This document shows, piece by piece, positions 1 to 64,000 of a stretch of DNA of 64,000 nt. Within the stretch, counting starts at the first letter, position 1; the number at the start of each line of letters is the position of its first letter. The notes beneath the pieces were generated by a model. It saw only the letters and a list, made by a program, of their open reading frames with translations, searched no databases and was not told the origin of the DNA. The translations under genes were made by a program, and so were the position numbers. Source of the stretch: Arthrobacter pascens (GTDB lineage: Bacteria; Actinomycetota; Actinomycetes; Actinomycetales; Micrococcaceae); the NCBI RefSeq assembly GCF_030815585.1, contig NZ_JAUSWY010000001.1, forward strand, positions 2,294,001 to 2,358,000, written 5' to 3'.

Positions 1-222
1 TTGGATGAACTTGGAAACAGCTTCCGATATTCGGTCACAGACGACATGAAGAACGAATTGATCAAATTGATTTCGTGCCTTACGGACCCAGATTTGGAAC
101 AACGCGGGCACCGAGCGAGCCGCAAAGCCAATCAGCCTTATGCTCTGAACCGCATTGTGTCTCAATTGGATCTCCTGGCTCACAAAGCCGAACTCCGCTA
201 CGCAGGAGCCACGGCAGCATGA
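1..222 (+). CDS. C-terminal end of a probable serine/threonine protein kinase (5' truncated by window)
   Basis: The open frame runs in from the window edge and stops at 220-222, leaving about 73 residues. The tail has an acidic helix, LTDPDLEQRGH, a basic stretch, and then YALNRIVSQLDLLAHKAE. This resembles the end of bacterial Hanks-type kinases, where a 'dP..RGHP' segment is followed by a YxLxRfvs.lD.La.raE helix; that comparison is from memory. No catalytic motif lies inside the window. The stop overlaps the start of the next gene by four bases (ATGA), so the two are probably co-translated. The kinase assignment is tentative; only the existence of a coding 3' end is firm. Confidence 0.5.
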   Translation: MDELGNSFRYSVTDDMKNELIKLISCLTDPDLEQRGHRASRKANQPYALNRIVSQLDLLAHKAELRYAGATAA

Positions 223-1760
223 CGGCATCTCAAGGAATGGAAGAGCGGAATCTCCTGCCACGCTGGCGCCCTTTCAGGGTCTCTGCTTCTCTTGGTGAAC
301 TTGCCTCCACCTCAGTACCGAGTCAGCCGTCTCAGCACCTCCCAGATATGGAGGCTTTACACGCTTTCAACATGGCCCCGACCCTGCATAGGGCGGCTGA
401 CGCGCTTGGCCTAGCGTTCAGCCTCGACGACCCTGCGCCCTTCCGCCCAGTCATTGAGTTCATAGAGTCCGCCAAAGCAAGTCCCTTGCTGGCTGCAACA
501 GCGGCCCAAGTTAGACGACGTTTGGACCAACTTCCCGTCGCAGGCGACGAAACCTGGTTCCGGGCTGACTCTCGCAAAGCGACCGTTGGAGATATCAGAG
601 AAGAGCTCCGACGCATGCCCCGCAATCCTACGAAGTGGGTTGATCTCGCCCTGGCGCAGACACTCCTAGGTCAACCGGACAAAGCCAGAAGATCCATAGT
701 GACGGCGTTAGCTCTGGCCCCCGTCAACCGATTCGTTCTGAGGTCGGCCGTTCGTTTCTTCATACATATCGAAGACCCAGAAGCTGCGCAAAACACTTTG
801 AAGAATGCGAAAGGCTCAGCTGATCCATGGATCCTCGCGGCTGAGATCGCGAGTGACGAAGCTGCTGGGACCGCTCCGTCTTCCATAAAGGAAGCCCTTC
901 TTGTCCTGTCCTCAGGAAAATTTTCCCCGTGGGCAATCAGTGAGCTCGCCTGTACTGTCGCGCATACAGAGTTCAACGGTGGTCGCGACAAGAGGGCACG
1001 CAAGTTTCTTAATCAAGCTAGCTCGCAACCAACGGAGAATGCTGCTGCGCAGATAGCTTTCGAATCCCAGAGAGGAGGCTTCATTGTAAGACCCGTTAAG
1101 GAGCCAGAACGGAGATTTGAAGCAGAGGCCCTTGAAGCAAGGTGGCAGAAAGACTGGTCCGCCGCAATGGACTCCGGACTCAAATGGCAGAACGACCAAC
1201 CGTTCGCGGTGGAACCGGCAACCTTCCTCTCATATGTAGCAGCGGTTGGCGCAGAACGCTACGACATCGCTGAACAGGCTGCGCGAACTGGCAGGCTTGC
1301 CAATCCTCATGACGCGACGATTGCCAATAACCTGGCCTTCGCCCTGGCCAACCAAGACAAGCATGACGAGGCCCAGGCCATCTTAGCTAATTGTCCGTTT
1401 CCCCAAGATGCGCAGGAAACAGCCGTCTACTCAGCGACCCGCGGCTTGGTGGCATTCAGGGGCGGCTTAGTGGAGGAGGGGCGCAACGGTTACAGTCAAG
1501 CCGTCCGGTCATGCCTCGATCTCGGACTACCGGACAAGGCTGCCCTAGCAGCGAGCTACTGGGCCAGAGAAGAAGTCCGAGCCAAAACGCCAAATGCCAC
1601 TGAAATTATCAATACGGCCGCTAGGCTCGCAGATCTGTTCCCGAACTCCGATGCGGGCGTGGTCCTGGCCAGGCTCTCGGAATCATTTTCAACAAATGGG
1701 GACCAGGCCAGTCATCACCGGTCGACTTTGTTGTCCACTGATTTCCGTCAACGGCCATAG
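219..1760 (+). CDS. Helical-repeat (TPR-like) protein coupled to the upstream kinase-like gene
   Basis: This is a 513-residue protein. The ATG at 219 overlaps the upstream stop (ATGA), which is why this start is preferred over the further in-frame upstream codon. It is rich in Ala/Leu helix pairs. Segments such as residues ~145-180 (WVDLALAQTLLGQPDKARR) and ~375-410 (ATIANNLAFALANQDKHDEA) have tetratricopeptide-like spacing. There is no signal peptide, membrane helix or enzymatic motif. Kinase plus TPR-protein pairs are common in accessory loci, including candidate anti-phage systems, but nothing here proves such a role. The gene is visibly less G+C-rich than the catabolic genes that follow, which suggests a different origin. 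Confidence 0.6.
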   Translation: MTASQGMEERNLLPRWRPFRVSASLGELASTSVPSQPSQHLPDMEALHAFNMAPTLHRAADALGLAFSLDDPAPFRPVIEFIESAKASPLLAATAAQVRRRLDQLPVAGDETWFRADSRKATVGDIREELRRMPRNPTKWVDLALAQTLLGQPDKARRSIVTALALAPVNRFVLRSAVRFFIHIEDPEAAQNTLKNAKGSADPWILAAEIASDEAAGTAPSSIKEALLVLSSGKFSPWAISELACTVAHTEFNGGRDKRARKFLNQASSQPTENAAAQIAFESQRGGFIVRPVKEPERRFEAEALEARWQKDWSAAMDSGLKWQNDQPFAVEPATFLSYVAAVGAERYDIAEQAARTGRLANPHDATIANNLAFALANQDKHDEAQAILANCPFPQDAQETAVYSATRGLVAFRGGLVEEGRNGYSQAVRSCLDLGLPDKAALAASYWAREEVRAKTPNATEIINTAARLADLFPNSDAGVVLARLSESFSTNGDQASHHRSTLLSTDFRQRP

Positions 1761-2387
1761 CACCAGTCGCAATGGATCTCGCTCAAGTACGGTAGTGCTG
1801 GCTGCTTGGCAAACGGCACGTCGTCGTCACTGGTCTTAGGGCGCTGCACGTTGTCCGTCATTGCGTCCCCACACACGGCACGGTGTCGGTGGTGCCAAAA
1901 ACTACAGACAGGGACCACCTTGAGGAGGGATCGTCCCGGAAACGCTGTCAGCACTGGTCGAAAAGACAGCATTTGGCCGAGTGCCCTCGCTGCTTTGGCA
2001 GCGACGTCCCACTTGGGTTGTGTTGGCGCAGCTAATCGTCACTGGTGCGGCGAAAGATTCCTGGCCGCTCCGTTAGGCCGTGTTCGGCTACCGTCCTGCT
2101 TTCAGTGTTCTGCCCGCCCTGATCTTTTAGCCGACCGCTGTCAGCCCTGAGGTCACTAATTCCTGAGACTTGCGGGCCGTTGCTACAGGAACGTGGCGCT
2201 TGCCGCCCCCAGTTCCCGCGCATCGAATACTTTGCTGCTGGCCCAACGGCGGCCCCTGCCCGCTGCCTTCATAAAGGTTCATGCGATAACCGGCACGAGG
2301 GCTACGAAGACCGCCGTCAAGACTGGAGCCTCGATGAAGCTGCCACCGACAACGCGATGGCCCCTACACCCGACTGCTCCTCCCTTG
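1761..2387. other. Gene-free stretch
   Basis: Only short open frames with no recognisable protein family occur on either strand, and none has a good ribosome binding site. It separates the kinase/TPR pair from the att-like repeat and looks like degraded accessory DNA. Confidence 0.5.
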
Positions 2388-2389
2388 TC

Positions 2390-2573
2390 AAGTTTTGTAC
2401 ACACTAAACCTCAAAAAGGCTTCTGACCTGCGGAAACACTGTGCCCGAGGTGGGACTCGAACCGCATTCCAGCCCCTGCAAATACAGGGAACTCCAGAAA
2501 ACATACCGAATCCGAGCCAATCCGGCCGATGTACGGCCCAGTCCGACGGCAAAAGTGTGCACATTGTACACAC
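2390..2573. repeat. Left copy of an att-like direct repeat containing a tRNA 3' end
   Basis: A 25-base core (2439-2463) is, on the minus strand, the T-loop and 3' acceptor half of a tRNA (GGTTCGAGTCCCACC then TCGGGCA), but no tRNA 5' half follows. The core and its flanks recur in direct orientation at 38504-38626 and, after an insertion sequence, at 40154-40225. Shared flanking blocks include TTGTACACAC, CCAGCCCCTG, AAAACATACCGAATCC, CCGGCCGATGTACGGCCCAG and a GTGTGCAC/GTACACAC inverted repeat. A partial tRNA end flanked by long conserved arms is typical of tyrosine-integrase attachment sites. No integrase gene is present in the window. Confidence 0.7.
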
Positions 2574-2607
2574 CCCATTCCGACAGATTCTGAGCTACAA
2601 ATGGCGG

Positions 2608-2639
2608 CTGCCGCGCTCCCCTACCCGGGAGCGCGGCAG
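2608..2639. terminator. Strong GC hairpin next to the left repeat
   Basis: A perfect 13-bp stem (CTGCCGCGCTCCC at 2608-2620 with its complement at 2627-2639) encloses a six-base loop. No clear T-run follows on either side, so it may be a terminator-like or structural element of the att region rather than a standard Rho-independent terminator. Confidence 0.5.
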
Positions 2640-4005
2640 TCGCTGTGTTCCCGGCATTTCGCGCGAATCGCCCTGAACCCATTAGGTTGCAGCAAGTGTG
2701 TGAACCCAGTTCCCTCACGGCGGTTACCCCCCTCCTTTCAGACAACGAGGAGCCCAAGGCGCTCTAGCGCCGGCAGTTGGCTGCATTATTCTCGAATTTG
2801 GACGGGCCCGCGTCTCTTGCTCTCCGGAAATGCGTCGCGAAGTTCCCGTTGTACGCGCTCGTGAAGATCGGCCGGAATGGCACAACCTGTGCCATTGCCC
2901 GCGCCGTAACCGTGTGGCTGCGAGGGCAGGCACCGCAGCTCGGGCGGCACGCCTCGCTGAACATCGACACAGAGCTCATGCTCATGGCCAGAGCTGCAGC
3001 GGAAAACGACCCTCACACTATGTTCTTGCCGCGTCTTATCCCCAATCGATATTGGCGGCTCTCATTCGCTGCCAATCGGCACGCTACTCCGGAGGTCCGA
3101 CACTTTGACTTCGCACTACGCCGAGACCTTCCGTTACCGTTATCCGATCCATCGATCTCGATTTAGACCGGCCTGACACGGTCCTCCTCTGAGCCGATAA
3201 CGGCGTATATGTGCTGAAGTACCCCTACCCTATGGCGCCCCAAATGCGCCCAGCAATGCCTTTCCTAGAGGCCATAAATGGCTGTAGACAGCGTGGCTGT
3301 CATCATTCTGATCGTCCATCGTCGCTGGTCAGGTCCCATGCGCAACCAGGGCGGCGCTACGCGCCGGCCAGGCGCGACGCGTTCTTCGGCACTCCTGCGT
3401 GGCTTACCTCCTTCCGAAAATTTCTCGGCTCCGGCCGGTTCCCCAAGTTGCACTCCGGACGCTGACCCAGCGGTGGCTTCGCTATCAGATCGACTTAAAA
3501 AGACGCCTAGGGATGTGATCCACGCCCTCAGCGGATGAAACGCACGTTTCGTCTCTTGAACATCGGGAGTTGAAGCAGGTGCGAGAACTCCCCTGGACGA
3601 AGGGACCGGACCAATTAGACGTCAAGCAGGCCTTATGGCGAGGACTACCTAAGTAGGCTCGAAATGGTTGCTCCTGGAGCGTGTCCGCGATGCGTTTCCT
3701 GCGTCTAAGTATGTTTCCATGGATTTGGGTGCAGAGAGTGGCGGCAGTCCGTTTTTCGTCGCGCTGATCGAGCAATAGTCCTTGGTGTCAGAGATGCCTC
3801 CAAAAGTAACTTCCCGGATTCCTTCGTTTCTCCCAAAGCCAGCGCAACAGCGGGAACAGGGGCGCATATGAGGACCGAAATGATTATCAACTAGACAAAT
3901 ACTTTGTATAAGAAAGCTCGTCTTCCCCAAATACATGAGCTCCTTCACAGTAGTTACAGGACCTGCAACAACCAGTACCGCAGCCAGTAACCGAAGGACT
4001 TCAAC
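2640..4005. other. Gene-free stretch upstream of the aromatic operon
   Basis: No convincing gene was found; the open frames lack family resemblance and conflict between strands. The last ~150 bases turn A+T-rich (around 3890-3915, including ATACTTTGTATAAG) and probably hold the promoter and regulator site of the operon starting at 4006. Confidence 0.5.
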
Positions 4006-5025
4006 GTGGAAACTCCCCTCTCCCATCTTGCCCACCTCGAGATCACCAGCCCGGACGTCGAAGCCTCGGCACGGTTCTATGAGGAAAAGTTCGGCATGCG
4101 CATCATTGACCGGGTGGACGGCGACGTCTACTTGCGCTGCTGGGGCGACTACTACCGCTACAGCCTGGTCATCACCGAAGGACCGGAAGCGTCCCTGGGC
4201 CGGATGGCGTGGCGCACCAACTCCCAAACCGCCCTTGAAGCCGCGGCCCAGCGCGTCGAAGCAGCCGGCGTCCAGGGCGCCTGGACCGTGGGCGGCCACG
4301 GCTATGGCAAGGCCTACGAGTTCACCGGCCCCTACGGCCACCCCATGCGCCTCTTCTTCGACGTGGAAAAGTACGTTGCCGAACCCGGCTTCGAGTCCAC
4401 CTACCCGGACCGTCCGGAGCGCCGCAGCAGCCACGCCGCCGCACCGCGCTTCCTGGACCACGTCACCGTGGCATCGTCCGATGTCCGCGGTTTCGCCAAG
4501 TGGTACAACGAGGCCCTGGGCTTCCGCGTCATGGCGTTCACCGACCTTGATGAGGCCCCCATCACCGTGTTCTCCGTCCTGACGACCAACGAGAAGTCCC
4601 ACGACCTCGGCGTGGTCCTGGACACCTCTAAGCGGACCGGCCGCGTCAACCACATCGCCTTCTGGGTCGATTCGCACGAGGACCTGCTCCGCACCGCGGA
4701 CGTGTTGATGGAAAACGGCACCCCGATGGAATACGGCCCCTCCATCCATGGCATCGGTGAGCAGAACTTCCTCTACTTCCGCGACCCGTCCGGTCTCCGG
4801 GTGGAGCTGAACTCCGGCGGCTACCGCAATTACGTCCCGGACTGGGAAGCCAACACCTGGAAGCCGTCCGAGGGTTCAAACAACTTCTACAAGAACGGCG
4901 CAATGCCGCACTCCATGACCGAGTCCTTCCCGCCGGCTGAAGGCTTCACGGCCACGGAGGAAGGCGCCTCCCCCGCAATGAAGGAAGCCCTCCTGAACCC
5001 CTACGCCCAGCAGGGCCGGGGCTAA
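4006..5025 (+). CDS. Type I extradiol ring-cleavage dioxygenase (catechol 2,3-dioxygenase-like)
   Basis: This 339-residue enzyme has two vicinal-oxygen-chelate domains (about 7-120 and 149-275). It should open a catecholic ring next to the diol using Fe(II). The expected metal ligands are visible in the second domain: His152 (FLDHVTV), His216 (RVNHIAFW) and Glu267 (LRVELNSG). His199 (KSHDLG) and His248 (SIHGIG) sit where the active-site histidines are expected. Translation starts at GTG 4006 behind GAAGGACTT. It is the first gene of a (+) operon running to 11073 with spacings of a few bases. The exact substrate cannot be read from sequence; the following hydrolases are consistent with meta-cleavage. 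Confidence 0.88.
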   Translation: METPLSHLAHLEITSPDVEASARFYEEKFGMRIIDRVDGDVYLRCWGDYYRYSLVITEGPEASLGRMAWRTNSQTALEAAAQRVEAAGVQGAWTVGGHGYGKAYEFTGPYGHPMRLFFDVEKYVAEPGFESTYPDRPERRSSHAAAPRFLDHVTVASSDVRGFAKWYNEALGFRVMAFTDLDEAPITVFSVLTTNEKSHDLGVVLDTSKRTGRVNHIAFWVDSHEDLLRTADVLMENGTPMEYGPSIHGIGEQNFLYFRDPSGLRVELNSGGYRNYVPDWEANTWKPSEGSNNFYKNGAMPHSMTESFPPAEGFTATEEGASPAMKEALLNPYAQQGRG

Positions 5026-5028
5026 GAC

Positions 5029-5991
5029 ATGGCCGAAGCAACCTATGCACTCATCCGGTTCCAGGAGGCCGGCGACAACAAAGCCCGCGTCGGCCTGCTG
5101 GTAGGCGACCGTATCCTGCCGCAGGACGGGGACATCAACTCCCTGATCGAGCACTGGGGCACCGCCGAAACCGAGCTGGACGCCGTGGCCGCCTCGGCAG
5201 GCGGGGATACCGGCCTGGCGCTTGCTGAAGTCGAGGTCCTCGCTCCGGTGGAGCCGGTCCAGGTCCTGCAGACGGGCGCGAACTACCGCAAGCACGTCAT
5301 CGACCTCGCCGCGGCGCACCGCGAGCCGGGCCAGGACGAACAAGAGGTTCGCGCCAAGACCGCGGCCATGATGGATGAGCGGGCAGGCCAGGGCACGCCG
5401 TACTTCTTCATCGGGCTCCCGACGGCGATCGCCTCCGCCACGGACGACCTCACCCTGCCTGCCTACTCCAAGTCCCACGACTGGGAGCTGGAACTCGCGG
5501 CAGTCATCGGCAGGACAGCCTTCCGGGTTACCCCCGAGGAAGCACTGGACTACGTCTTCGGCTACACCATGGTCAACGACATCACCACCCGTGAGTACGT
5601 CTTCCGCAAGGACATGCCCGCCATCGGCTCGGACTGGTACCGCGCCAAGAACGCCCCCGGCTTCCTGCCCACCGGACCCCTGCTGGTGCCCGCCAAATTC
5701 TTCGGCGACCCGCAGGACGTCCAGGTGACGCTGAAGCTCAACGGCAAGGCCATGCAGGACGAATCCACGCAGGACATGATCTTCGGCGTCGCCAAGCTGG
5801 TCAGCGAAGCCTCCCAGATCATGCCGCTGCGGCCCGGCGACCTGGTCCTCACCGGCAGCCCCGCCGGCAACGGCCAGCACTGGGGCCGGCTGCTCCAGGA
5901 CGGCGACGTCATGGAAGGCACGATCACCAGCCTCGGAACCCAGCTCATCCACTGCAAGGACGAAGTCCACCCTGAAGGCAGCAAACCGTGA
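5029..5991 (+). CDS. Fumarylacetoacetate hydrolase (FAH)-family protein
   Basis: This 320-residue protein starts three bases after the dioxygenase stop. The C-terminal FAH fold shows the metal-binding pattern of the family: WELELAAVIGR (Glu-x-Glu) at about residues 153-163, Asp in MVNDITTRE, and the TGSPAGNG loop near 285. Members hydrolyse or hydrate products of meta-cleavage or isomerise/decarboxylate oxo-acids, so it probably acts downstream of the extradiol dioxygenase. A second FAH-family gene lies at 9298 in the same operon, so the two presumably catalyse successive steps or act on different intermediates. Confidence 0.85.
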   Translation: MAEATYALIRFQEAGDNKARVGLLVGDRILPQDGDINSLIEHWGTAETELDAVAASAGGDTGLALAEVEVLAPVEPVQVLQTGANYRKHVIDLAAAHREPGQDEQEVRAKTAAMMDERAGQGTPYFFIGLPTAIASATDDLTLPAYSKSHDWELELAAVIGRTAFRVTPEEALDYVFGYTMVNDITTREYVFRKDMPAIGSDWYRAKNAPGFLPTGPLLVPAKFFGDPQDVQVTLKLNGKAMQDESTQDMIFGVAKLVSEASQIMPLRPGDLVLTGSPAGNGQHWGRLLQDGDVMEGTITSLGTQLIHCKDEVHPEGSKP

Positions 5992-7028
5992 CGGCGAACA
6001 CCGCTCCTCTGAGCAACACTGTCACCGGGGAATCAGCCGATTCCCCGGTAATCCGGCGTGAGGACCCGCTCGGCAGCATCCGCGCCATGGCCAAAGCCCA
6101 CAACAACTGGGGCCGCTGGGGCGAGGACGACGTCCTGGGAACCCTGAACTTCATCGACGCCGCCAAACGGGTCGAAGCCGCGGCACTCGTCAAGACCGGC
6201 GAGGCGTTCTCGCTGTCCCAGCCGTTTGACACCAACGGCCCGCAGAAGGGCTGGCGCCGCCGCACCAACCCCGTCCACACCATGACCGACACCGGCGTGG
6301 ACGCCGAACGCGGCAACCAGGGCTTCCCGCACGGCTTCGGCGGCGCCGACGACGTGATTGCCATGCCGCTGCAATGCTCCACCCAGTGGGACGGCCTCGG
6401 CCACATCTTCGACCAGGGCAAGGCCTGGAACGGCAGGGCCGCCGGTGACGTGGTCACCTCCGAAGGCGACCTGGTGACCGGCATCGAAACCGCCGCAGCC
6501 AAGATCGTCACCCGCGGCGTCCTGCTGGACGTCGGGCGTGCGCTCGGGCCGGAACTTGGACGGAACGACGGCGAACTGCCGGACGGTTTCGCCATCACCC
6601 CGGAGCACCTCCAGCGCACCATCGAACGGCAGGGCGCCAGCTCAAGGGTGGGCCGGGGGGACGTCGTGGTGATCCGCACGGGTCAGCACACGAGGGTCCG
6701 CCGTGACGGCTGGGGTGACTACGCCGGCGGTTCGGCACCCGGGCTGTCTTTCAGCACCGCGCCGTGGCTGCACCGGAGCGAGATCGCCGGGATCGCCACC
6801 GATACGTGGGGTTTTGAGGTCCGTCCGAACGAGTTCGACGGCGCCTTCCAGCCCCTGCACCAGATCGCCATCCCCAACCTCGGGCTGTTCCTGGGTGAGA
6901 TGTGGGATCCGGACGGCCTGGCCGAAGCGTGCGCAGCGGACGGCAGGTACGACTTCCTGCTCACGGCCGCCCCGCTTCCCATCACCGGTGCTGTCGGATC
7001 GCCCGTCAACCCGATCGCGCTCCGGTAG
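5988..7028 (+). CDS. Cyclase-family metal-dependent hydrolase (kynurenine formamidase-like fold)
   Basis: This 346-residue protein starts at a GTG overlapping the preceding stop (GTGA). It matches the cyclase superfamily: a long N-terminal arm, the segment CSTQWDGLGHIFDQGK near residues 124-140, and GDVVVIRTGQ near 221-230. The classical HxGTHxDxPxH metal motif is altered here to TQWDGLGHIFD, a variant seen in the longer actinobacterial members. In aromatic operons these enzymes hydrolyse cyclic or ester intermediates. Its exact reaction is unknown; position suggests action on a ring-fission or lactone intermediate. Confidence 0.8.
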   Translation: MTANTAPLSNTVTGESADSPVIRREDPLGSIRAMAKAHNNWGRWGEDDVLGTLNFIDAAKRVEAAALVKTGEAFSLSQPFDTNGPQKGWRRRTNPVHTMTDTGVDAERGNQGFPHGFGGADDVIAMPLQCSTQWDGLGHIFDQGKAWNGRAAGDVVTSEGDLVTGIETAAAKIVTRGVLLDVGRALGPELGRNDGELPDGFAITPEHLQRTIERQGASSRVGRGDVVVIRTGQHTRVRRDGWGDYAGGSAPGLSFSTAPWLHRSEIAGIATDTWGFEVRPNEFDGAFQPLHQIAIPNLGLFLGEMWDPDGLAEACAADGRYDFLLTAAPLPITGAVGSPVNPIALR

Positions 7029-7093
7029 CTTTTCAGTTAAACCAGCACCACAAAACCAGCAGCAGTAACGCCGTCAATACAAAGGAGTCAGCG

Positions 7094-8218
7094 ATGGCAG
7101 CAGTACAGAATGTCGGAATCGTCGGAGCGGGAGCCGCGGGACTGACCGCTGCCATCCTCCTGGCAGACGCCGGGGTCCGCGTCGAAATCCTGGAAAAGGC
7201 CGACGAACCGCAGCGGGTTGGTTCAGGAATCACCCTGCAGGGGAACGCCCTGCGCGTTTTCAAGCAGCTAGGCGTCTGGGAGCAGATCGAGGCGAAGGGC
7301 TACGCATTCGGCACCCTCGGCCTGCGCGCCCCGGATCCCGCCGGGACCGTCATCGCGGTCCTCGAGGACATCCGGACCGGCGGCGAGGACCTGCCCGCCA
7401 CCCTGGGCATGTACCGCCCCGACCTCACGGCAATCCTCCGCGAGCGCGCACTGCAAGCAGGCGCGGTGATCACTTACGGAAAGACGGTCACCGGGATAAC
7501 GGACGACGGCGGCAGCGTCACCGTCAGCACCGCCGACGGCGCCTCCGCCAGCTACGACCTCCTCATCGGTGCCGACGGCCTGCACTCCGCTATCCGCAAG
7601 GCCATCGGCATCGACGTGGAACCCGTCGGCACCGGCATGGGGATCTGGCGTGCGTTCGTGGAACGGCCGGAGGAGGTAGTCCGCACCGACCTCACCTACG
7701 GCGGGCCCTGCTTTATTGCCGGCTACACCCCCACCGGCCCGGACACCATCTACGCCTTCCTCGTGGAAAAGGCCCAGGAGCGCCGGCACGAGGACGGCCC
7801 CCGTATCATGGCTGAACTCGCCGCGGCTTACGGCGGCCCATGGAACGAAATCCGCGAAAACCTCGATCACACAGCAAACATCAACTACACGAGGTTCACG
7901 AGCCACATCGTGGACGGACCGTGGAACAGGGGCCGGACCGTCATCATCGGCGACGCCGCGCACAGCTGCCCGCCCACGGTCGCGCAAGGCGCTGCGATGG
8001 CCGTGGAGGACGCCGCCGTCCTGGCTGAGCTGCTGATCAACGCCGACCACGTCACCGAGACGCTCTGGAAGGAGTTCAGTGACCGGCGCCTGGATCGGGC
8101 ACGCACCGTGGTGCAGTCCTCGGTCCAGCTGGGCCAGTGGATGCTCGACGGCGTCCGTGACGCCGATGTGCCGGGCCTCATGAACTCGCTGTCCACGATG
8201 CTGAAGCAGCCCGCATGA
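7094..8218 (+). CDS. Class A FAD-dependent aromatic monooxygenase
   Basis: This 374-residue flavoprotein hydroxylase probably creates the diol used by the operon's dioxygenase. The start at ATG 7094 follows AAAGGAGTC; longer in-frame upstream starts lie inside the previous gene. Visible motifs are GAGAAGL (dinucleotide fold, residues ~12-18), ILEKAD at the end of the second strand, GADGLHS (DG motif, FAD/NAD(P)H) near 160, and VIIGDAAHSCPP (GD motif) near 286. Length and motif spacing fit salicylate/hydroxybenzoate-type hydroxylases. The substrate is not determinable. The four-base stop/start overlap with the next gene supports co-translation. Confidence 0.87.
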   Translation: MAAVQNVGIVGAGAAGLTAAILLADAGVRVEILEKADEPQRVGSGITLQGNALRVFKQLGVWEQIEAKGYAFGTLGLRAPDPAGTVIAVLEDIRTGGEDLPATLGMYRPDLTAILRERALQAGAVITYGKTVTGITDDGGSVTVSTADGASASYDLLIGADGLHSAIRKAIGIDVEPVGTGMGIWRAFVERPEEVVRTDLTYGGPCFIAGYTPTGPDTIYAFLVEKAQERRHEDGPRIMAELAAAYGGPWNEIRENLDHTANINYTRFTSHIVDGPWNRGRTVIIGDAAHSCPPTVAQGAAMAVEDAAVLAELLINADHVTETLWKEFSDRRLDRARTVVQSSVQLGQWMLDGVRDADVPGLMNSLSTMLKQPA

Positions 8219-9285
8219 GCACCCCTGTAGATGAAAAAACCATTGTGGACGTTCACGCCCACATCCTCCTTCCGGCCTTACAGCAGCTGGTGGCCGAAGC
8301 GGATCCCGCGGGCTTCGGCGCGCAGCAGGCCCTAGAAGTCCGGCGTAACGGCCCAGAATCCATGACTGCCTCGGGCCGGATGATCAAGGAGCGCTGGCCG
8401 CAGCTGACGGATCTGGACCGCCGGCTCGCGGACATGGATGCCCAGGGTGTGGACGTGCAGCTGGTCTCCCCGTCGCCGTCGCACTTCTACTACTTCGCAG
8501 GAGAAGAGCTGGCACTGCAGCTGGCGAAGGCCGCAAACCAGGCAGTGCGGGAGTTCGTTGACCGGGCGCCGGAGAGGCTCAACGGCCTGGGCCTGGTCCC
8601 GCTGCATCACCCCTCACTGATGGTGGAGGCGCTGGAACACGCGGTGCTGGAGTGCGGCCTGCTCGGCGTCGAAATCGGTTCGTTTGCCGCCACCCCGGAC
8701 GATCCGGAACGCAGCACCGTCGAGCTCTCCGACCCGCGGCTGGAACCGTTCTGGAGCCGGGCCGGGGAGCTGGGCGCCCTCGTGTTCCTGCACCCGTTCG
8801 GCTGCTCGCTGGACGAGCGGCTGGACCGCTTCTACCTCGCCAACACTGTGTCCCAGCCTGCCGAAAACGCGGTGGCACTGTCCCACCTGATCTTCAGCGG
8901 AGTACTCGACCGGCACCCGGATCTGAAGGTCCTGGCCGCGCACGGCGGCGGCTATTTACCCACCAGTTTGGGCCGCTCGGACCACGCGTGGAAGGTCCGG
9001 CCCGAAGCACATGGCTGCGCCGCACCGCCGTCGTCATACCTGAAAAGGCTCTACTTCGACTCACTGGTCCACAGCGCTGCCGAACTGAAGGCACTCGTCG
9101 CCGCCGCCGGCCCGGAACAGGTGTTGCTCGGCTCGGACTACCCGTTCGACATGGGCTCCGATAATCCCGTAAGGGACGTGCGTGACGCCGGCTTATCAGA
9201 GCTGGCCGAGGCCGGCGTGCTGGCGGGAAACGCCGCCGCGCTGGGCATCACGCCCGCTTCCATCCCCGCCCGCCGCACAGCTTAA
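8215..9285 (+). CDS. Amidohydrolase-2 family metalloenzyme (ACMSD-like decarboxylase or hydrolase)
   Basis: The protein has 356 residues and ATGA-overlaps the monooxygenase gene. It is a TIM-barrel metal enzyme with VDVHAHI near the N-terminus, FLHPFG near 187, LAAHGGGY near 240 and LLGSDYPFDMG near 305. These are the HxH, two further His and Asp positions of the ACMSD/gamma-resorcylate decarboxylase family. Family members decarboxylate aromatic acids or ring-fission acids or hydrolyse lactones. In this operon it likely removes a carboxyl group either before hydroxylation or after ring cleavage. Confidence 0.82.
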   Translation: MSTPVDEKTIVDVHAHILLPALQQLVAEADPAGFGAQQALEVRRNGPESMTASGRMIKERWPQLTDLDRRLADMDAQGVDVQLVSPSPSHFYYFAGEELALQLAKAANQAVREFVDRAPERLNGLGLVPLHHPSLMVEALEHAVLECGLLGVEIGSFAATPDDPERSTVELSDPRLEPFWSRAGELGALVFLHPFGCSLDERLDRFYLANTVSQPAENAVALSHLIFSGVLDRHPDLKVLAAHGGGYLPTSLGRSDHAWKVRPEAHGCAAPPSSYLKRLYFDSLVHSAAELKALVAAAGPEQVLLGSDYPFDMGSDNPVRDVRDAGLSELAEAGVLAGNAAALGITPASIPARRTA

Positions 9286-9297
9286 GGAACTTTCGCC

Positions 9298-10296
9298 ATG
9301 GTCAAGATTGCACGCTGGAATCACGACGGCGGGACGCAGTCCGGCTTCGTGGACGGCGATAGTTGTTACGCACTGCCCGCCGGCCGCAGCGTCCAGGCGC
9401 TGCTGGAGGCTGGACTCGATGAAACCCTGAGCATTGCCCGGGAAACCATCGGCTCGGTCCCTGCCGTTCCGCTGGCGGACGTACGGCTGCTCGCCCCGCT
9501 GGTGCCCGGTACCATCCGGGACTTCGTGGCGTTCGAGGAACACGTCGAAGGCGTGCGGAAAAGCATCGACGGCGTGGCCGGTGTGGTGCCGGAGTGGTAC
9601 GAGGCGCCCACCTTCTATTTCACCAATCCGCATACGGTGACCGGCACCGGCGAGGTGATTGGGATTCCTGCGGGCTGCGAGGACCTGGACTTTGAGACCG
9701 AGGTGGCCGCCGTCGTCGGGCGCGTTCCGGGGAGTGACGGCTGCAACCTGACCGCCGGGGAAGCACACCGCCACATTTTCGGCTACACCGTGCTTAATGA
9801 CTGGTCCGCGCGGGACCTGCAGCGCCGCGAGATGAAGGTCAGCCTGGGCCCCTGCAAGGGCAAGGACTTCGCCAACACGCTGGGCCCTTGGATCGTGACG
9901 GCGGACGAATTCGAGGACCGGCACGACGCCGAGGGGTTCCTGCCCATCTCGATGGCCGTCGAGGTAAATGGGCAGCGCATCGGCCAGGACCTGCTGTCCA
10001 ACATGGGCTGGCCGTTCGCCGAACTGGTTGCCTACGCCTCGCAGGACTCCGTTGTGCGGCCCGGCGACGTCCTGGGCTCCGGGACCTGCGGCAGCGGCTG
10101 CCTTGCAGAACTGTGGGGGCGCAACGGCTCAAAGACTCCCCCGCCGCTGAAAACCGGCGACGTGGTGCGCATGACCGTGGAGGGAATCGGGACCATCGAG
10201 AATACGGTGGGTACCCGGCGTGACGCCGTGACCCGGGTGCCTGCCCGGCCGCGGCCGCGTAGCCGGGTTGCTGCTGCGGCTCCGTCCGGCGCGTAG
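9298..10296 (+). CDS. Second FAH-family hydrolase/isomerase of the aromatic operon
   Basis: This 332-residue protein starts 12 bases after the amidohydrolase stop. It carries the FAH-fold signatures DFETEVAAVVGR (about 122-133), LNDWSARDLQRRE (about 164-176), KGKDFANTLGPW and GSGTCGSG near 260. It differs clearly from the FAH protein at 5029, being closer to fumarylacetoacetase-type members that retain the KDFA segment. The C-terminal ~20 residues are Arg/Ala/Pro-rich and look unstructured. It probably catalyses the C-C hydrolysis that finishes ring-fission product breakdown. Confidence 0.85.
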   Translation: MVKIARWNHDGGTQSGFVDGDSCYALPAGRSVQALLEAGLDETLSIARETIGSVPAVPLADVRLLAPLVPGTIRDFVAFEEHVEGVRKSIDGVAGVVPEWYEAPTFYFTNPHTVTGTGEVIGIPAGCEDLDFETEVAAVVGRVPGSDGCNLTAGEAHRHIFGYTVLNDWSARDLQRREMKVSLGPCKGKDFANTLGPWIVTADEFEDRHDAEGFLPISMAVEVNGQRIGQDLLSNMGWPFAELVAYASQDSVVRPGDVLGSGTCGSGCLAELWGRNGSKTPPPLKTGDVVRMTVEGIGTIENTVGTRRDAVTRVPARPRPRSRVAAAAPSGA

Positions 10297-11073
10297 GTGG
10301 TCTCGTTCCAGCTCGACGGGCGGACCGTGGTGGTCACTGGGGCCGGCCAGGGGCAGGGTGCCGCCGAGGCGAGCATGCTGGTGGAGGCGGGTGCGCGGGT
10401 GGTCGCCACCGACTTGGCGGCGGATATGCCAGCTGGGCTGGGCGCTTTGGCTTCGGCGTCGGCCGGGGCGTTGGTGTACCGGCAGCTTGATGTCGCTGAT
10501 GCCTCTGGTTGGACTGGTCTGGCGGACTGGGTCCATGCCGAGGGGTGGCAGGTGGACGGGCTGGTCAACAATGCCGGTATCACCCAGCGCAGCCGGCTCC
10601 TGGACGTGACAGTGGCCGACGTGCAACGCGTTTATGAGGTGAACGTCGCCGGAGCCCTGCTGGGCATCCAGGCCCTGACGCCCCTCATGAAAAGCGGTGC
10701 GTCCATTGTGAACGTGGGCTCCGTAGCGGGCCTGACCGCGCACTACCCCGTGGCGTACACCGCGAGCAAGTGGGCGCTGCGCGGGCTGTCCCAAGTGGCT
10801 GCCATGGAGCTTGGGCCGCGTGGAATCCGGGTCAACACCGTCCACCCCGGCTTCATTGAGGCGCCCATGACGGCCAGCGCCAAGCCAGAGTTCCGGGAGG
10901 CCACGCTGGCCGAGACCCCGCAGGGCCGCACCGGAAGCGTGGAGGAGGTGGCCGGCGTCGTGCTGTTCCTCCTCAGCCCGCTGTCTGCCTTCGTGACGGG
11001 CGCCGAGATTCCTGTGGACGGCGGCCAGTCGGGCCATGGCGGCGCCAAGTCGGTCTCGGACGCCTTGCGCTGA
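10297..11073 (+). CDS. Short-chain dehydrogenase/reductase
   Basis: This 258-residue SDR begins at GTG directly after the previous stop, with no obvious ribosome binding site, so it probably relies on translational coupling. It has TGAGQGQG (cofactor-binding glycine motif, residues 14-21), NNAG near 88, the catalytic Ser in VGSVAG and YTASK (YxxxK) near 150. The C-terminal half ends with the usual TGAEIPVDGG. It would oxidise or reduce an alcohol/ketone intermediate of the aromatic operon. It is the last gene of the (+) run and converges on the LysR gene. Confidence 0.88.
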   Translation: MVSFQLDGRTVVVTGAGQGQGAAEASMLVEAGARVVATDLAADMPAGLGALASASAGALVYRQLDVADASGWTGLADWVHAEGWQVDGLVNNAGITQRSRLLDVTVADVQRVYEVNVAGALLGIQALTPLMKSGASIVNVGSVAGLTAHYPVAYTASKWALRGLSQVAAMELGPRGIRVNTVHPGFIEAPMTASAKPEFREATLAETPQGRTGSVEEVAGVVLFLLSPLSAFVTGAEIPVDGGQSGHGGAKSVSDALR

Positions 11074-11126
11074 CACCCCCCAATTCCCAACTAGGTCGCA
11101 GTTGGCCACCTCACCGCGCGTTTGCT

Positions 11127-12095
11127 CTAGGTGGTATCCGCCGCGTGGATAGCCACCGGGTGGGCGGTAGCGGGGAAGAGTTCGTGGAGCCGGGCGCAGG
11201 AGCGCTGGACCACGGAACGAAGCCAGACGCTGGCGGGGTCCTCCGCCTGCGACGGGTGCCAGTACATGGCCTCCACCAGGGAAGCTTCGGTCCCTTCGGA
11301 GAACTCCAGCACAGCGATGTCCGCCCCGCGCTGGGCCCGTGCCGCCAGCATCCGCGGAACCAGCGCCACCAGGTCGGTCCCTTCGACCAGGAGCGGCAGG
11401 GACAGGAAACCCGCCACCACCGCTGCCACTCGGCGCTGCAGGCCGCGGGACTCGAACAGTTTGTCCGCCGGGGTGCTGATTCCTTCACCGAAATAGCCGA
11501 CGGCGTGGGGCACCGTGGTCAGGTCCGCCAGGGTAAGCCGGCGCTGCTGGAGCAGGGGATTTCCGGCGTCGGCTATGGCCACGAAGCTGTCCCTGAAAAC
11601 CTGTTTGCTGGCGCCCTGCATGTGGTATCCGGTGGGCCCCACGAGCAGGTCGATCTTCGAATAGTCGGCCATCTGGCCCTGGATTCCGGAACCGGCGGTG
11701 GGGACGAAGTCCACTGACACGTTTGGGGCCTCGTTCCGCAGGATGCCGCGCAGCGGACCCACGATCAGGGCTGCTGCGTAGTCCGAGGCAGCGATGATGA
11801 ACTCCCGCTCGCTCGTGGCGGCATCGAAACCTGACCGCACGCGCGTGGCCCGCTGGATGTGAAGCATTGCTTCGTCAACCAGCGGGACCAGCGACTGCGC
11901 AAAGGGTGTGAGGTCATAGGTACGGCCGTTCCGCACCAGGAGTTCGTCGTCGAAGTGGCGCCGGAGCCTGGCCATTGCTGCACTGGTGGCGGGCTGGCTG
12001 AGCTGGAGCCGCTCGGCCGCCCGGGAGATATTCCGCAGTTCCAGCAGGACCTGAAGCTGGGGCAGCAGGTTCAAGTCCAGGTTCTTCATACCCAC
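11127..12095 (-). CDS. LysR-family transcriptional regulator
   Basis: This protein of about 320 residues has an N-terminal winged helix-turn-helix (NISRAAERLQLSQPATSAAM, then RLRRHFDDELLVR) and a C-terminal periplasmic-binding-like effector domain. Starts at 12095 or 12089 (MKNLDLNLL) are both possible. It resembles the NahR/NodD-like subgroup that activates aromatic degradation genes. It is convergent with the aromatic operon and follows the glycoside oxidase gene on the same strand with a 77-base gap. It could control either; a candidate target is the A+T-rich region before 4006. Confidence 0.87.
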   Translation of the reverse strand: MGMKNLDLNLLPQLQVLLELRNISRAAERLQLSQPATSAAMARLRRHFDDELLVRNGRTYDLTPFAQSLVPLVDEAMLHIQRATRVRSGFDAATSEREFIIAASDYAAALIVGPLRGILRNEAPNVSVDFVPTAGSGIQGQMADYSKIDLLVGPTGYHMQGASKQVFRDSFVAIADAGNPLLQQRRLTLADLTTVPHAVGYFGEGISTPADKLFESRGLQRRVAAVVAGFLSLPLLVEGTDLVALVPRMLAARAQRGADIAVLEFSEGTEASLVEAMYWHPSQAEDPASVWLRSVVQRSCARLHELFPATAHPVAIHAADTT

Positions 12096-12172
12096 AGGTT
12101 ATCCGCCCGACCGGTGAACGCTGCCGGGAGAAGCCAACGCCTGGGCGCCCTCCGGGCAGAAAGCCAGGCACA

Positions 12173-13741
12173 TCAGGAAGCGAGCTCCTCTGCCGCCTTC
12201 CGGGCGCCGCGGACCGCAATGGCCACGCTCATCAGCGTGGGATTCATCGCCGTCGCCGTCGGGATGAGGGCGTTTCCGCCCACTACCAGGTTGTCGTAGC
12301 CCCACACGCGGGACCATGGATCAGCCACCGAAGTGCCGTCGTCAGTTTCGCCCATCCGCATGGTCCCCTGGTAGTGCAGGCTCGAACCGTTCGGCATGAG
12401 CCTGGGCTCGGCTACGAAGGCGCCAAGGGCCTTCCCCGCACGGCGCAGCCGTTCGGTAGCCTGGGCGATCTCAACGTTTTCCCGCTCGGTGAGCGAATAC
12501 TCAATGGTCATGTTGGGGAATCCCCGGTAATCAGGCTCGTTGTCGTTGAAGGTGACGGCATCCTCGTAGCGGGGATGTTTGCGCATGCCGTAGCCCATGT
12601 TGACGTATCCCCAGCGGTTCTGTGAGTTAGGCGTTCCCGGCTCCATCGGGAACGGCGTGGTCTCGGAATACATGACCTGGACAGAGAACGGGTGCTCCGG
12701 CTCGGAAAACGGGATGCGGTTCACCGCAGCCACCGGATCTGCCGGATTCAGCGCACGCCGAGCCAGTTCAGCCTTGAGGTCCTCCTCGGTGGCGTACCGC
12801 CCCATCTTTTCGGCATCCAACGCCACCGTGGAGATCACCACAGGGTGCTCTGTCAGGTAGTGGCCGAGGGCTTTGGGCCGCACTCCGGATGCCCAGAGGA
12901 GCTGCGGGGAGCGGAAGGCATCGGCGGCAACCACAACCAGGTCAGCTGCAACAAAAGATGTCTCGCCCGTGCGGAGGTCCTGGACGGTGACCCCAGTAAC
13001 CCGGTGTCCGTCCAGTTCCACCCGGCGGACCAGGGTGAGGTCGCGGAGTTCGAACCGCTTCGAGAGCGGGTTCTCCTTGTCGATGAGCGGGCCGAGGACG
13101 ACGTCGGCACCCGCCCAGCGCACGGACCCGTCAGGCTGCGGATCCCCGGCAACGGGCAGGGTGCCCACCCCATAGCCTTCCGGCAGCTCCGCCCCGAACT
13201 CTTCATCGAGGAGGGACCGAATGGCCTCGCCGACTTTGGCATCGGCGAACGCCGCGCTGTGGACGTGCAGCAGCTGCTTTGCATCCTCAATCAACCCGTC
13301 CCATTCACCGTCCCCGATGAAGGGGATCTTCTCGCTGAAAGCGGGCGACGGCGTCGCGCAGGTCCAGTGCGCACCCTGGCCTCCGACGTTGGTGGCCGCA
13401 GCCGCTGCCGGGAACGAGGAGGCGTGAGCGGAGCCGGTGCCGCCGAAATCCAGCAGGTGCGTGCCCTGGCGTGCGGTGAACATGCCTTCAGTAACGGTTC
13501 CGGCCGGAATGCCGAGGGATTCCCGGTGCGCGCCAGCCTGCGGCCCCTGGGACATTTCCCGGGCACGGGCCTTTTCGGCCGGGTCGGGGATGTTCCGGAC
13601 GCTCTCACCGGGAACTTCGGTGAGCTGCGGCCCGGCCTCAAACATCACCACGTGCGCGTTGGCGACCCGCTCCACGAGCAGCCGGGCGTAGGTGGAGCCG
13701 ATGGGCCCGCTGCCAACGATGGCGATGGTGGGATTGGACAT
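12173..13741 (-). CDS. GMC-type FAD oxidoreductase, glycoside 3-oxidase / pyranose oxidase-like
   Basis: The protein has 522 residues. The ATG at 13741 is preferred because AAAGGAGAC precedes it and the FAD fold (AIVGSGPIGSTYARLL) starts at residue 6. It has GGQGAHWTCATP, matching the flavin-loop STHWTCATP segment of pyranose 2-oxidase but with Ala for the Thr before the flavin-linking His. C-terminal catalytic positions are LHYQGTMRMG (His) and TAMNPTLMSV (Asn). Related actinobacterial enzymes (glycoside 3-oxidase of Pseudarthrobacter siccitolerans, CarA of Microbacterium) oxidise C3 of the sugar in C-glycosides. It is 17 bases behind the MFS gene, so probably in one operon with it. A paralogue is at 26396. 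Confidence 0.85.
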   Translation of the reverse strand: MSNPTIAIVGSGPIGSTYARLLVERVANAHVVMFEAGPQLTEVPGESVRNIPDPAEKARAREMSQGPQAGAHRESLGIPAGTVTEGMFTARQGTHLLDFGGTGSAHASSFPAAAAATNVGGQGAHWTCATPSPAFSEKIPFIGDGEWDGLIEDAKQLLHVHSAAFADAKVGEAIRSLLDEEFGAELPEGYGVGTLPVAGDPQPDGSVRWAGADVVLGPLIDKENPLSKRFELRDLTLVRRVELDGHRVTGVTVQDLRTGETSFVAADLVVVAADAFRSPQLLWASGVRPKALGHYLTEHPVVISTVALDAEKMGRYATEEDLKAELARRALNPADPVAAVNRIPFSEPEHPFSVQVMYSETTPFPMEPGTPNSQNRWGYVNMGYGMRKHPRYEDAVTFNDNEPDYRGFPNMTIEYSLTERENVEIAQATERLRRAGKALGAFVAEPRLMPNGSSLHYQGTMRMGETDDGTSVADPWSRVWGYDNLVVGGNALIPTATAMNPTLMSVAIAVRGARKAAEELAS

Positions 13742-13757
13742 AATGTCTCCTTTGAAA

Positions 13758-15254
13758 TCAGGCCGAAAGGGATTCGGAAGTTGAGTGGGCAGCGGGAACG
13801 GGTTCGTCGGAAAGGCGTCCATGCGGAAGCAGGACAGCTGCGACAATTCCCACCGCGTAGGTGGCCGCCAGGGCGATGAAGATGGGGGTGAAGACTGAGC
13901 TGTAGATCTGCGCCACGCCGGCCTGGACTGCCGGTGCAGCCCCGTGGACCAACTGTGGGGTCAGCGTTGAGGCATCAAGGCCCGCCGGCAGGAGGGCCGC
14001 CACACCGAAGCCGATGACTCCCCCGATGATGGCCGTCGCCACTGTTGACCCCACCTGCCGCACCAGGTTGATGGTTGCGGTGATGGTGCCTGTCTGGCTT
14101 GCCGGAGCGGCTCCCTGGACTACTGCCACGATGAGGCTCATGAAAGCACCAGTGCCCATTCCCACCACACCCATCACAATCATGGGCACCCACAGCGGAA
14201 GCCCGGCGGGCAGCCCGGCCATGACGAACAGCCCGGCGGCACCCAGCGAGGTCCCCAGGATCGGGAAGATCCGGTACCGGCCCGTTCGGCTCGCCAGCCA
14301 TCCGGTGAGCAGGTTGCTGACCAGCATGCCAAACACGGTGGCGATGGGAACGAGCCCGGAAACGGTGGCCGTGGTCTGGTAGGCCATCTGGAAGTAGGTG
14401 GGGAGGTACGCGGTGATGGAGAAGAGGCCGACGCCGATAATCGCCGAGAGCGCAGTGCCCGCCGCAATGGTCCGGTTGGCGAAGAAGTGGAGCGGCACAA
14501 TGGGCTCGGGTGCGCGGCGCTCGATAAAGAAGAACGCCACAAAGCCCACGATGCTGACCGCGAGCGCAGCAGCGGTGGGGGGGCCTGCGCTGCGTTCCGC
14601 AGCCCAGGTGACGGCGAGCACGAGTGCCACCAGGGCGGTGGTGAAAACTGCGGCCCCGGCAACGTCAAAGTGGCGGGGGGCAGGGCCTGGTTCCAGGTGC
14701 GGAACGGCAATCAGCGCGAGGGCCAGGGCGGCCGCGCCCACTGGGATATTGATCCAGAAGACCCACTGCCATCCCCAGTAATCAGTGATGGCGCCACCGA
14801 GGACCGGGCCCACCAGGATGGCGATGGGGAAAGCTGCGCCGATGATGGCCATGTAGTGGGGACGTTCACGCTGGGTGGTGACGCGGGCAATGATGGTCTG
14901 GGACATCAGCTGCAGGCCGGCGGAGCTCATCCCCTGCAGGACGCGCGCGGCAATGAGCCACGTCATGTCCGTCGCGAAACCGCAGGCCAGGGAAGCGGCG
15001 AGGAACATCACCAGCGAACCGATGAAGATCCGCCGGGCTCCCAGTACATCACCGAGTTTGCCAAGGACCGGCAGCAGCACGGTGCTTGCGAGGGTGTATC
15101 CCACAACAACCCAGCTCATCAGGGTCAGCGCGCCCAGCTGACCGGCGATAGTGGCCAGCGACGTGGATACCACTGTGTGGTCCAGGGCACCGAGGAAGGA
15201 GACCGTGAGCAGGGAGATAACAAGGAGACGGAGTCTCAAAGGCGAAAGTGGCAT
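13758..15254 (-). CDS. MFS transporter, DHA2-like (14 membrane segments expected)
   Basis: This 498-residue integral membrane protein starts LRLLVISLLTVSFLGALDHTVV, matching the first helix of DHA2 proton-driven transporters. It contains the loop GKLGDVLGARR (motif A), the motif-C-like GPVLGGAITDYWGWQWVFW and many hydrophobic helices to residue ~475. The family mostly exports drugs or aromatic compounds. Beside a glycoside oxidase gene it could export an aromatic product or import a glycoside; direction cannot be told. It is the first gene of the oxidase operon. Confidence 0.87.
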   Translation of the reverse strand: MPLSPLRLRLLVISLLTVSFLGALDHTVVSTSLATIAGQLGALTLMSWVVVGYTLASTVLLPVLGKLGDVLGARRIFIGSLVMFLAASLACGFATDMTWLIAARVLQGMSSAGLQLMSQTIIARVTTQRERPHYMAIIGAAFPIAILVGPVLGGAITDYWGWQWVFWINIPVGAAALALALIAVPHLEPGPAPRHFDVAGAAVFTTALVALVLAVTWAAERSAGPPTAAALAVSIVGFVAFFFIERRAPEPIVPLHFFANRTIAAGTALSAIIGVGLFSITAYLPTYFQMAYQTTATVSGLVPIATVFGMLVSNLLTGWLASRTGRYRIFPILGTSLGAAGLFVMAGLPAGLPLWVPMIVMGVVGMGTGAFMSLIVAVVQGAAPASQTGTITATINLVRQVGSTVATAIIGGVIGFGVAALLPAGLDASTLTPQLVHGAAPAVQAGVAQIYSSVFTPIFIALAATYAVGIVAAVLLPHGRLSDEPVPAAHSTSESLSA

Positions 15255-15420
15255 AGTGATCTACCCGAACGATCGGGCCGTCGACGCGACGTGTTGTGCC
15301 TCCGGCGCACCATCACGACGGAGAACGGGTCCGGCAGGAACCCCGGCGCCACTACTCACGCTACCTCAACTTTAGTCAGAAAGCAACAGAAGAACGCCTG
15401 AATTCGACAGCTCGTCCTGA

Positions 15421-16215
15421 TTAAGCGTCGAGCAGCGCCCAGGTGAGGGCCATGTCCTCAAGCAGCTCACTCAGGTCAGGTACCGGACCCTCCGAGCAGG
15501 CCTCAACTGCCCGGCGGAGCGCCACGCGGGCTGACGACTCATACCGTTCCGGCGCCCTCAATGCGCCCTCTTCGGTGGACGCCTCCAGGCGCGCCAGCCC
15601 GGCTGGCTGGTCAACGGTGAGCTCCGTTCTCACCTCGCCGAGAGCCAGCACTTGGAGCATGCCTCCGGCGTGAAGGCCGCCCGCTGCTGTCCCCACAAGG
15701 GTGGCTGCAAGTGCTCCACCGTCCAGGGACCCGCAATCCAGGAGTGCCATCCTCCCCCGCGCCGTGGCAATGCCCACCTGAAACCTCAGTGGCCCCTGGG
15801 CGAGGGACCGCGCCCAGCCAAAACCGTCCCGAATGACCGCATCAAGGCCTGCAGCGGGGGCAGTGCACTCGACCGTGATGATGCGGGCGGGACTGCCTCG
15901 TCTTGCCGCAACCGCATCGGCAACGACGTCAGGGCGCAGGCGGGGACGTTCGACGATCACCGGAATGTCACCGGGCCAGAGGTGGGATACAAAGGCGTTC
16001 TCCGGAAGCACTGTCGGGTCGGCAAGCACCACCGCTGAGGCTCCACCCGCGCGGGCTGCCATCATCCCCTGCCACCAGTTGCCGGATCCCGGAACTACCG
16101 CCACCGCGCCCCTTACGTCATCAGTCAGCGCAGCGCTGACGGGAAGTTCGGCAACAGCGGCCACGTAGGCGGGCAGCGCGGTGTGGACAGTGTAACCGCG
16201 TCCCACCCGGCTCAT
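15421..16215 (-). CDS. Unknown protein coupled to a Gfo/Idh oxidoreductase
   Basis: This 264-residue protein ATGA-overlaps the oxidoreductase gene. Its N-terminal half shows alternating hydrophobic strands and Gly-rich turns (VAVVPGSGNWWQGMMAARAGGASAVVLADP), as in a Rossmann-like domain, then an ITVECTAPAAGLDAVIRDGFGW segment. It might be a degenerate dehydrogenase or a partner subunit. No catalytic motif or known family is recognised. The tight coupling and shared promoter region with the ROK regulator suggest a role in the same sugar pathway. Confidence 0.65.
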   Translation of the reverse strand: MSRVGRGYTVHTALPAYVAAVAELPVSAALTDDVRGAVAVVPGSGNWWQGMMAARAGGASAVVLADPTVLPENAFVSHLWPGDIPVIVERPRLRPDVVADAVAARRGSPARIITVECTAPAAGLDAVIRDGFGWARSLAQGPLRFQVGIATARGRMALLDCGSLDGGALAATLVGTAAGGLHAGGMLQVLALGEVRTELTVDQPAGLARLEASTEEGALRAPERYESSARVALRRAVEACSEGPVPDLSELLEDMALTWALLDA

Positions 16216-17252
16216 TGCGGCACTCCTTCGAGGATTTTCGCGGCTGCTGCGTCGGCGAGGTCGATTGCATAGTGCGCGTCCGCCAGCGTCTCGTCGTACT
16301 CCACCGGAGCCGCTCCCTCAAGGAGTGACGCAAGCAGGCGCCACTCCGCCACATAGCCGTCTTCGGGATCCCGCGGATATTCTGTCCACAGTCCGTCCAC
16401 GCTCCGCACGCGGGTGGCCGCGCTTCCGGCATGCACGAAGGCGGGGGGAAAGTTGACCTCGATACGGTCGTGGGAGGTGGCGATGCTCAAACGCCAGAGG
16501 GCCTCCGGCCCCTGCGCAAGCATGGTGAGTGCCAACTGGACCAGTACGTCGCCTGCCCGGTAGCCCACCAGGTAGCCGACCGGCGGAGCGATCCGCGCGT
16601 AAACCACTTCGTCGATGCCCGGCGCTATGTCCCTAACGGCAGGAAGATCATGGATCGCGAGACCGGTCAGCAGCCGCCTCAGGACGTCGGCGGCGACTGT
16701 AGGACTGGCGAGGTCAGGACGTCCCCGCCGGGCCGACTGGAAAGGACCGCCCTCGGCAACCAGCCGGTGGTACCTGTCGTTCGGCGGAAGCGCCAGCGTC
16801 ACTGAGATGGCCTGCACCCGTCCTTCGAGGGCGACAAGGTGATGTTTTGCGCGCCCCCATGCTCCATCAAACAGGTGGTTGGTTCCCACCAAGAGGATGG
16901 CGCCGGCCTCCCGGCAGGCAGAGATAACTTCCTCAGCTTCCTCCCTGCTGGTGGCCAGCGGTTTCTCGCAGAAGATGGCGCGGTTGCCGGCAGCCACTGC
17001 CGCCAGGATCTGGCGGGCATGTTCAGCGGGCGGGCTGCACACCGCCACCACCTCCACCGCCGCGTCCGCAAGCAGGTCCGCCTCCCCTTCAGACCACCGG
17101 GCGCCAAGCCGCTCTGCCAGGGCTCGGGCGCGCCCGCTTCCCGCGTCGGCAATGTGGGTCACCCTGTACAGCTCCCCCAAGCGTCCAAGCACCGGAAGAT
17201 GAAGCGCGGCCACGCCCGGCCCGGCTCCAAGAATTCCTACGTTCCAAGGCAT
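16212..17252 (-). CDS. Gfo/Idh/MocA-family NAD(P)-dependent oxidoreductase
   Basis: The protein has 346 residues. The ATG at 17252 is chosen because GGGAGGT lies upstream and the Rossmann fold begins at once (WNVGILGAGPGVAALHLPVL). The family CEKPLA motif is at about 89-94 (FCEKPLATSREEAE), followed by LVGTNHLFDGAW. The equivalent of the third catalytic region is GLAIHDLPAVRD (His/Asp). Such enzymes oxidise sugar hydroxyls or reduce 3-keto sugars. It is divergent from the ROK regulator, with a candidate operator at 17266-17289 just upstream of its start. Confidence 0.83.
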   Translation of the reverse strand: MPWNVGILGAGPGVAALHLPVLGRLGELYRVTHIADAGSGRARALAERLGARWSEGEADLLADAAVEVVAVCSPPAEHARQILAAVAAGNRAIFCEKPLATSREEAEEVISACREAGAILLVGTNHLFDGAWGRAKHHLVALEGRVQAISVTLALPPNDRYHRLVAEGGPFQSARRGRPDLASPTVAADVLRRLLTGLAIHDLPAVRDIAPGIDEVVYARIAPPVGYLVGYRAGDVLVQLALTMLAQGPEALWRLSIATSHDRIEVNFPPAFVHAGSAATRVRSVDGLWTEYPRDPEDGYVAEWRLLASLLEGAAPVEYDETLADAHYAIDLADAAAAKILEGVPQ

Positions 17253-17265
17253 CGTGACCTCCCAT

Positions 17266-17289
17266 CTTATGTCCCTATTATTCATAAGT
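17266..17289. promoter_or_regulatory. Candidate operator (CTTATG...CATAAG) between Gfo/Idh and ROK genes
   Basis: The 24-base site starts CTTATGTCCC and ends TTCATAAGT, giving a CTTATG/CATAAG inverted repeat. The right half matches sites near 19269, 26432, 32371, 32393, 36380 and 38182. It lies 14 bases upstream of the oxidoreductase start and about 70 upstream of the ROK start, as expected for an autoregulatory repressor site. No binding data are implied. Confidence 0.55.
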
Positions 17290-17359
17290 ATGGGCTGTTT
17301 TGGCTATAGTCGCGCCGAACAACGCGTTAGTCGATGAGTTTATGTGAGAATTGTTAACT

Positions 17360-18622
17360 ATGACGACAGAGTCCACACTCCGCTTCGGAGCCCAGACGGA
17401 TGAAGTGACGAGCCTCCTCAGGATCGTCAACCTGGTGCGCACCGGTGAGGCGAGCACCCGCCCTGAAATCGGCAAGGTGACCGGCCTGGGCCGCGGTGTT
17501 GTCAGTCAGCGTGTGGACCAGGCCATCGAGATCGGCTTCCTCGGCGACGGCGAGTTCGGCGCCTCCTCCGGTGGACGTGCACCGCGGACGCTCCGCTTTA
17601 GGGCCGAACAGGGACGGATCATCATCTGTGCACTGGGAGCCGCCCACGTGCACGTCGGCTTCACCGCACTTGACGGCGACATCCAGGGTCATGCCCATCG
17701 CCCCTGGGATATCGCCCAGGGTCCGGTGAAAACCCTCGACATGGTGATGGCCCTCGTCGACGACATGCTCAAGAATCACCCCGACGTCCCCGTCTGGGGC
17801 GTAGTGGTTGGTCTTCCCGGGCCGGTCGACTTCGCCTCGGGACAGCCCGTAGCGCCTCCGATCATGCCTGGGTGGAACGGGTTCGATGTTCGCACACCCT
17901 TTGAGGAGCGCTTCAACGCGCCCGTCTGGGTGGATAACGACGTCAACCTGCTTGCCCTCGGTGAACGGGCCCGCCGTCGCGACTCCCTTGCGGACCTCAT
18001 CTACTGCAAGATCGGTTCGGGAATTGGCGCTGGCCTCCTGTCCCAGGGCAGGATCCACCGTGGCGCCAATGGCTCCGCCGGTGACATCGGCCACGTCCGC
18101 GTTTCGGACTCCGATGCCCAGTGCCGCTGCGGCAAGATCGGCTGCCTGGAAGCGGTGGCAGGCGGTTGGGCCCTCGTCCGGGACGCCGAGGAGGCCATCA
18201 ACGGCGGCGCCAGCAGCTCGTTGGCCACGCGGGCCAATAAGGGGACATTGAGCATGGAGGACATCACCCTGGCCGCGCAAGCCGGCGACGCGCTGGCCAT
18301 CACGCTGGTCCAGAAGTCGGCGCGTGTGGCGGGCGAGACCATCTCAGCCCTGGTGAACATGTTCAATCCCGGGGTCATTGTCATTGGCGGCGCCATGGGT
18401 TCCGCCGGTGAAGTCTTCCTGGCCGAGGTGCGCCAGCGCGTCTATGAACTGTCGCTGCCACTCGCCACCCGCGACCTCACCATCACCCTCTCCGTCAATG
18501 ACCCGCGCGAACCGCTGCGCGGTGGAGCTGAACTGGCCCGCGAGCAGCTGTTCGATATCACCTTCCCGCGCTGGTTTGCGGACGGCCGGCCCTCACCGGA
18601 AAGGGCAGCAGTTCCCGCCTAA
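17360..18622 (+). CDS. ROK-family transcriptional regulator
   Basis: This 420-residue protein has an N-terminal winged helix-turn-helix (about 15-75: LLRIVNLVRTGEASTRPEIG, GRGVVSQRVDQAI) and a ROK sugar-kinase-like domain. That domain has VDNDVNLLALGE, IGSGIGAGLL and the zinc motif CRCGKIGCLEA. ATG 17360 is favoured over TTG 17351; neither has a strong ribosome binding site. ROK repressors (XylR/NagC type) respond to sugars. It is the obvious candidate to bind the repeated CAGACATAAGT-type sites around the glycoside genes, including one in its own promoter. Confidence 0.88.
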   Translation: MTTESTLRFGAQTDEVTSLLRIVNLVRTGEASTRPEIGKVTGLGRGVVSQRVDQAIEIGFLGDGEFGASSGGRAPRTLRFRAEQGRIIICALGAAHVHVGFTALDGDIQGHAHRPWDIAQGPVKTLDMVMALVDDMLKNHPDVPVWGVVVGLPGPVDFASGQPVAPPIMPGWNGFDVRTPFEERFNAPVWVDNDVNLLALGERARRRDSLADLIYCKIGSGIGAGLLSQGRIHRGANGSAGDIGHVRVSDSDAQCRCGKIGCLEAVAGGWALVRDAEEAINGGASSSLATRANKGTLSMEDITLAAQAGDALAITLVQKSARVAGETISALVNMFNPGVIVIGGAMGSAGEVFLAEVRQRVYELSLPLATRDLTITLSVNDPREPLRGGAELAREQLFDITFPRWFADGRPSPERAAVPA

Positions 18623-18625
18623 AGT

Positions 18626-18760
18626 GTGACCATTGCGCCGCCGGCCGACCTCGGCGAAGTGGTGGAGGGCGGCGACTGGTGGCCCACCACCCTTGAGCCG
18701 ATGGTCCGGGAGATGTTCAACGACTGGGTTGCCGCGGGCGAACCCGCATCCCAGAAATAG
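18626..18760 (+). other. Small open frame, possible gene remnant
   Basis: A 44-codon frame starting GTG right after the ROK stop reads VTIAPPADLGEVVEGGDWWP and continues with an acidic/aromatic helix to ASQK. The composition is protein-like, but the length and lack of a ribosome binding site suggest the leftover end of a lost gene. No family is recognised. Confidence 0.25.
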
Positions 18761-18792
18761 GCGGCGACGCCCGGAAATAGGCTGCGACGCCG
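18753..18792. repeat. Two tandem ~20-base repeats
   Basis: GAAATAGGCGGCGACGCCCG at 18753-18772 is followed directly by GAAATAGGCTGCGACGCCGG at 18773-18792 (18 of 20 identical). Lying between gene ends, it may be a slippage product. No function is visible. Confidence 0.6.
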
Positions 18793-18818
18793 GGACCTCG
18801 GCACGTTGCCCTGAAACG

Positions 18819-19244
18819 TCAGGCAACGTCCCGGGAGACCCCCTGAACAGCAGACCGGTCCAGTTCCAGCCAGGCCTCCAGATGGAACGGCAGGATCAGC
18901 GGCGAGCCCGGCCGGCCCTGCAGGTAGGGCACCAGGAGCTGAAAGTCGACCGAGACGGCATGCACGCCCGGGCCAAGCCCGCGCCGGCCAGCCACGACGA
19001 GGCGGTCCTGGACGAACCACCAGCCGGACTCTTCCGGGAGCGCATCCGCCGGCACCTCCCGCATCCCGAGGTTCACCTCAAAATCCTCCCGACCGAGCCC
19101 AACGCCATCGACTTCCACGGCGAGGCCAGAGACGCTGGACAGCGGCATGGAGCGGATCCATGGCAGCCCGATCCGCAGCTCAAAGCCATCTGGAGTATTG
19201 GTGAGCGCATCTTCCCGCAGAGCTGTTTGCAACATGACTTCCAT
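18819..19244 (-). CDS. C-glycoside deglycosidase beta-subunit-like protein (DUF6379-type), divergent member
   Basis: This 141-residue beta-rich protein has the family layout: LRIGLPWIRSMPLSSVSGLAV near 23-43 (compare VQLPWYRSLWLSAVDDV at 22597), a Gly-loop, SGWWFVQDRLVV near 72-83, and FQLLVPYL near 102-109. In known C-glycoside deglycosidases the small beta subunit packs on the TIM-barrel alpha subunit and completes the active site. It is transcribed divergently from an alpha-like gene at 19303, unlike the usual co-linear order. It lacks the PYMQIAP-type end of its paralogues, so it is the most diverged copy. Confidence 0.7.
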   Translation of the reverse strand: MEVMLQTALREDALTNTPDGFELRIGLPWIRSMPLSSVSGLAVEVDGVGLGREDFEVNLGMREVPADALPEESGWWFVQDRLVVAGRRGLGPGVHAVSVDFQLLVPYLQGRPGSPLILPFHLEAWLELDRSAVQGVSRDVA

Positions 19245-19249
19245 CCTTT

Positions 19250-19269
19250 ATCCTAAAAGTGACATAAGT
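19250..19269. promoter_or_regulatory. Candidate operator (TGACATAAGT) between divergent beta and alpha genes
   Basis: AAAAGTGACATAAGT ends at 19269 and shares the ACATAAGT half with the sites at 17289 (CATAAGT), 26432, 32393 and 36380. It sits in the 58-base gap between two divergent starts, so one regulator could control both genes. The left half is poorly conserved here. Confidence 0.45.
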
Positions 19270-19302
19270 TTGTCATTAACACGCCTATTTGAAAAGGTGC
19301 CC

Positions 19303-20316
19303 ATGACCGGAATTCCTGACGCCTGGACCCTCTGCGCGAGCGCCTTCAACTGGACTCCTGAAGTCACCGCAGCACACCGCCCCGCCCTGGATATCGTGAC
19401 TGGCATAGTCGCTGATGGGGTGGCCGATACGATCGAACTCGAGCCCGGACTGCTGTGGCGGTCCTTCCCGGCCCCCCAAGGCGGCGAAGTGGACGAGTTC
19501 CGCGATGCCATGGACAAGGCAAAGGGGAACGTCAGCATCGTCGGTGCGAGCCTGGACGACTTCCTCTCAGCGACCCAGCGGCGATCCACCCAGCAGCGGC
19601 TGGACTTCCTGGTTCCCCAACTCCAGGCGGCCCGGCGGGTCGGGGCTGCCGGTGTCCGGTTGCCGATCGGCCAGGCCGGTGCCGAGCTGCTCGGCCTGGT
19701 ACAGCCCCTGCTGCACGAATTGGACCTGGTGCTGTACGAGGAGATCCAAGGACAGCAGGTTCCCGAGAGCCCCGCCATGGCCCCTGCGCTGAACACGATC
19801 GCGGGGCTGGCGGACGATCATGTCCGGGTGCTCGTGGACATCAGCATGCTCATGCCCTCCCTGCCTGCCAGCTACCTCGAGGAACTCCGCCGCGGCGGCG
19901 TCCCCGGCGAGCTGGTGACCCGGCTGGCGGACGAATGGCGGAACCCTGCCACGCTGGACGCCGTGAAGGCCCTGCTGCAGTCCGGCAACGTGCCGCCCCG
20001 TGTCCACACGCTCTTCATGAACCTGGTCATCCGCTTCGGCCGCAGCGACGTCTCAGACCTTCGGAGCATCCTTCCCCTGGTTGGCGGTTTCCACCTTAAA
20101 TTCTGGGACCTGGATGACACCGACGGACGTGTGTCGCAGCCGCTCCGCGACCTGGGGGGACTCCTGGGCAGCACCGGCTTTGCCGGCACCCTGACCAGTG
20201 AATGGGGCGGCCACGAGTGGCTCCAGGATGACCCCACCGACATTACGCGCCGGCACCTTGATCTCGCTGCCTCCGCGCTGGCTGCCGGTGCCTTGGGGGA
20301 CGGAGCTGCCGACTGA
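19303..20316 (+). CDS. TIM-barrel alpha-subunit-like protein (sugar isomerase/deglycosidase superfamily)
   Basis: This 337-residue protein starts at ATG 19303 behind AAAAGG. The AP-endonuclease-2 TIM-barrel metal set appears to be retained: Glu147 (VLYEEIQG), Asp179 (VLVDISM), His264 (GFHLKFWD) and Glu300 (LTSEWGGHEW). The SEWxGH signature is shared with the alpha proteins at 23786 and 33515. Overall similarity to them is low, so it may act on a different glycoside or on the released 3-keto sugar. It is divergent from the beta-like gene 18819 and ends at a strong terminator. Confidence 0.72.
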   Translation: MTGIPDAWTLCASAFNWTPEVTAAHRPALDIVTGIVADGVADTIELEPGLLWRSFPAPQGGEVDEFRDAMDKAKGNVSIVGASLDDFLSATQRRSTQQRLDFLVPQLQAARRVGAAGVRLPIGQAGAELLGLVQPLLHELDLVLYEEIQGQQVPESPAMAPALNTIAGLADDHVRVLVDISMLMPSLPASYLEELRRGGVPGELVTRLADEWRNPATLDAVKALLQSGNVPPRVHTLFMNLVIRFGRSDVSDLRSILPLVGGFHLKFWDLDDTDGRVSQPLRDLGGLLGSTGFAGTLTSEWGGHEWLQDDPTDITRRHLDLAASALAAGALGDGAAD

Positions 20317-20352
20317 CGCCATGCACTGTGGAACCGCTGGCAAAGCAAAGCG

Positions 20353-20385
20353 GCCGGCCCCGAGTTACCGGGGCCGGCAGCTTTT
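20353..20385. terminator. Bidirectional Rho-independent terminator
   Basis: The stem GCCGGCCCCG (20353-20362) pairs with CGGGGCCGGC (20369-20378) and is followed by CTTTTCTTT. It lies between convergent genes ending at 20316 (+) and 20398 (-). Confidence 0.85.
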
Positions 20386-20397
20386 CTTTGTGGTTTC

Positions 20398-21402
20398 CTA
20401 CTTCGTGCTGAATGCCGCGTCGAATGCGGCGGCGGAGGGCTCATAGCTGGACAGCCTGCGGACGAATCCGAGTGCCTCGGGCGCCCCGGCCAGCCGGTCC
20501 ATGCCAGCGTCCTCCCACTCCACGGAGAGCGGGCCGCTGTAGTCGATGGAATTCAGCATCCGGAACGCATCCTCCCACGGCACGTCACCGTGCCCGGTGG
20601 AGATGAAGTCCCACCCGCGGCGCGGATCAGCCCAGGCCAGGTGCGAGGACAACCGGCCGTTGCGGCCGTTGGACAGGCGCTTCTTCGTATCCTTGCAGTG
20701 CACATGGTAGATCCGGTCCTTGAAATCCCAGAGGAATCCCACGGGGTCGATGTCCTGCCACACCATATGGCTCGGATCCCAGTTCAGCCCAAAGGCCTCG
20801 CGGTGCCCGATCGCCTCGAGTGCGCGCTGCGTGGTCCAGTAGTCGTAGGCGATCTCGGACGGGTGCACCTCGTGCGCGAACCGGACCCCGACCTCGTCAA
20901 AGACGTCAAGGATGGGATTCCACCTGTCCGCAAAATCCTGGTAACCGGCGTCGACCATCTTTTCAGAGGCAGGCGGGAACATTGCCACGTATTTCCAGAT
21001 GGACGAGCCCGTAAAGCCGGTCACCGTCTTCACGCCCAGCTTCGCGGCGAGCCGCGCGGTGTTCTTCATTTCCTCGGCGGCACGGCGGCGCACCCCTTCC
21101 GGATCCCCGTCGCCCCACACGATGTTCGGCAGGATGCCGCGGTGCCGTTCGTCGATCGGGTCGTCGCAGACCGCCTGGCCCTTGAGGTGGTTGGCGATGG
21201 TCCACACCTTGAGGCCGTGGCGTTCAAGGATGTCCAGTTTTCCCTGCACATAGGCCGTGTCGTCCCAGCGCCAGGGATCCAGGTGGTCACCCCAGCAGGC
21301 GATTTCCAGCCCGTCATAGCCCCACTCGCCGGCGAGCCGGGCCACCTCCTCGAACGGCAGGTCAGCCCACTGGCCGGTGAACAGCGTTATTGGTCGTGCC
21401 AT
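20398..21402 (-). CDS. Sugar phosphate isomerase/epimerase-family TIM-barrel protein
   Basis: The protein has 334 residues. ATG 21402 follows GGAGGGGAAGA, so the longer in-frame extension, which overlaps the upstream gene, is rejected. Metal ligands of the xylose-isomerase-like barrel are visible: Glu in FAHEVHPSE, Asp in GLNWDPSHM, His in YHVHCKD and Glu in SVEWEDAG. The barrel is followed by a short helical tail. Proteins of this type are often paired with Gfo/Idh dehydrogenases and act on 3-keto or inosose sugars. It is the last gene of the 26325-20398 operon, 13 bases after its Gfo/Idh neighbour. Confidence 0.82.
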
Positions 21403-21415
21403 GTTCTTCCCCTCC

Positions 21416-22600
21416 TTAGCGGGCCTGAACGGCAGCGTCTGCTCCGACGCTGGTCCAGGCAGAGTCATTATCGGAGCTGCGCTCGACGGCGTCGAGCACA
21501 CGCTGCACCCTGAGCCCCTCAGCGAAGGTCGAATGCGGTTCAGTGCCGCCCACGATACCCTCCACGAGGTCCTTGACCTGGTGGGAGAACCCATGCTCGT
21601 AGCCGAGCATGTGGCCGGCGGGCCACCACGCCGAAACGTAGGGGTGTTCCGCTTCAGTGACCAGGATCTTCCGGAACCCCTGGCGGTCCGCGGGTGCAGT
21701 GCGGTCGTAGAACTGGACGCTGTTGAGGTCCTCAAGGTCGAACGCCAGGGCACCCTTGTCGCCCGAGACCTCAATCTGCAGCGCATTCTTGCGTCCGGTA
21801 GCAAAGCGCGAAGCCTCAAACGACGCCAGGGCGCCCGATTCGAAGCGGCCCGTGAAGATGGCGATATCGTCCACGGTGACCTGGCCCTTGCCTACGCCGG
21901 CAGTGCCGGAAAGACCGGAACCAGAATCCAGAAGGGGGCGTTCCTTCACGATGGTGTCGATGACGCCGGACACCTTCGCCAGGTTCAGCCCGGTCACGAA
22001 CTGGGCGAGGTCGATGGCGTGGGCGCCAATGTCCCCCAGCGCGCCGGACCCGGCGTGTTCCTTTTGCAGGCGCCAGGCCAGCGGCATGTCCGGATCGACG
22101 AGCCAGTCCTGCCGGTACGAGGCGCGCACCTGGTTGATGGTCCCCACGGCGCCCTCGGCGATGAGGTTGCGGAGGAAGGTGACGGCCGGAACCCGGCGGT
22201 AGGTGAAACCCACCATCGTCCGGATTCCCTTTGCTGCTGCCCGCTCGGCCGCTTCGGCCATGGCTTCAGCCTCGGCGACCGTGTTGGCCAGCGGTTTTTC
22301 ACACAGAACGTGCTTCCCCGCTTCAAGTGCCGCGATCGCGATCTCGGCGTGGGAGTCACCCGGGGTGACGATGTCGACGACGTCGATATCGTCACGGGCG
22401 ATCACCTCGCGCCAGTCTGTGGCTGACTCGGCCCAGCCCCACTTCTGGGCGGCTTCGGCCACGGCTTCGGCGTTCCGGCCGACAACGACCGTCATTTCGG
22501 GCTCCGCCGGCAGATCGAACACCCGCGGGGCCGTGCGCCATCCCTGGGAGTGGGCAGCACCCATAAAGCCGTATCCGATCATTGCCACGCGCAGGGTCAT
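21416..22600 (-). CDS. Gfo/Idh/MocA-family sugar dehydrogenase
   Basis: This 394-residue protein starts with [17 protein letters not shown], the NAD(P)-binding glycine motif. The catalytic Lys motif LCEKPLANT is near 100, with GFTYRRVPA following, and [13 protein letters not shown] (Asp/His pair) near 200. It overlaps the beta-subunit gene by four bases. It probably reduces or oxidises the keto-sugar released by the deglycosidases, alongside the isomerase at 20398. Confidence 0.87.
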
Positions 22601-22995
22601 GCGAGCACTACCTTGCGCTCAACTGCCACCCGGTTGCCGACGTAGCGCATGGGCGCGATCTGCATGTACAGCAGGCGGAGGGTGAGGACAACTTCGACGT
22701 CGATCTCCTCGCCCTCGTCCGGGACGCGGTCCAGCGGGATGATCACATCGGGCCGGTCCGCGACGAACCACAGCGTTTCCCATTGCTCGGGAAGCTCGGC
22801 AATGGAGTAGGACTTGCCCTGCAGCTCGAAGCGAAGGGATTCCTTGGGGATCTCCACCCCGTTGACTGTTGCGGCGACGTCGTCAACGGCGGACAGCCAA
22901 AGACTGCGGTACCAGGGCAGTTGCACCGTCACGGCAATGCCCTCTGGGTGCCTGCGGACGTCGGTGTCCTTGAACAGGGAGTTGTGAGTTGCCAT
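22597..22995 (-). CDS. C-glycoside deglycosidase beta subunit (DUF6379-type)
   Basis: This 132-residue protein starts at ATG 22995 behind AAGGAAA. Its core (HPEGIAVTVQLPWYRSLWLS, VNGVEIPKESLRFEL, LRLLYMQIAP) is closely mirrored by residues 1-135 of the fusion protein at 33515. In the CarBC-type deglycosidases of Microbacterium/Arthrobacter the beta subunit partners a TIM-barrel alpha subunit to break the sugar-aglycone C-C bond of 3-oxo-C-glycosides. Its natural partner here is most likely the alpha protein at 23786, separated by the NTF2-like gene. Confidence 0.82.
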   Translation of the reverse strand: MATHNSLFKDTDVRRHPEGIAVTVQLPWYRSLWLSAVDDVAATVNGVEIPKESLRFELQGKSYSIAELPEQWETLWFVADRPDVIIPLDRVPDEGEEIDVEVVLTLRLLYMQIAPMRYVGNRVAVERKVVLA

Positions 22996-23003
22996 GGCTT
23001 TCC

Positions 23004-23774
23004 TTACTTGAACGTGTCGACGAAGGTGTCGTGGGGAACAGGAGGGGCGGGATCCAGCGTCTGCCGTGTTGACGGGCTGTAGGGGTGGTACTCCGTGGGC
23101 ACGGGTTCATCGGCGGGCGGCATAAAGACCGGCTTGCCGTCGTCGCCGAAGTACATGAGGTCCAGGGCAAAGGCGTGCTGGTTCTTTTCCGCAAAGCTGA
23201 TCCAGTTTTCCTCGAACGGCGCCCGGAGGAGCTCGTAGCACCGGAATTTCCAGATCTTCCACTCACCGTCCTGCCGTAGGAAGTCCACCGCATACTTGCA
23301 CCAGACCCAGTGGGCCCAGACTTTCTTGCCCTGTACTTCGCCGGGTGAGTACATGTAGTCGGGACTTTCCTTGGCCACTTCCGGGTCCGTGAGTCCGGAC
23401 TCGTTGCCCGTGATGATCCAGACGCCCTTGGCGGTCTTGCCATCGGCGGCCACCTCGATCACCGGCGTCGTGGTGTAGTGCAGGATCAGCTTTCCCACAG
23501 GGGACGGACGCCCCTGGTGGTAGCGGACGACACTGTCGTAATCCGTATACTGCCCGGCGTTGGTGTACCTCGCACGGACGCCAGGCGTGCCCGGCTTCAC
23601 CCACAGCGGGATGATCTGTTCGTCCTCGAAGGCGTTGTGCAGATACATGTAGCGGTTGAACAGATTCTCGATGTCACCCCTGTCGTTGGCCCGGCGGGCC
23701 AGGCGGAGTGCCTCGCCGAGTTCACGGCGCAGCTCCTCAACCTCAGTGGTGAGCTCGGTATTGGTGGCAGTCAT
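23004..23774 (-). CDS. NTF2/SnoaL-like domain protein in the deglycosidase operon
   Basis: This 256-residue protein starts at ATG 23774 behind AGGAGA. A short coiled-coil-like N-terminus (EVEELRRELGEALRLARRAN, ~10-30) precedes a cone-like alpha+beta domain: DIENLFNRYMYLHNAFEDEQ, then KLILHYTTTPVIEV and DGEWKIWKFRCYEL. This is the scytalone-dehydratase/SnoaL type of fold, which hosts dehydratases, isomerases and aldol-type enzymes. It is much longer than the usual ~130 residues because of a proline-rich C-terminal extension. Its position between alpha and beta genes suggests it processes the glycoside or aglycone; the reaction is unknown. Confidence 0.7.
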   Translation of the reverse strand: MTATNTELTTEVEELRRELGEALRLARRANDRGDIENLFNRYMYLHNAFEDEQIIPLWVKPGTPGVRARYTNAGQYTDYDSVVRYHQGRPSPVGKLILHYTTTPVIEVAADGKTAKGVWIITGNESGLTDPEVAKESPDYMYSPGEVQGKKVWAHWVWCKYAVDFLRQDGEWKIWKFRCYELLRAPFEENWISFAEKNQHAFALDLMYFGDDGKPVFMPPADEPVPTEYHPYSPSTRQTLDPAPPVPHDTFVDTFK

Positions 23775-23785
23775 GAGCGTTCTCC

Positions 23786-24811
23786 TTAGGCTGGAACGAC
23801 GGATTCCTCGACGGCGCGGCGCATCAGGGTGTGCTGCTTCTTGACCAGGTCGATCGGATCGGACTCGCCAAGGTCAGCGAACGCGTGCCCCTCCCACTCG
23901 CTGGACAGGAAGCCCTTGTAGCCGCCCTCGACGAATTGCCGCACGATGCGCGGAATGTCCATCGCGGGCTCGTTGCCGTGCTCGTCGATGTCGTAGAACT
24001 TGGCGTGCACGTGGAAGATCTGCGGCATGATGTCCAGCCATTCCTCCGGCGGAACCAGGCCGTGCATGTTGAACGCCAGCCGGGTGAACGGGCCCAGGCG
24101 TGCAGGATCAAAGTTATTGGCGTTCAGGTAGTCCTCGAACTCCTGGTTGCGTTCCTGCATTGGCAGCGGCTTGCGCCAGATTTCCTGCATCACGGCGAAG
24201 TGCTCCTCGGGCAGGCCCATCTGGGTCAGGGTGCGGAAGAGCGTGGGCGAGAGGCTGTGCATGGTGGAACTGAAGTCGGCCGTGAAACCGAGCCGGTCGC
24301 TGCCCAGTTCCGCGTACATTTCGCGGATCTGCAGGATCTTGGGATCGTTGGGGCCCTGCGGGGCGTGGATTTCGTAGCCAAGCTTCTGGTCGTACTTCTC
24401 TGCCAAGGGAAGAAGGCGCCCCAGCAGTTCCTTGCCGGCGGACCGGATGACGATCTTATTGAAGCCCAGCTTGTTGGCGGTCTTGAGCTGCCTGGCGAAG
24501 AAATCGTACTCCTCGTCGGGCGTCATGTCTCGGTCCTTACGCCGGCCCATGTCCAGGTTGGTGCCCACGGCGCTGGGGGTCAGGCCATAACGGTCCATGC
24601 TGTCCCGCCACAAGCGGACGAAGTCGTCGTCGACGTCGGGGTAGGTGCGCAGCATCTGGGCGATGTTGAACTCGACCCCGGGGCCGAGCCCTTCATCGGC
24701 GACGGCCTTGATCAGGGTCTCGGGCGTGTAGAGTCCGGCGGCGAACTCGGAGGTGAGTGAATAGAGGGTAATGCCAAGCTCGATGCCCGAGCCTGCGATG
24801 CCTTCTGACAT
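23786..24811 (-). CDS. C-glycoside deglycosidase alpha subunit (TIM barrel)
   Basis: This 341-residue protein starts at ATG 24811 behind AAAAGGAA. The metal site of the AP-endonuclease-2 barrel is visible: Glu147 (GYEIHAPQG), Asp179 (GFTADFSST), His269 (FHVHAKFYD) and Glu305 (SSEWEGHAF). It is highly similar along its length to residues 161-492 of the fusion protein at 33515. Known alpha subunits use Mn(II) and a general base to split 3-oxo-C-glycosides, with a small beta partner. It lies directly after the alpha gene 24830 in the operon led by 26325. Confidence 0.83.
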   Translation of the reverse strand: MSEGIAGSGIELGITLYSLTSEFAAGLYTPETLIKAVADEGLGPGVEFNIAQMLRTYPDVDDDFVRLWRDSMDRYGLTPSAVGTNLDMGRRKDRDMTPDEEYDFFARQLKTANKLGFNKIVIRSAGKELLGRLLPLAEKYDQKLGYEIHAPQGPNDPKILQIREMYAELGSDRLGFTADFSSTMHSLSPTLFRTLTQMGLPEEHFAVMQEIWRKPLPMQERNQEFEDYLNANNFDPARLGPFTRLAFNMHGLVPPEEWLDIMPQIFHVHAKFYDIDEHGNEPAMDIPRIVRQFVEGGYKGFLSSEWEGHAFADLGESDPIDLVKKQHTLMRRAVEESVVPA

Positions 24812-24829
24812 GTCGTGTTCCTTTTCGGT

Positions 24830-25933
24830 TCAGCCGCGGACGGGCTGGGCGAGGTGGCTGTTGAGGATGCGGCGGGCGTCTGTTGCGTCCGTGATCATGG
24901 CGGAACCGGCGTTTGCCGCAGCTGAACGCTGGACGGCCTGCTCGCCGCGGATGATGTCGAAGGGGTCCTGCCAGTTGTTCCAGTGCCAGCCTTCGTATTC
25001 GCTGGAGATGGCGCCGTTGTAGCCGTTCTCCACCAGTTGCCGGACCAGGTCACGCACCGGCACCGATGGCTCTTCGCCGTTTTCGTCGATGCCGAAGAAC
25101 TTGCCGTGCACGTGGCGCACCCATGGCATGATTTCCAGCCAGGTGTCCAGCGGTGCAGGCCCGAAGAGCCCCGTTCCGTTGATACCAAAGTCGATGCCGA
25201 GGTCCGGCCTGCCGTTGCGGGCGGCCAGGCCAATGAAGGCACCGAAGCGCTCACCATGGACCTTCTGGGTGTTGGGAGGTCCTTCGGCATAGAAGCCGTT
25301 CCACAGGTCAACCACCTGGCGGAGCAGGTCCTCGGAAGCGCCGCGCCGGCGGTAGGCCTCCAGCAGGGAGGGGGCAAAGCCAGCGACGGTGGCTCCCCAG
25401 TCGGCGGTGAAGCCAAGCAGTGGGGAATCGAGCTTCTCGTAGCGGTCGCGCAGGGCCAGCACGCGCTCGTGCGCGCCGTGCTGGTCCGCGTGGACCTCCA
25501 GTGCCAGGGTAACGCCGTACTTCTCGGCCACGGGCAGCAGGCTTTCCATGGCGTCGGGTGTCAAGGAGATCTGCACGCGTGCGATCGGGAAGCCCAGCCG
25601 GGCGGCCACCTCGATCTGCTTGCGCATGTATTCGACCAGCTCGTCGTGATTCATGAGCCGGTCGCGGTGGATTCCGGTGTCAACGTTGACTGCAAGGGAG
25701 GTGGGAACGAGGTCCACCTCGGCCACCAGGTCACGGAACCGGCCAACAAAGTTGTCGTCGATGCGGTCCGGGAAGCCCCGGAGGCTGGAGAATCCAATGA
25801 CCTCGAGCCCCGGACCGAAGCCCTCCGAAGCCAGTTTGCGGATCAGGCCGTCGAGGTCGTACTGCCGGGCGTGGAAGGCCCGCGTGAAGCTGTAAAGGGT
25901 GACGCCCTGGATCGGCGTGCCGAGGCTGGTCAT
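24830..25933 (-). CDS. Second C-glycoside deglycosidase alpha subunit (TIM barrel)
   Basis: The protein has 367 residues. It overlaps the beta gene 25930 by four bases, so the pair is surely co-translated and is probably one enzyme. Metal residues are Glu146 (ALEVHADQ), Asp178 (GFTADWGAT), His276 (RHVHGKFFG) and Glu312 (SSEYEGWHW). It differs from the 23786 alpha protein through most of the barrel loops and has a C-terminal tail of ~30 residues, suggesting different substrate range. Confidence 0.82.
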   Translation of the reverse strand: MTSLGTPIQGVTLYSFTRAFHARQYDLDGLIRKLASEGFGPGLEVIGFSSLRGFPDRIDDNFVGRFRDLVAEVDLVPTSLAVNVDTGIHRDRLMNHDELVEYMRKQIEVAARLGFPIARVQISLTPDAMESLLPVAEKYGVTLALEVHADQHGAHERVLALRDRYEKLDSPLLGFTADWGATVAGFAPSLLEAYRRRGASEDLLRQVVDLWNGFYAEGPPNTQKVHGERFGAFIGLAARNGRPDLGIDFGINGTGLFGPAPLDTWLEIMPWVRHVHGKFFGIDENGEEPSVPVRDLVRQLVENGYNGAISSEYEGWHWNNWQDPFDIIRGEQAVQRSAAANAGSAMITDATDARRILNSHLAQPVRG

Positions 25934-26325
25934 CGCTGTGCCACCTTCATGGTCTTGGTGTCGTGCTCTTCGATGTGCAGCACGCCGTGGTCGGTGATGA
26001 TGTAGGGGATGTAGAGCTTCAGGTCCACCCGGACCTCGTGCTCGGCCTGGTCATCCTGGACGGGAAGCTGGCCGGAAAGGACAGCCGAATCCAGCGGGAA
26101 CCACCACTCGCCGGTCTCGTCCACGAGTTCCTCAAAGCTGAACGTGCGGTTGTTCATGGTCCAGCGCAGCGAGTCCTCGGGGGCGGCGACGCCGTCCACC
26201 GTCAGCGCCGCTCCAGCGATGCACGAACCCGGAAGGGCGCGGTACCAGGGGATGCGGACTTCGACGGCGGTGCGGCCGTCCCGGGTGGTGAGTGTTCCTT
26301 GCTCGATAATGCGGTCGGCGATCAT
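25930..26325 (-). CDS. C-glycoside deglycosidase beta subunit (DUF6379-type), partner of 24830
   Basis: This 131-residue protein starts at ATG 26325, chosen for the AAGGAGGT seven bases upstream. It has the family core VEVRIPWYRALPGSCIAGAA, VDGVAAPEDSLRWTM, GEWWFPLDSAVL and LKLYIPYIIT. It is the first gene of the operon that runs to 20398. The candidate operator at 26413-26432 lies ~90 bases upstream, inside the 3' end of the oxidase gene, so the operon probably has its own promoter. Confidence 0.8.
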   Translation of the reverse strand: MIADRIIEQGTLTTRDGRTAVEVRIPWYRALPGSCIAGAALTVDGVAAPEDSLRWTMNNRTFSFEELVDETGEWWFPLDSAVLSGQLPVQDDQAEHEVRVDLKLYIPYIITDHGVLHIEEHDTKTMKVAQR

Positions 26326-26395
26326 CGAGACCTCCTTGTCTGCGGCATGCCTTGCCTGCGATTGAACGAAGTGCTGGCATCGTACCACTTCTTCA

Positions 26396-27955
26396 TTATT
26401 TGCTCATTCTATTGTCTGATTCAGACATAAGTAAAGCCCTGATGAGTTCTTCTGTGATTTTCCGTGCCCCGCGTACGGCAAGTGCGACTGCCGTCAGCGT
26501 GGGGTTGCACGCCGTAGGGGTGGGGATGACGCCGTTGCCGGCCACGAAGAGGCCGGGAACCTGCCAGACCTGGCTGTCGGGGGAGCAGACGCTTTCGCCG
26601 TCGTCCGTTTCGCCCATCCGCGTTGTCCCCTGGTAGTGCAGCGATGCTCCGGGCGGCATAACGAACGGACGCTCGTCGAGTGGTTCGCCTACCGCCTTGC
26701 CTAGGCGGACGATTTCCTTCTTCGCGCGCTCCAGGCCTTCCTTGTCCCGATCCGTGAGGCGGTAGTGGATGCGCATGGCGGGCATTCCGTAGGAGTCGCG
26801 GGCGTCGTCGTCGAATGCCACCCGGTCCTCGCGCTGAAGGTCCTTGGCGCAGAACAGCCCCAGCCCGACGATCGAGCCGGGCATAATGGGGTCATCGTCG
26901 GCCACGGGAACCGGTGAGGCGTCCAGCTGCATGATCTGGCCATGGAAGGGCGTCTCGTCAGTGTAGGGAACCCACGCCACCCCGCTCTGCTCGCTGAGCG
27001 CACCGTCGGCGGCTGCCGGCGCATTTGCAGGCTCTACATCGCGAAGCCTGCTCGCGAAGACCACCTGCGCCTGGTCATTGAGGTAGCGGCCCAGCGCGTC
27101 CGGCCTGATGCCGGAGGCCCACAGCAGCTGCGGCGTGCGCAGCGCGTCTCCACCCACCACAACATAACGGGCAGCCACGCGATGGGTCTCGCCGTTACGG
27201 CGGTCCTGGACTTCGATGCCGGCAGCAATGCCGTCCTCCACCAGCACACGCGTCGCCAGCGACTCATCAAAGAGTTCGAACTGCGGGTTTTCCCGGGTGA
27301 CGTCACCTATCACGACGTCGGAGCCTGACCAGATGAGGCCGCCGTCCTCCCGCCGGTGTACAGCCAGCGGCATCGGCTGGACCCGGAACGCAGGGTCGCG
27401 GCCCTCGTCCGCTGCGGCCGACAGGCGCTTGATGACGAGGTCCGAGAAAGGTGCGCCGTCGAAGGCGTGCGTGGTGACACCCAGCAGGCGGCCGGCCTCG
27501 TCGAGAAGCCGTTCCAGGTCCGGCAGGAACGGAATACGCTCCTTGCCGCCCGGGCGCGGGCAGGCCGCAGTCCAGTGCGCGGCCATGCCGCCCACATTGC
27601 TGGACATGGCCGCGACGGGCATCCCGTCTTCTCCCGGAAAGGCATAGCCCTCCGGCAGCAGGTACGTGCCGGCCCGGGCTCGGCGTTCTCCGCTCTTGAC
27701 GGCGCCGGGAGAGTTCACCGTTTCGACGACCGCCCCCGGGCCTTCGGAAGCGCGCTGCGCGAGGCTGCGGCGTTCAGGATCCCCGATGTTCCTGACGTGC
27801 GCCCCGGGCGGATTGCTCACGGTGGGGCCCACTTCGAACATAGAGATGGTGGCGCCGGGTGCTTCCTCGCTGAGGATCCGTGCGTACGCCGAGGCCGTGG
27901 GTCCGCTGCCAACGATGGCGACGTCGACGCGGGCGGGGTACCTGTTTGGGCTCAC
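26396..27955 (-). CDS. GMC-type FAD oxidoreductase, second glycoside 3-oxidase-like enzyme
   Basis: The 519-residue product starts at GTG 27955, overlapping the preceding stop (GTGA). The FAD motif VAIVGSGPTASAYARIL is at residues 12-28. GGMAAHWTAACP is the counterpart of the pyranose-oxidase flavin loop, again Ala before His. The C-terminal LHYQGTTRMGE (His) and TACNPTLTAV (Asn) hold the expected base pair of residues. It is clearly paralogous to 12173 but diverged. It is the last gene of the ABC-importer operon, giving that operon both uptake and the first sugar oxidation. Confidence 0.83.
   Translation of the reverse strand: MSPNRYPARVDVAIVGSGPTASAYARILSEEAPGATISMFEVGPTVSNPPGAHVRNIGDPERRSLAQRASEGPGAVVETVNSPGAVKSGERRARAGTYLLPEGYAFPGEDGMPVAAMSSNVGGMAAHWTAACPRPGGKERIPFLPDLERLLDEAGRLLGVTTHAFDGAPFSDLVIKRLSAAADEGRDPAFRVQPMPLAVHRREDGGLIWSGSDVVIGDVTRENPQFELFDESLATRVLVEDGIAAGIEVQDRRNGETHRVAARYVVVGGDALRTPQLLWASGIRPDALGRYLNDQAQVVFASRLRDVEPANAPAAADGALSEQSGVAWVPYTDETPFHGQIMQLDASPVPVADDDPIMPGSIVGLGLFCAKDLQREDRVAFDDDARDSYGMPAMRIHYRLTDRDKEGLERAKKEIVRLGKAVGEPLDERPFVMPPGASLHYQGTTRMGETDDGESVCSPDSQVWQVPGLFVAGNGVIPTPTACNPTLTAVALAVRGARKITEELIRALLMSESDNRMSK
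26413..26432. promoter_or_regulatory. Candidate operator TGTCTGATTCAGACATAAGT
   Basis: This is the best-formed member of the shared site family: TGTCTGA and TCAGACA form a near-perfect inverted repeat, followed by TAAGT. It matches 17 of 20 bases at 36361-36380. It lies inside the last codons of the oxidase gene 26396 and upstream of the beta-alpha operon start at 26325. Confidence 0.6.
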
Positions 27956-28725
27956 CGCGCCACCAGTTCCTGGATCCACTGGACAGACTTGGCCGAGTCG
28001 ATGGTGGGGTAGTACTCGAGGCCGATCGGGCCGGCGTAGCCGCTGTTCTGCAGGTCTGCGAGCCGTGCGTGCCAGTCGATGGATCCCGAACCGGGTTCGC
28101 CGCGACCGGGCGCATCAGCGATCTGAACGTACTTGATGAGGTCGCCGGCGTTGGCCAGCTCGGCGGCCACGTTCTCGCCCTCGACGGAGGAGTGGTAAAG
28201 GTCGTAGAGGACGCCGAAGTTGGGCGAGTTGACGCCCTTGGCCACGTAAACGGCCTCTGACGTCCGGTCCAGGAGCGCCCCCGGGTGGTCCACTCTGATA
28301 TTCACCGGCTCCAGGACAAGGGTGATGCCGGAGCCCTCGATGTGTGCGACGCCGCGGGTGAAGATCTCGATCAGTTCGTCCAGCTGGTCCTGGCGTTTGC
28401 GGCCACCGAAGCCGGTGCCGCTGCCCACCACGATCCGGGGGCAGCCGAGCTGCTGCGCTACCTCGACGCCGGCGTCGAGGCCCGTGTAGAAGGGCGCGTG
28501 GTCCTTCGGCGGGATCATGAACTGCATGCGCGGTTCCGCGAGCTGGGACGTGAGCTGGACACCGGTTTCCTCGAGTGCGTCCTTGAGGGCGGGGATGTCC
28601 TTGCCGGTGGGGCCCCACATTTCGACGGCGTCGAAGCCGGCGGCGGCTGCTGCGCGGACCCGGTCCGCAGCGCTTTCGCCTGCTTCGCCGAACAAAAGGT
28701 CAATGTTAGGTGAAAGTTGGAACAT
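27952..28725 (-). CDS. Hydroxypyruvate isomerase-like TIM-barrel protein
   Basis: This 257-residue protein starts MFQLSPNIDLLFGE. The Hyi-family metal ligands are visible as Glu in LVLEPVNIRVDHPG, Asp in VLYDLYHSS, Gln in YVQIADAPGRGEPG and Glu in GLEYYPT. The YVQIADAPGR segment is a hallmark of hydroxypyruvate/tartronate-type isomerases. Within an oxidase/importer operon it more likely isomerises a keto sugar than hydroxypyruvate itself, but the substrate is open. It is translationally coupled to the downstream oxidase gene. Confidence 0.82.
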   Translation of the reverse strand: MFQLSPNIDLLFGEAGESAADRVRAAAAAGFDAVEMWGPTGKDIPALKDALEETGVQLTSQLAEPRMQFMIPPKDHAPFYTGLDAGVEVAQQLGCPRIVVGSGTGFGGRKRQDQLDELIEIFTRGVAHIEGSGITLVLEPVNIRVDHPGALLDRTSEAVYVAKGVNSPNFGVLYDLYHSSVEGENVAAELANAGDLIKYVQIADAPGRGEPGSGSIDWHARLADLQNSGYAGPIGLEYYPTIDSAKSVQWIQELVAR

Positions 28726-28752
28726 AGTGTCTCCTGGAAGTTGAAAAGGGAA

Positions 28753-29127
28753 CTAAAACATGGGGTGGTCGTGGACGGGATGCTCCGGGACCGGCTGGAG
28801 GACGTCCCAGTGCTCAACAATCCGTCCGTCTTTGAAGCGGTAGATATCTGCGACGGCGGCGTCCGGGCGGCCGGGACCTGATGCCTTGACGTGCACCATT
28901 GCGAGGTTGCCGTCCACCAGGATGCGCTGCACGTCAAACCTGGACTCAGGCGATCGGTCGAACTTTGGCGTCAGCATCCGGATAGCCGCCTCCGGACCGT
29001 CGGGAATGGTCGGGTTGTGCTGCCTGTAGTCGTCAGCCACCAGGAAGTCGAAGGCTTCGCGCACCCGTTTTTGGGTGTAGAACATCTCCACGAAGCGCTC
29101 GAACGCTTCGCGGTTGTCAACCGTCAC
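28753..29127 (-). CDS. SnoaL/NTF2-like small enzyme
   Basis: This 124-residue single-domain protein starts at GTG 29127, three bases after the permease gene. It shows FVEMFYTQKRVREAFDFLVADDYRQHNP near 12-39 and DIYRFKDGRIVEHWDVLQPVPE near 89-110, typical of predicted SnoaL-like aldol-condensation enzymes. The His/Asp-rich C-terminus (EHPVHDHPMF) is common to that group. It sits between transport and isomerase genes; its role in glycoside processing is inferred only from position. Confidence 0.75.
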   Translation of the reverse strand: MTVDNREAFERFVEMFYTQKRVREAFDFLVADDYRQHNPTIPDGPEAAIRMLTPKFDRSPESRFDVQRILVDGNLAMVHVKASGPGRPDAAVADIYRFKDGRIVEHWDVLQPVPEHPVHDHPMF

Positions 29128-29130
29128 GGG

Positions 29131-29967
29131 TCAGCCCTTCAGGCCGCCGGAGAAGCCCTGAATAAAGCGCTTCTGCGCGAACAGGAACAGCGCCAGGATG
29201 GGAACCATGGACACGATCACGATCGCAAAGATCGAATTCCACTCCGAAACCAGTGAACCGATGTAGTAGTACATGGCCACCGGCAGCGTCTGGTTGGCCG
29301 AGCCGCCCAGGAAGATCAGCGAGGTGAAGAAGTCGTTCCACACGATGAGCCCGGCGAAAATGGTGACCGTTCCGGTGGCGGGAGCCATCATGGGCAGCAC
29401 CACCTTCCCAAAAATCTGGGACCTGCTGGCACCGTCAATGGTGGCTGCCTCCTCGTAATCCGTGCCAAGTCCCCGGAAAAAGTTGGAGTAGAGGAAGATC
29501 GACAGCGGCAGGAGCATGCCGGTGTACAGGACGATCAGGCCCCATGCGGATCCTGTGAGACCCATGGCACGTGCGCCCATGTATAGGGGTACGGCGCCGA
29601 GCTGGCCGGGGAGGATGATGGCGATCAGGAAGAGATAGTACGCGCCCTTGCTCCAGCGGCGGGTGCTGCGGGAGATCACGTATCCAGTGATTGACCCGAG
29701 CGCGATGAGCCCGACGATACTCCCCGCCGTAATGATGATGCTGTTCACCAGGCCCAGAACAACGTTGGAGTTTCCTGTGGCTGTCAGGACGGCCACGAAG
29801 TTGCTGAAGTCCGGGTTCTTCGGGAGCGCAAGGGGCGAGGTGGTGTACATTTCGCTGTCCGGCTTCAGGGCGGTCGTCACTAGGAAGTAGAACGGGGCGA
29901 GGAAGGTCAGCGCGAGGACCCAAAGGCCAATTTCGCGGAGCAGGGTGAGTTTGGTGTAGCGGAACAT
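29131..29967 (-). CDS. Carbohydrate ABC transporter permease (MalG-type)
   Basis: This 278-residue membrane protein starts at ATG 29967 behind GGAGGA. It has about six hydrophobic segments (first at LREIGLWVLALTFLAPFYFL) and the EAA loop EEAATIDGASRSQIFGKVVLP that docks with the ATPase. It pairs with the permease 29971 and binding protein 30984. No ATPase gene is in the window, so it probably shares a housekeeping MsiK-type ATPase, as many actinobacterial sugar importers do. Confidence 0.9.
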   Translation of the reverse strand: MFRYTKLTLLREIGLWVLALTFLAPFYFLVTTALKPDSEMYTTSPLALPKNPDFSNFVAVLTATGNSNVVLGLVNSIIITAGSIVGLIALGSITGYVISRSTRRWSKGAYYLFLIAIILPGQLGAVPLYMGARAMGLTGSAWGLIVLYTGMLLPLSIFLYSNFFRGLGTDYEEAATIDGASRSQIFGKVVLPMMAPATGTVTIFAGLIVWNDFFTSLIFLGGSANQTLPVAMYYYIGSLVSEWNSIFAIVIVSMVPILALFLFAQKRFIQGFSGGLKG

Positions 29968-29970
29968 TGT

Positions 29971-30930
29971 TTAGTCCTCCGGGTTCTGCCGTGTCAGCCG
30001 CTGCTGGATTACGGCGAAGAACAGGATGATGGCGGCGAGCACCAGGGCCAGGGCGGCGCCGCCGCCGAAGTTGCCGAGCGCAAATGCCTGTTTGTAGACC
30101 TGAGTGGCCAGGGTTTCGGTTGCGCCAGCGGGTCCTCCGTTGGTCAGGGCCATAATCGGGTCGAAGACCCGGAGCCCCTGGACGATTCCCAGCGTTGTGG
30201 CGATGGCGATGGCGGGGCGGATGGCTGGCAACGTGACGTAGCGGAAGCGCTGCCAGAGGTTCGCACCGTCGATGGCGGCCGCCTCCTCGACTTCCACCGG
30301 GACGCCGGCAAGTCCCGCCATGAAAATCACCATGGCAAAGCCGGTGGACCCCCAGACGAGGACTACGAGCACCGTCCAGATGGCCCACTGCGGGTCGGCG
30401 AGCCAGGGTTTGGCGAGGTCTCCGGCGCCTATTGAGGTGAGGAAGACGTTGATGGGCCCGTCAAAGTCAAAGATGTACTTCCAGACGTAGGCAGTGGCCA
30501 GGGGGCTGAGCACCACGGGCATAAAGAAGAGGGTGCGGAGAATGTACCGTGTCTTCAGCATCCGGTTGAGGCCGAGGGCGATAATGAGCCCGCCGACATT
30601 GCCGAGGAAGACCGAACCAAAGGCCAGGAACAGCGTGTTAGTCAGGGCGCCGAGCTTGGTGGGGTCCTTGAAGATGGCTTCGAAGTTTTGCCAGCCCACA
30701 ATTTTGAACGAGCCGATGCCTGTCCAGTTGGTGAATGCGAAGAAACCGCCGATACCTGTTGCCACGTAGTGGATGGCGATGACCAGGACAATCCCGGGCA
30801 GCGCCCACCACCAATGTCCCAACTGCAGGCCGGTGCTGCGGGGACGGGGTTTTTCGCCCGCCCCCGGAGCACGTCTGCCTCGCAGGGGTGCTTTTGCTGC
30901 TTCGCTTTTCGGTTGCATCGTCGCAGTCAT
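29971..30930 (-). CDS. Carbohydrate ABC transporter permease (MalF-type)
   Basis: This 319-residue protein starts at ATG 30930. The positively charged N-terminus (~40 residues, RGRRAPGAGEKPRPRS) precedes WWWALPGIVLVIAIHYVA. The EAA loop reads EVEEAAAIDGANLWQRF. Six or seven membrane segments are evident. It is four bases upstream of the second permease gene and downstream of the binding protein. Confidence 0.9.
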   Translation of the reverse strand: MTATMQPKSEAAKAPLRGRRAPGAGEKPRPRSTGLQLGHWWWALPGIVLVIAIHYVATGIGGFFAFTNWTGIGSFKIVGWQNFEAIFKDPTKLGALTNTLFLAFGSVFLGNVGGLIIALGLNRMLKTRYILRTLFFMPVVLSPLATAYVWKYIFDFDGPINVFLTSIGAGDLAKPWLADPQWAIWTVLVVLVWGSTGFAMVIFMAGLAGVPVEVEEAAAIDGANLWQRFRYVTLPAIRPAIAIATTLGIVQGLRVFDPIMALTNGGPAGATETLATQVYKQAFALGNFGGGAALALVLAAIILFFAVIQQRLTRQNPED

Positions 30931-30983
30931 GGTAATCCTTGCTTGTCCCTTTGAGTTGTTGGAACTGTGGTGATCTGAAGCTG

Positions 30984-32276
30984 TTACTGTCCCCAGGCTG
31001 TATCCATGGCCTGGAGTACCTGATCGGCAGTTTTCTGCCCGGTGATCAGGCCCTGGACGCCGGTGGCGAGGGCGTCGTACACGGCGGAGTTGGGCCACTG
31101 GCTGTTTGGCAGCGGGCCGTACTTTCCGTCCTTGATGAGATCGCCGACGTTCTTGTAGGCGCCGGCGTTGAAGTCGTAGCTGTCGAGGCCGGTGACCGGC
31201 AGGGCGCCATCGATTTCCGCGAAGGCCTTGGTCTGCTCAGGCTGGGCCGCCCAGTCGAGGAACGCCTTGGCGGCATCCTTGTTCTTGGACGCCGCGTTGA
31301 TGGAGAATGCGTAGTTGGCACTGGCGTAGACGAAACTTTCGGAGCTCGCCTCTGCCGGGAGCGCCCGCACATTGAAGTCCGAGTCTGCAGCTGCGGTCTT
31401 CAGCTGCTTCCAGCTGGGGCCGGGGATAAAGCCCGCAACCGATGTTCCGCCGGCAAGGCCCTTGGTGATGGCGTCGAACCCGGCGCCTGCAGCGCCCTTC
31501 TGGAAGCAGCCCGCATCCTTGAGTTTGGTGACAGCCTCCAGCGATGCCTTCCAGCCGTCCGAGCCGGCGAAGGTGGTCTCCTTGGCGGCCCGCTTTTCGT
31601 TCCACTTCGGGTCCTCCGCGTAGACGCGGGACGCTGCAAGGGACATCGCCATGAGGCCGGTGTTCGGAGCTGCGGAGCCGGCCAGGGCTATGAACGACTT
31701 GCCGGATGATTCCAGTTTTTTGCACTGGTCCTCGAGGGAGGCGAAGTCCGCCGGGAAATCAGACATGCCGGCTGCCTTGGCAGCTGATTCATTGGCAACC
31801 AGGCCAACCACGGTGATCTCAGGTGCCTGGCCGTAGACTTTTCCGTCAGTGCCGAAGAGTGCTTCACTGCCCTCGGGAACCAGTTCCTTGGCGGCATCGT
31901 CCAGTGGCTCCAGGAAGCCTGCCTGAATGAGCGGCAGAATGCTGCGCCCGGTGCCCGAACCGGGCGACGTCACGACGACGTCGGAGGCGTTTCCGGCCTG
32001 AAGCTGCGTCCGCAGGGTCTGGTCGTAAGAGTCGTTGGGCTGCGGGTTGAACGTGATCTTCACGTTCGGGTTCGCTTCCATGTACTTCTCACCCAAGACC
32101 TGAAAGGGGCTCTCGATGGTGTTGGAAGTGGCAAATGACAGGGAGAACTCCTGCGAGCCTCCGGAGGAGGAGTTGCTGCCGGTGGAGGCCGAGCAACCGC
32201 TAAGGATGAGGGCTGCGATCGTGGGGACGGCGAGGGCGCCGACCCTTAGGCCCGAATAGCGACTGTGCTGTGACAT
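30984..32276 (-). CDS. Sugar-binding lipoprotein of the ABC importer
   Basis: This 430-residue extracytoplasmic protein has a signal peptide ending in lipobox LSGC (Cys28), then a Ser/Gly linker and a family-1-type binding fold (SFATSNTIESPFQVLGEKYMEANPNVKITF). It should capture the sugar or glycoside outside the membrane. It is the first gene of the operon 32276-26396. Two candidate operator halves lie 75-120 bases upstream. The ligand is inferred to be a glycoside from the oxidase and deglycosidase neighbours. Confidence 0.9.
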   Translation of the reverse strand: MSQHSRYSGLRVGALAVPTIAALILSGCSASTGSNSSSGGSQEFSLSFATSNTIESPFQVLGEKYMEANPNVKITFNPQPNDSYDQTLRTQLQAGNASDVVVTSPGSGTGRSILPLIQAGFLEPLDDAAKELVPEGSEALFGTDGKVYGQAPEITVVGLVANESAAKAAGMSDFPADFASLEDQCKKLESSGKSFIALAGSAAPNTGLMAMSLAASRVYAEDPKWNEKRAAKETTFAGSDGWKASLEAVTKLKDAGCFQKGAAGAGFDAITKGLAGGTSVAGFIPGPSWKQLKTAAADSDFNVRALPAEASSESFVYASANYAFSINAASKNKDAAKAFLDWAAQPEQTKAFAEIDGALPVTGLDSYDFNAGAYKNVGDLIKDGKYGPLPNSQWPNSAVYDALATGVQGLITGQKTADQVLQAMDTAWGQ

Positions 32277-32351
32277 GTCCAGCCTTTCTGACTTCGTTGT
32301 CGAAATATCCGGGAGCCGTGACCCCGGTCACTCATCAGTATGCCGGAGATG

Positions 32352-32393
32352 TGCAGAAAAAGCACATAAGTATTGCCGATGCCAGACATAAGT
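32352..32393. promoter_or_regulatory. Two candidate operator half-sites (CACATAAGT, CAGACATAAGT)
   Basis: AGCACATAAGT ends at 32371 and CCAGACATAAGT ends at 32393, 22 bases apart (two helical turns). They lie between the divergent binding-protein (32276) and LysR (32509) genes. The right one is identical over CAGACATAAGT to the site at 26432. Confidence 0.55.
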
Positions 32394-32508
32394 TTCGCGG
32401 GGGTCCGCGAAAGCTTCCTACATCCGGGGTTGTGATGCACCCCACTAAATGCATTGATGCCGCTGATACACTGATCTGACAAGTTCACCGTTGAAGGAAC
32501 GCCGCGCC

Positions 32509-33453
32509 GTGACGAATCATGTCCTGCTTTCCCGGCTCGACCTTAACCTGCTGATATCGCTGGATGCCCTCATCACTGAGCGGAGCGTAACGAGGGCGGC
32601 CGAGCGCCTCCATCTGAGCCAGCCGGCGCTGAGCGCCTCGCTTGCGCGCCTCCGGTCCCACTTCGGGGATCCCCTCCTGGCCCGCCGCGGAAACGCCTAC
32701 GAGCTCACGCCATTCGCCCTGCGGCTGGCGGAACACACCACCACGGCACTGGAAGCCGCCCGCCGTGTCTTTGAGAGCCAGGCAACGTGGGAGCCCACCG
32801 AATCCGAGCGTGAGTTCTCCATCTACGGCTCTGACTACGGGTTCACCACCATTGGCCGGGTAGTTTCCGAGCTTGCGGCTGAACGCGCCCCGGGTGTCCG
32901 GTTCCGGTTTATGCTCCACAATCCGATGGTTGTGGAAGATGCAGCCAACCGCCTTCGTTCAGTGGACGGCATGGTGATCCCCCACGGCTTCCTGTCCGGA
33001 CTCCCCTACCTGGACCTGTGGCGGGACGGGTGGGTCGCCGTCGTCTCTTCCTCCAACGAGGCCGTCGGCGAGAAGATCACCATGGAGAACATCGCCGAAC
33101 TCCCGTGGGTCATGACGTATCAGACGCGCTCAGCGTCAACGTCCGCGGAACGCCAAATCATGCAGCTGGGCGTTGAGCCGCGGGTGGATGTGGTGGTTGA
33201 AAGTTTCCAGTCCTTGCCGCATTTTGTGGTGGGGACCAACCGGATCGCGCTCATCCAGGCAGCGCTGGTTCCGTTCGCGCTGCGTGTGGGCGGGGTGCGG
33301 ATCCTGCCGCTCCCGTTCGATGCCACGCCGCTGGTTAATGCCCTGTGGTGGCATCCGGTACACAACCGCGATTCCGAGCATGAGTGGATGCGGGGCCTTT
33401 TCAAGGACGCGGCTGACATCGTCGCAGCCGCCGCGGTTCCGGAAACCCCTTAA
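32509..33453 (+). CDS. LysR-family transcriptional regulator
   Basis: This protein of about 314 residues is taken from GTG 32509; a TTG at 32491 is possible. The HTH is RSVTRAAERLHLSQPALSAS with LRSHFGDPLLARRGN. The effector domain follows a FSIYGSDYGF strand and is related to the 11127 regulator. It is divergent from the importer operon and shares its 230-base intergenic region, so it is a likely second regulator of uptake, beside the ROK protein. Confidence 0.87.
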   Translation: MTNHVLLSRLDLNLLISLDALITERSVTRAAERLHLSQPALSASLARLRSHFGDPLLARRGNAYELTPFALRLAEHTTTALEAARRVFESQATWEPTESEREFSIYGSDYGFTTIGRVVSELAAERAPGVRFRFMLHNPMVVEDAANRLRSVDGMVIPHGFLSGLPYLDLWRDGWVAVVSSSNEAVGEKITMENIAELPWVMTYQTRSASTSAERQIMQLGVEPRVDVVVESFQSLPHFVVGTNRIALIQAALVPFALRVGGVRILPLPFDATPLVNALWWHPVHNRDSEHEWMRGLFKDAADIVAAAAVPETP

Positions 33454-33459
33454 ATGCCC

Positions 33460-33490
33460 CGATGCCCGGCCTGCATAAGGACGGGCATCG
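33460..33490. terminator. Probable bidirectional terminator between convergent genes
   Basis: CGATGCCCG (33460-33468) pairs with CGGGCATCG (33482-33490) around a 13-base loop, with ATTTGTTT after a short gap. It lies in the 61-base gap between the LysR stop and the fusion gene stop. Confidence 0.5.
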
Positions 33491-33514
33491 ACGCATGGGG
33501 ATTTGTTTGCAGCG

Positions 33515-34993
33515 TCAGGCTGATGTGAGCGCCGTCCGCATGCTCTTGCGAATGAGGTCGTGCTGCTTGCGGACCAGCAGCAGCGGGTCCACCTCCCCGA
33601 GCTCAGCGAAGGCGTGGCCCTCCCACTCGCTGGACCAGTAGCCGCGGTAGCCGCCTTCCACGAACACGCGGACCAATTCCGGGTAGTCGATCGCGGGCTC
33701 ATTGCCCTGCTCATCGATGTCGTAGAACTTCGCGTGGACGTGCATGATCTGCGGCATGATGTCAGACCACTCCTTCGGACTGACATGGCCGTGCATGTTG
33801 AAGGCGAGGTGGGCGAAGGAACCGAGGCGGGCAGGATCAAAGCCGCGTCCGCGCAGGTAGTCAATGAAGTCCTCCTGCCGCGCCCGCATCGGGGCCTCGG
33901 TGGCCCAGATGGCTTGCAGCCTTTGCACGGCGTCGTCGTCGAGTCCGGCCCGGCGGACAGCGCGCAGGAGGGTGGGTGACATGCTGTGCATGGTGGAGGA
34001 AAAATCCGCTACGAAGCCCAACATCGGAGAGTCGAGATCGGCGTAGACGTCGCGGACCTTCATGATCTCCGGGGAGTTGGGTCCCAGCGGCGCGTGGATC
34101 TCGTAGGCAAGCTTGAGTTCGAGGTCTTCGGCCAGCGGCAGGAGCCGGCGCAGCAGTTCGGGCTTGGCGCTCTGGATGCGGACAAGCGGGAACCCCAGCT
34201 TCTTCGCGCCGTGGAAGAGCGTCTCGGTGAACTCGTATTCTTCGTCCGGCGTCATGTCACGGTCCCGGCGCCGGCCCATGTCCAGGTTGGCGCCAAAGGA
34301 GCTTGCGGTGAAGCCGTGTTTGTCGAAGGCCTCCTGCCAGGAACGGGCGAAGTCATCAGTTACGTCCGGATAGGTCGGCAGTACCTGGGAGGCCACGATC
34401 TCGATGCCGGGGCCGATGCCCAGCTCCGCCACCCGGTTCAGCAGGCCGTCGAAGTCGTACCAGCCGGCCCGGAACTCGGCACTGGCTGAGTACAGGGTAA
34501 GCCCGAGCGAGAACGGATCGTCCTCGGACTTCGGCGGAGGCGGCGTGACCGCCCTCGTCAGTTCCGGGGCAGCAGAGGCCCTGTCCGTGACGGTCAGCTC
34601 CAGCGTTTGGTCCACGAAGTTGGGGACGTACATGCCGGGACCGCCGTGCTGGCCCGGTGCGATCTGCATGTACGGCAGTCGAAGCTCCCCCATTACCTGG
34701 ATGGTGTGCTGTTCGCCCAGGGAAACCGGGCTTACCCTCTTGGCGATGAGCAGGGGATGTTCCTGCAGGTACCAGAGTGTCTCGCTTTGCGCCGGCAGGT
34801 CGGGAAGCGCATAGCGGACACCACCCAGTTCCAGGGACAGGTCCCCGGCGGGAATGTCCTGGCCGTCGACGGTCAGCTGCAGGCTGGAAACCGAGGAGAG
34901 CCACAAGCTGCGGTACCAAGGAATCGTCAGGGCCAGCGCGAGGCCCTCCGGATGGGGGCGGAGGCTTGATTCGTCAATAAGTCCGTTTGGCAT
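33515..34993 (-). CDS. Natural beta-alpha fusion C-glycoside deglycosidase
   Basis: The 492-residue product joins both subunits. Residues 1-138 are a DUF6379-type beta domain (HPEGLALALTIPWYRSLWLS, LRLPYMQIAPGQ). Residues ~139-160 are a Pro-rich acidic linker (TPPPPKSEDD). Residues 161-492 are a TIM-barrel alpha domain with Glu298 (AYEIHAPLG), Asp330 (GFVADFSST), His420 (MHVHAKFYD) and Glu456 (SSEWEGHAF). The two halves are most similar to the separate proteins at 22597 and 23786, so a fusion after duplication is likely. One continuous frame with AAAGAGA upstream of ATG 34993 rules out a simple overlap. It is 30 bases after the second fusion gene. Confidence 0.83.
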   Translation of the reverse strand: MPNGLIDESSLRPHPEGLALALTIPWYRSLWLSSVSSLQLTVDGQDIPAGDLSLELGGVRYALPDLPAQSETLWYLQEHPLLIAKRVSPVSLGEQHTIQVMGELRLPYMQIAPGQHGGPGMYVPNFVDQTLELTVTDRASAAPELTRAVTPPPPKSEDDPFSLGLTLYSASAEFRAGWYDFDGLLNRVAELGIGPGIEIVASQVLPTYPDVTDDFARSWQEAFDKHGFTASSFGANLDMGRRRDRDMTPDEEYEFTETLFHGAKKLGFPLVRIQSAKPELLRRLLPLAEDLELKLAYEIHAPLGPNSPEIMKVRDVYADLDSPMLGFVADFSSTMHSMSPTLLRAVRRAGLDDDAVQRLQAIWATEAPMRARQEDFIDYLRGRGFDPARLGSFAHLAFNMHGHVSPKEWSDIMPQIMHVHAKFYDIDEQGNEPAIDYPELVRVFVEGGYRGYWSSEWEGHAFAELGEVDPLLLVRKQHDLIRKSMRTALTSA

Positions 34994-35023
34994 GGTTGTT
35001 CTCTTTGCTGGGAGATGGGATGG

Positions 35024-36316
35024 TCAGGGAAGTTCGGAGGTGATGCGGCGGATCAGGGCGTGCTGGCGCCGTACCTGCTCGATGGCACGCCACGGCGTAC
35101 GTTCGCCTTCGTATTCGCTGGAGAGGTAGCCGGTGTAGCCGGCGTCCTTGAGGCTTTGGAGCACGGGCCGCCAAGGGATCTGCTGGTCTTCCAGCTGGTC
35201 GTTGATGTCATGGAACTTCGCCTGGATGAACACAACATACTGGGCGATGTCTGCGAAATTGGCCGGATCGACGCCGATGCCGTCCAGGAAGGCGGGCCGG
35301 GTTTCGCGGGTCTCCCCTTCACGCAGGGGGATGGGCCGGTCCTGGAAGATGCCCGTATCGATGAGCAGACCGAAGTTCTTGGTTCCGGTCCGTTCGATGA
35401 GGCCGATGTAGTCGTCCACGACGGGGTGCTTGATGGGTGTGGGCGAATGGATCTCGGGGCAGATGATGATCCCCAGTTCGTGGGCCAGATCCAGGGAGCG
35501 CTCAACGGACTCGGTCCAGATCGGATCCGGAACGAGGTCACTGGAGACCACGCCGATCTTGGGCCGCACGAAGCCGAAGCCCAGCCGGTGGGCAAGCCGC
35601 AGGTCGCGCTGCAGAGCCTCTGCACCCTCGGCGGCGGTCATGCTCCGTCCCGGGTGCAGCCGGGTGTCGATCCATGATCCGTAGTTCGTGGGCTCCAACG
35701 AGTATTTCTCGAGCAGGCCGAACCAATTGTCCACCCACGCCGGGGTGGGTTCCGGATAGTTGGGGATGTGGCCCTCGCCGAGGATCTCTACGCCGGTGGC
35801 GCCCACATCGGCGAGGGACGCCAGCGAGGTCTCCAGGTCCATCACGGTGCCGTAGTCGCCCATGTAGCTGTAGAGGGAAACGCCGTAGCGGAAGGTTCCG
35901 TCACCGCCCTCCGGCGCCAGAGTCACCGTACGGCTGACGCGGTGGATCGTGGGCTGGTGCTCGACGGGAATGTAGGACATGCGCAGCCGCAGCTCGATGG
36001 TGAGCTCGTGGACGCCTTGCTGCAGGCCGCCGTCGAACGGCACTGTGATTACCGCCGCTTCCTCAAGGGGCCAGCGCACGCCCTCGCTTTCCCAAAGCTG
36101 CGCCAGGGTGTAAGTCCGCCCGCCGAAGGTCCACAGCGGAATATCAGGGCCGACGTCGACGATGTTGCCAACGCGGACCGCAATGCCGTCGATGAGGGAC
36201 GCGGCCATGCCGCGGTAGGAAGGCATCCGGACCCGGAACTGGAAGCCGGTCACGCGCCCACCCTCGGTGACGTTGCGGAAGCCGACGGACTGGATGAGGT
36301 CTCTTTCGAGAAGCAT
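35024..36316 (-). CDS. Second beta-alpha fusion deglycosidase with altered metal ligand
   Basis: This is a 430-residue fusion. Residues 1-~138 form a beta domain (FRVRMPSYRGMAASLIDGIA, LRLRMSYIPVEHQ). The barrel follows after a short linker from ~142 (FRYGVSLYSYMGD). Glu288 (CPEIHSPTP), Asp320 (LLIDTGIFQ) and Glu401 (SSEYEGERT) are kept, but the His of the paralogues is Gln365 (FIQAKFHD). Gln serves as ligand in hydroxypyruvate isomerases, so activity is still plausible. It is diverged enough from 33515 that the fusion may have arisen twice. It is the first gene of a two-gene operon with an operator candidate ~45 bases upstream. Confidence 0.8.
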   Translation of the reverse strand: MLLERDLIQSVGFRNVTEGGRVTGFQFRVRMPSYRGMAASLIDGIAVRVGNIVDVGPDIPLWTFGGRTYTLAQLWESEGVRWPLEEAAVITVPFDGGLQQGVHELTIELRLRMSYIPVEHQPTIHRVSRTVTLAPEGGDGTFRYGVSLYSYMGDYGTVMDLETSLASLADVGATGVEILGEGHIPNYPEPTPAWVDNWFGLLEKYSLEPTNYGSWIDTRLHPGRSMTAAEGAEALQRDLRLAHRLGFGFVRPKIGVVSSDLVPDPIWTESVERSLDLAHELGIIICPEIHSPTPIKHPVVDDYIGLIERTGTKNFGLLIDTGIFQDRPIPLREGETRETRPAFLDGIGVDPANFADIAQYVVFIQAKFHDINDQLEDQQIPWRPVLQSLKDAGYTGYLSSEYEGERTPWRAIEQVRRQHALIRRITSELP

Positions 36317-36360
36317 CGTTGCTCACTCTCTGTAGGTGCACACTGATCGTATCAGCATTA

Positions 36361-36380
36361 TGTCTATTTCATACATAAGT
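36361..36380. promoter_or_regulatory. Candidate operator TGTCTATTTCATACATAAGT
   Basis: It is 17/20 identical to the site at 26413-26432. It lies between the divergent fusion-deglycosidase operon (start 36316) and the ThuA-like gene (start 36435), positioned to control both. Confidence 0.58.
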
Positions 36381-36434
36381 ATGTAAGCTTTCCCCATAAG
36401 TTGGGACGACTAATAGAATCGAGGCATCAATGCC

Positions 36435-37304
36435 ATGGCCGACATGTTGAACGCCCTCATCCTCTCCGGGCACATGACCCGGGAGCACGACAACGAGTTC
36501 CGCAGTTTTCGGGCGCACAACCAATGGCTCACCACCGTGCTTGAGGACACGGGCCATTTCCGCGTCCGCGTCGCCGAGGACCCGCGGGGGCTCGGGGCGA
36601 ACGTTATCGACAAATACGACGTGGTCATCGTCGTGTTCGAGGGCCGCGACGGATATCACGAAAAAGCGGTCGGTTTCGGCGCGGAAACCGACGCGGCCCT
36701 GCTGAAGTTTGTTCACGACGGCGGGAAGGGGATCGTCTGGTTCCATGGCTCAGCCGTGCAGGAGGACGACTGGGGTTACCCCGAGGAGTACAACATCATG
36801 CGGGGTGCGAAGCTCAGCGTGCCCACGGGGCTGCGCCCGCGTCCATGGGGTGAGGCCCTGCTGCATACCGCACAGCCGCGCCACCCCATCACGGAGGGCA
36901 TCGGCGATACCTGGACGGTGACCGGTGACGACATCCTGACTGGCGTACAGCTGTATGAAGGTGCGGAGGTGCTTCTCTCAATGTTTGACGACTTGGAGTC
37001 GTACGAGAAGGCGCCGATGTGGCCCATGTCCCATTATCCGGTGGCCATTCCTGCGGAGGGCCTCGAGGGCCTTCCCGGCATAAACACGCTGCAGCCCCTT
37101 GCGTGGATCAACAATTACGGCAACGGTCGCAGCTTCACGATTACCATCGGCCACGACATCGATACTTTCCGGCGAATCGAGTTCATCCGGATGTTCCCCC
37201 GCGGCGTGGAGTGGGCTGCGACAGGTAAAGTCACGCTCGAAGGACCGGACCGCCGGGGCGAGCGACGGTTCCTTCCGTGGCCGTACTACAACCGCGAGGG
37301 GTAA
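36435..37304 (+). CDS. ThuA-like (trehalose utilisation family) protein
   Basis: This 289-residue protein has a class-I glutamine-amidotransferase-like fold: NALILSGHMTREHDNEFRS at the start, YDVVIVVFEGRDG near 56-68, GKGIVWFHGSAVQ near 98-110, and HPITEGIGDTW and FTITIGHD later. ThuA proteins are linked to conversion of disaccharides and 3-keto sugars. Divergence from the fusion deglycosidase operon around a shared operator candidate suggests a role in 3-keto-sugar handling. A start four codons in (36444) is also possible. Confidence 0.82.
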   Translation: MADMLNALILSGHMTREHDNEFRSFRAHNQWLTTVLEDTGHFRVRVAEDPRGLGANVIDKYDVVIVVFEGRDGYHEKAVGFGAETDAALLKFVHDGGKGIVWFHGSAVQEDDWGYPEEYNIMRGAKLSVPTGLRPRPWGEALLHTAQPRHPITEGIGDTWTVTGDDILTGVQLYEGAEVLLSMFDDLESYEKAPMWPMSHYPVAIPAEGLEGLPGINTLQPLAWINNYGNGRSFTITIGHDIDTFRRIEFIRMFPRGVEWAATGKVTLEGPDRRGERRFLPWPYYNREG

Positions 37305-38010
37305 CGCCGTTACGGCGGGAGCCTCTATCGCCGCACGAAAGGATGAAGCGACCGGCCACCAGCGTGGCACGGGTGTGGTGCTTTTGCGTGCTACGCCAGC
37401 CTGATACGGAGGCACGCTGTTCCTTGAAGGCCGGCACCAAATGTTCGAGGGACCGCTTCTTTCCTCGCAGGCAAGGCAAGCGCCGAACCAGAGGCTACCT
37501 CGTCCAGTGCAAGACCTCACGGTGACGGAGCGTTCAATGGCCTCGTTCGGCGTACCGATCATGGCCTGTCTGGTGGAGTGCTTCGGGCCTGAACTTGGGG
37601 CGGTCGACGAACTTTTCTTCAGGTATAGGTTCGAGGACCCCGTACTTCGGATTGGCCATGTTGCCGAATCAGGCGTCGATGGTGGATAAACTTTTGGATG
37701 CCCTCGACGGGGCGGCGCCTGCCTTCTGGCTCGTCTCAGGTGGACGCGCATTCGGTTGAGAACAACGAGTTCGGGCCGCGACTCCCTCGTGCAAATTCTC
37801 ACTCATCCATCCCGGCCAAGCCGTTCTGGCGGTCAGCATCTGGTGACTGCTCCACGTGCGGACACGCGCTAGTTGCCATTACTCCATGCCGGTTTTGGAG
37901 CACACCCCAACCTGACGTCAGGCACCACCGGGCCGGCTGTCCGAATAGGATCTGAAGTTCGGCTTCTAGACATACCTTTGGAAAGTCTTGGATTTCGTCC
38001 TGACAGCTTC
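37305..38010. other. Degenerate stretch without recognisable genes
   Basis: Short frames occur on both strands but none resembles a family or has a convincing start. The region leads into a resolvase remnant and the right att-like repeat, so it looks like decayed mobile DNA. Confidence 0.5.
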
Positions 38011-38142
38011 CGTAGGGGTAACTGCAGTGTCCACAGCATTGACCGGCTCCCTCACAACCTGAATGAGCTGCGTTCACTGATCCAACCCCTGACACAAAAG
38101 GGAGTCCAGGTGGAGATCGTCAAGGAACACTTGGTCTTCACG
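38011..38142 (+). pseudogene. Remnant of a serine recombinase (Tn3-type resolvase) N-terminal domain
   Basis: The frame reads VHSIDRLPHNLNELRSLI followed by a segment ending GVQVEIVKEHLVFT. This matches the conserved 'vhsmDRLaRnl.dL..lv..L...Gv.veFvkE.L.Ft' core of resolvases, with the usual Arg of DRLARN replaced by Pro-His. The catalytic Ser region and the DNA-binding end are missing, so it is dead. It implies past transposon activity at the right edge of the island. Confidence 0.72.
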
Positions 38143-38180
38143 GTGAGGACCCACCGGGCGCTCCTATAAAACAGACATAA

Positions 38181-38199
38181 GTGTGGACAATGTCCACAC
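38181..38199. repeat. Perfect palindrome GTGTGGAC-AAT-GTCCACAC
   Basis: Eight-base arms surround AAT. The same architecture (GTGTGCAC-AAT-GTGCACAC) occurs at 40203-40221 and, with one mismatch, at 2555-2573. It follows the resolvase remnant directly and overlaps the end of a CAGACATAAGT sequence. Confidence 0.7.
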
Positions 38200-38503
38200 C
38201 TAGATTGACAGGACAAACCGAGCACTCGCGGCTCCCTCTGGACGTCTAAAAGGAGTCCTTCGAAAAAATCCCGTCCAAAGTTGGCGACGTCATGTCGCAC
38301 ACGCAACCCTGAACCATGAACAGGTGTTGGCCACCCACGACCAAGCCGACAGAACCGGAACGAGGAAACACATAACCCCACCCACAGCAGGCGGAGGGCC
38401 CACTAGCCAGGGACTTGAACCCGTCACCCACATACCTGAATAGGCCACCGCGGCGGCCAGGCCAGAGCCCGCGCACCAGCGTCAGAGGGACGCCACCGCA
38501 AGC

Positions 38504-38626
38504 TTTGTACACACGTTAAAGCAAAAACCCCCTCTGACGAGGGGGAATGCTGTGCCCGAGGTGGGACTCGAACCGGGTGCCAGCCCCTGAAAACACTGGG
38601 AACCCGCGAAAACATACCGAATCCGG
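38504..38626. repeat. Right att-like repeat, first part (tRNA 3' end core)
   Basis: This is a direct-orientation counterpart of 2390-2513. The 25-base core is at 38550-38574, with flanks TTTGTACACAC, CCAGCCCCTG and AAAACATACCGAATCC in the same order. A CCCCCTC/GAGGGGG hairpin at 38528-38545 sits where a tRNA terminator would be on the minus strand. The repeat breaks at 38626 where the IS begins and resumes at 40154. Confidence 0.7.
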
Positions 38627-38632
38627 TATATA

Positions 38633-39672
38633 TCAAGCTGTTTGTGACAGCTGGTTGGTTGTGTAGTTGATGCCGGCGTTGGCCGGGGCGGCTGGTGCGG
38701 TGGGTTTGTTTCTGTATCGGTGAGGATGTCGGGCGTGGCAGGCGTTGAGTGTTGTCTGGCGCCGCCGGCGTGCCTGGTCGACTCGTCCTTCGTGGACGGT
38801 GTCGGGCGTGTAGTAGTTCAGGCCGCTGTGGCAGTGGTTGGCGTTGTAGTCAGCGAAGAATGCCGCCATGTATTCGCGGGCGTGCTGGAGGTCCTGGAAT
38901 CGGCGGGGAAAGTCCAGGTCGTATTTCACTGTCTTGAACAGGGATTCTGAGTAGGGGTTGTCGTCGGAGACCCGCGGACGGGAGTAGGACAGTGTGATGC
39001 CCAGGGACTGGGCAAGCTGGAGGGTGCTGCCGGCCCGCATGGGTGCGCCGTTGTCGGCGTGGAGTACGGCAGGGTGCTGTCGGTTTTCGGTGACCGCGCC
39101 TTTGATCAGTGCGGCGGCGAGGGCGGCCGTTTCGGTGTGTTCAACGCGGTGCCCGACGACTTTGCGGGAGAACACGTCCAGAATCGTGTAGAGCCGGTAG
39201 GTGTGTTTGCCCGGGCCGTGGAGCATCGTGATGTCCCAGGTCCAGAGCTGGTTCGGGGCGGTCGCGTGCAGGATGGGTTTGGCTCGTTTGGGGCCGGTTC
39301 CCGTGCGCTGTTCGCGGCGGTCGCCGTTCTGCCCGTTCCGGGCCACGATGCGGTGGGCGGCGGCGATGGAGAAGAAACAGTGCCCCGCGTCGAGCATCCG
39401 GTAGTAGGCCTGAGTGACGGATAGGTTGGCGTATTCCTGGGAGTTCAGCAGCACCATGAAGGCGTCGGCTTCGGCATCGGTGATCCGGTTCGGGTAGGCG
39501 CGGTGGGATGGGGCACAATGATCCCCGGCGGCGTAGACGGGCTCAGACGCCGGTACCAGGCGGTGCGGTGAACACCCACCAAGGCACAGGCCTTCACCGC
39601 GGACCAGCCGGCCGTGATCAGTTTCCCGGCAAAGGTCAGGGCGATGTCTTTCCAGGTTTTGGCGTCAGCCAC
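38633..39672 (-). pseudogene. IS3-family transposase orfB, split by a frameshift
   Basis: The N-terminal helix-turn-helix part (KLITAGWSAVKACALVGVHR, from 39672) and the catalytic part (38633 to ~39520) are in different frames. Reading DHCAPSHRAYPNRITDAEAD continues naturally after a one-base shift in the ATCCCC tract at 39521-39526. The rve-type catalytic residues are present: Asp in LWTWDITML, Asp in LHADNGAP and Glu in NPYSESLFK. IS3 programmed shifts occur at the orfA/orfB overlap, not here, so this is probably an inactivating mutation or a sequence error. Confidence 0.75.
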
Positions 39673-40082
39673 TCCGGCCGGCCCGGCTCCGGATCCTCCA
39701 CTTTTGGATCCGTCGCCGCCGCGCTCTTGGCCATCGCGTCCAAGAGCGCGGAAGCTTTTCCCAAAATGTCCACGGCAGCCTCGGACCGCGCCAGCTTGGC
39801 CTTGAGGATTTCGTTTTCCTTCAAAACCCGTTTGAGCAACTGCTTATCGCCCGCGTTCAATCGCTGATCCTCCTCTAGATTGTCGGATCTGGACCTCAAC
39901 TCCCCGGACTCCCGCTCGCGGCACCAACGGTTCATGGTGCCCTCGGTGATGCCCGCAGCCCTGATAAATGCGGCTTTAGAGCCCCACTCGAGGCATTTGT
40001 CGTACTCATCCAGAATCGCGTGCTTCTGGTCAGTAGTGAAGTGCTTCCGGTTCGAAACACGGACAGGCATAACGAAATCCAT
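39636..40082 (-). CDS. IS3-family transposase orfA (helix-turn-helix protein)
   Basis: This protein of about 148 residues starts at ATG 40082 behind GGAAAGG. It has an HTH (DQKHAILDEYDKCLEWGSKA, then EGTMNRWCRERESG) and a leucine-heptad helix (LLKRVLKENEILKAKLARSE) typical of orfA. The 3' end overlaps the orfB start by 37 bases, the arrangement used for translational frameshifting in IS3 elements. Confidence 0.85.
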   Translation of the reverse strand: MDFVMPVRVSNRKHFTTDQKHAILDEYDKCLEWGSKAAFIRAAGITEGTMNRWCRERESGELRSRSDNLEEDQRLNAGDKQLLKRVLKENEILKAKLARSEAAVDILGKASALLDAMAKSAAATDPKVEDPEPGRPEWLTPKPGKTSP

Positions 40083-40153
40083 GATGGACCTTTCCCCGCT
40101 CTGAGCACCGACTCCAGCAACAGGGAACCTGTCACACAACAGCCTGACACACA

Positions 40154-40225
40154 GGGAATCCGGCCCAGTCCGGCCGATGTACGGCCCAGTCCGAAGCCCA
40201 GAGTGTGCACAATGTGCACACCCTT
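40154..40225. repeat. Right att-like repeat, second part beyond the IS
   Basis: The sequence continues the repeat of 2513-2575: CCGGCCGATGTACGGCCCAG is identical in both copies. It is followed by the perfect palindrome GTGTGCAC-AAT-GTGCACAC at 40203-40221, where the left copy has GTGTGCAC-ATT-GTACACAC at 2555-2573. Confidence 0.7.
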
Positions 40226-40677
40226 CTTTGCCCGTTTCGCTGCCCCATTCGCCGACTCCGGCGCCCGGATCAGCTGGAGTTCACCGATTACTTGATCCAG
40301 CACCAATCCCCCACGTTGTCCTCTCGCACTCCGCATGGCCGTTTGTCCGCTACGACTACGACATCCCAGAAATGGCGACCGCGCACAGGCGAACCAGGAA
40401 GAGCTGGCTGAGGCCAGACCGACGGAACGGCGGTTATCGGCGTTCAAATGGGAAGCGTTCAAAGCCGATGACAGAAGGCGGGCCGACAAGAAAAGAAATA
40501 GGGCAACAAACGTCAGGTTGAGCTTAGTACGACACTCCTCCGTCTCTCTGAGCGGAAACGTCCGTCAGGAAACCGGGGCCGTATGCCGTTGCTAGCCCTC
40601 TTTACCCGCCATGCACCGCCCTGCACCTGACCGGTGTCTCTGCGACGCCTCCTGCAAATCGCGGCTGAACGGCGGGC
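40226..40677. other. Gene-free stretch between repeat and LacI gene
   Basis: No frame resembles a known protein. It probably contains the outer arm of the att-like region and the end of the LacI transcript. Confidence 0.45.
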
Positions 40678-41703
40678 TCAGATTCCGTGGGGAATGTTGA
40701 AGGGCGTGATGACTTCGATTTGGGAGGCGTGGCCGGCGTCGGCCTCCGGTAGGGCGCCGTGTGCGTGCATGATGATTCGACAGCAGCGCTGGATGTCCTG
40801 CTTGAGATCGTGATGGAGCAGGGCGGACATGGTGCCTGAGCGCAGCAGGGCGATATTGTCGGGGGCCAGGTCGTGGCCGATGAACACATGCGGTTTCCGT
40901 CCCGCCGCTTCGAATGCTTGAATGATGCCGGCGTTGCCGCCGCCGATAGAGTAGACGGCGCTGACGTCGGGGTGAGCGTCCAGGGCTTCGCCCATCAGCC
41001 TTAGCGTCGTCTGATCCAGTCCATCGCTGGCGGGCAGATACAGGACCGCCCGCCCGGGATCCACGGAACGCATGGCTGAACGGAAACCCATCTCCCGTTC
41101 CTCCTCCCCGCGGAAGAAGTCGTTGCTCACCGTGACCGCAACCGCTCCCGGGCTCATCCCCAACCACTGGTGGATCAGGTAAGCCGCCGTCGCCCCCGCG
41201 GACCGGTTGTCCATGCCTACATAAGCCACCCTGCTGCTGGCGGGGAGGTCGGTGACCAGAGTGACGATGGGGATCCCGCCCTCGGCAAGCCGGCTCACGG
41301 CAGCTCTAACCACCGGCACGTCCGGAGCCTTGAGGATGACGCCGTGGCTGCCCCGTTTGCCGATCCTGTCCAGCTCGGCCGCACATTCCTCCGCGTTCCA
41401 CTGCTCGTGCAGGTGGAACCGAGCCCTGAACACTGCAGGCCGCAGCAGCGGCAGCACCGATTCCAGTGCGTCTTTCACCGAGGTGGTGAACCTCATGGGG
41501 GCGTCAGCAACGACGTCGATCATGAACCGCCGCCCCGTCAGCTCCAGTTGGAGCCGCTGGGCCTCCATATCCCTGATGGCCTGGCGTACCTGGCCGGCGG
41601 TGCTTTGCCGCACGCCCGGACGATTGTGAAGGACGCGGTCCACGGTCGCGTCACTGACCCCTGCCTGGCGGGCGATTTCCCTAACCGAGTACGGGTGCGC
41701 CAT
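40678..41703 (-). CDS. LacI-family transcriptional regulator
   Basis: The 341-residue regulator has an N-terminal HTH (SVREIARQAGVSDATVDRVL then NRPGVR) and a periplasmic-binding-protein effector domain (IDVVADAPMRF..., VAYVGMDNRSAGATAAYLI, VYSIGGGNAGIIQAFEAAG, VFIGHDLAPDN). The VDRVLHNRPGV hinge and long sugar-binding half resemble regulators of inositol-like sugars. It is divergent from the PhyH-Gfo/Idh-SDR operon at 41960, which is its likely target. A GATCGATC palindrome lies just upstream of its start, around 41713-41720. Confidence 0.88.
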   Translation of the reverse strand: MAHPYSVREIARQAGVSDATVDRVLHNRPGVRQSTAGQVRQAIRDMEAQRLQLELTGRRFMIDVVADAPMRFTTSVKDALESVLPLLRPAVFRARFHLHEQWNAEECAAELDRIGKRGSHGVILKAPDVPVVRAAVSRLAEGGIPIVTLVTDLPASSRVAYVGMDNRSAGATAAYLIHQWLGMSPGAVAVTVSNDFFRGEEEREMGFRSAMRSVDPGRAVLYLPASDGLDQTTLRLMGEALDAHPDVSAVYSIGGGNAGIIQAFEAAGRKPHVFIGHDLAPDNIALLRSGTMSALLHHDLKQDIQRCCRIIMHAHGALPEADAGHASQIEVITPFNIPHGI

Positions 41704-41959
41704 CGGAGTCCTTGCGATCGATCAATGATGTTTTCCTGAGGCCTTTCGGGGCTACCAAGACTCTCGCACTGGTTCCCGCATGCTGGCAAGAGATCCGAGC
41801 CTCCTGCGTAAGAAGCTCGGAGTCCGAATTTGGCCATGATGGATTCTTGAGGGATTTCAGCGTTGCGCTGGACTCATCGGATGAAAGAAGCTGGAAACCG
41901 CACCGGCGCTCATGCGAACACTGTTTCAAGCCGCATCACTGTTTCAAGGAGGAAACACC

Positions 41960-43162
41960 ATGACCACGACCGCATCGTCACACGCACCCGGAACCCACGC
42001 TCCACAGTGGTTCGGCCATGACAGCTGCCGGCTCGAGGATTTCGTTGCCGTCGTCGGCGAAAAGACGAAGCTGGAGGACTACGCGTACGCTGACGCCGTC
42101 GAGCAGAACGTGCTCATTTACGGCAAGCGCCTGCACAGCTATTTGGAGTCTCCCGAAGAGCGCGCTGACGTTCAGGCTGAACTGATCCGTGCCCTGACTG
42201 CCGGGCCGGGCATCGTCGTTTTCAAGGGCGCCTTCGCCGACACCGCCATCGTGGACCGCGCCACCGCGGCGTTCAACAGCATCATCGCCGAGCAGAAGGC
42301 TTCCGGCGCCGCCGCCGGAGACCACTTTGCCAAACCGGGCGCAAACGACCGCATCTGGGGCGCGCTGGACAAGCTGGCCGTGCGCGACCCGCAGGTGTTC
42401 GCCGAGTACTACTCCAACGACATTCTGGCCCTCATTTCCGAGGCCTGGCTCGGCCCCAACTACCAGGTCACCTCACAGGTCAACGTCGTGAACCCCGGCG
42501 GTGCGGCGCAGACCGCCCACCGCGACTACCACCTCGGCTTTATGTCCAGCGAGCAGGCCGCCCGGTATCCGGCCCACATCCACCTGCTCTCCCCTGCGCT
42601 GACGCTGCAGGGCGCCGTTGCTCACTGCGACATGCCGGTGGAGTCGGGGCCCACCCTGTACCTGCCGCACTCCCACAAGTACGACGCCGGTTATCTCGCC
42701 TTCCACCGTCCCGAGTTCACCCGCTACTTCGAGGAGAACTACGTGCAGCTGCCGCTTGAGCAAGGCGATGCCGCATTCTTCAATCCCGCACTGTTCCACG
42801 GTGCCGGCCACAACAAGTCCGCCGATATCCGCCGCATGGCAAACCTGCTGCAGGTTTCCTCCGCATTCGGCCGGGCCATGGAATCGGTGGACCGCACGGC
42901 CATGTCCGCTGCCCTGTACCCGACGCTGCGGCAGCTCAAGGCGGATGGCACCAGCGACAGGTTCCTGCGCAACGTCATCGCCGCATCAGCCGAAGGCTAC
43001 GGCTTCCCCACTAATCTTGACTGCGACCAGCCGGTGGGAGGCATCGCCCCTGAATCGCAGGCTGAGCTGGTCTGGCGGAGCCTCCAGGAAGACGCCGAAC
43101 CTGATGCCCTGCTGCGTGATCTGGAGGCCGCCGCCCGGCGCCGCCTCACGGATGGCCTGTGA
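41960..43162 (+). CDS. Phytanoyl-CoA dioxygenase (PhyH)-like Fe(II)/2-oxoglutarate enzyme
   Basis: The 400-residue protein starts at ATG 41960 behind AAGGAGGAAA. The facial-triad residues are visible: His and Asp in TAHRDYHLG (~188-192), and His in FNPALFHGAGHN (~278). The Arg that binds 2-oxoglutarate is probably in DIRRMANLLQ. It would hydroxylate a small organic substrate using O2. In a sugar-type operon with LacI control it may oxidise a sugar-like or betaine-like compound. No closer function is recognised. Confidence 0.82.
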   Translation: MTTTASSHAPGTHAPQWFGHDSCRLEDFVAVVGEKTKLEDYAYADAVEQNVLIYGKRLHSYLESPEERADVQAELIRALTAGPGIVVFKGAFADTAIVDRATAAFNSIIAEQKASGAAAGDHFAKPGANDRIWGALDKLAVRDPQVFAEYYSNDILALISEAWLGPNYQVTSQVNVVNPGGAAQTAHRDYHLGFMSSEQAARYPAHIHLLSPALTLQGAVAHCDMPVESGPTLYLPHSHKYDAGYLAFHRPEFTRYFEENYVQLPLEQGDAAFFNPALFHGAGHNKSADIRRMANLLQVSSAFGRAMESVDRTAMSAALYPTLRQLKADGTSDRFLRNVIAASAEGYGFPTNLDCDQPVGGIAPESQAELVWRSLQEDAEPDALLRDLEAAARRRLTDGL

Positions 43163-43178
43163 GACCGCAGGGATTGCC

Positions 43179-44192
43179 ATGAAGAAGCTGAACGTCGCCC
43201 TGTGCGGGTCCGGCCGGATCGGCCGGGTGCACGCTGCCAACATCGCGGCCCATCCGGGGATCAACCTGACCTGGGTTGCCGATCCGATGACCGAGAGCGC
43301 GGAAGAAGTCGCCACACAGTACGGGGCCCGCCCTACCGGCTCCACTGCCGATGTCTTCACCGACGCGTCACTGGACGCCGTCGTAATCTGTTCGCCGACC
43401 CCAACACACGTCCAGCTGATTGAGGCGGCGGCCGCGAGAGGCATCGCTGTGCTGTGTGAAAAACCGATCGATCTCGACATCGAGCGGGTACGAAGCTGCC
43501 GGGAGACGCTGGCCGCGGCCAGCATTCCGCTAATGATGGGCTTCAACCGGCGGTTTGATCCCGCCTTCGCAGCGATTCATCAGCGCATAACGGCGGGAGA
43601 GATCGGTCGGCTCGAGCATCTGTCCATCGTCAGCAGGGACCCGGCGCCGGCCCCTGCGGCATATATCGCAGCATCCGGAGGAATTTTCCGGGATATGACC
43701 ATCCACGACCTGGACATGGCCCGGTTCTTCATTCGGGACATTGTGGAGGTCACCGCGCACGGCGCGAACGTCTTCAGCGACTACATCGCCGAGGCTGGAG
43801 ACTTCGACTCCGCCGTCGTGACCCTCCGTGGACGGAACGGGGAACTAGTCAGCATCACGAACTCCCGGCACAGCGCCTACGGGTATGACCAGAGGCTTGA
43901 AGCCTTTGGAAGCGGGGGGATGCTGCGGGCTGACAACATTTCACCCACTACCGTGCGCAGCTTTGGAAGTCGCACTGTGGAGGCGGCAGACCCGTACGAG
44001 CCGTTCTTTTTGGAGCGCTACGCCGTGGCGTACCGGCGCGAACTCGACTATTTTGTCGAGGCCGTGCACACCGGCAGCCCTTGTTCGCCCGGATTCGACG
44101 ACGGCATGGCCGCGATGGTCCTGGCCGATGCGGCGGCGGAATCGGCAGCGACCGGCAGGACCATCACCGTTAAAGGAGCATTGCAGACATGA
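43179..44192 (+). CDS. Gfo/Idh/MocA dehydrogenase, inositol 2-dehydrogenase-like
   Basis: This 337-residue protein starts at ATG 43179, 16 bases after the dioxygenase stop. It has VALCGSGRIGRVHAANIAAH, LCEKPIDLDIERV (catalytic Lys), GFNRRFDPAFAAIHQ and GGIFRDMTIHDLDMARFF (Asp/His pair). This order and spacing are those of IolG-type cyclitol dehydrogenases. It probably oxidises a ring hydroxyl of an inositol or hexose. The next gene overlaps by four bases. Confidence 0.86.
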   Translation: MKKLNVALCGSGRIGRVHAANIAAHPGINLTWVADPMTESAEEVATQYGARPTGSTADVFTDASLDAVVICSPTPTHVQLIEAAAARGIAVLCEKPIDLDIERVRSCRETLAAASIPLMMGFNRRFDPAFAAIHQRITAGEIGRLEHLSIVSRDPAPAPAAYIAASGGIFRDMTIHDLDMARFFIRDIVEVTAHGANVFSDYIAEAGDFDSAVVTLRGRNGELVSITNSRHSAYGYDQRLEAFGSGGMLRADNISPTTVRSFGSRTVEAADPYEPFFLERYAVAYRRELDYFVEAVHTGSPCSPGFDDGMAAMVLADAAAESAATGRTITVKGALQT

Positions 44193-44977
44193 CAGCATCA
44201 GGGCTGCTCAAGGACACCGTCGTATTAATCAGCGGGGGCACCCAGGGCCTGGGCGCCGGCATTGCCCGGCAGGCCGCAGCCGAGGGAGCCGCGGGCATCG
44301 CCGTCACCGGACGCTCCGCGGAGGCCGGCGGGAAAATCGCCGAGGACCTCACCGGACTCGGCGTGCCTGCGGTATTCCTGCAGGCAGACCTCGGAGACAC
44401 GCAGCAGGCAAGCAGCACCGTCACCAGGGCCATTGAGCACTTCGGCCGTCTAGATGCGGTGGTCAATGCTGCGGGCCTGACAACCCGAGGCAGCATGACC
44501 GACACAACCCCTGAACTGTTCGATGAACATATTGCCGTCAACCTCAAGGCGCCGTTCTTCATCATGTCCGAGGCCATCAAGCACTTCAAGGAACGTGAAG
44601 CTCCGGGGAACATCGTCAACATCATCACCATGTCCTCACACGGAGGCCAGCCCTACCTGGCGCCATACGTCGCGTCCAAGGCCGGGCTCGCCGGACTGAC
44701 CCGGAATGCGGCCTACGCCCACCGGTGGGACAGGATCAGAATCAACGGCGTCAACATCGGCTGGACGGCAACGGAGGGCGAAGACCTCATTCAGCGACGG
44801 TTCCACGGCGCCGGCGACGACTGGCTCGAAAAAGCCAACGCCTCCGTCCCGATGGGCAAGCTCGGCCAGGTCGATGAGATCGCCGAGTTTGTCGTGTTCC
44901 TGCTCTCTGCCCGCAGCGGCATAGTGACCGGTTCCGTCATCGACTGGGACCAGAATGTGGTTGGCGGCGCGGATTGA
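44189..44977 (+). CDS. Short-chain dehydrogenase/reductase of the LacI-linked operon
   Basis: This 262-residue SDR has SGGTQGLGAGIAR (cofactor motif), NAAGLTTRG, the catalytic Ser in IITMSSHGG and YVASK (YxxxK) near 155. It ends with TGSVIDWDQNVVGG, like sugar-acid dehydrogenases. It is the last gene of the operon and is followed by a strong terminator. Confidence 0.87.
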   Translation: MTASGLLKDTVVLISGGTQGLGAGIARQAAAEGAAGIAVTGRSAEAGGKIAEDLTGLGVPAVFLQADLGDTQQASSTVTRAIEHFGRLDAVVNAAGLTTRGSMTDTTPELFDEHIAVNLKAPFFIMSEAIKHFKEREAPGNIVNIITMSSHGGQPYLAPYVASKAGLAGLTRNAAYAHRWDRIRINGVNIGWTATEGEDLIQRRFHGAGDDWLEKANASVPMGKLGQVDEIAEFVVFLLSARSGIVTGSVIDWDQNVVGGAD

Positions 44978-45048
44978 GCTGGGCTTCGGGTCCCGGGCGA
45001 CGAGTCGGGTGAGCCCTAGTCGGCGCCAGAAGGCGTTTTGGTCGCCGC

Positions 45049-45090
45049 ACAAACGGACGACGGCGGGAGCGACCGCCGTCGTCCGTTTGT
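45049..45090. terminator. Strong hairpin terminator after the SDR
   Basis: A perfect 18-bp stem (45049-45066 with 45073-45090, loop GAGCGA) is followed by GTGTTAAGG. It can act for the (+) operon ending at 44977. The 45091-45244 stretch holds no gene. Confidence 0.8.
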
Positions 45091-45244
45091 GTTAAGGGCT
45101 GCTGCCGGCTGCCTGGGAAACCGAGGCGGGAGCCAGGAAGGACCGGTCGCCAAGCTCGAACTTAGAGCTGCGGGTTTTCCGCAGAGTTATTGGCCGTTGC
45201 GACGTGTCGCGATCCTCGTGAACTGCTTTCGGCATAGATGGTGT

Positions 45245-46161
45245 TCAGCCACCTTCGCTGGCTCTGACCTTGCAGGGCAGGCCGGCAGCGAGCGATTCGT
45301 GGACGGCGAGGCGCACAGCAAGGTTCTGCTCGGTTAGTTCCCTGTCTACGAACTCTGACCCGGAACTGCGTGCCCGGACACTGAACCGTTCAATTTCGGC
45401 CTTGAAATGGTCTTCGGTGATGTCGAAATCCTCCGTATGGCCGTTCCGCAGCGAGACTCTCACCCGCGCGGAATCCCCGGGGTCGGGGTCGAAGGCCGTG
45501 TCGAGCGTGATCTGTCCTTCTGTTCCAATGATCTGGAAGGTGTTGGTACGAGGCCCGTCAAATCCGCAGTCCAGGGTCCCCAGGACTCCGTCGTAGTCCA
45601 GGATGGCCGCCACCGTGGTTTCAACTGGGTCCGAGGGGCTTGTTCCTTTGGCGTAGACGCTGCTCGGAAGACTACCCATGACCATGTTCATGATGTCGAT
45701 GGCGTAGCAGCCGACATCATTGACTGCACCACCTTCCAGACCTGGCTGGAGCCTGACCTCGCCGGGAGCGCGGTTCATGACGAAGTGGAAACGCGCGTGC
45801 ATGGAGATGATGTCCCCGATCCGGCCCGCATTAAGGAGCTCGCGGACTGCTGAGGGTGGAAGCGGTACATGAACGCCTCCATGAGAGTTACTTCGTTCCG
45901 TTCACAGGCTTCCACTACCCGTTGATAGTCCTGCAGTCTGCACACCAGAGGCTTCTCGCAGAGGATGTCTTTGCCGGCATTCGCCGCTGCGATGATCCAA
46001 TCTGCATGCAGACTATTAGGAAACGGCAGGTAAACGGCTTCGATGTTCGGGTCGGCGAGGAGCTCTTCATGCGACGTGTATGACGCCGGAACCCCGCATG
46101 GCATCCTCATCAACGGACCCGAACCTGACTTGGCGGCAAGCGCCTTCCCCGTTGCCGCCAT
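45245..46161 (-). pseudogene. Broken Gfo/Idh/MocA oxidoreductase gene
   Basis: Two frames together give a recognisable oxidoreductase: YLPFPNSLHADWIIAAANAG and LCEKPLV in the first, MHARFHFV and VGCYAIDIMNMV in the second. The reading frame changes near 45855; restoring one base before TCCGCGAGCTC gives VRELLNAGRIGDIISMHARF. The N-terminal ~30 residues with the GxGxxG motif are also missing. Both defects indicate a pseudogene, though one could be a sequencing error. Confidence 0.8.
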
Positions 46162-46189
46162 ACCATAACTTCGTCTGAAAATTCACTAG

Positions 46190-47125
<936 letters not shown>

Positions 47126-47266
47126 GTAACCCGCCGGTTGGCATCCCATAAAGCAGGCATGCCACCTCAATGAAGCCGTCCATCTTTGTTGGATGTCTGC
47201 TCCGCGGTGACATTTAATGCGCCGCGGAGCGGATTCCCTGTGACTACTGCTTGGTGTTTTGCCGTG

Positions 47267-47734
47267 TCATTCGCCTGCCGGTCCCCTAGCTTTTCCCGGA
47301 GAGGCCTTGGAGCCGTCGTGATACAACGCTGCCGATTCTGGCTTCTGGCGTCTGCCTGGCGCCCCGTCTTCTGACAGGTACTCTTTCTGCCAGGGCCATC
47401 TTCCGGTGATTTCGAGTTCGAGCGAGAAACTCAGGAAGGTACGGACGAGGACAATGATTGCCAGCACGCCGACACCTTCAAATGTTGGGGTGATCGCTAC
47501 GGTCCGGATGATGTCGGCTGCCACGAGTAGTTCCAGGCCCAACAGAATGGAACGTCCCAGGAGTTGACGGTAGGAGCGGTAGACGGATTTGTTGTCTGCC
47601 CCGGGGTGGGGCCGCCTCGGGTGGTACCCGCGCATGGCCATCGGAATTGAGACGACCGCGCCAACTACCATTACGGCCACGCCAGCGAAATCCATGAACC
47701 GGACCGCTGCCTCGATGATCTGCTGGAATTCCAT
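47267..47734 (-). CDS. DUF1622-family membrane protein
   Basis: This 155-residue protein starts at ATG 47734 behind AGGAAAGG. Three hydrophobic helices are seen (FAGVAVMVVGAVVSIPMAM, SILLGLELLVAADII and VGVLAIIVLVRTFLSFSLELEI). The central LGRSILLGLELLVAADIIRT and the final LEITGRWPWQ are typical for DUF1622. The charged C-terminal ~35 residues are probably cytoplasmic and disordered. Function is unknown. Confidence 0.8.
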   Translation of the reverse strand: MEFQQIIEAAVRFMDFAGVAVMVVGAVVSIPMAMRGYHPRRPHPGADNKSVYRSYRQLLGRSILLGLELLVAADIIRTVAITPTFEGVGVLAIIVLVRTFLSFSLELEITGRWPWQKEYLSEDGAPGRRQKPESAALYHDGSKASPGKARGPAGE

Positions 47735-47871
47735 TCTGCCTTTCCTGTTCCAGTTCTGATTTCGTACCGGGATCCAATACGGGCGGCCTTAATGACCCGT
47801 CGATTTCACTTTTGAATTGTGCCGCATCGGACTACGGGTCATTTGTGCCCGTACCGCGGGCGCACTTGTCC

Positions 47872-48222
47872 TTATGGCGTGTAGACGCGGTCGACGGCGG
47901 CCAGGTGCTCAGGCCGGATCGGTGCGGCGTGCCGCTGGTAGTCGGCATGCCGGCGTATGTAGCTCCTGATGTAGGGGCAGACGGGGATGATGGTCAGCCC
48001 GGCGGCGATGGTGTCGTCCAGAGCGTGCTTGGCCAGGACCGCGGCGAGGCCCTTGCCTGCGTAGGCGTCGCTGACTTCGGTGTGGTAGAAAATCCGTTCC
48101 TGGTCGGCCGGGCTGCTGGCAGGCACGTACTCGGTCTTGCCGATAGCGGTTTGCCCGTCGAGGAGCTCGTAGCAGTGGCTATCGGGGGCATGCCGGACGG
48201 TGAAGGTTTGCTCCGGTTCCAT
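47872..48222 (-). CDS. Small GNAT-type N-acetyltransferase
   Basis: This 116-residue protein starts at ATG 48222 behind AAGGAGA. It is a mini-GNAT of the YjdJ type: DGQTAIGKTEYV, RIFYHTEVSDAYAGKGLAAVLAKHALDDTI (acetyl-CoA loop with GKGLA) and IIPVCPYIRSYIRRHADYQ. The PVCPY segment is a hallmark of this group. The substrate is unknown. Confidence 0.85.
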   Translation of the reverse strand: MEPEQTFTVRHAPDSHCYELLDGQTAIGKTEYVPASSPADQERIFYHTEVSDAYAGKGLAAVLAKHALDDTIAAGLTIIPVCPYIRSYIRRHADYQRHAAPIRPEHLAAVDRVYTP

Positions 48223-48637
48223 AGGGTCTCCTTGAGATCGTTTCAGCCGGTGGCCGGGTGATAGCCTCGCTTGCTGGCAGTCACGGCTTGTTCGTGGAGC
48301 TGCCGGCCAGTGTCTTCTTCTCTGAACCGCTCTGGTACTGGTGCTGCCATAGTCTCGAAAACGTTGTAACAGCCGCGGAACAACTCTATCTGCCCAGCGG
48401 TGTCCCGTCTCTGCTGGGCGGCGTCGGGCGTCCGGTTCTGGTCCCTGTTTCTGGGACCAGACCGGGGGTTCGGCGGCCAAGAGGTGGCCGCGTTCATCGA
48501 TCCGTGCGGAGAGGACCTGCCGCAGGGCAAACTCTTCCCGCCAGGTCACGGGCAGCATGTGCTGGTTGCTGACCGAGGCACCGCCATTTAGCGAGCGGTG
48601 GAGGACCCGTCAGCCGTCTGGTCGATGCCTCAGCACG
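48223..48637. other. Gene-free stretch
   Basis: Open frames exist on both strands but have skewed composition and no family resemblance. It probably contains the promoter of the GNAT gene near 48240. Confidence 0.4.
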
Positions 48638-49105
48638 CTAGCGAGGCAGTGACGTGCGCAGCTTTTCAGTGAGCCTCAGCAGCTCGCGCTGTTCTGCAGC
48701 CGTCAGCGCCGGAGCGACCAGGTGGACGATTTCCCGAACATGTTCGCGGCCGATCTGCTTTTGCAGCTGTGCCCCTTCGTCGGTGAGTTTCACCAGGACG
48801 CCGCGGCGGTCGTCGGGGGCCGGCATCCGTTCCACCAGGCCGCGCTTTTCCAGCCGCTCAACCAGCCTGCTGAGGCTGGACTGGCTCAGCAGCACGTTGT
48901 CATTGAGCTCGTTCAGCCGCGCCCACCCCGTGGGGCAGCGGGACAGCGTGAACAGGACGTCGTACTCATTGACAGGCAGGTCCCGGAACGCCGGTCCGGA
49001 CTGCAGCCGCCGCATCACGGCAACTTGAGCCCGGAACAGCGATTCCCACGTCTCGGCAGCCAGTCGCACCGGCGACGACTCCGGGGCGGTTCGCGCGGGC
49101 ATCAC
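48638..49105 (-). CDS. MarR-family transcriptional regulator
   Basis: This 155-residue regulator ATGA-overlaps the luciferase-like gene upstream. The winged HTH is LSQSSLSRLVERLEKRGLVE, followed by the DDRRGVLVKLTDEG wing. A likely operator (TTACATGCATTTGCAT, 50321-50336) lies before the first gene of this two-gene operon. A closely related palindrome occurs at 59419-59438. Confidence 0.88.
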   Translation of the reverse strand: MMPARTAPESSPVRLAAETWESLFRAQVAVMRRLQSGPAFRDLPVNEYDVLFTLSRCPTGWARLNELNDNVLLSQSSLSRLVERLEKRGLVERMPAPDDRRGVLVKLTDEGAQLQKQIGREHVREIVHLVAPALTAAEQRELLRLTEKLRTSLPR

Positions 49106-50265
49106 GCGTCCGCCACCGAAGACGTCGGGGCGGACGAGGCAGGGGATGCTGCGGCTTGGCCGGCTTCGGCGCGCGCGGCCTCGTCCTGGGCCGCCAATCG
49201 GGCGGCCACCCGCCCTGCATGGGTGGGCGGATCCGGAACATGGGCCGGTTTGAGGGCCGCATACTCCTTTCGCAGCACCGGAAGCACCTCTTCGCCGAAC
49301 AGGTCAAGCTGTTCCAGCACCGTCTTCAGGGGCAGCCCTGCGTGGTCGATCAGGAAGAGCTGGCGCTGGTAGTCCCCGAAGTACTCACGGAAGGTCAGGG
49401 TCTTTTCGATGACTTCCTGCGGGCTGCCCACCGTCAGCGGAGTCTGGGAGGTGAAGTCCTCCAGCGACGGGCCGTGGCCGTAGACGGGCGCGTTGTCGAA
49501 GTAGGGGCGGAATTCCTTGACGGCGTCCTGTGAGTTCTTCCGCATAAAGAACTGACCGCCAAGGCCCACGATCGCCTGGTCCGCCTTGCCGTGTCCATAG
49601 TGCTCGTAGCGCTCACGGTAGAGGCTGATCAGCTCCTGGTAGTGCTCCTTGGGCCAGAAGATGTTGTTCGCGAAGAACCCGTCACCGTAATAGGCCGCGA
49701 CTTCGGCAATCTGCGGAGTGCGGATGGAGCCGTGCCACACGAAGGGGGCGACGCCGTCGAGCGGGCGCGGTGTCGACGTGAAGTTCTGCAGCGGCGTGCG
49801 GTGCTTGCCCGACCAGTTGACGGTGTCCTCGTCCCAGAGCTTCCGCAACAGGCTGTAGTTCTCGATCGCGAGCTCTATCCCATCCTCCATGTTTTTACCG
49901 AACCACGGATAAACAGGAGCGGTGTTTCCACGGCCGAGCACCAGATCCACCCGTCCGTCGGCCAGGTGCTGCAGCATGGCGAAGTCCTCGGCGATTTTCA
50001 CGGGGTCGTTCGTGGTGATCAGCGTGGTGGCCGTGGACAGGGTGATGCGTTCCGTCTGGGCGGCGATGTACGCGAGTGTGGTGGTGGGAGACGAGGAGAA
50101 GAACGGCCGGTTGTGGTGCTCGCCGATGGCGTAGACATCCATGCCGATTTCCTCGACCTTTTTGGCGATCGCCACTGAGGCTTTGATGCGCTCATTTTCG
50201 GTGGGGGTGCGGCCGGTGGTGGGGTCAGCGGTGATGTCGCTGACGCTGAATACGCCGATCTGCAT
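49102..50265 (-). CDS. LLM-class flavin-dependent monooxygenase (luciferase-like)
   Basis: The 387-residue protein starts at ATG 50265 behind GGAAGG; the longer frame upstream lacks signals. It has IGVFSVSDITADPTTGRTPT at the start, YAIGEHHNRPF near 50, LVLGRGNTAPVYPWFGKN near 117 and APFVWHGSIRTPQIAEVAA near 185. It matches the CE1758-type FMN-dependent luciferase-like group. The last ~50 residues are Ala/Arg-rich. It needs a flavin reductase partner, not seen nearby. The MarR gene downstream probably regulates it. Confidence 0.87.
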   Translation of the reverse strand: MQIGVFSVSDITADPTTGRTPTENERIKASVAIAKKVEEIGMDVYAIGEHHNRPFFSSSPTTTLAYIAAQTERITLSTATTLITTNDPVKIAEDFAMLQHLADGRVDLVLGRGNTAPVYPWFGKNMEDGIELAIENYSLLRKLWDEDTVNWSGKHRTPLQNFTSTPRPLDGVAPFVWHGSIRTPQIAEVAAYYGDGFFANNIFWPKEHYQELISLYRERYEHYGHGKADQAIVGLGGQFFMRKNSQDAVKEFRPYFDNAPVYGHGPSLEDFTSQTPLTVGSPQEVIEKTLTFREYFGDYQRQLFLIDHAGLPLKTVLEQLDLFGEEVLPVLRKEYAALKPAHVPDPPTHAGRVAARLAAQDEAARAEAGQAAASPASSAPTSSVADA

Positions 50266-50320
50266 GATGTGCCTTCCGTTGTCCGAAATTGTTTCGGGGC
50301 TTGCTTTAACTGTATCCCAT

Positions 50321-50340
50321 TTACATGCATTTGCATCTAT
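50321..50340. promoter_or_regulatory. Candidate MarR operator upstream of the LLM-MarR operon
   Basis: TTACATGCATTTGCATCTAT has a TGCA-based inverted repeat. It aligns with the reverse complement of the 59419-59438 site (TTACATGCATACGCATGCAA) at 15 of 20 positions. It is 56 bases upstream of the oxidoreductase start. Confidence 0.55.
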
Positions 50341-50479
50341 CAATGGGTGTAACGTTCAGTGCGGCAGGTTATTCCCGGTTGGGTGGGGAGGGCAGCCAGG
50401 ACGCGCTACGGGGCGGACTGCTTGGGGATGGAGGCACTGGTGCACACCCCATCAACGGTCAACCTTTCCAGCCATCTAG

Positions 50480-50770
50480 CTAGCCGTTCATGGGACCTTC
50501 GGCATGCAGCTTGCCGGCTCCTGGACCTTCAACATGCAATGTGGCGCGGACCATCAGGCTATCCGGGGCGGTGTCCAGCTCAACCAGGGTTTCGTGGGCG
50601 TTCAGGATGGTGAAGACTTCGGAACCGGCCTTGACCGTCAGTCCCTTGGCTTCCGCTGTCTGCCGGGCATTGTCCAAAGCCTTGCGCTGAAGCTCCTCAA
50701 CATACTTGCCGTCGTATTCTCGGTTGGCATCGCCGAAAGCCCAGCCGAACAAAGTCCCTGTGTTGTCCAT
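50480..50770 (-). CDS. Small hypothetical protein
   Basis: A 96-residue acidic/neutral protein contains a helix (ELQRKALDNARQTAEAKGLTV) followed by strands (LVELDTAPDSLMVRATLHVE). It is balanced in composition and looks genuine, but no family is recognised. No strong ribosome binding site precedes ATG 50770. It stands alone between the LLM operon and the AraC gene. Confidence 0.55.
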   Translation of the reverse strand: MDNTGTLFGWAFGDANREYDGKYVEELQRKALDNARQTAEAKGLTVKAGSEVFTILNAHETLVELDTAPDSLMVRATLHVEGPGAGKLHAEGPMNG

Positions 50771-51069
50771 GGCAGCGATATTACGCGCAACGACCCTGGA
50801 AGGGGTTTCGTAACATTAGTAATGTGTTGCTTACCGGGGCTAACCGTGACCCTGATGGGACACGGCATGCCGTACGCGTAAGCATGCCCTCCCCAGGGGA
50901 TCAGCCTGACGCCGCTCTACTTGGCGGACATTGCCGGCAGCGGGGTCCAGATCAGTGGGCCGCACAGCCGGTCCGACCGCTGTGCGCAATCATGCTCTGG
51001 TCCCGGCTGCCACTCTCGCCGGTACCGAAGTGTCTCCTGGCGGTTCCCGGAAGACGTAGACTTTGGACT

Positions 51070-52032
51070 ATGATGCAGCCCACACCAGGTGCGCGCCCGC
51101 ACGGTTTGACCCGGTTCTCCACCGCGGGGTTGCCTGACGCGCGGCGGATCGCACTGTGGGAAGAGCACAATGCCCGCGCCCTGGTCGGGCTGCAAGCCCG
51201 AACGCTGACAGGCGGCGCGCTCGAAGCCACCGAGCTAAACCTGAACCTGCCCCAGCTGCAGTTGGCCCAGGTCTGGGGCAATCCACACGTAGTGGAACGC
51301 TCAGTCCGGGAGATCGCCGCGCACCCGGCCGAGGCCGTCGTCGCCTACTTCACGCTGGAGGGCGAGGGCTTCTTCTACCACCGGGACGGCTGCGAAATCC
51401 TCAGGCCCGGCGAGGCAATCCTCTACGACGCGGACCAGCCTTTCATGCGCGGATTCTCGCACGGGCTGAAGGAACTGGCCCTGAAGATCCCCCGCGCTAC
51501 CCTGAGCGAATTCACCGGCCAGTCCGGGCTGATTCGCCCGAAGATCTTCGGCTTCCGCGGCCCCCAGGCCGGCCCTGTGCACGCCGGAGCCTTGGCCTCC
51601 TCCCTGGGTGCGGCGTTGTCCGGACGGGCCACAGATTGGGACGATCTAGAGAAAACGGCGCTGGAACTGCTCGCGGTCATCCTCGGCGCCGGCGCGGGAC
51701 CGGCCGGACACTTGGCCGCTGCGCAGGCCTTCATCGCAGCCCAGTGTGCAGATCCGCGGCTGTCGGCCGGGCGAGTTGCCGCCGCCGTCGGCATTTCCGA
51801 GCGTCAGCTCTCGCGCATCCTGGCCGAGGCAGGCACCAGCGTACCGGGCGCCATCCTGGATGCAAGGCTGAAGGCGGTCCGACAGCAGTTACACTCCCCC
51901 GAAGCCGCACGGATGCCACTGGGAACCTTGGCGCTGCAGCAGGGCTTTGCCTCGCCAACGCACTTCTCCCGCAGCTACAAGGAGAAATTCGGCATCTCCC
52001 CGCTGCAGGACCGCCGTACCGTCGGCGCCTGA
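51070..52032 (+). CDS. AraC-family transcriptional regulator of the resorcinol/hydroxyquinol cluster
   Basis: This protein of about 320 residues starts at ATG 51070 or 51073; upstream extensions lack protein-like composition. The N-terminal half is an AraC-binding-like domain (VAYFTLEGEGFFYHRDGCEI, PGEAILYDADQPFMRG). The C-terminal double HTH reads RVAAAVGISERQLSRILAEA and FASPTHFSRSYKEKFGISPL. It lies just before the hydroxylase operon on the same strand and is its likely activator. A short remnant of a paralogue is at 56870. Confidence 0.88.
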   Translation: MMQPTPGARPHGLTRFSTAGLPDARRIALWEEHNARALVGLQARTLTGGALEATELNLNLPQLQLAQVWGNPHVVERSVREIAAHPAEAVVAYFTLEGEGFFYHRDGCEILRPGEAILYDADQPFMRGFSHGLKELALKIPRATLSEFTGQSGLIRPKIFGFRGPQAGPVHAGALASSLGAALSGRATDWDDLEKTALELLAVILGAGAGPAGHLAAAQAFIAAQCADPRLSAGRVAAAVGISERQLSRILAEAGTSVPGAILDARLKAVRQQLHSPEAARMPLGTLALQQGFASPTHFSRSYKEKFGISPLQDRRTVGA

Positions 52033-52264
52033 TGACCCTTGCTTTGCGCCGGTCCTTCCGTCAGTGACGAACCCGGCTGTTTCTCGCTGTGCATAGCGCC
52101 GCCGGTCCTGAAGGGATGCGCGACGTGGAGTTTTATCCTGATCCGCCGAGTTTTTGCCTGTTTCCGCCGTGATCGCCGCCACTCCACTCAGAAGCGGTTG
52201 TGAACCGGGACACTCAATAGCAGTCGTCCGGAATAAGACCGGCTGTTGAAGTGGAGCACATGCA

Positions 52265-53914
52265 ATGGTGATTTTCAATGACGGGGTCTCCGAGACCGAA
52301 ACCCCGGATTCCGCCGTCGTCGAGACGGATGTCCTCATCGTTGGCTCCGGCCCGGCCGGTTCCTCAGCCGCGCTGTTCCTGTCCTCGCTGGGCGTGCCGA
52401 ACATCATGATCACCAAATACCGCTGGACCGCGAACACTCCGCGGGCCCACATCACTAACCAGCGGACGATGGAGATCTTTCGGGACGTGGGCATCGAGGA
52501 TCAGGTACTGGCTGACGCGACCCCGCACCATATGATCGGGGACACCGTCTTCTGTACCTCGATCGCCGGCGAAGAAATCGGCCGTATCCTCACCTGGGGC
52601 AACCATCCGGCCCGCCACGCCGACTATGAGCTGGCCTCGCCTTCGCTGAACTGCGATATCCCGCAGACCTACCTGGAACCGATCCTGGTCAGGAACGCCA
52701 CCATGCGCGGCACGCAGACGCAGTTTTCCACCGAGTACCTCTCGCACAGCCAGGACGACGACGGTGTGAGCGTGCGGGTACTGAACCGGCTCACCGGGCA
52801 CGAATACACCATCCGTGCCAAGTACTGGGTGATTCAGCCAGGCTCCAACATCGGCGGCATCGGCGCCGGACTGGTCCGCATGGTCCGGCCATGGAACGAA
52901 TGGCTGATCGTCTGGGGCTTCGACATCAACGAAGGCACCCCCCAGGTCTCCGAGGACGACGCCCGTCAGATCGTGCGCAACCTGATCGGCGTACCCGACC
53001 TGAACGTGGAGATCACCGGCATCTCCCTCTGGGGCAACAACGAGCAGTACGCCACCCGGTTGCAGGCCGGGAGGGTGTTCTGCGCGGGCGATGCCATACA
53101 CAAACATCCGCCAAGCAACGGGCTGGGCTCCAACACTTCCATCCAGGACTCCTACAACCTGGCCTGGAAACTCAACGCCGTGCTCAAGGGGCAAGCCGGC
53201 CAGGAACTGCTGGAGACCTACTCGGCCGAACGTGCCCCGGTGGCCGAGCAGATCGTCACCCGGGCCAATAGGTCCGCCCGGGAATTCGGCAAACTGTTCG
53301 AGGCCCTGGGCATCGACACAGCCGAAACCGCGGAGGACATGCTCGCGCTGATCGAGTCCCGCAAAGACGCGACACCGGAGGGCGCCGCTAAGCGCGCCGC
53401 CGTGCAGGAGGCCATGGACCTGAAAAACTACGAATTCAACGCCCACGGAGTGGAGCTCGGTCAGCATTATGTCTCCACCGCCGTCGTCGGGGACGGCACC
53501 GCGAGGCCGAAACCGGGCCGGGACCAGGAGCTGTACTACCAGCCGACCACGCAGCCCGGCGGCCGGCTGCCGCATGCCTGGGTCGGCGACAACAGGCACA
53601 AGTACTCCACCCACGACCTGGCCCCATACGGCCAGTTCACCCTTTTCACCGGAATCACCGGCGGGGACTGGACGACGGCGGCACAGAAGGTCGGCGACCA
53701 GCTCGGCATCACCATCAACACGGTGGTCATCGGCCCCGGCCAGGAAATCACCGATCTGTACTTCGACTGGGCAAAGCTGCGCGAGGTGGCCGAAGACGGC
53801 GCCCTCCTGGTCCGCCCGGACAAGCACATCGGCTGGCGCTACCACACCATGCCGGCCGACCCCGAAACCGAGCTGCGCACCGCAGCAGCCGCCATCCTGA
53901 ACAGGAGCGAGTGA
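52265..53914 (+). CDS. TfdB/resorcinol-type FAD hydroxylase with an internal deletion
   Basis: This 549-residue protein has the N-terminal FAD motif VLIVGSGPAGSSAALFL (24-40) and the GD motif CAGDAIHKHPPSNGLG. It also has the family block AGLVRMVRPWNEWLIVWG and a C-terminal thioredoxin-like domain with LLVRPDKHIGWR. At residues 186-188 IRAKY runs directly into WVIQPGSN. Relatives have ~45-50 residues here, including the GADG (DG motif) that binds FAD/NADPH. The enzyme would convert resorcinol to hydroxyquinol, but activity of this form is doubtful. The cluster order equals the resorcinol locus of Corynebacterium glutamicum. Confidence 0.82.
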   Translation: MVIFNDGVSETETPDSAVVETDVLIVGSGPAGSSAALFLSSLGVPNIMITKYRWTANTPRAHITNQRTMEIFRDVGIEDQVLADATPHHMIGDTVFCTSIAGEEIGRILTWGNHPARHADYELASPSLNCDIPQTYLEPILVRNATMRGTQTQFSTEYLSHSQDDDGVSVRVLNRLTGHEYTIRAKYWVIQPGSNIGGIGAGLVRMVRPWNEWLIVWGFDINEGTPQVSEDDARQIVRNLIGVPDLNVEITGISLWGNNEQYATRLQAGRVFCAGDAIHKHPPSNGLGSNTSIQDSYNLAWKLNAVLKGQAGQELLETYSAERAPVAEQIVTRANRSAREFGKLFEALGIDTAETAEDMLALIESRKDATPEGAAKRAAVQEAMDLKNYEFNAHGVELGQHYVSTAVVGDGTARPKPGRDQELYYQPTTQPGGRLPHAWVGDNRHKYSTHDLAPYGQFTLFTGITGGDWTTAAQKVGDQLGITINTVVIGPGQEITDLYFDWAKLREVAEDGALLVRPDKHIGWRYHTMPADPETELRTAAAAILNRSE

Positions 53915-53916
53915 AG

Positions 53917-54993
53917 ATGTCTTTGGTTTTTGAACATGTCGCACTGGGCCAGCGGGTGCTGTTCGGGACCGGAAAGGCCGCCGAAAACCTGGCCGCGGAG
54001 GTGGAGCGGCTCGGGGCGCAGAAGGTGATGGTGATCGCTTCCGAGTTCGAGGCGACGATTGCGGATGTGGTCTGTGCCGGGATTTCCCCGGTGCTGCGCT
54101 GGGACCAGGTCGTAATGCACGTCCCGGTCGAGGTCGCGGAAAAGGCCCGGGCCGCGGCGGCCGAGCACGAAATCGACCTGCTGGTGTGCGTGGGCGGGGG
54201 CTCGACCACGGGTCTGGCCAAGGCGGTGGCCTTGACCTCGGGAATACAAATCGTGGCGGTGCCGACTACCTACGCGGGCTCCGAGGCGACCAACGTGTGG
54301 GGGCTGACCGACGCCGCCCGGAAGACCACCGGAGTGGACGACAGCGTCCTGCCTGTGAGCGTGGTCTACGATGCTGGCCTGACCCTGTCCCTGCCCGTGG
54401 AGATGTCCGTGGCCTCAGGGCTGAACGGGATGGCCCACTGCATCGACTCGCTCTGGGCACCGAGGGCAGACCCGATCAACGCCGCGCTGGCCGCCGAGGG
54501 CATCCGCGCCCTGAACCAGGGCTTGCCGCTGATCAAGGCCGACCCACAGGACCTTCAGGGCCGGGAGCAGGCCCTGTACGGGGCCTACCTGTCCGCGGTC
54601 GCGTTCGCCAGCGCCGGATCCGGGATGCACCACAAGATCTGCCACGTGCTCGGCGGGACCTTCAACCTGCCCCACGCCCAGACCCATGCCACCGTGCTCT
54701 CTTACGTGCTGGCCTTCAACGCCCCCGCCGCGCCGGAGGCGGCAGCCCGGGCCGCCGCCGCGTTCGGCGCCGAAGACGCGCTGACCGGCCTGAACCGGCT
54801 CCGCGACATCCTCGACGCACCGAAGGCTCTGGCCGATTACGGCTTCACGGAGGGGAACATCCCCGAAGCGGTCCGGATCGCCCTGCCGACCATCCCGGCC
54901 TCCAACCCCCGGAAGGTCACCGCAGAGAACCTGACCAGGCTGCTGATCACCGCCACAGTTGGCGAAGACCCCAAGACCCTCACCGACCTCTAA
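53917..54993 (+). CDS. Maleylacetate reductase
   Basis: This 358-residue iron-alcohol-dehydrogenase-fold enzyme starts at ATG 53917; a GTG at 53911 overlaps the previous gene. It has [57 protein letters not shown] and [22 protein letters not shown], with the His set typical of the family. It reduces maleylacetate to 3-oxoadipate with NAD(P)H. Adjacent to hydroxyquinol dioxygenase, it completes the pathway. A second copy is at 57511. Confidence 0.92.
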
Positions 54994-55003
54994 GGACACC
55001 CTC

Positions 55004-55924
55004 ATGACTGACACTTCCGGAACCCCGGTGACCACTGGCGCCGAACAGATCGCCGTTGAAGAGACCCTCACCCAGAATGTTCTGCATTCCTTCGAGAACT
55101 GCACCGACCCGCGGCTGCAGCACCTGATGCAGGCCCTTGTAAGGCATTTGCACGCGTTCATCCGCGAAGTGCGCCTGACAGAGGACGAATGGAACGCCGC
55201 GATCGCGTTCCTGACCGAGGCCGGGCACATCACCGACGAGAAGCGCCAGGAGTTCATCATGCTCTCGGACGTGCTCGGGGCCTCCATGCAGACGATCAAC
55301 GTCAACAACCAGGCGTACAAGAATGCCACCGAGGCCACGGTTTTCGGCCCCTTCTTCGCCGAGGACGCCCCGGAGATACCCAACGGCGGGGACATCGCCG
55401 GCGGCGCCCCCGGACAGCCCTGCTGGCTCGAGGGAACCGTCACCGACACCGAAGGCGAGCCGGTGCCCGGGGCCCGCATCGAGGTCTGGGAGGCAGACGA
55501 GGACGGCTTCTATGACGTCCAGTACGGCGACAACCGGGTCGCCGGCCGGGCGCATCTGTTCTCCGATGATCAGGGACACTACAGCTTCTGGGGTCTGGCC
55601 CCGACGCCGTACGCGATCCCGCACGACGGGCCCGTCGGTAAACTGCTGGAGGCCACCGGCCGCTCTCCGATGCGCGCGTCGCACCTGCACTTCATGGTCA
55701 CCGCGCCCGGTAAGCGGGCCCTGGTAACGCACATCTTCGTCGCCGGTGACGAACTCCTCAAGTACGACACCGTTTTCGGTGTCAAGGACTCCCTCATCAA
55801 GTACTTCGAGCAGCAGGCCCCCCGCACCCCCACCCCCGACGGCCGCGACCTGGACGGGAAAACCTGGGCCCGCAGCCGCTTCGACATCGTACTCGCCCCC
55901 ACCGAAGCAGACAGCGGCCACTGA
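55004..55924 (+). CDS. Hydroxyquinol 1,2-dioxygenase (intradiol)
   Basis: This 306-residue enzyme starts at ATG 55004. The N-terminal helical dimerisation domain (~20-105) precedes the beta-sandwich. Fe(III) ligands can be placed at Tyr170 (EDGFYDVQY), Tyr203 ([11 protein letters not shown]), His227 and His229 (RASHLHFMV). The spacing matches known hydroxyquinol dioxygenases. It opens hydroxyquinol between the hydroxyls to give maleylacetate, the substrate of the upstream reductase. Confidence 0.93.
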
Positions 55925-56193
55925 GAAACCGCAGGGGCCAAGAAACAGGCAGCCCCTCACCAGCGCCACCGAACAAGCCCGCCACATCGGGCTCCATCAA
56001 AACGCGCCCAAGAGTGCCCGTAGATAGCGCCCAAGTGCGCCCATAAATAAAGGTTTGGGATGGTCATGACTTTGCCGGCGCGGGCCCCTCACCGACGGAC
56101 CGCAGCGTCACCTACCGCGAACCCGGCGCAGAGGCTGGAACGAGCCGAAACGAGACAGATTTATGCAAGAGAACTACCTCTGAGGAGAAAACG

Positions 56194-56670
56194 ATGACCC
56201 TGTCAAAGCAAAGCATGACCGATGAACAGCGCAAGTCTGTCGCGCTCGAGTATCTGAAAGCCTTTGACCACGGCGGTGTGACCTCCGACGGCGGAAGCAT
56301 CCTGGACCTCTTCAGTACCGACGCTCAGGTCTACATCCCCAAATGGGGCATCGCGAACGGCAGGGAAGAAATTGGAAAGCTTTTTGGTGACGTGGGCGCC
56401 ACCATCAGAAGCATCACGCACGACTATTCCACTTTTAATTGGATCTTTTCCGGTTCGGACACAATTGTGGCCGAGGGCACAAGCTTCGGAGTGCATCGGG
56501 ATGGACCCTGGCGTGCCGGTGTTCCAGACACTGGTGCGGGTCGCTGGTGCGACGTCTTTGAGATTCGGGACTGGCACATCACGCGCGTCTTCATCTACCT
56601 GGACCCGGACTATGCCGGTAAAGACACCCTGCGCTACCCTTGGCTCCATCCAGAGCGGACTGGTGAATGA
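56194..56670 (+). CDS. NTF2/SnoaL-like protein after the hydroxyquinol operon
   Basis: This 158-residue protein starts at ATG 56194 behind GAGGAGAAAA. A helix-rich start (EQRKSVALEYLKAFDHGG) precedes SILDLFSTDAQVYIPKWGIANGREEIGKLF, then strands with IVAEGTSFGVH and WCDVFEIRDWHITRVFIYLDP. This is the usual NTF2-like fold. Its role is unknown. It lies between the intact hydroxyquinol genes and the decayed second copy. Confidence 0.78.
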   Translation: MTLSKQSMTDEQRKSVALEYLKAFDHGGVTSDGGSILDLFSTDAQVYIPKWGIANGREEIGKLFGDVGATIRSITHDYSTFNWIFSGSDTIVAEGTSFGVHRDGPWRAGVPDTGAGRWCDVFEIRDWHITRVFIYLDPDYAGKDTLRYPWLHPERTGE

Positions 56671-56869
56671 GGGCAAGGACCGCAGGCACCGGTCATACCG
56701 TCTGGATCTACGGAGATCTGCCAGGCATCGTCTTGTCGAGTGGAGAAAGTTCTCTCCGATCGCCGCCCCCGCAGCTTTCTCGGCTGTTCACCCGCTAAGG
56801 CGTCGGCGTGGCCGGTTCATCCCTACTCAGGCCACCTGCTGCTGGTCCTGCTGGCCGCTGAATGCAGAT

Positions 56870-56947
56870 TTCCCTCGCAATCACACTTCTCCCACGGCTA
56901 CAATGAGCGCGGTATCAGCCCGCTTCAGGACCACCGGAAGCAGCCTC
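56870..56947 (+). pseudogene. C-terminal remnant of a second AraC regulator
   Basis: The frame reads SHFSHGYNERGISPLQDHRK, which aligns with THFSRSYKEKFGISPLQDRR at the end of the AraC protein 51070. Nothing upstream matches the rest, so only the last helix-turn-helix end survives. Confidence 0.7.
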
Positions 56948-57104
56948 AACGCAACGACAAGCAAATTAGCCGGGGAGCCTTCGTTTCAACTTCCCGGGAA
57001 TTTGCCTATTTTCCGCCCTCTACAGTCCCGCCCATCCGCCAGGTAACTGGGGAAATACTGAAACGACTTCTGTGGCCCAAGGGCCTTTCTGGAGGAAAGC
57101 AATA

Positions 57105-57512
57105 GTGTTTTTCGACGACAGAGTCGCTGCGACCGAAGTTCCCATGTCTGCAGACGTGGACACTGACGTTCTAATTGCACGGGTCGGGGCAGGCTCGGTC
57201 GCCGGCTGCGGCGCTGTGTTTTGTGCCGTGAGCGGGACCGGACCGGTCAAGCCGGCTCCGCCAACGGAAACCGAGCCGAACTACGAGCCTTCCACCTACC
57301 CTGGGTTCTTCCCGCCTGACGTCTGGGCGGGAAACACTGCCAAAAAATACTCAACGCATGACCTCGGTCGAAACTTCGGGGCATTGAGGAGGACGTCGCC
57401 GTTCTTGTCCGGCCCGATAAGCACATCAGCTGGCGGCCGGAGCGGGTTGCCTGCAGACCCTGAGCGTCCCTGATGGACGCACTCACCGCCACCCTGGACA
57501 GAAGCAACTGAT
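57105..57512 (+). pseudogene. Collapsed remnant of a second resorcinol-type hydroxylase
   Basis: It starts at GTG 57105 behind GGAGGAAAG with VFFDDRVAATEVP...DTDVLI, equivalent to the start of 52265. It then jumps to GNTAKKYSTHDLG, equivalent to DNRHKYSTHDLA near residue 440. A frameshift leads to VLVRPDKHISWRPE, matching LLVRPDKHIGWRYH. More than 400 residues are missing. It is the counterpart of 52265 in a duplicated cluster. Confidence 0.82.
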
Positions 57513-58596
57513 GGGACTGACCTTTCAGCACACAACACTGGGCCAGAGAGTGCTGTTCGGGTCCGGGAAGGCAGCGGAGCACCTTGCCGGCGAGGTCGAC
57601 CGCCTGAGCGCCCGGAACGTCATGGTGATCGCCTCCGCCCGAGAACGGCCCGAGGCCGAAAGGGTCACCGCAGGCATCAGCACGGCCTTGCCGTATGACG
57701 ACGTTGCCCCGCACGTGCCCATCGATAAAGCGGAGAAAGCCCGGAAGGCAGCCACAGATAACGGCATCGACCTGCTGGTCTGCGTGGGCGGGGGATCAAC
57801 CATCGGCATGGCCAAGGCCATTGCCATGACGACCGGGCTGCCCATTATCGCGGTGCCCACTACGTACGCAGGGTCTGAGGCGACAAATGTCTGGGGCCTA
57901 ACGGAAGCATCCCGGAAGATAACGGGCGTCGATGACCAGGTGTTGCCCGTGACCGTGGTCTACGACGCTGAGCTGACGCTGTCCCTGCCGGCGGAGCTGA
58001 GCATTGCTTCGGGACTGAATGCCTTGGCGCATTGCATAGATTCGATGTGGGCGCCGCGAGCGGATCCCATCAACCAGGCACTGGCCGGAGAAGGCATCCG
58101 AGCGCTTAACGGTGGCCTTCCGGCGATCCGCACCAACTCCGACGATCTGCGGGGCCGAGAACTGGCGCTGTATGGGGCCTACCTCTCCGCAGTCGCCTTC
58201 GCCTCTGCCGGGTCCGGCATGCACCATAAGATCTGCCATGTCCTAGGCGGCCGGTGGAACTTGCCTCACGCTCAAACCCACGCCACCGTACTCCCCTATG
58301 TCCTTGCCTTCAACGCTCCAGCTGCGGGCGACGCCGCCCGGCGGATCGCGGCGGCCTTCGGGGCGGATACGTCCACTGCAGGATTGAACGCGCTGCGGGA
58401 GACCTTGGATGCTCCGCAGGCCCTTAAGGACTACGGATTTGTTGAGGGCAACATCACGGAGGCCGTCCAGCTCATCCTGCCCGTCATCCCCGAATCCAAC
58501 CCCCGCCCCGTCACGGAAGATAACCTCACCGTGCTGCTCACGGCCGCCTACGCCGGAACCGCCCCCGATGCCGACTGGACGGAGTCACAACCATGA
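57511..58596 (+). CDS. Second maleylacetate reductase
   Basis: This 361-residue protein starts at ATG 57511 and is intact over the whole length. It has [50 protein letters not shown] and [20 protein letters not shown]. It is clearly paralogous to 53917, with differences throughout. It survives although the AraC and hydroxylase genes before it are ruined and no dioxygenase follows. It may supply extra reductase or be on the way to loss. Confidence 0.9.
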   Translation: MGLTFQHTTLGQRVLFGSGKAAEHLAGEVDRLSARNVMVIASARERPEAERVTAGISTALPYDDVAPHVPIDKAEKARKAATDNGIDLLVCVGGGSTIGMAKAIAMTTGLPIIAVPTTYAGSEATNVWGLTEASRKITGVDDQVLPVTVVYDAELTLSLPAELSIASGLNALAHCIDSMWAPRADPINQALAGEGIRALNGGLPAIRTNSDDLRGRELALYGAYLSAVAFASAGSGMHHKICHVLGGRWNLPHAQTHATVLPYVLAFNAPAAGDAARRIAAAFGADTSTAGLNALRETLDAPQALKDYGFVEGNITEAVQLILPVIPESNPRPVTEDNLTVLLTAAYAGTAPDADWTESQP

Positions 58597-58754
58597 TAAG
58601 CGCCCAGCATCAGTACGGCACGGGACGGATGGAACCGTCTGGAAGGCGGCCGGATACCGGCTCAGCGTTCCCTTTACCTCTTCGTTCACCAGCGTACGCT
58701 CCGGTTTCCTTTCCTCGCCGCGCCTGGATCTCAACGGCGCGGCCGGCAGGTGCG

Positions 58755-58794
58755 CAAGGGCGCGGGAACCCAATATCGGGTTCCCGCGCCCTTG
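58755..58794. terminator. Strong bidirectional terminator
   Basis: A perfect 17-bp stem (58755-58771 with 58778-58794, loop AATATC) is followed by TTTGTCG. It separates the second reductase (+) from YceI (-). Confidence 0.88.
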
Positions 58795-58834
58795 TTTGTC
58801 GTTGCCGGGGGGTGGCAACGGAGCAGTGCTGGTG

Positions 58835-59380
58835 TCAGCTGGCTGAGAGCACGAATGCCGAATCGATGGTGATGGTGACCTTGTCGCCGACGAGGACTCC
58901 GCCGGCTTCAAGTGCGGCGTTCCAGGTGATGCCGAAGGCCTTCCGGGAGATCTGGGCGGTGGCGGAGAACCCGGCGCGGGTGGCGCCGAAGGGGTCAACG
59001 GCCACGCCGCCGAACTCTACGTCGAAGGTCACCGGCTTGGAGGTTTCCTTGATGGTCAGGTCGCCGCTCAGCCGGAAGTTCTCCGCGGTTCCCTGGACTT
59101 CGGTCGCCTTGAAGGTCATATGCGGGTACTGCTCAACGTTGAAGAAGTCCGGGCCCTTGACGTGGGCATCGCGGTTGTTGTCGTTGGAATCGAAGGATGC
59201 GGTCTGGACCGTTGCCTCGACGGTTGAGGTGTCCGGCGTCGCACCGACGACGAGCGTCGCGTTCGCCTCGGTGAAGGCGCCGCGTACCTTGCTGATGCCG
59301 GCGTGGCGGACGGAGAAACCTACCTCTGTGTGCGCCTGGTCAAGTGTCCAAGTGCCGGGTGTGAGCTCAATCGTGGTCAT
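58835..59380 (-). CDS. YceI-family lipid-binding protein
   Basis: This 181-residue beta-barrel protein starts at ATG 59380 behind GGAG. It has GTWTLDQAHTEVGFSVRHAGISKV, TASFDSNDNNRDAHVKGPDFF, LTIKETSKPVTFDVEFGG and RAGFSATAQISRKAFGITW, all YceI hallmarks. No signal peptide is seen, so it is probably cytoplasmic. YceI proteins bind isoprenoid-like lipids. A MarR-type palindrome at 59419-59438 lies 38 bases upstream, and the next gene is divergent. Confidence 0.9.
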   Translation of the reverse strand: MTTIELTPGTWTLDQAHTEVGFSVRHAGISKVRGAFTEANATLVVGATPDTSTVEATVQTASFDSNDNNRDAHVKGPDFFNVEQYPHMTFKATEVQGTAENFRLSGDLTIKETSKPVTFDVEFGGVAVDPFGATRAGFSATAQISRKAFGITWNAALEAGGVLVGDKVTITIDSAFVLSAS

Positions 59381-59418
59381 ATCCATCTCCTGTGTCCGGT
59401 TGCTGCAAGCTTTCAAGT

Positions 59419-59438
59419 TGCATGCGTATGCATGTAAC
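59419..59438. promoter_or_regulatory. MarR-type palindrome upstream of YceI
   Basis: TTGCATGCGTATGCATGTAA contains GCATGC/GCATGT arms. It is related to 50321-50340. It could be a site for the MarR protein at 48638 or the one whose end is at 63817. Confidence 0.55.
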
Positions 59439-59637
59439 CATGCCTGCCCTGGGAGGTGGTTGTCAACTAAGAAGATTCTTTACGCGAAATAATCTCCTTG
59501 GAAATATTTTTCTAAGAAGGTATGTTCATGTCAGTCCCTCCACGGGCTCCGAACCACAGGGCCGGGGAGCCAGGAGGAAATGGACCAAAAAGGGCCCAAC
59601 GAGCGTCATCGCTAAATTGGAATGGAGGTGGGCCGAC

Positions 59638-61530
59638 ATGCCCACAATGCCTGTAGGCGGGATCGTTCCCCGCAATGATGCGGGCCAGACCGCAGACATC
59701 ATCGTTCGAAATGCCAAAGTCTTCACCGGTGACCCTGCCCGGCCGCACGCCTCGGCGGTGGCCATCAAAGACGGCAAGGTACTGGTAGTGGGCGACGATG
59801 CGGACATAGCCAGGGTCACCGGATCAGCCACAAAGATGGTCGATGCCCAGAACCGCCGGGTAATCCCGGGACTCAACGACTCGCACCTGCACGTTATCCG
59901 GGGCGGGCTGAACTACGTGATGGAACTGCGCTGGGACGGCGTGCCGACCCTCAAGCTCGCCATGCAGATGCTCCGGGAGCAGGCCGACCGTACTCCCAAG
60001 GGCCAGTGGGTCAGGGTCGTAGGCGGTTTCACCAAGGAGCAGTTTGCAGAAAAGCGGCTGCCCACCCTGGGGGAACTCAACGAAGCCGCCCCCGATACCC
60101 CGGTCTTCATCCTCAACCTGTATCAGTCGGCGCTGATGAACCGCGCAGCTGTCAGGGCCGCCGGCTACACCAAGGACACCCCCGATTTCAAAGGCGGGCA
60201 GATTGTCCATGGCCGTGACGGGGAACCAACCGGTCTGCTCTTGGCCGCACCCAGTGCCCTGGTCCTGTACTCAACCCTGGCCAAGGCACCGCTGCTGCCC
60301 GAAGACGAACGGAAGAACTCCACGCGCCAGTATCTGCGCGAACTGAACAGGTTCGGCCTGACCTCGGCCATTGATGCCGCCGGCGGATTCCAGAACTTCC
60401 CGGACAACTACCGGACCGTCATGGATCTGGCCAACGAGGGCGGTCTGTCCCTCCGGATTGCCTACCACTTATTTCCCCAGGTCGCCGGCCAGGAACTCGA
60501 TGACCTCAAGCGCTGGGTGGAGACCGTCAAACCCGGAGACGGGGACGAATACCTGCGGCTCAACGGCGCCGGCGAAAACCTTACCTGGGCCGCCGGGGAC
60601 TTCGAGAACTTCACGGAGCCACGCCCGGAACTCGCCGCAGACTACGAAGTCGAGTTCGAAAAGGCCGTCCGCCTGCTGATGGAAAACGGCTGGGGCTTCC
60701 GGCTCCATGCAACCTACAACGAAACCATCGAGCGCGACCTGGCCGTGTTCGAAAAGCTCGCCGCCGATGGCCTGTTCCCGGGCGGGAACCGGTGGATCTT
60801 CGACCACGCCGAAACGATCAGCAGCTCCAGTATGGACAGGGTCGCAGCACTGGGCGGGTCACTGTCGGTCCAGAACCGCATGTCCTTCCAGGGCGAAGCC
60901 TTCATCCAGCGCTACGGCGCCGGCGCTGCCACCCAGGCCCCACCGATCCGCAAGATGCTCGACCGCGGGCTGGTGGTCGGCGCAGGAACGGACGCGACCC
61001 GCGTCTCCTCCTACAACCCCTGGGTCGCACTGCATTGGCTGGTGTCCGGGCGCACCATCGGCAACACCCTCATCTACCCTCCGGAGAACAGGGTCAGCCG
61101 GGAACAGGCGTTGCAGATGTACACGGTCGCCGGAGCGAAACTCACCGGCGAAGAAAACATCAAAGGCATCCTGCGCGAAGGCTTCTACGGTGACCTGAGC
61201 ATCCTCTCGGATGACTTCTTCGCCGTCGAGGAGCAGGACATTCCGCACATCGAGGCACTGGCCACCATCGTCGGCGGGCGCATCGTCTACGCGGCCGGCG
61301 ACTACGAGGGCCAGGACGAGGAAATCCCGGCCATCAGCCCGCTCTGGAGCCCGGTAGCCCACTACGGCGGCTACCAAGCAACCGCAAAGCCCTCGAGCAC
61401 CGGCGGCCGCCAAGCTGAACTGCTCGCCCAGGCCGCCGCCGAAGCGGAACAGCAGCGGCAGTGGCGTTCAGCCCGCGACGGGGCACCGGCGGTCATCGCC
61501 GACAACGCCTTCGAAACCCACGCCCACTAG
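59638..61530 (+). CDS. YtcJ-like amidohydrolase
   Basis: This 630-residue protein starts at ATG 59638, chosen for the GGAGGTGG nine bases upstream and because the family start (TADIIVRNAKVFTGDPA) begins soon after. It has the metal motif PGLNDSHLHVIRGG, DGEPTGLLLAAPS, FRLHATYNETIERDL, WIFDHAETIS and VVGAGTDATRVSSYNPW. The family hydrolyses amide-like bonds of unknown substrates. It is the first gene of a (+) run with the isochorismatase-like gene; the C-terminal tail is Ala/Gln-rich. Confidence 0.87.
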   Translation: MPTMPVGGIVPRNDAGQTADIIVRNAKVFTGDPARPHASAVAIKDGKVLVVGDDADIARVTGSATKMVDAQNRRVIPGLNDSHLHVIRGGLNYVMELRWDGVPTLKLAMQMLREQADRTPKGQWVRVVGGFTKEQFAEKRLPTLGELNEAAPDTPVFILNLYQSALMNRAAVRAAGYTKDTPDFKGGQIVHGRDGEPTGLLLAAPSALVLYSTLAKAPLLPEDERKNSTRQYLRELNRFGLTSAIDAAGGFQNFPDNYRTVMDLANEGGLSLRIAYHLFPQVAGQELDDLKRWVETVKPGDGDEYLRLNGAGENLTWAAGDFENFTEPRPELAADYEVEFEKAVRLLMENGWGFRLHATYNETIERDLAVFEKLAADGLFPGGNRWIFDHAETISSSSMDRVAALGGSLSVQNRMSFQGEAFIQRYGAGAATQAPPIRKMLDRGLVVGAGTDATRVSSYNPWVALHWLVSGRTIGNTLIYPPENRVSREQALQMYTVAGAKLTGEENIKGILREGFYGDLSILSDDFFAVEEQDIPHIEALATIVGGRIVYAAGDYEGQDEEIPAISPLWSPVAHYGGYQATAKPSSTGGRQAELLAQAAAEAEQQRQWRSARDGAPAVIADNAFETHAH

Positions 61531-61624
61531 CCACCAATAGAACCCGATGAAACAGATACGTCTGTACGACATCTTCCGTACAGCACTAAGAAAACCCCAA
61601 CAAAAAAGTGAAGGAAACAAGACC

Positions 61625-62293
61625 ATGGCAACAGTAAACTTCGACAACGTCCAGGCAGTCCCGAGCGAGAACCTCATCACCCCCGATAACAGTGTGTTCC
61701 TCTTCGTGGACCACCAGCCCCAGATGTTCTTCGGCGTCGGCAGCACAGGCGACCGCGGCGCTATCATCAACGCCACCGTCGGACTGGGCAAGACTGCCAA
61801 GGCCTTCAACGTCCCCACCGTATTGACGACCGTCGCCGCGCAGACCTTCTCCGGCAACCTCCTGCCTTCCCTCGCCGAGGTGTTCCCGGGTGCCGACATC
61901 ATCGACCGCACCAGCATGAACGCGTGGGAGGACCCGGCTGTGGTCGACGCGATCAAGGCCACCGGCCGGACCAAGATCGTCCTGTCCGGCCTCTGGACCG
62001 AAGTCTGCCTGGTCCTGCCCGCCCTCTCCGCACTCGCCCAGGGCTACGAGGTCTACGTAGTCGCCGACGCCTCCGGCGGCGTCAGCGCCGAGGCCCACGA
62101 CTTCGCCATCCAGCGCATGGCCGCCGCAGGAGCAGTTCCGGTCACCTGGGTCCAGGTCCTGCTCGAGCTCCAGCGCGACTGGGCACGGGGCGAGACCTAC
62201 GTACCAGTGTCCGAGATCGTCAAGGCCCACGGCGGCGCCTATGGCCTGGGTATGTACTACGCCGGGGACTTCATCGGCGGAAATGCCGGCTGA
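61625..62293 (+). CDS. Isochorismatase-like hydrolase (YcaC type)
   Basis: This 222-residue protein starts at ATG 61625 behind GAAGGAAAC. It has SVFLFVDHQPQMFFGV (catalytic Asp), IVLSGLWTEVCLVLPALSAL (catalytic Cys) and YVVADASGGVSAEAHDFAIQRM. It matches YcaC-like enzymes of unknown substrate. Co-direction with the amidohydrolase suggests successive hydrolysis of amide-type compounds. Confidence 0.88.
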   Translation: MATVNFDNVQAVPSENLITPDNSVFLFVDHQPQMFFGVGSTGDRGAIINATVGLGKTAKAFNVPTVLTTVAAQTFSGNLLPSLAEVFPGADIIDRTSMNAWEDPAVVDAIKATGRTKIVLSGLWTEVCLVLPALSALAQGYEVYVVADASGGVSAEAHDFAIQRMAAAGAVPVTWVQVLLELQRDWARGETYVPVSEIVKAHGGAYGLGMYYAGDFIGGNAG

Positions 62294-62340
62294 CCACCCC
62301 GAATGTCCTGACGTTATGGAATGAGTGAAGGGACCGGACC

Positions 62341-62865
62341 GTGAATGACGATGTGGGCATCCTGCTGCTGCGGGTGGTCATCGGGCTGCTGATCGCCGGC
62401 CACGGCGTGCAGAAAGTCTCTTTCCGTCTCGGCGGGAAGGGACTGCAGGGCGGCATCGACGAATTCAAGGCCGACGGCTTCCGCGGCGGCGCCTTCACGG
62501 CGCTGGCCGCCGGCCTCGGCCAGATCGGATCCGGTCTCCTCCTCGCCCTGGGCGCCCTGACCCCGCTCGCGGCTATGGCCGCCATCGGGGTCATGACGGT
62601 CGCCGTAACCGTCAAAACCGGCAACGGGCTCTGGGTCCAGCACGACGGGTACGAATTCCCACTGGTCCTGATTACCGTCGCCGCAGCCCTTGGCTTCACC
62701 GGCCCCGGCGCCTACTCCATCGACGCATTCGTGGGCATCGACAACCCCCCGCTGTGGGCCGGAACCGCGGCACTGACCGTCGGCGTCCTCGCTGGACTCC
62801 TCATGCGGTTGGTGCTCCACCGCGGCACCCCATCTGCCCCTGACACACATCAGGGGCAGGCCTGA
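62341..62865 (+). CDS. DoxX-family membrane protein
   Basis: This 174-residue protein starts at GTG 62341 with GAAGGGACC upstream. Four hydrophobic helices are seen; the first, ILLLRVVIGLLIAGHGVQKV, has the family's R...GHG pattern, followed by FTALAAGLGQIGSGLLLALG. DoxX proteins take part in redox homeostasis at the membrane. It follows the isochorismatase-like gene by 47 bases. Confidence 0.85.
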   Translation: MNDDVGILLLRVVIGLLIAGHGVQKVSFRLGGKGLQGGIDEFKADGFRGGAFTALAAGLGQIGSGLLLALGALTPLAAMAAIGVMTVAVTVKTGNGLWVQHDGYEFPLVLITVAAALGFTGPGAYSIDAFVGIDNPPLWAGTAALTVGVLAGLLMRLVLHRGTPSAPDTHQGQA

Positions 62866-62980
62866 TCGGCCACGGAATCCTCCCGGCTTCGTGGACGGCC
62901 CGAGGCGACTCGCCGCATAGCGCGCCGCCACCGCCTCGCAGTACCACCCCACGCAGTCCACTCACATCCAAGGAGCTCTC

Positions 62981-63664
62981 ATGAGTTCTCCCCCTCGAGG
63001 GATCTTCCTCTCGCTCAGTGCGCTCACCATCGCCACCGGCCTCGTGGACGCAGCAAGCGTTCTGGGCATGGGCGTCTTTGCGGCCAACATGACCGGCAAC
63101 ATCGTCTTCCTCGGTTTCTCCCTGGGCGGCGCCCCCGGATACTCCTTCATTGCGGCTCTGTTTGCCCTGGCCGGATTCCTGGTCGGCGCATTCGTCGCCG
63201 GACTGGTCGTCAAGGGCAAGTTCGAGTCCCGAAGAGCGGGACAAGCTCTGGGTGTTGAGTCCGCTGTTCTTGTCGCCGCGGCATTGGCTGCATGGCTCAC
63301 TGGTGCCGATGGATTGGACGGGTGGCCAGACTGGGTCGTGCTCGCGGTGCTGGGCGCAGCCATGGGGCTGCAGAACGCGATCTCGCTGAAGTCGGGTGTC
63401 ACTGACATGAGGACCACGGTGCTCACCCTCACCCTGACTGCGTTGGCGTCCGACCTGGCCCGCGGAAAGAACGATCAGGCCGGCATTCGAATCTACTCTG
63501 TGGTCCTGCTGCTCGTGGGCGCTCTTGGCGGGACACTGCTGCTCTTCTGGGCCGGGCTGACCTGGACTATTGCCGCTGCCGCCCTGTTCGTGGGGATTGC
63601 CGCAATCCTTATAGCACGTACCCGCTCTGCCGCGCTGGGCGCGACCGCCGGCGGAGGCGGCTAA
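62981..63664 (+). CDS. DUF1275 (YoaK-type) membrane protein
   Basis: This 227-residue protein starts at ATG 62981 behind AAGGAGC. About six hydrophobic helices occur: ALTIATGLVDAASVLGMGVFAANMTGNIVFLG carries the D-A-S...F.ANMTGN signature of DUF1275, and MGLQNAISLKSGVTDMRTT the second conserved block. It is a probable transporter of unknown substrate. Confidence 0.88.
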   Translation: MSSPPRGIFLSLSALTIATGLVDAASVLGMGVFAANMTGNIVFLGFSLGGAPGYSFIAALFALAGFLVGAFVAGLVVKGKFESRRAGQALGVESAVLVAAALAAWLTGADGLDGWPDWVVLAVLGAAMGLQNAISLKSGVTDMRTTVLTLTLTALASDLARGKNDQAGIRIYSVVLLLVGALGGTLLLFWAGLTWTIAAAALFVGIAAILIARTRSAALGATAGGGG

Positions 63665-63816
63665 AGGGGGCAGCCCGCCTAAGCCAAATCAAACCCGTCG
63701 GCGCTCCGGCCGGCAGAACCGGGTGCCGGGACCGACCCGATGCCCAGCGCCGATAGGCTGGCAGATGAGCCGCCGTTTCCCAGGGCAGATTCCTACCCGT
63801 TCAGAGTTTCCGACTG

Positions 63817-64000
63817 TTACGCCGCGTTGGCCTCGCGCAGTTCTGCCATCGCTTCAGCGACCAAGACCGCCCTGTCCGCGCCGAGAACGTCGATATAGGT
63901 TTTCTGGACGATGTCTGTGACGAGGCAACGAAGCTCCTCCGCCTGCTCGGCCCCTGCGTCGGTCAGCTCCAGGTAGATCACCCTGCGGTCGTCAGCGCAA
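63817..64000 (-). CDS. C-terminal part of a MarR-family regulator (truncated by window end)
   Basis: On the minus strand an open frame runs from the window edge to a stop at 63817. It begins with ADDRRVIYLELTDAGAEQAE, which is the wing of a MarR winged helix. A long C-terminal helix pair follows and ends MAELREANAA. About 60 residues are visible. It is convergent with the DUF1275 gene. It could be the regulator of YceI at 58835. Confidence 0.8.
   Translation of the reverse strand, partial: CADDRRVIYLELTDAGAEQAEELRCLVTDIVQKTYIDVLGADRAVLVAEAMAELREANAA

Follow-up and report, generated by a model that had tools for sequence, protein, structure and literature searches.

A conserved Arthrobacter locus with five C-glycoside deglycosidase sets, one of which carries replaced cleavage residues

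Breakdown of C-glycosides by soil bacteria has so far been described as a two-enzyme process, in which an oxidase works with a single lyase pair. Among the closest systems, metal-dependent cleavage of 3-oxo-C-glycosides was reported for AgCGD1 and AgCGD2, the two C-glycoside deglycosidases (CGDs) of Arthrobacter globiformis NBRC 12137 that the accessible text of that paper describes (Mori 2021, PMC8563793), and two such pairs have been published next to the glycoside 3-oxidase PsG3Ox of Pseudarthrobacter siccitolerans 4J27 (PMC10646112, accessible text). Here, we analysed a window of 64,000 nucleotides of Arthrobacter pascens DNA, in which an 18-kb locus encodes five alpha/beta sets (Table 1). 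Both NBRC 12137 and 4J27 carry this five-set locus. Set 2 is orthologous to AgCGD2 (7dnm) and, since NBRC 12137 has the same five sets, set 3 would by elimination correspond to AgCGD1. Likewise, PsCGD B1/B2/C1/C2 match, as a group and by position, the alpha and beta modules of sets 2 and 3, and the oxidase of that cluster is orthologous to the gene at 26396-27979. As far as the accessible portions of the two papers go, sets 1, 4 and 5 are not mentioned in the former, and the latter names four CGD genes, with set 1 and the fused sets 4 and 5 of the same locus unnamed. The published A. globiformis and P. siccitolerans enzymes are hence parts of a larger unit.

The preliminary description of this DNA had proposed a C-glycoside deglycosylation locus with five DUF6379-type beta and five TIM-barrel alpha modules, and had made this reading depend on the beta modules matching their profile and the alpha modules having CGD relatives. 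Both were found. In a Pfam profile search, the beta modules of sets 1 to 5 scored 42.5, 55.2, 51.7, 42.2 and 109 bits against PF19906 (CGDB, C-glycoside deglycosidase beta subunit; curated cut-off 27.6 bits), which identifies those of sets 2, 3 and 4, among others, as CGD beta subunits; their solved relatives carry the name DUF6379. These five are the only CGDB genes of the A. pascens genome. Four alpha modules passed the Pfam AP_endonuc_2 cut-off and that of set 1 remained below it (16.4 versus 31.1 bits), yet a phmmer search matched all five to alpha chains of solved CGDs, set 5 to the fused chain 8qrz_A. The family matches thus uphold the five-set reading. Two further AP_endonuc_2 proteins (20398 and 27952) were considered as extra CGD alphas and ruled out, as they match IolE-like and hydroxypyruvate-isomerase-like proteins, respectively.

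Table 1. Features of the deglycosidase locus and its surroundings, by position in the window.
Feature	Position	Strand	Evidence or remark
Genes of aromatic ring-cleavage type: extradiol dioxygenase, FAA hydrolases, cyclase, FAD monooxygenase, amidohydrolase, SDR	4006..11073	+	
Glycoside 3-oxidase-like GMC protein 2, paralog	12173..13846	-	398 bits to 8qve, 363 to 7qf8
MFS transporter	13758..15254	-	
Conserved protein without Pfam family	15421..16215	-	
Second Gfo/Idh protein (GfoB)	16212..17285	-	
ROK-family protein, candidate regulator	17351..18622	+	
Set 1 beta (b1), CGDB	18819..19244	-	PF19906 42.5 bits; Ile at conserved beta Tyr position
ACATAAGT	19262..19269	+	between b1 and a1
Set 1 alpha (a1), CGD-like TIM barrel	19303..20316	+	phmmer 7dnm_A E 4.9e-24; His149->Gln, Glu307->Gly
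IolE-like AP_endonuc_2 protein, candidate 3-oxo-glycal hydratase (putative role)	20398..21402	-	below NCBIfam cut-off
Gfo/Idh/MocA dehydrogenase, levoglucosan-dehydrogenase-like, candidate 3-oxo-glucose reductase (putative role)	21416..22600	-	below cut-off of levoglucosan dehydrogenase model
Set 2 beta (b2), AgCGD2 beta (7dnm_B) ortholog	22597..22995	-	267.8 bits to 7dnm_B
SnoaL_4 (NTF2-like) protein, between b2 and a2, optional	23004..23774	-	in 6/15 other full loci
Set 2 alpha (a2), AgCGD2 alpha (7dnm_A) ortholog	23786..24811	-	749 bits over 1-340; catalytic residues intact
Set 3 alpha (a3), AgCGD1 ortholog by elimination	24830..25933	-	199.5 bits to 7dnm_A; residues intact
Set 3 beta (b3)	25930..26388	-	PF19906 51.7 bits
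Glycoside 3-oxidase 1, PsG3Ox (7qf8) ortholog	26396..27979	-	1028 bits over whole 7qf8 chain
ACATAAGT	26425..26432	+	upstream of b3, within 3' end of oxidase gene
Hydroxypyruvate-isomerase-like AP_endonuc_2 protein	27952..28725	-	below NCBIfam cut-off
SnoaL_2 (NTF2-like) protein, optional	28753..29127	-	in 6/15 other full loci
ABC importer: two permeases and solute-binding protein	29131..32276	-	profile matches
Two ACATAAGT copies, 22 bp apart	32364..32393	+	upstream of ABC importer
LysR regulator	32491..33453	+	absent from preliminary description
Set 4 (f4), fused beta-alpha	33515..34993	-	PF19906 and AP_endonuc_2; 448 bits to 7dnm_A; alpha clade sister to a2 (tree)
Set 5 (f5), beta-alpha fusion, related to solved 8qrz over its full length	35024..36316	-	742 bits to 8qrz_A; Gln for metal His269
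ACATAAGT	36373..36380	+	upstream of f5

The accessory genes that had been listed earlier (oxidase, two SnoaL proteins, Gfo/Idh dehydrogenase and ABC importer) were all recovered. However, the count of a single oxidase was incomplete: besides the PsG3Ox-type gene, there is a second C-glycoside-oxidase-like gene at 12173-13846, by sequence a member of bacterial POx/CGOx, that had been overlooked. Neither the linked ring-cleavage genes (4006-11073) nor a promoter motif, ACATAAGT, figured in the preliminary description. Within flanks of up to 10 kb around a1, at least four of the seven ring-cleavage gene types are present at 36 of 66 loci; the extradiol enzyme of the window does not reach the NCBIfam cut-off for catechol 2,3-dioxygenase, and we therefore name no aglycone. 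The motif, which was selected from the window's own intergenic DNA prior to counting, occurs six times in the window against 0.35 expected. Set 1 and several other promoters have it in common, and it lies between b1 and a1 in all nine Arthrobacter-type loci, while it is missing from three of 16 loci.

Is the locus a product of paralogy within the window? CGDB genes of any kind are not common in the order (16 of 396 sampled genomes, A. pascens included), and in a genus sample of 37 genomes, seven carried the five sets, two had other CGDs and 28 had no CGD. All five sets were present in each of 15 further fully read loci, chosen for having four to six copies, from Micrococcaceae and Microbacteriaceae. 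The modules b2, a2, a3 and b3 all lie at most 10 kb from a1 at 50 of 66 loci, b1 and a1 share a single open frame at 27 of the 66, and 46 of the 49 genomes searched behind the a1 loci hold four to six CGDB copies. Copy number alone is insufficient to identify the island, because two distant a1 relatives sit in genomes with just two CGDB genes and one genome (G274) has five that belong to unrelated sets (at most 41% identity); the latter rules out that five CGDB genes always denote this island. In a tree of the alpha modules, the sets form five old clades, with members from both families. A recent gene amplification in the A. pascens strain, to which five paralogs inside 18 kb might point, is hardly credible against this tree and the shared loci and was rejected. 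By these sequence comparisons, the locus is a conserved island rather than a local amplification, and joint inheritance of old clades favours distinct roles in one programme over paralogy that arose in the window.

The putative active sites were compared in AgCGD2 numbering (metal ligands E147, D179, H269, K271 and E305; catalytic H149 and E307). Sets 2, 3 and 4 have all seven residues in seven out of seven genomes each. The beta-subunit Tyr (PuCGE Tyr39, phenolate) is present in 71 of 72 rows for b2, 64 of 69 for b3 and 24 of 24 for the beta part of set 4; five of the six exceptions in b2 and b3 are gaps, and the sixth is a Met in a Kribbella beta that sits beside its a1 (locus L100). Set 5 retains this Tyr in 25 of 26 rows (one gap) and six of the alpha residues, whereas Gln replaces the metal ligand H269 in 7/7 genomes, as it does in solved 8qrz, so that the complete metal site expected of set 5 was not seen. 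Literature searches on the entries 8qrz, 8un2, 8qvc and 8umc and on fused CGDs returned nothing relevant.

Set 1 departs further. Its five metal ligands are all retained, yet the catalytic His is a Gln and the partner Glu a Gly, a pattern identical in 120/120 relatives among the matches listed (of 695) and, read as EQDHKEG, in 64 of 70 a1 open reading frames, the remaining six being broken or partial. At the beta Tyr position, b1 has Ile in 76 of 78 rows, with one Phe and one gap. Thus, among the features that mark a CGD, set 1 holds the metal ligands and lacks alpha His149 and Glu307 as well as the beta Tyr. Its dN/dS of about 0.15-0.32 indicates purifying selection and, together with the fixed residue pattern, rules out that the set is decaying; still, it evolves quicker than the alphas of sets 2-5, which weaker constraint would fit, too. 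In public annotation, set 1 is often labelled 'restriction endonuclease subunit R' or 'hypothetical protein' and is therefore easily overlooked.

The beta Tyr was shown to be essential for C-glycoside cleavage: PuCGE Y39F lowered it by ~12,000-fold, and cleavage of 3-keto-phlorizin by 2.4-fold only (PMC10628242). Exchange of the alpha His for Ala left 10.4% activity in PuCGD and 1.8% in MiCGD, and that of the Glu 49.8% and 1.9%, according to the accessible text of PMC8563793. With the His base, the Glu and the Tyr all lost, and judging active-site geometry from the alignment, set 1 is probably no canonical eliminase and C-C bond cleavage by it unlikely, although the ~10% that PuCGD keeps without its His would allow for weak elimination. 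The earlier suggestion of additional unrecognised lyase steps could thus apply to sets 4 and 5 at most, as set 1 is devoid of lyase residues on both subunits.

Taken as a whole, the locus quite likely represents a single conserved island for the catabolism of C-glycosylated plant polyphenols, probably along with some O-glycosylated ones, and set 1 has a non-eliminase role in it. While gene content, orthology, conservation, residue replacements and the shared motif are read from the sequences themselves, and activity of the orthologs AgCGD2 (PMC8563793) and PsG3Ox (PMC10646112) is reported in the accessible parts of the literature, we infer the other roles, including the reaction of set 1. Glycosides would be taken up by the ABC and MFS systems and their sugar oxidised at C3 by one or both GMC oxidases. 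Sets 2-5 would act as four Mn-type alpha/beta beta-eliminases that split 3-oxo-glycosides by position or aglycone class, with set 2 (AgCGD2) assigned to C8, set 3 (probably AgCGD1) to C6, set 4 akin to set 2, and set 5 a fused protein in which one metal ligand differs. The enone sugar set free may then be hydrated by the IolE-like candidate and reduced by the Gfo/Idh candidate, and the aglycone may be passed to the neighbouring ring-cleavage genes. Of the roles considered for set 1, it would most likely interconvert the C2 and C3 keto forms, returning 2-oxo by-products to the eliminases.

We put forward this role tentatively: set 1 could possibly be a metal-dependent keto-glycoside (2-oxo/3-oxo) isomerase or epimerase that acts on intact C-glycosides, not by beta-elimination, and recovers those 2-oxo by-products which are rejected by one or more of the eliminases. 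D-tagatose 3-epimerase-type isomerases have an E/D/H/E metal site whose Glu ligands form the acid/base pair, and set 1 may resemble them. For puerarin, however, the 2-oxo and 3-oxo forms swap fast without an enzyme (PMC10628242), so a keto-isomerase is maybe unneeded there. The three missing catalytic residues and the quicker evolution, as well as the position of b1 next to the ROK gene and divergent from a1 in Arthrobacter-type loci, might alternatively hint at a non-catalytic pseudoenzyme that senses or carries 3-oxo-glycosides or acts as a partner in assembly; this we regard as doubtful, given that a binder would have no obvious need for the five metal ligands, which are kept in the window and in all 120 of those listed relatives. 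A role for set 1 in converting the freed 1,5-anhydro-hex-1-en-3-ulose by hydration into 3-oxo-glucose does not seem likely, either. A sugar-handling metal site without the phenol-binding Tyr would suit such a hydratase, and no IolE-like gene was found in the stretch examined at two of the 15 other full loci, but the IolE-like candidate at the remaining 13 would make it redundant, and AtHYD, which has been published as a candidate hydratase, is a separate protein resembling isomerases (PMC10628242).

Two further explanations retain elimination. An OGE-like beta-eliminase specific for 3-oxo-O-glycosides with good leaving groups would agree with PuCGE Y39F, which loses C-glycoside and retains most O-glycoside cleavage, and with the spontaneous splitting of certain oxidised phenolic O-glycosides (PMC12724307, accessible text); yet AtOGE H134A is inactive (PMC10628242), meaning that the His is needed, and Gln occupies this position of set 1 in the window and throughout the same 120 matches, which renders this explanation improbable. 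Alternatively, all five sets might be C-glycoside eliminases for differing substrates, set 1 working with another base (e.g. metal-bound hydroxide) on an unusual aglycone. Its complete metal ligands, the co-occurrence of the sets, their common motif and the residual activity of PuCGD minus His speak for this, but the beta Tyr, whose exchange is so costly by itself, is gone too, and three replacements fixed together point to altered chemistry, so that we deem it quite unlikely.

What is new here, then, is probably set 1, a CGD-family variant with a metal site but without cleavage residues: an old branch of a C-C-bond-breaking family in which the reaction residues of both subunits were replaced and the metal site was kept. 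Should the isomerase/epimerase assignment be true, it would constitute an unrecognised step of C-glycoside degradation in soil. Besides, a PsG3Ox-type oxidase and the five alpha/beta sets have stayed together across two bacterial families, which replaces the notion of 'one pair per substrate' by a division of labour that can be tested.

The contrast with systems of one oxidase and one pair, drawn in the preliminary description, was too strong, as the same locus is present in NBRC 12137 and 4J27, two pairs lie beside PsG3Ox, and, in the accessible text of PMC11170127, gut Catenibacillus have multiple dgpBC clusters (six in C. decagia). PurABC of Paenarthrobacter sp. No. 37 likewise employs a heterodimeric CGD that follows an FAD oxidase, on C8-glycosylated substrates; we liken it by description, and the accessible text describes one pair (PMC12724307), versus five sets here. 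The gut systems DgpABC and DfgABE (PuCGD, EuCGD) share the alpha/beta fold family, and set 5 resembles the EuCGD alpha (223 bits), but they rely on another oxidoreductase (NAD-dependent DgpA) and on separate subunits that form heterooctamers. Finally, AtOGE from Agrobacterium, a Mn TIM-barrel beta-eliminase of 3-oxo-glycosides, has the pathway logic in common with this island, whereas, according to that paper, its sequence is not similar to those of CGDs and it lacks a second subunit (PMC10628242).

The preliminary description had claimed five beta and five alpha modules, and both counts held: all five beta modules exceeded the Pfam cut-off for PF19906 (CGDB, titled 'C-glycoside deglycosidase beta subunit'), and the alpha modules comprise three stand-alone genes (a1, a2, a3) and the C-terminal parts of two beta-alpha fusions (f4, f5). 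We refer to these as sets 1 to 5 of one island. A whole-genome search returned only the window's five CGDB and no sixth. While the set 1 alpha fell under its Pfam threshold (16.4 bits vs 31.1), its residues 15-325 align with the alpha chain of AgCGD2, the crystallised C-glycoside deglycosidase (CGD) of Arthrobacter globiformis (E 4.9e-24, phmmer). Set 2 is the ortholog of AgCGD2 in both subunits (749 and 267.8 bits), and the oxidase of the island that of the glycoside 3-oxidase PsG3Ox (1028 bits). The set 5 fusion aligns across its full length with a solved 435-residue chain, 8qrz, for which a literature search found no paper.

Features of the island and its surroundings in the window
Feature	Coordinates	Strand	Assignment
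Extradiol-type aromatic ring-cleavage genes	4006-11073	+	
Second oxidase-like gene	12173-13846	-	PsG3Ox family
Conserved protein	15421-16215	-	no Pfam family; weak PA-domain match only
b1, beta module	18819-19244		PF19906 above Pfam cut-off
a1, alpha module	19303-20316	+	
Further AP_endonuc_2 protein	20398-21402		IolE-like matches
b2, beta module	22597-22995		PF19906 above Pfam cut-off
a2, alpha module	23786-24811		
a3, alpha module	24830-25933		
b3, beta module	25930-26388		PF19906 above Pfam cut-off
Oxidase	26396-27979		PsG3Ox ortholog
Further AP_endonuc_2 protein	27952-28725		hydroxypyruvate-isomerase-like matches
f4, fused gene	33515-34993		N-terminal part PF19906 above cut-off, C-terminal part alpha
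f5, fused gene	35024-36316		N-terminal part PF19906 above cut-off, C-terminal part alpha
Integrase-core (rve), transposase-like gene	38633-39457	-	close to the island's right edge

CGDB was found in nine of 59 sampled genomes and in 16 of the 396 genomes of the order sample (own genome included in both). Within the genus (n=37), seven genomes carried five CGDB in the window's arrangement (a sixth copy lay elsewhere in one of these); a further two encoded different CGDs, in three copies and one copy, and the remaining 28 had none. A count of five is not by itself diagnostic of the island, since another genome of the order (G274; loci L124 and L125) has five unrelated CGDB betas on two contigs, none of whose pieces exceeds 41% identity. 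Scanning named genomes with an alignment of the set 1 alpha yielded 66 matching loci (a1 loci): 46 from Microbacteriaceae, 14 from Micrococcaceae, one from Kribbella, three lacking a family and two with odd titles. A. globiformis NBRC 12137 is among them, as is Pseudarthrobacter siccitolerans 4J27. Two a1 loci, L058 and L085, are titled Planococcus sp. and Stenotrophomonas maltophilia and are Microbacterium-like in gene content; mislabelling, contamination or transfer may account for the titles.

In 50 of the 66 loci, b2, a2, a3 and b3 all lay within the a1 flanks (up to 10 kb). A copy-number search of 49 of the genomes with a1 loci counted four to six CGDB in 46, two each in Arthrobacter sp. 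9AX and Kribbella (a1 identity just 31-32%), and 13 in one, Naasia aerilata (L097), some of them equal-scoring at both contig ends. Pfam overlooks some set 1 betas: a Leifsonia genome had four CGDB by Pfam, yet all five sets with the beta profile built here. All five sets were present in 15/15 other loci read end to end (six congeners and nine named genomes, chosen for four to six copies close together). In a quick IQ-TREE alpha tree (78 rows, four congeners dropped to thin; SH-aLRT support only; the tool warned that the remotest rows have long branches), set 1 made up one side of a fully supported branch. The island's a2, a3 and f4 each formed a starred clade spanning both families, with a2 and f4 as sisters, and the starred f5 clade also contained a solo alpha from another locus of genome G025.

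SnoaL_4 and SnoaL_2 are optional, each being found in 6/15 of the other full loci, and f5, fused in the window as is f4, is split in the Leifsonia locus. Arthrobacter-type loci have b1 and a1 in divergent orientation; in 27 of the 66 loci, mostly of Microbacterium and Leifsonia, they share a single open frame (three of these frames are overlong, leaving their starts uncertain), and one 476-residue database protein is a b1a1 fusion, which supports b1 and a1 as partners. The motif ACATAAGT, chosen from words common to the window's intergenic stretches, occurs at 19262, 26425, 32364, 32386, 36373 and 38175, i.e. six times against 0.35 expected, a count that is no independent test because the motif was chosen there. 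Among the Arthrobacter-type loci (window included) it recurs between b1 and a1 (9/9), as two copies 22 bp apart ahead of the importer (9/9), ahead of b3 within the oxidase 3' end (8/9) and ahead of f5 (3/9); four of the seven remaining loci have it and three lack it. Several putative promoters share it; no gene is assigned to the 38175 copy.

Mori et al. list E147, D179, H269, K271 and E305 as metal ligands of AgCGD2 and give H149 and E307 a part in catalysis (PMC8563793). Sets 2, 3 and 4 have all seven residues in 7/7 genomes. In 7/7, set 1 likewise retains the five ligands, but Gln occupies position 149 and Gly position 307 (AgCGD2 numbering). Among 70 a1 ORFs collected across the 66 loci, 64 show this pattern, and the six exceptions are disrupted or incomplete frames confined to three loci. 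It recurs in the window and 120/120 database relatives (the best 120 of 695 passing threshold), and in the five loci at only 30-32% identity. L095, L096 and L097 each have a set 1 alpha split over several ORFs. On the beta side, the tyrosine matching PuCGE Tyr39 corresponds to b2 position 29, placed via the alignment offset to DgpB. Of 78 b1 rows, in which some genomes appear twice, 76 have Ile at this position; one (L101) has Phe and the last shows a gap. The beta partner of the Kribbella a1, which its best match had filed under b3, has Met; apart from that row, the other sets have Tyr wherever the position is present, as do all five of the solved beta chains shown aligned to b1 (eight matched).

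According to Bitter et al., Y39F lowers C-glycoside cleavage by PuCGE ~12,000-fold and turnover of 3-keto-phlorizin only 2.4-fold, and the His is essential in AtOGE (PMC10628242); His mutants are listed with 10.4% (PuCGD) and 1.8% (MiCGD) remaining activity (Mori et al., PMC8563793). According to the latter source, A. globiformis NBRC 12137 yielded both AgCGD1 and AgCGD2, each a heterodimer of separate chains, which rules out the fused sets as AgCGD1; the five CGDB of this strain (G432) all lie inside the locus. Since set 1 lacks the catalytic residues, AgCGD1 should, by elimination, be set 3.

Purifying selection acts on set 1: dN/dS is about 0.15-0.20 in a1 and 0.22-0.32 in b1, compared with 0.04-0.11 in a2, a3, f4 and f5 (Nei-Gojobori script, window vs eight loci; a1 dS near 1). 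The window's own a1/b1, at 62-77% to congeners, show more divergence than the window's remaining sets, and their dS is mostly higher; they could be a recombined allele. The name 'restriction endonuclease subunit R', likely a misannotation, is attached to the set 1 alpha in many public records, and some have sugar phosphate isomerase/epimerase.

Its old presence, the regular company of canonical sets and the fixed substitute pattern argue that set 1 has a function. In a 12.7 kb stretch from Rhodoluna, set 1 was seen with no other set. The missing base and phenolate Tyr speak against C-C cleavage, and the retained metal site points to sugar chemistry. In related TIM-barrel epimerases, metal-bound Glu residues serve as acid and base. 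Set 1 might return 2-oxo C-glycosides to the 3-oxo form, which would fit two statements in PMC10628242, namely that oxidised C-glycosides pass spontaneously from 3-oxo to 2-oxo (the 2-oxo form of nothofagin dominating towards pH 7) and that PuCGE does not use 2-keto-nothofagin. Against such a return, 2-oxo and 3-oxo puerarin reach equilibrium rapidly with no enzyme present (PMC10628242). Set 1 may instead be a hydratase, an O-glycoside eliminase or a non-catalytic sensor.

A second oxidase-like gene (398 bits vs 8qve, 363 vs 7qf8) lies outside the stretch of the preliminary description (18819..36316) and in the same island. By best match, 14/15 other full loci have it, two Microbacterium loci at only 45-47%; one Microbacterium genome with two such POx/CGOx-family genes is described in PMC11673046. 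Besides, the ring-cleavage cluster recurs next to a1 across many genera: at least four of seven genes were near a1 in 36/66 loci and none in 17, where absence means little as the a1 flanks end at 10 kb. The conserved protein without Pfam family was present in 39/66 a1 loci (34-76% identity).

The CGD and oxidase families (PMC8563793, PMC10646112), two CGD pairs beside PsG3Ox (PMC10646112) and several dgpBC clusters in gut Catenibacillus (PMC11170127) have been published. Our literature search, which covered few subscription journals and main texts without supplements, found no paper describing a soil locus with five sets, naturally fused CGDs or a CGD branch that lacks the His. Overall, the island varies on known enzyme families, and one of its sets may prove to be more.
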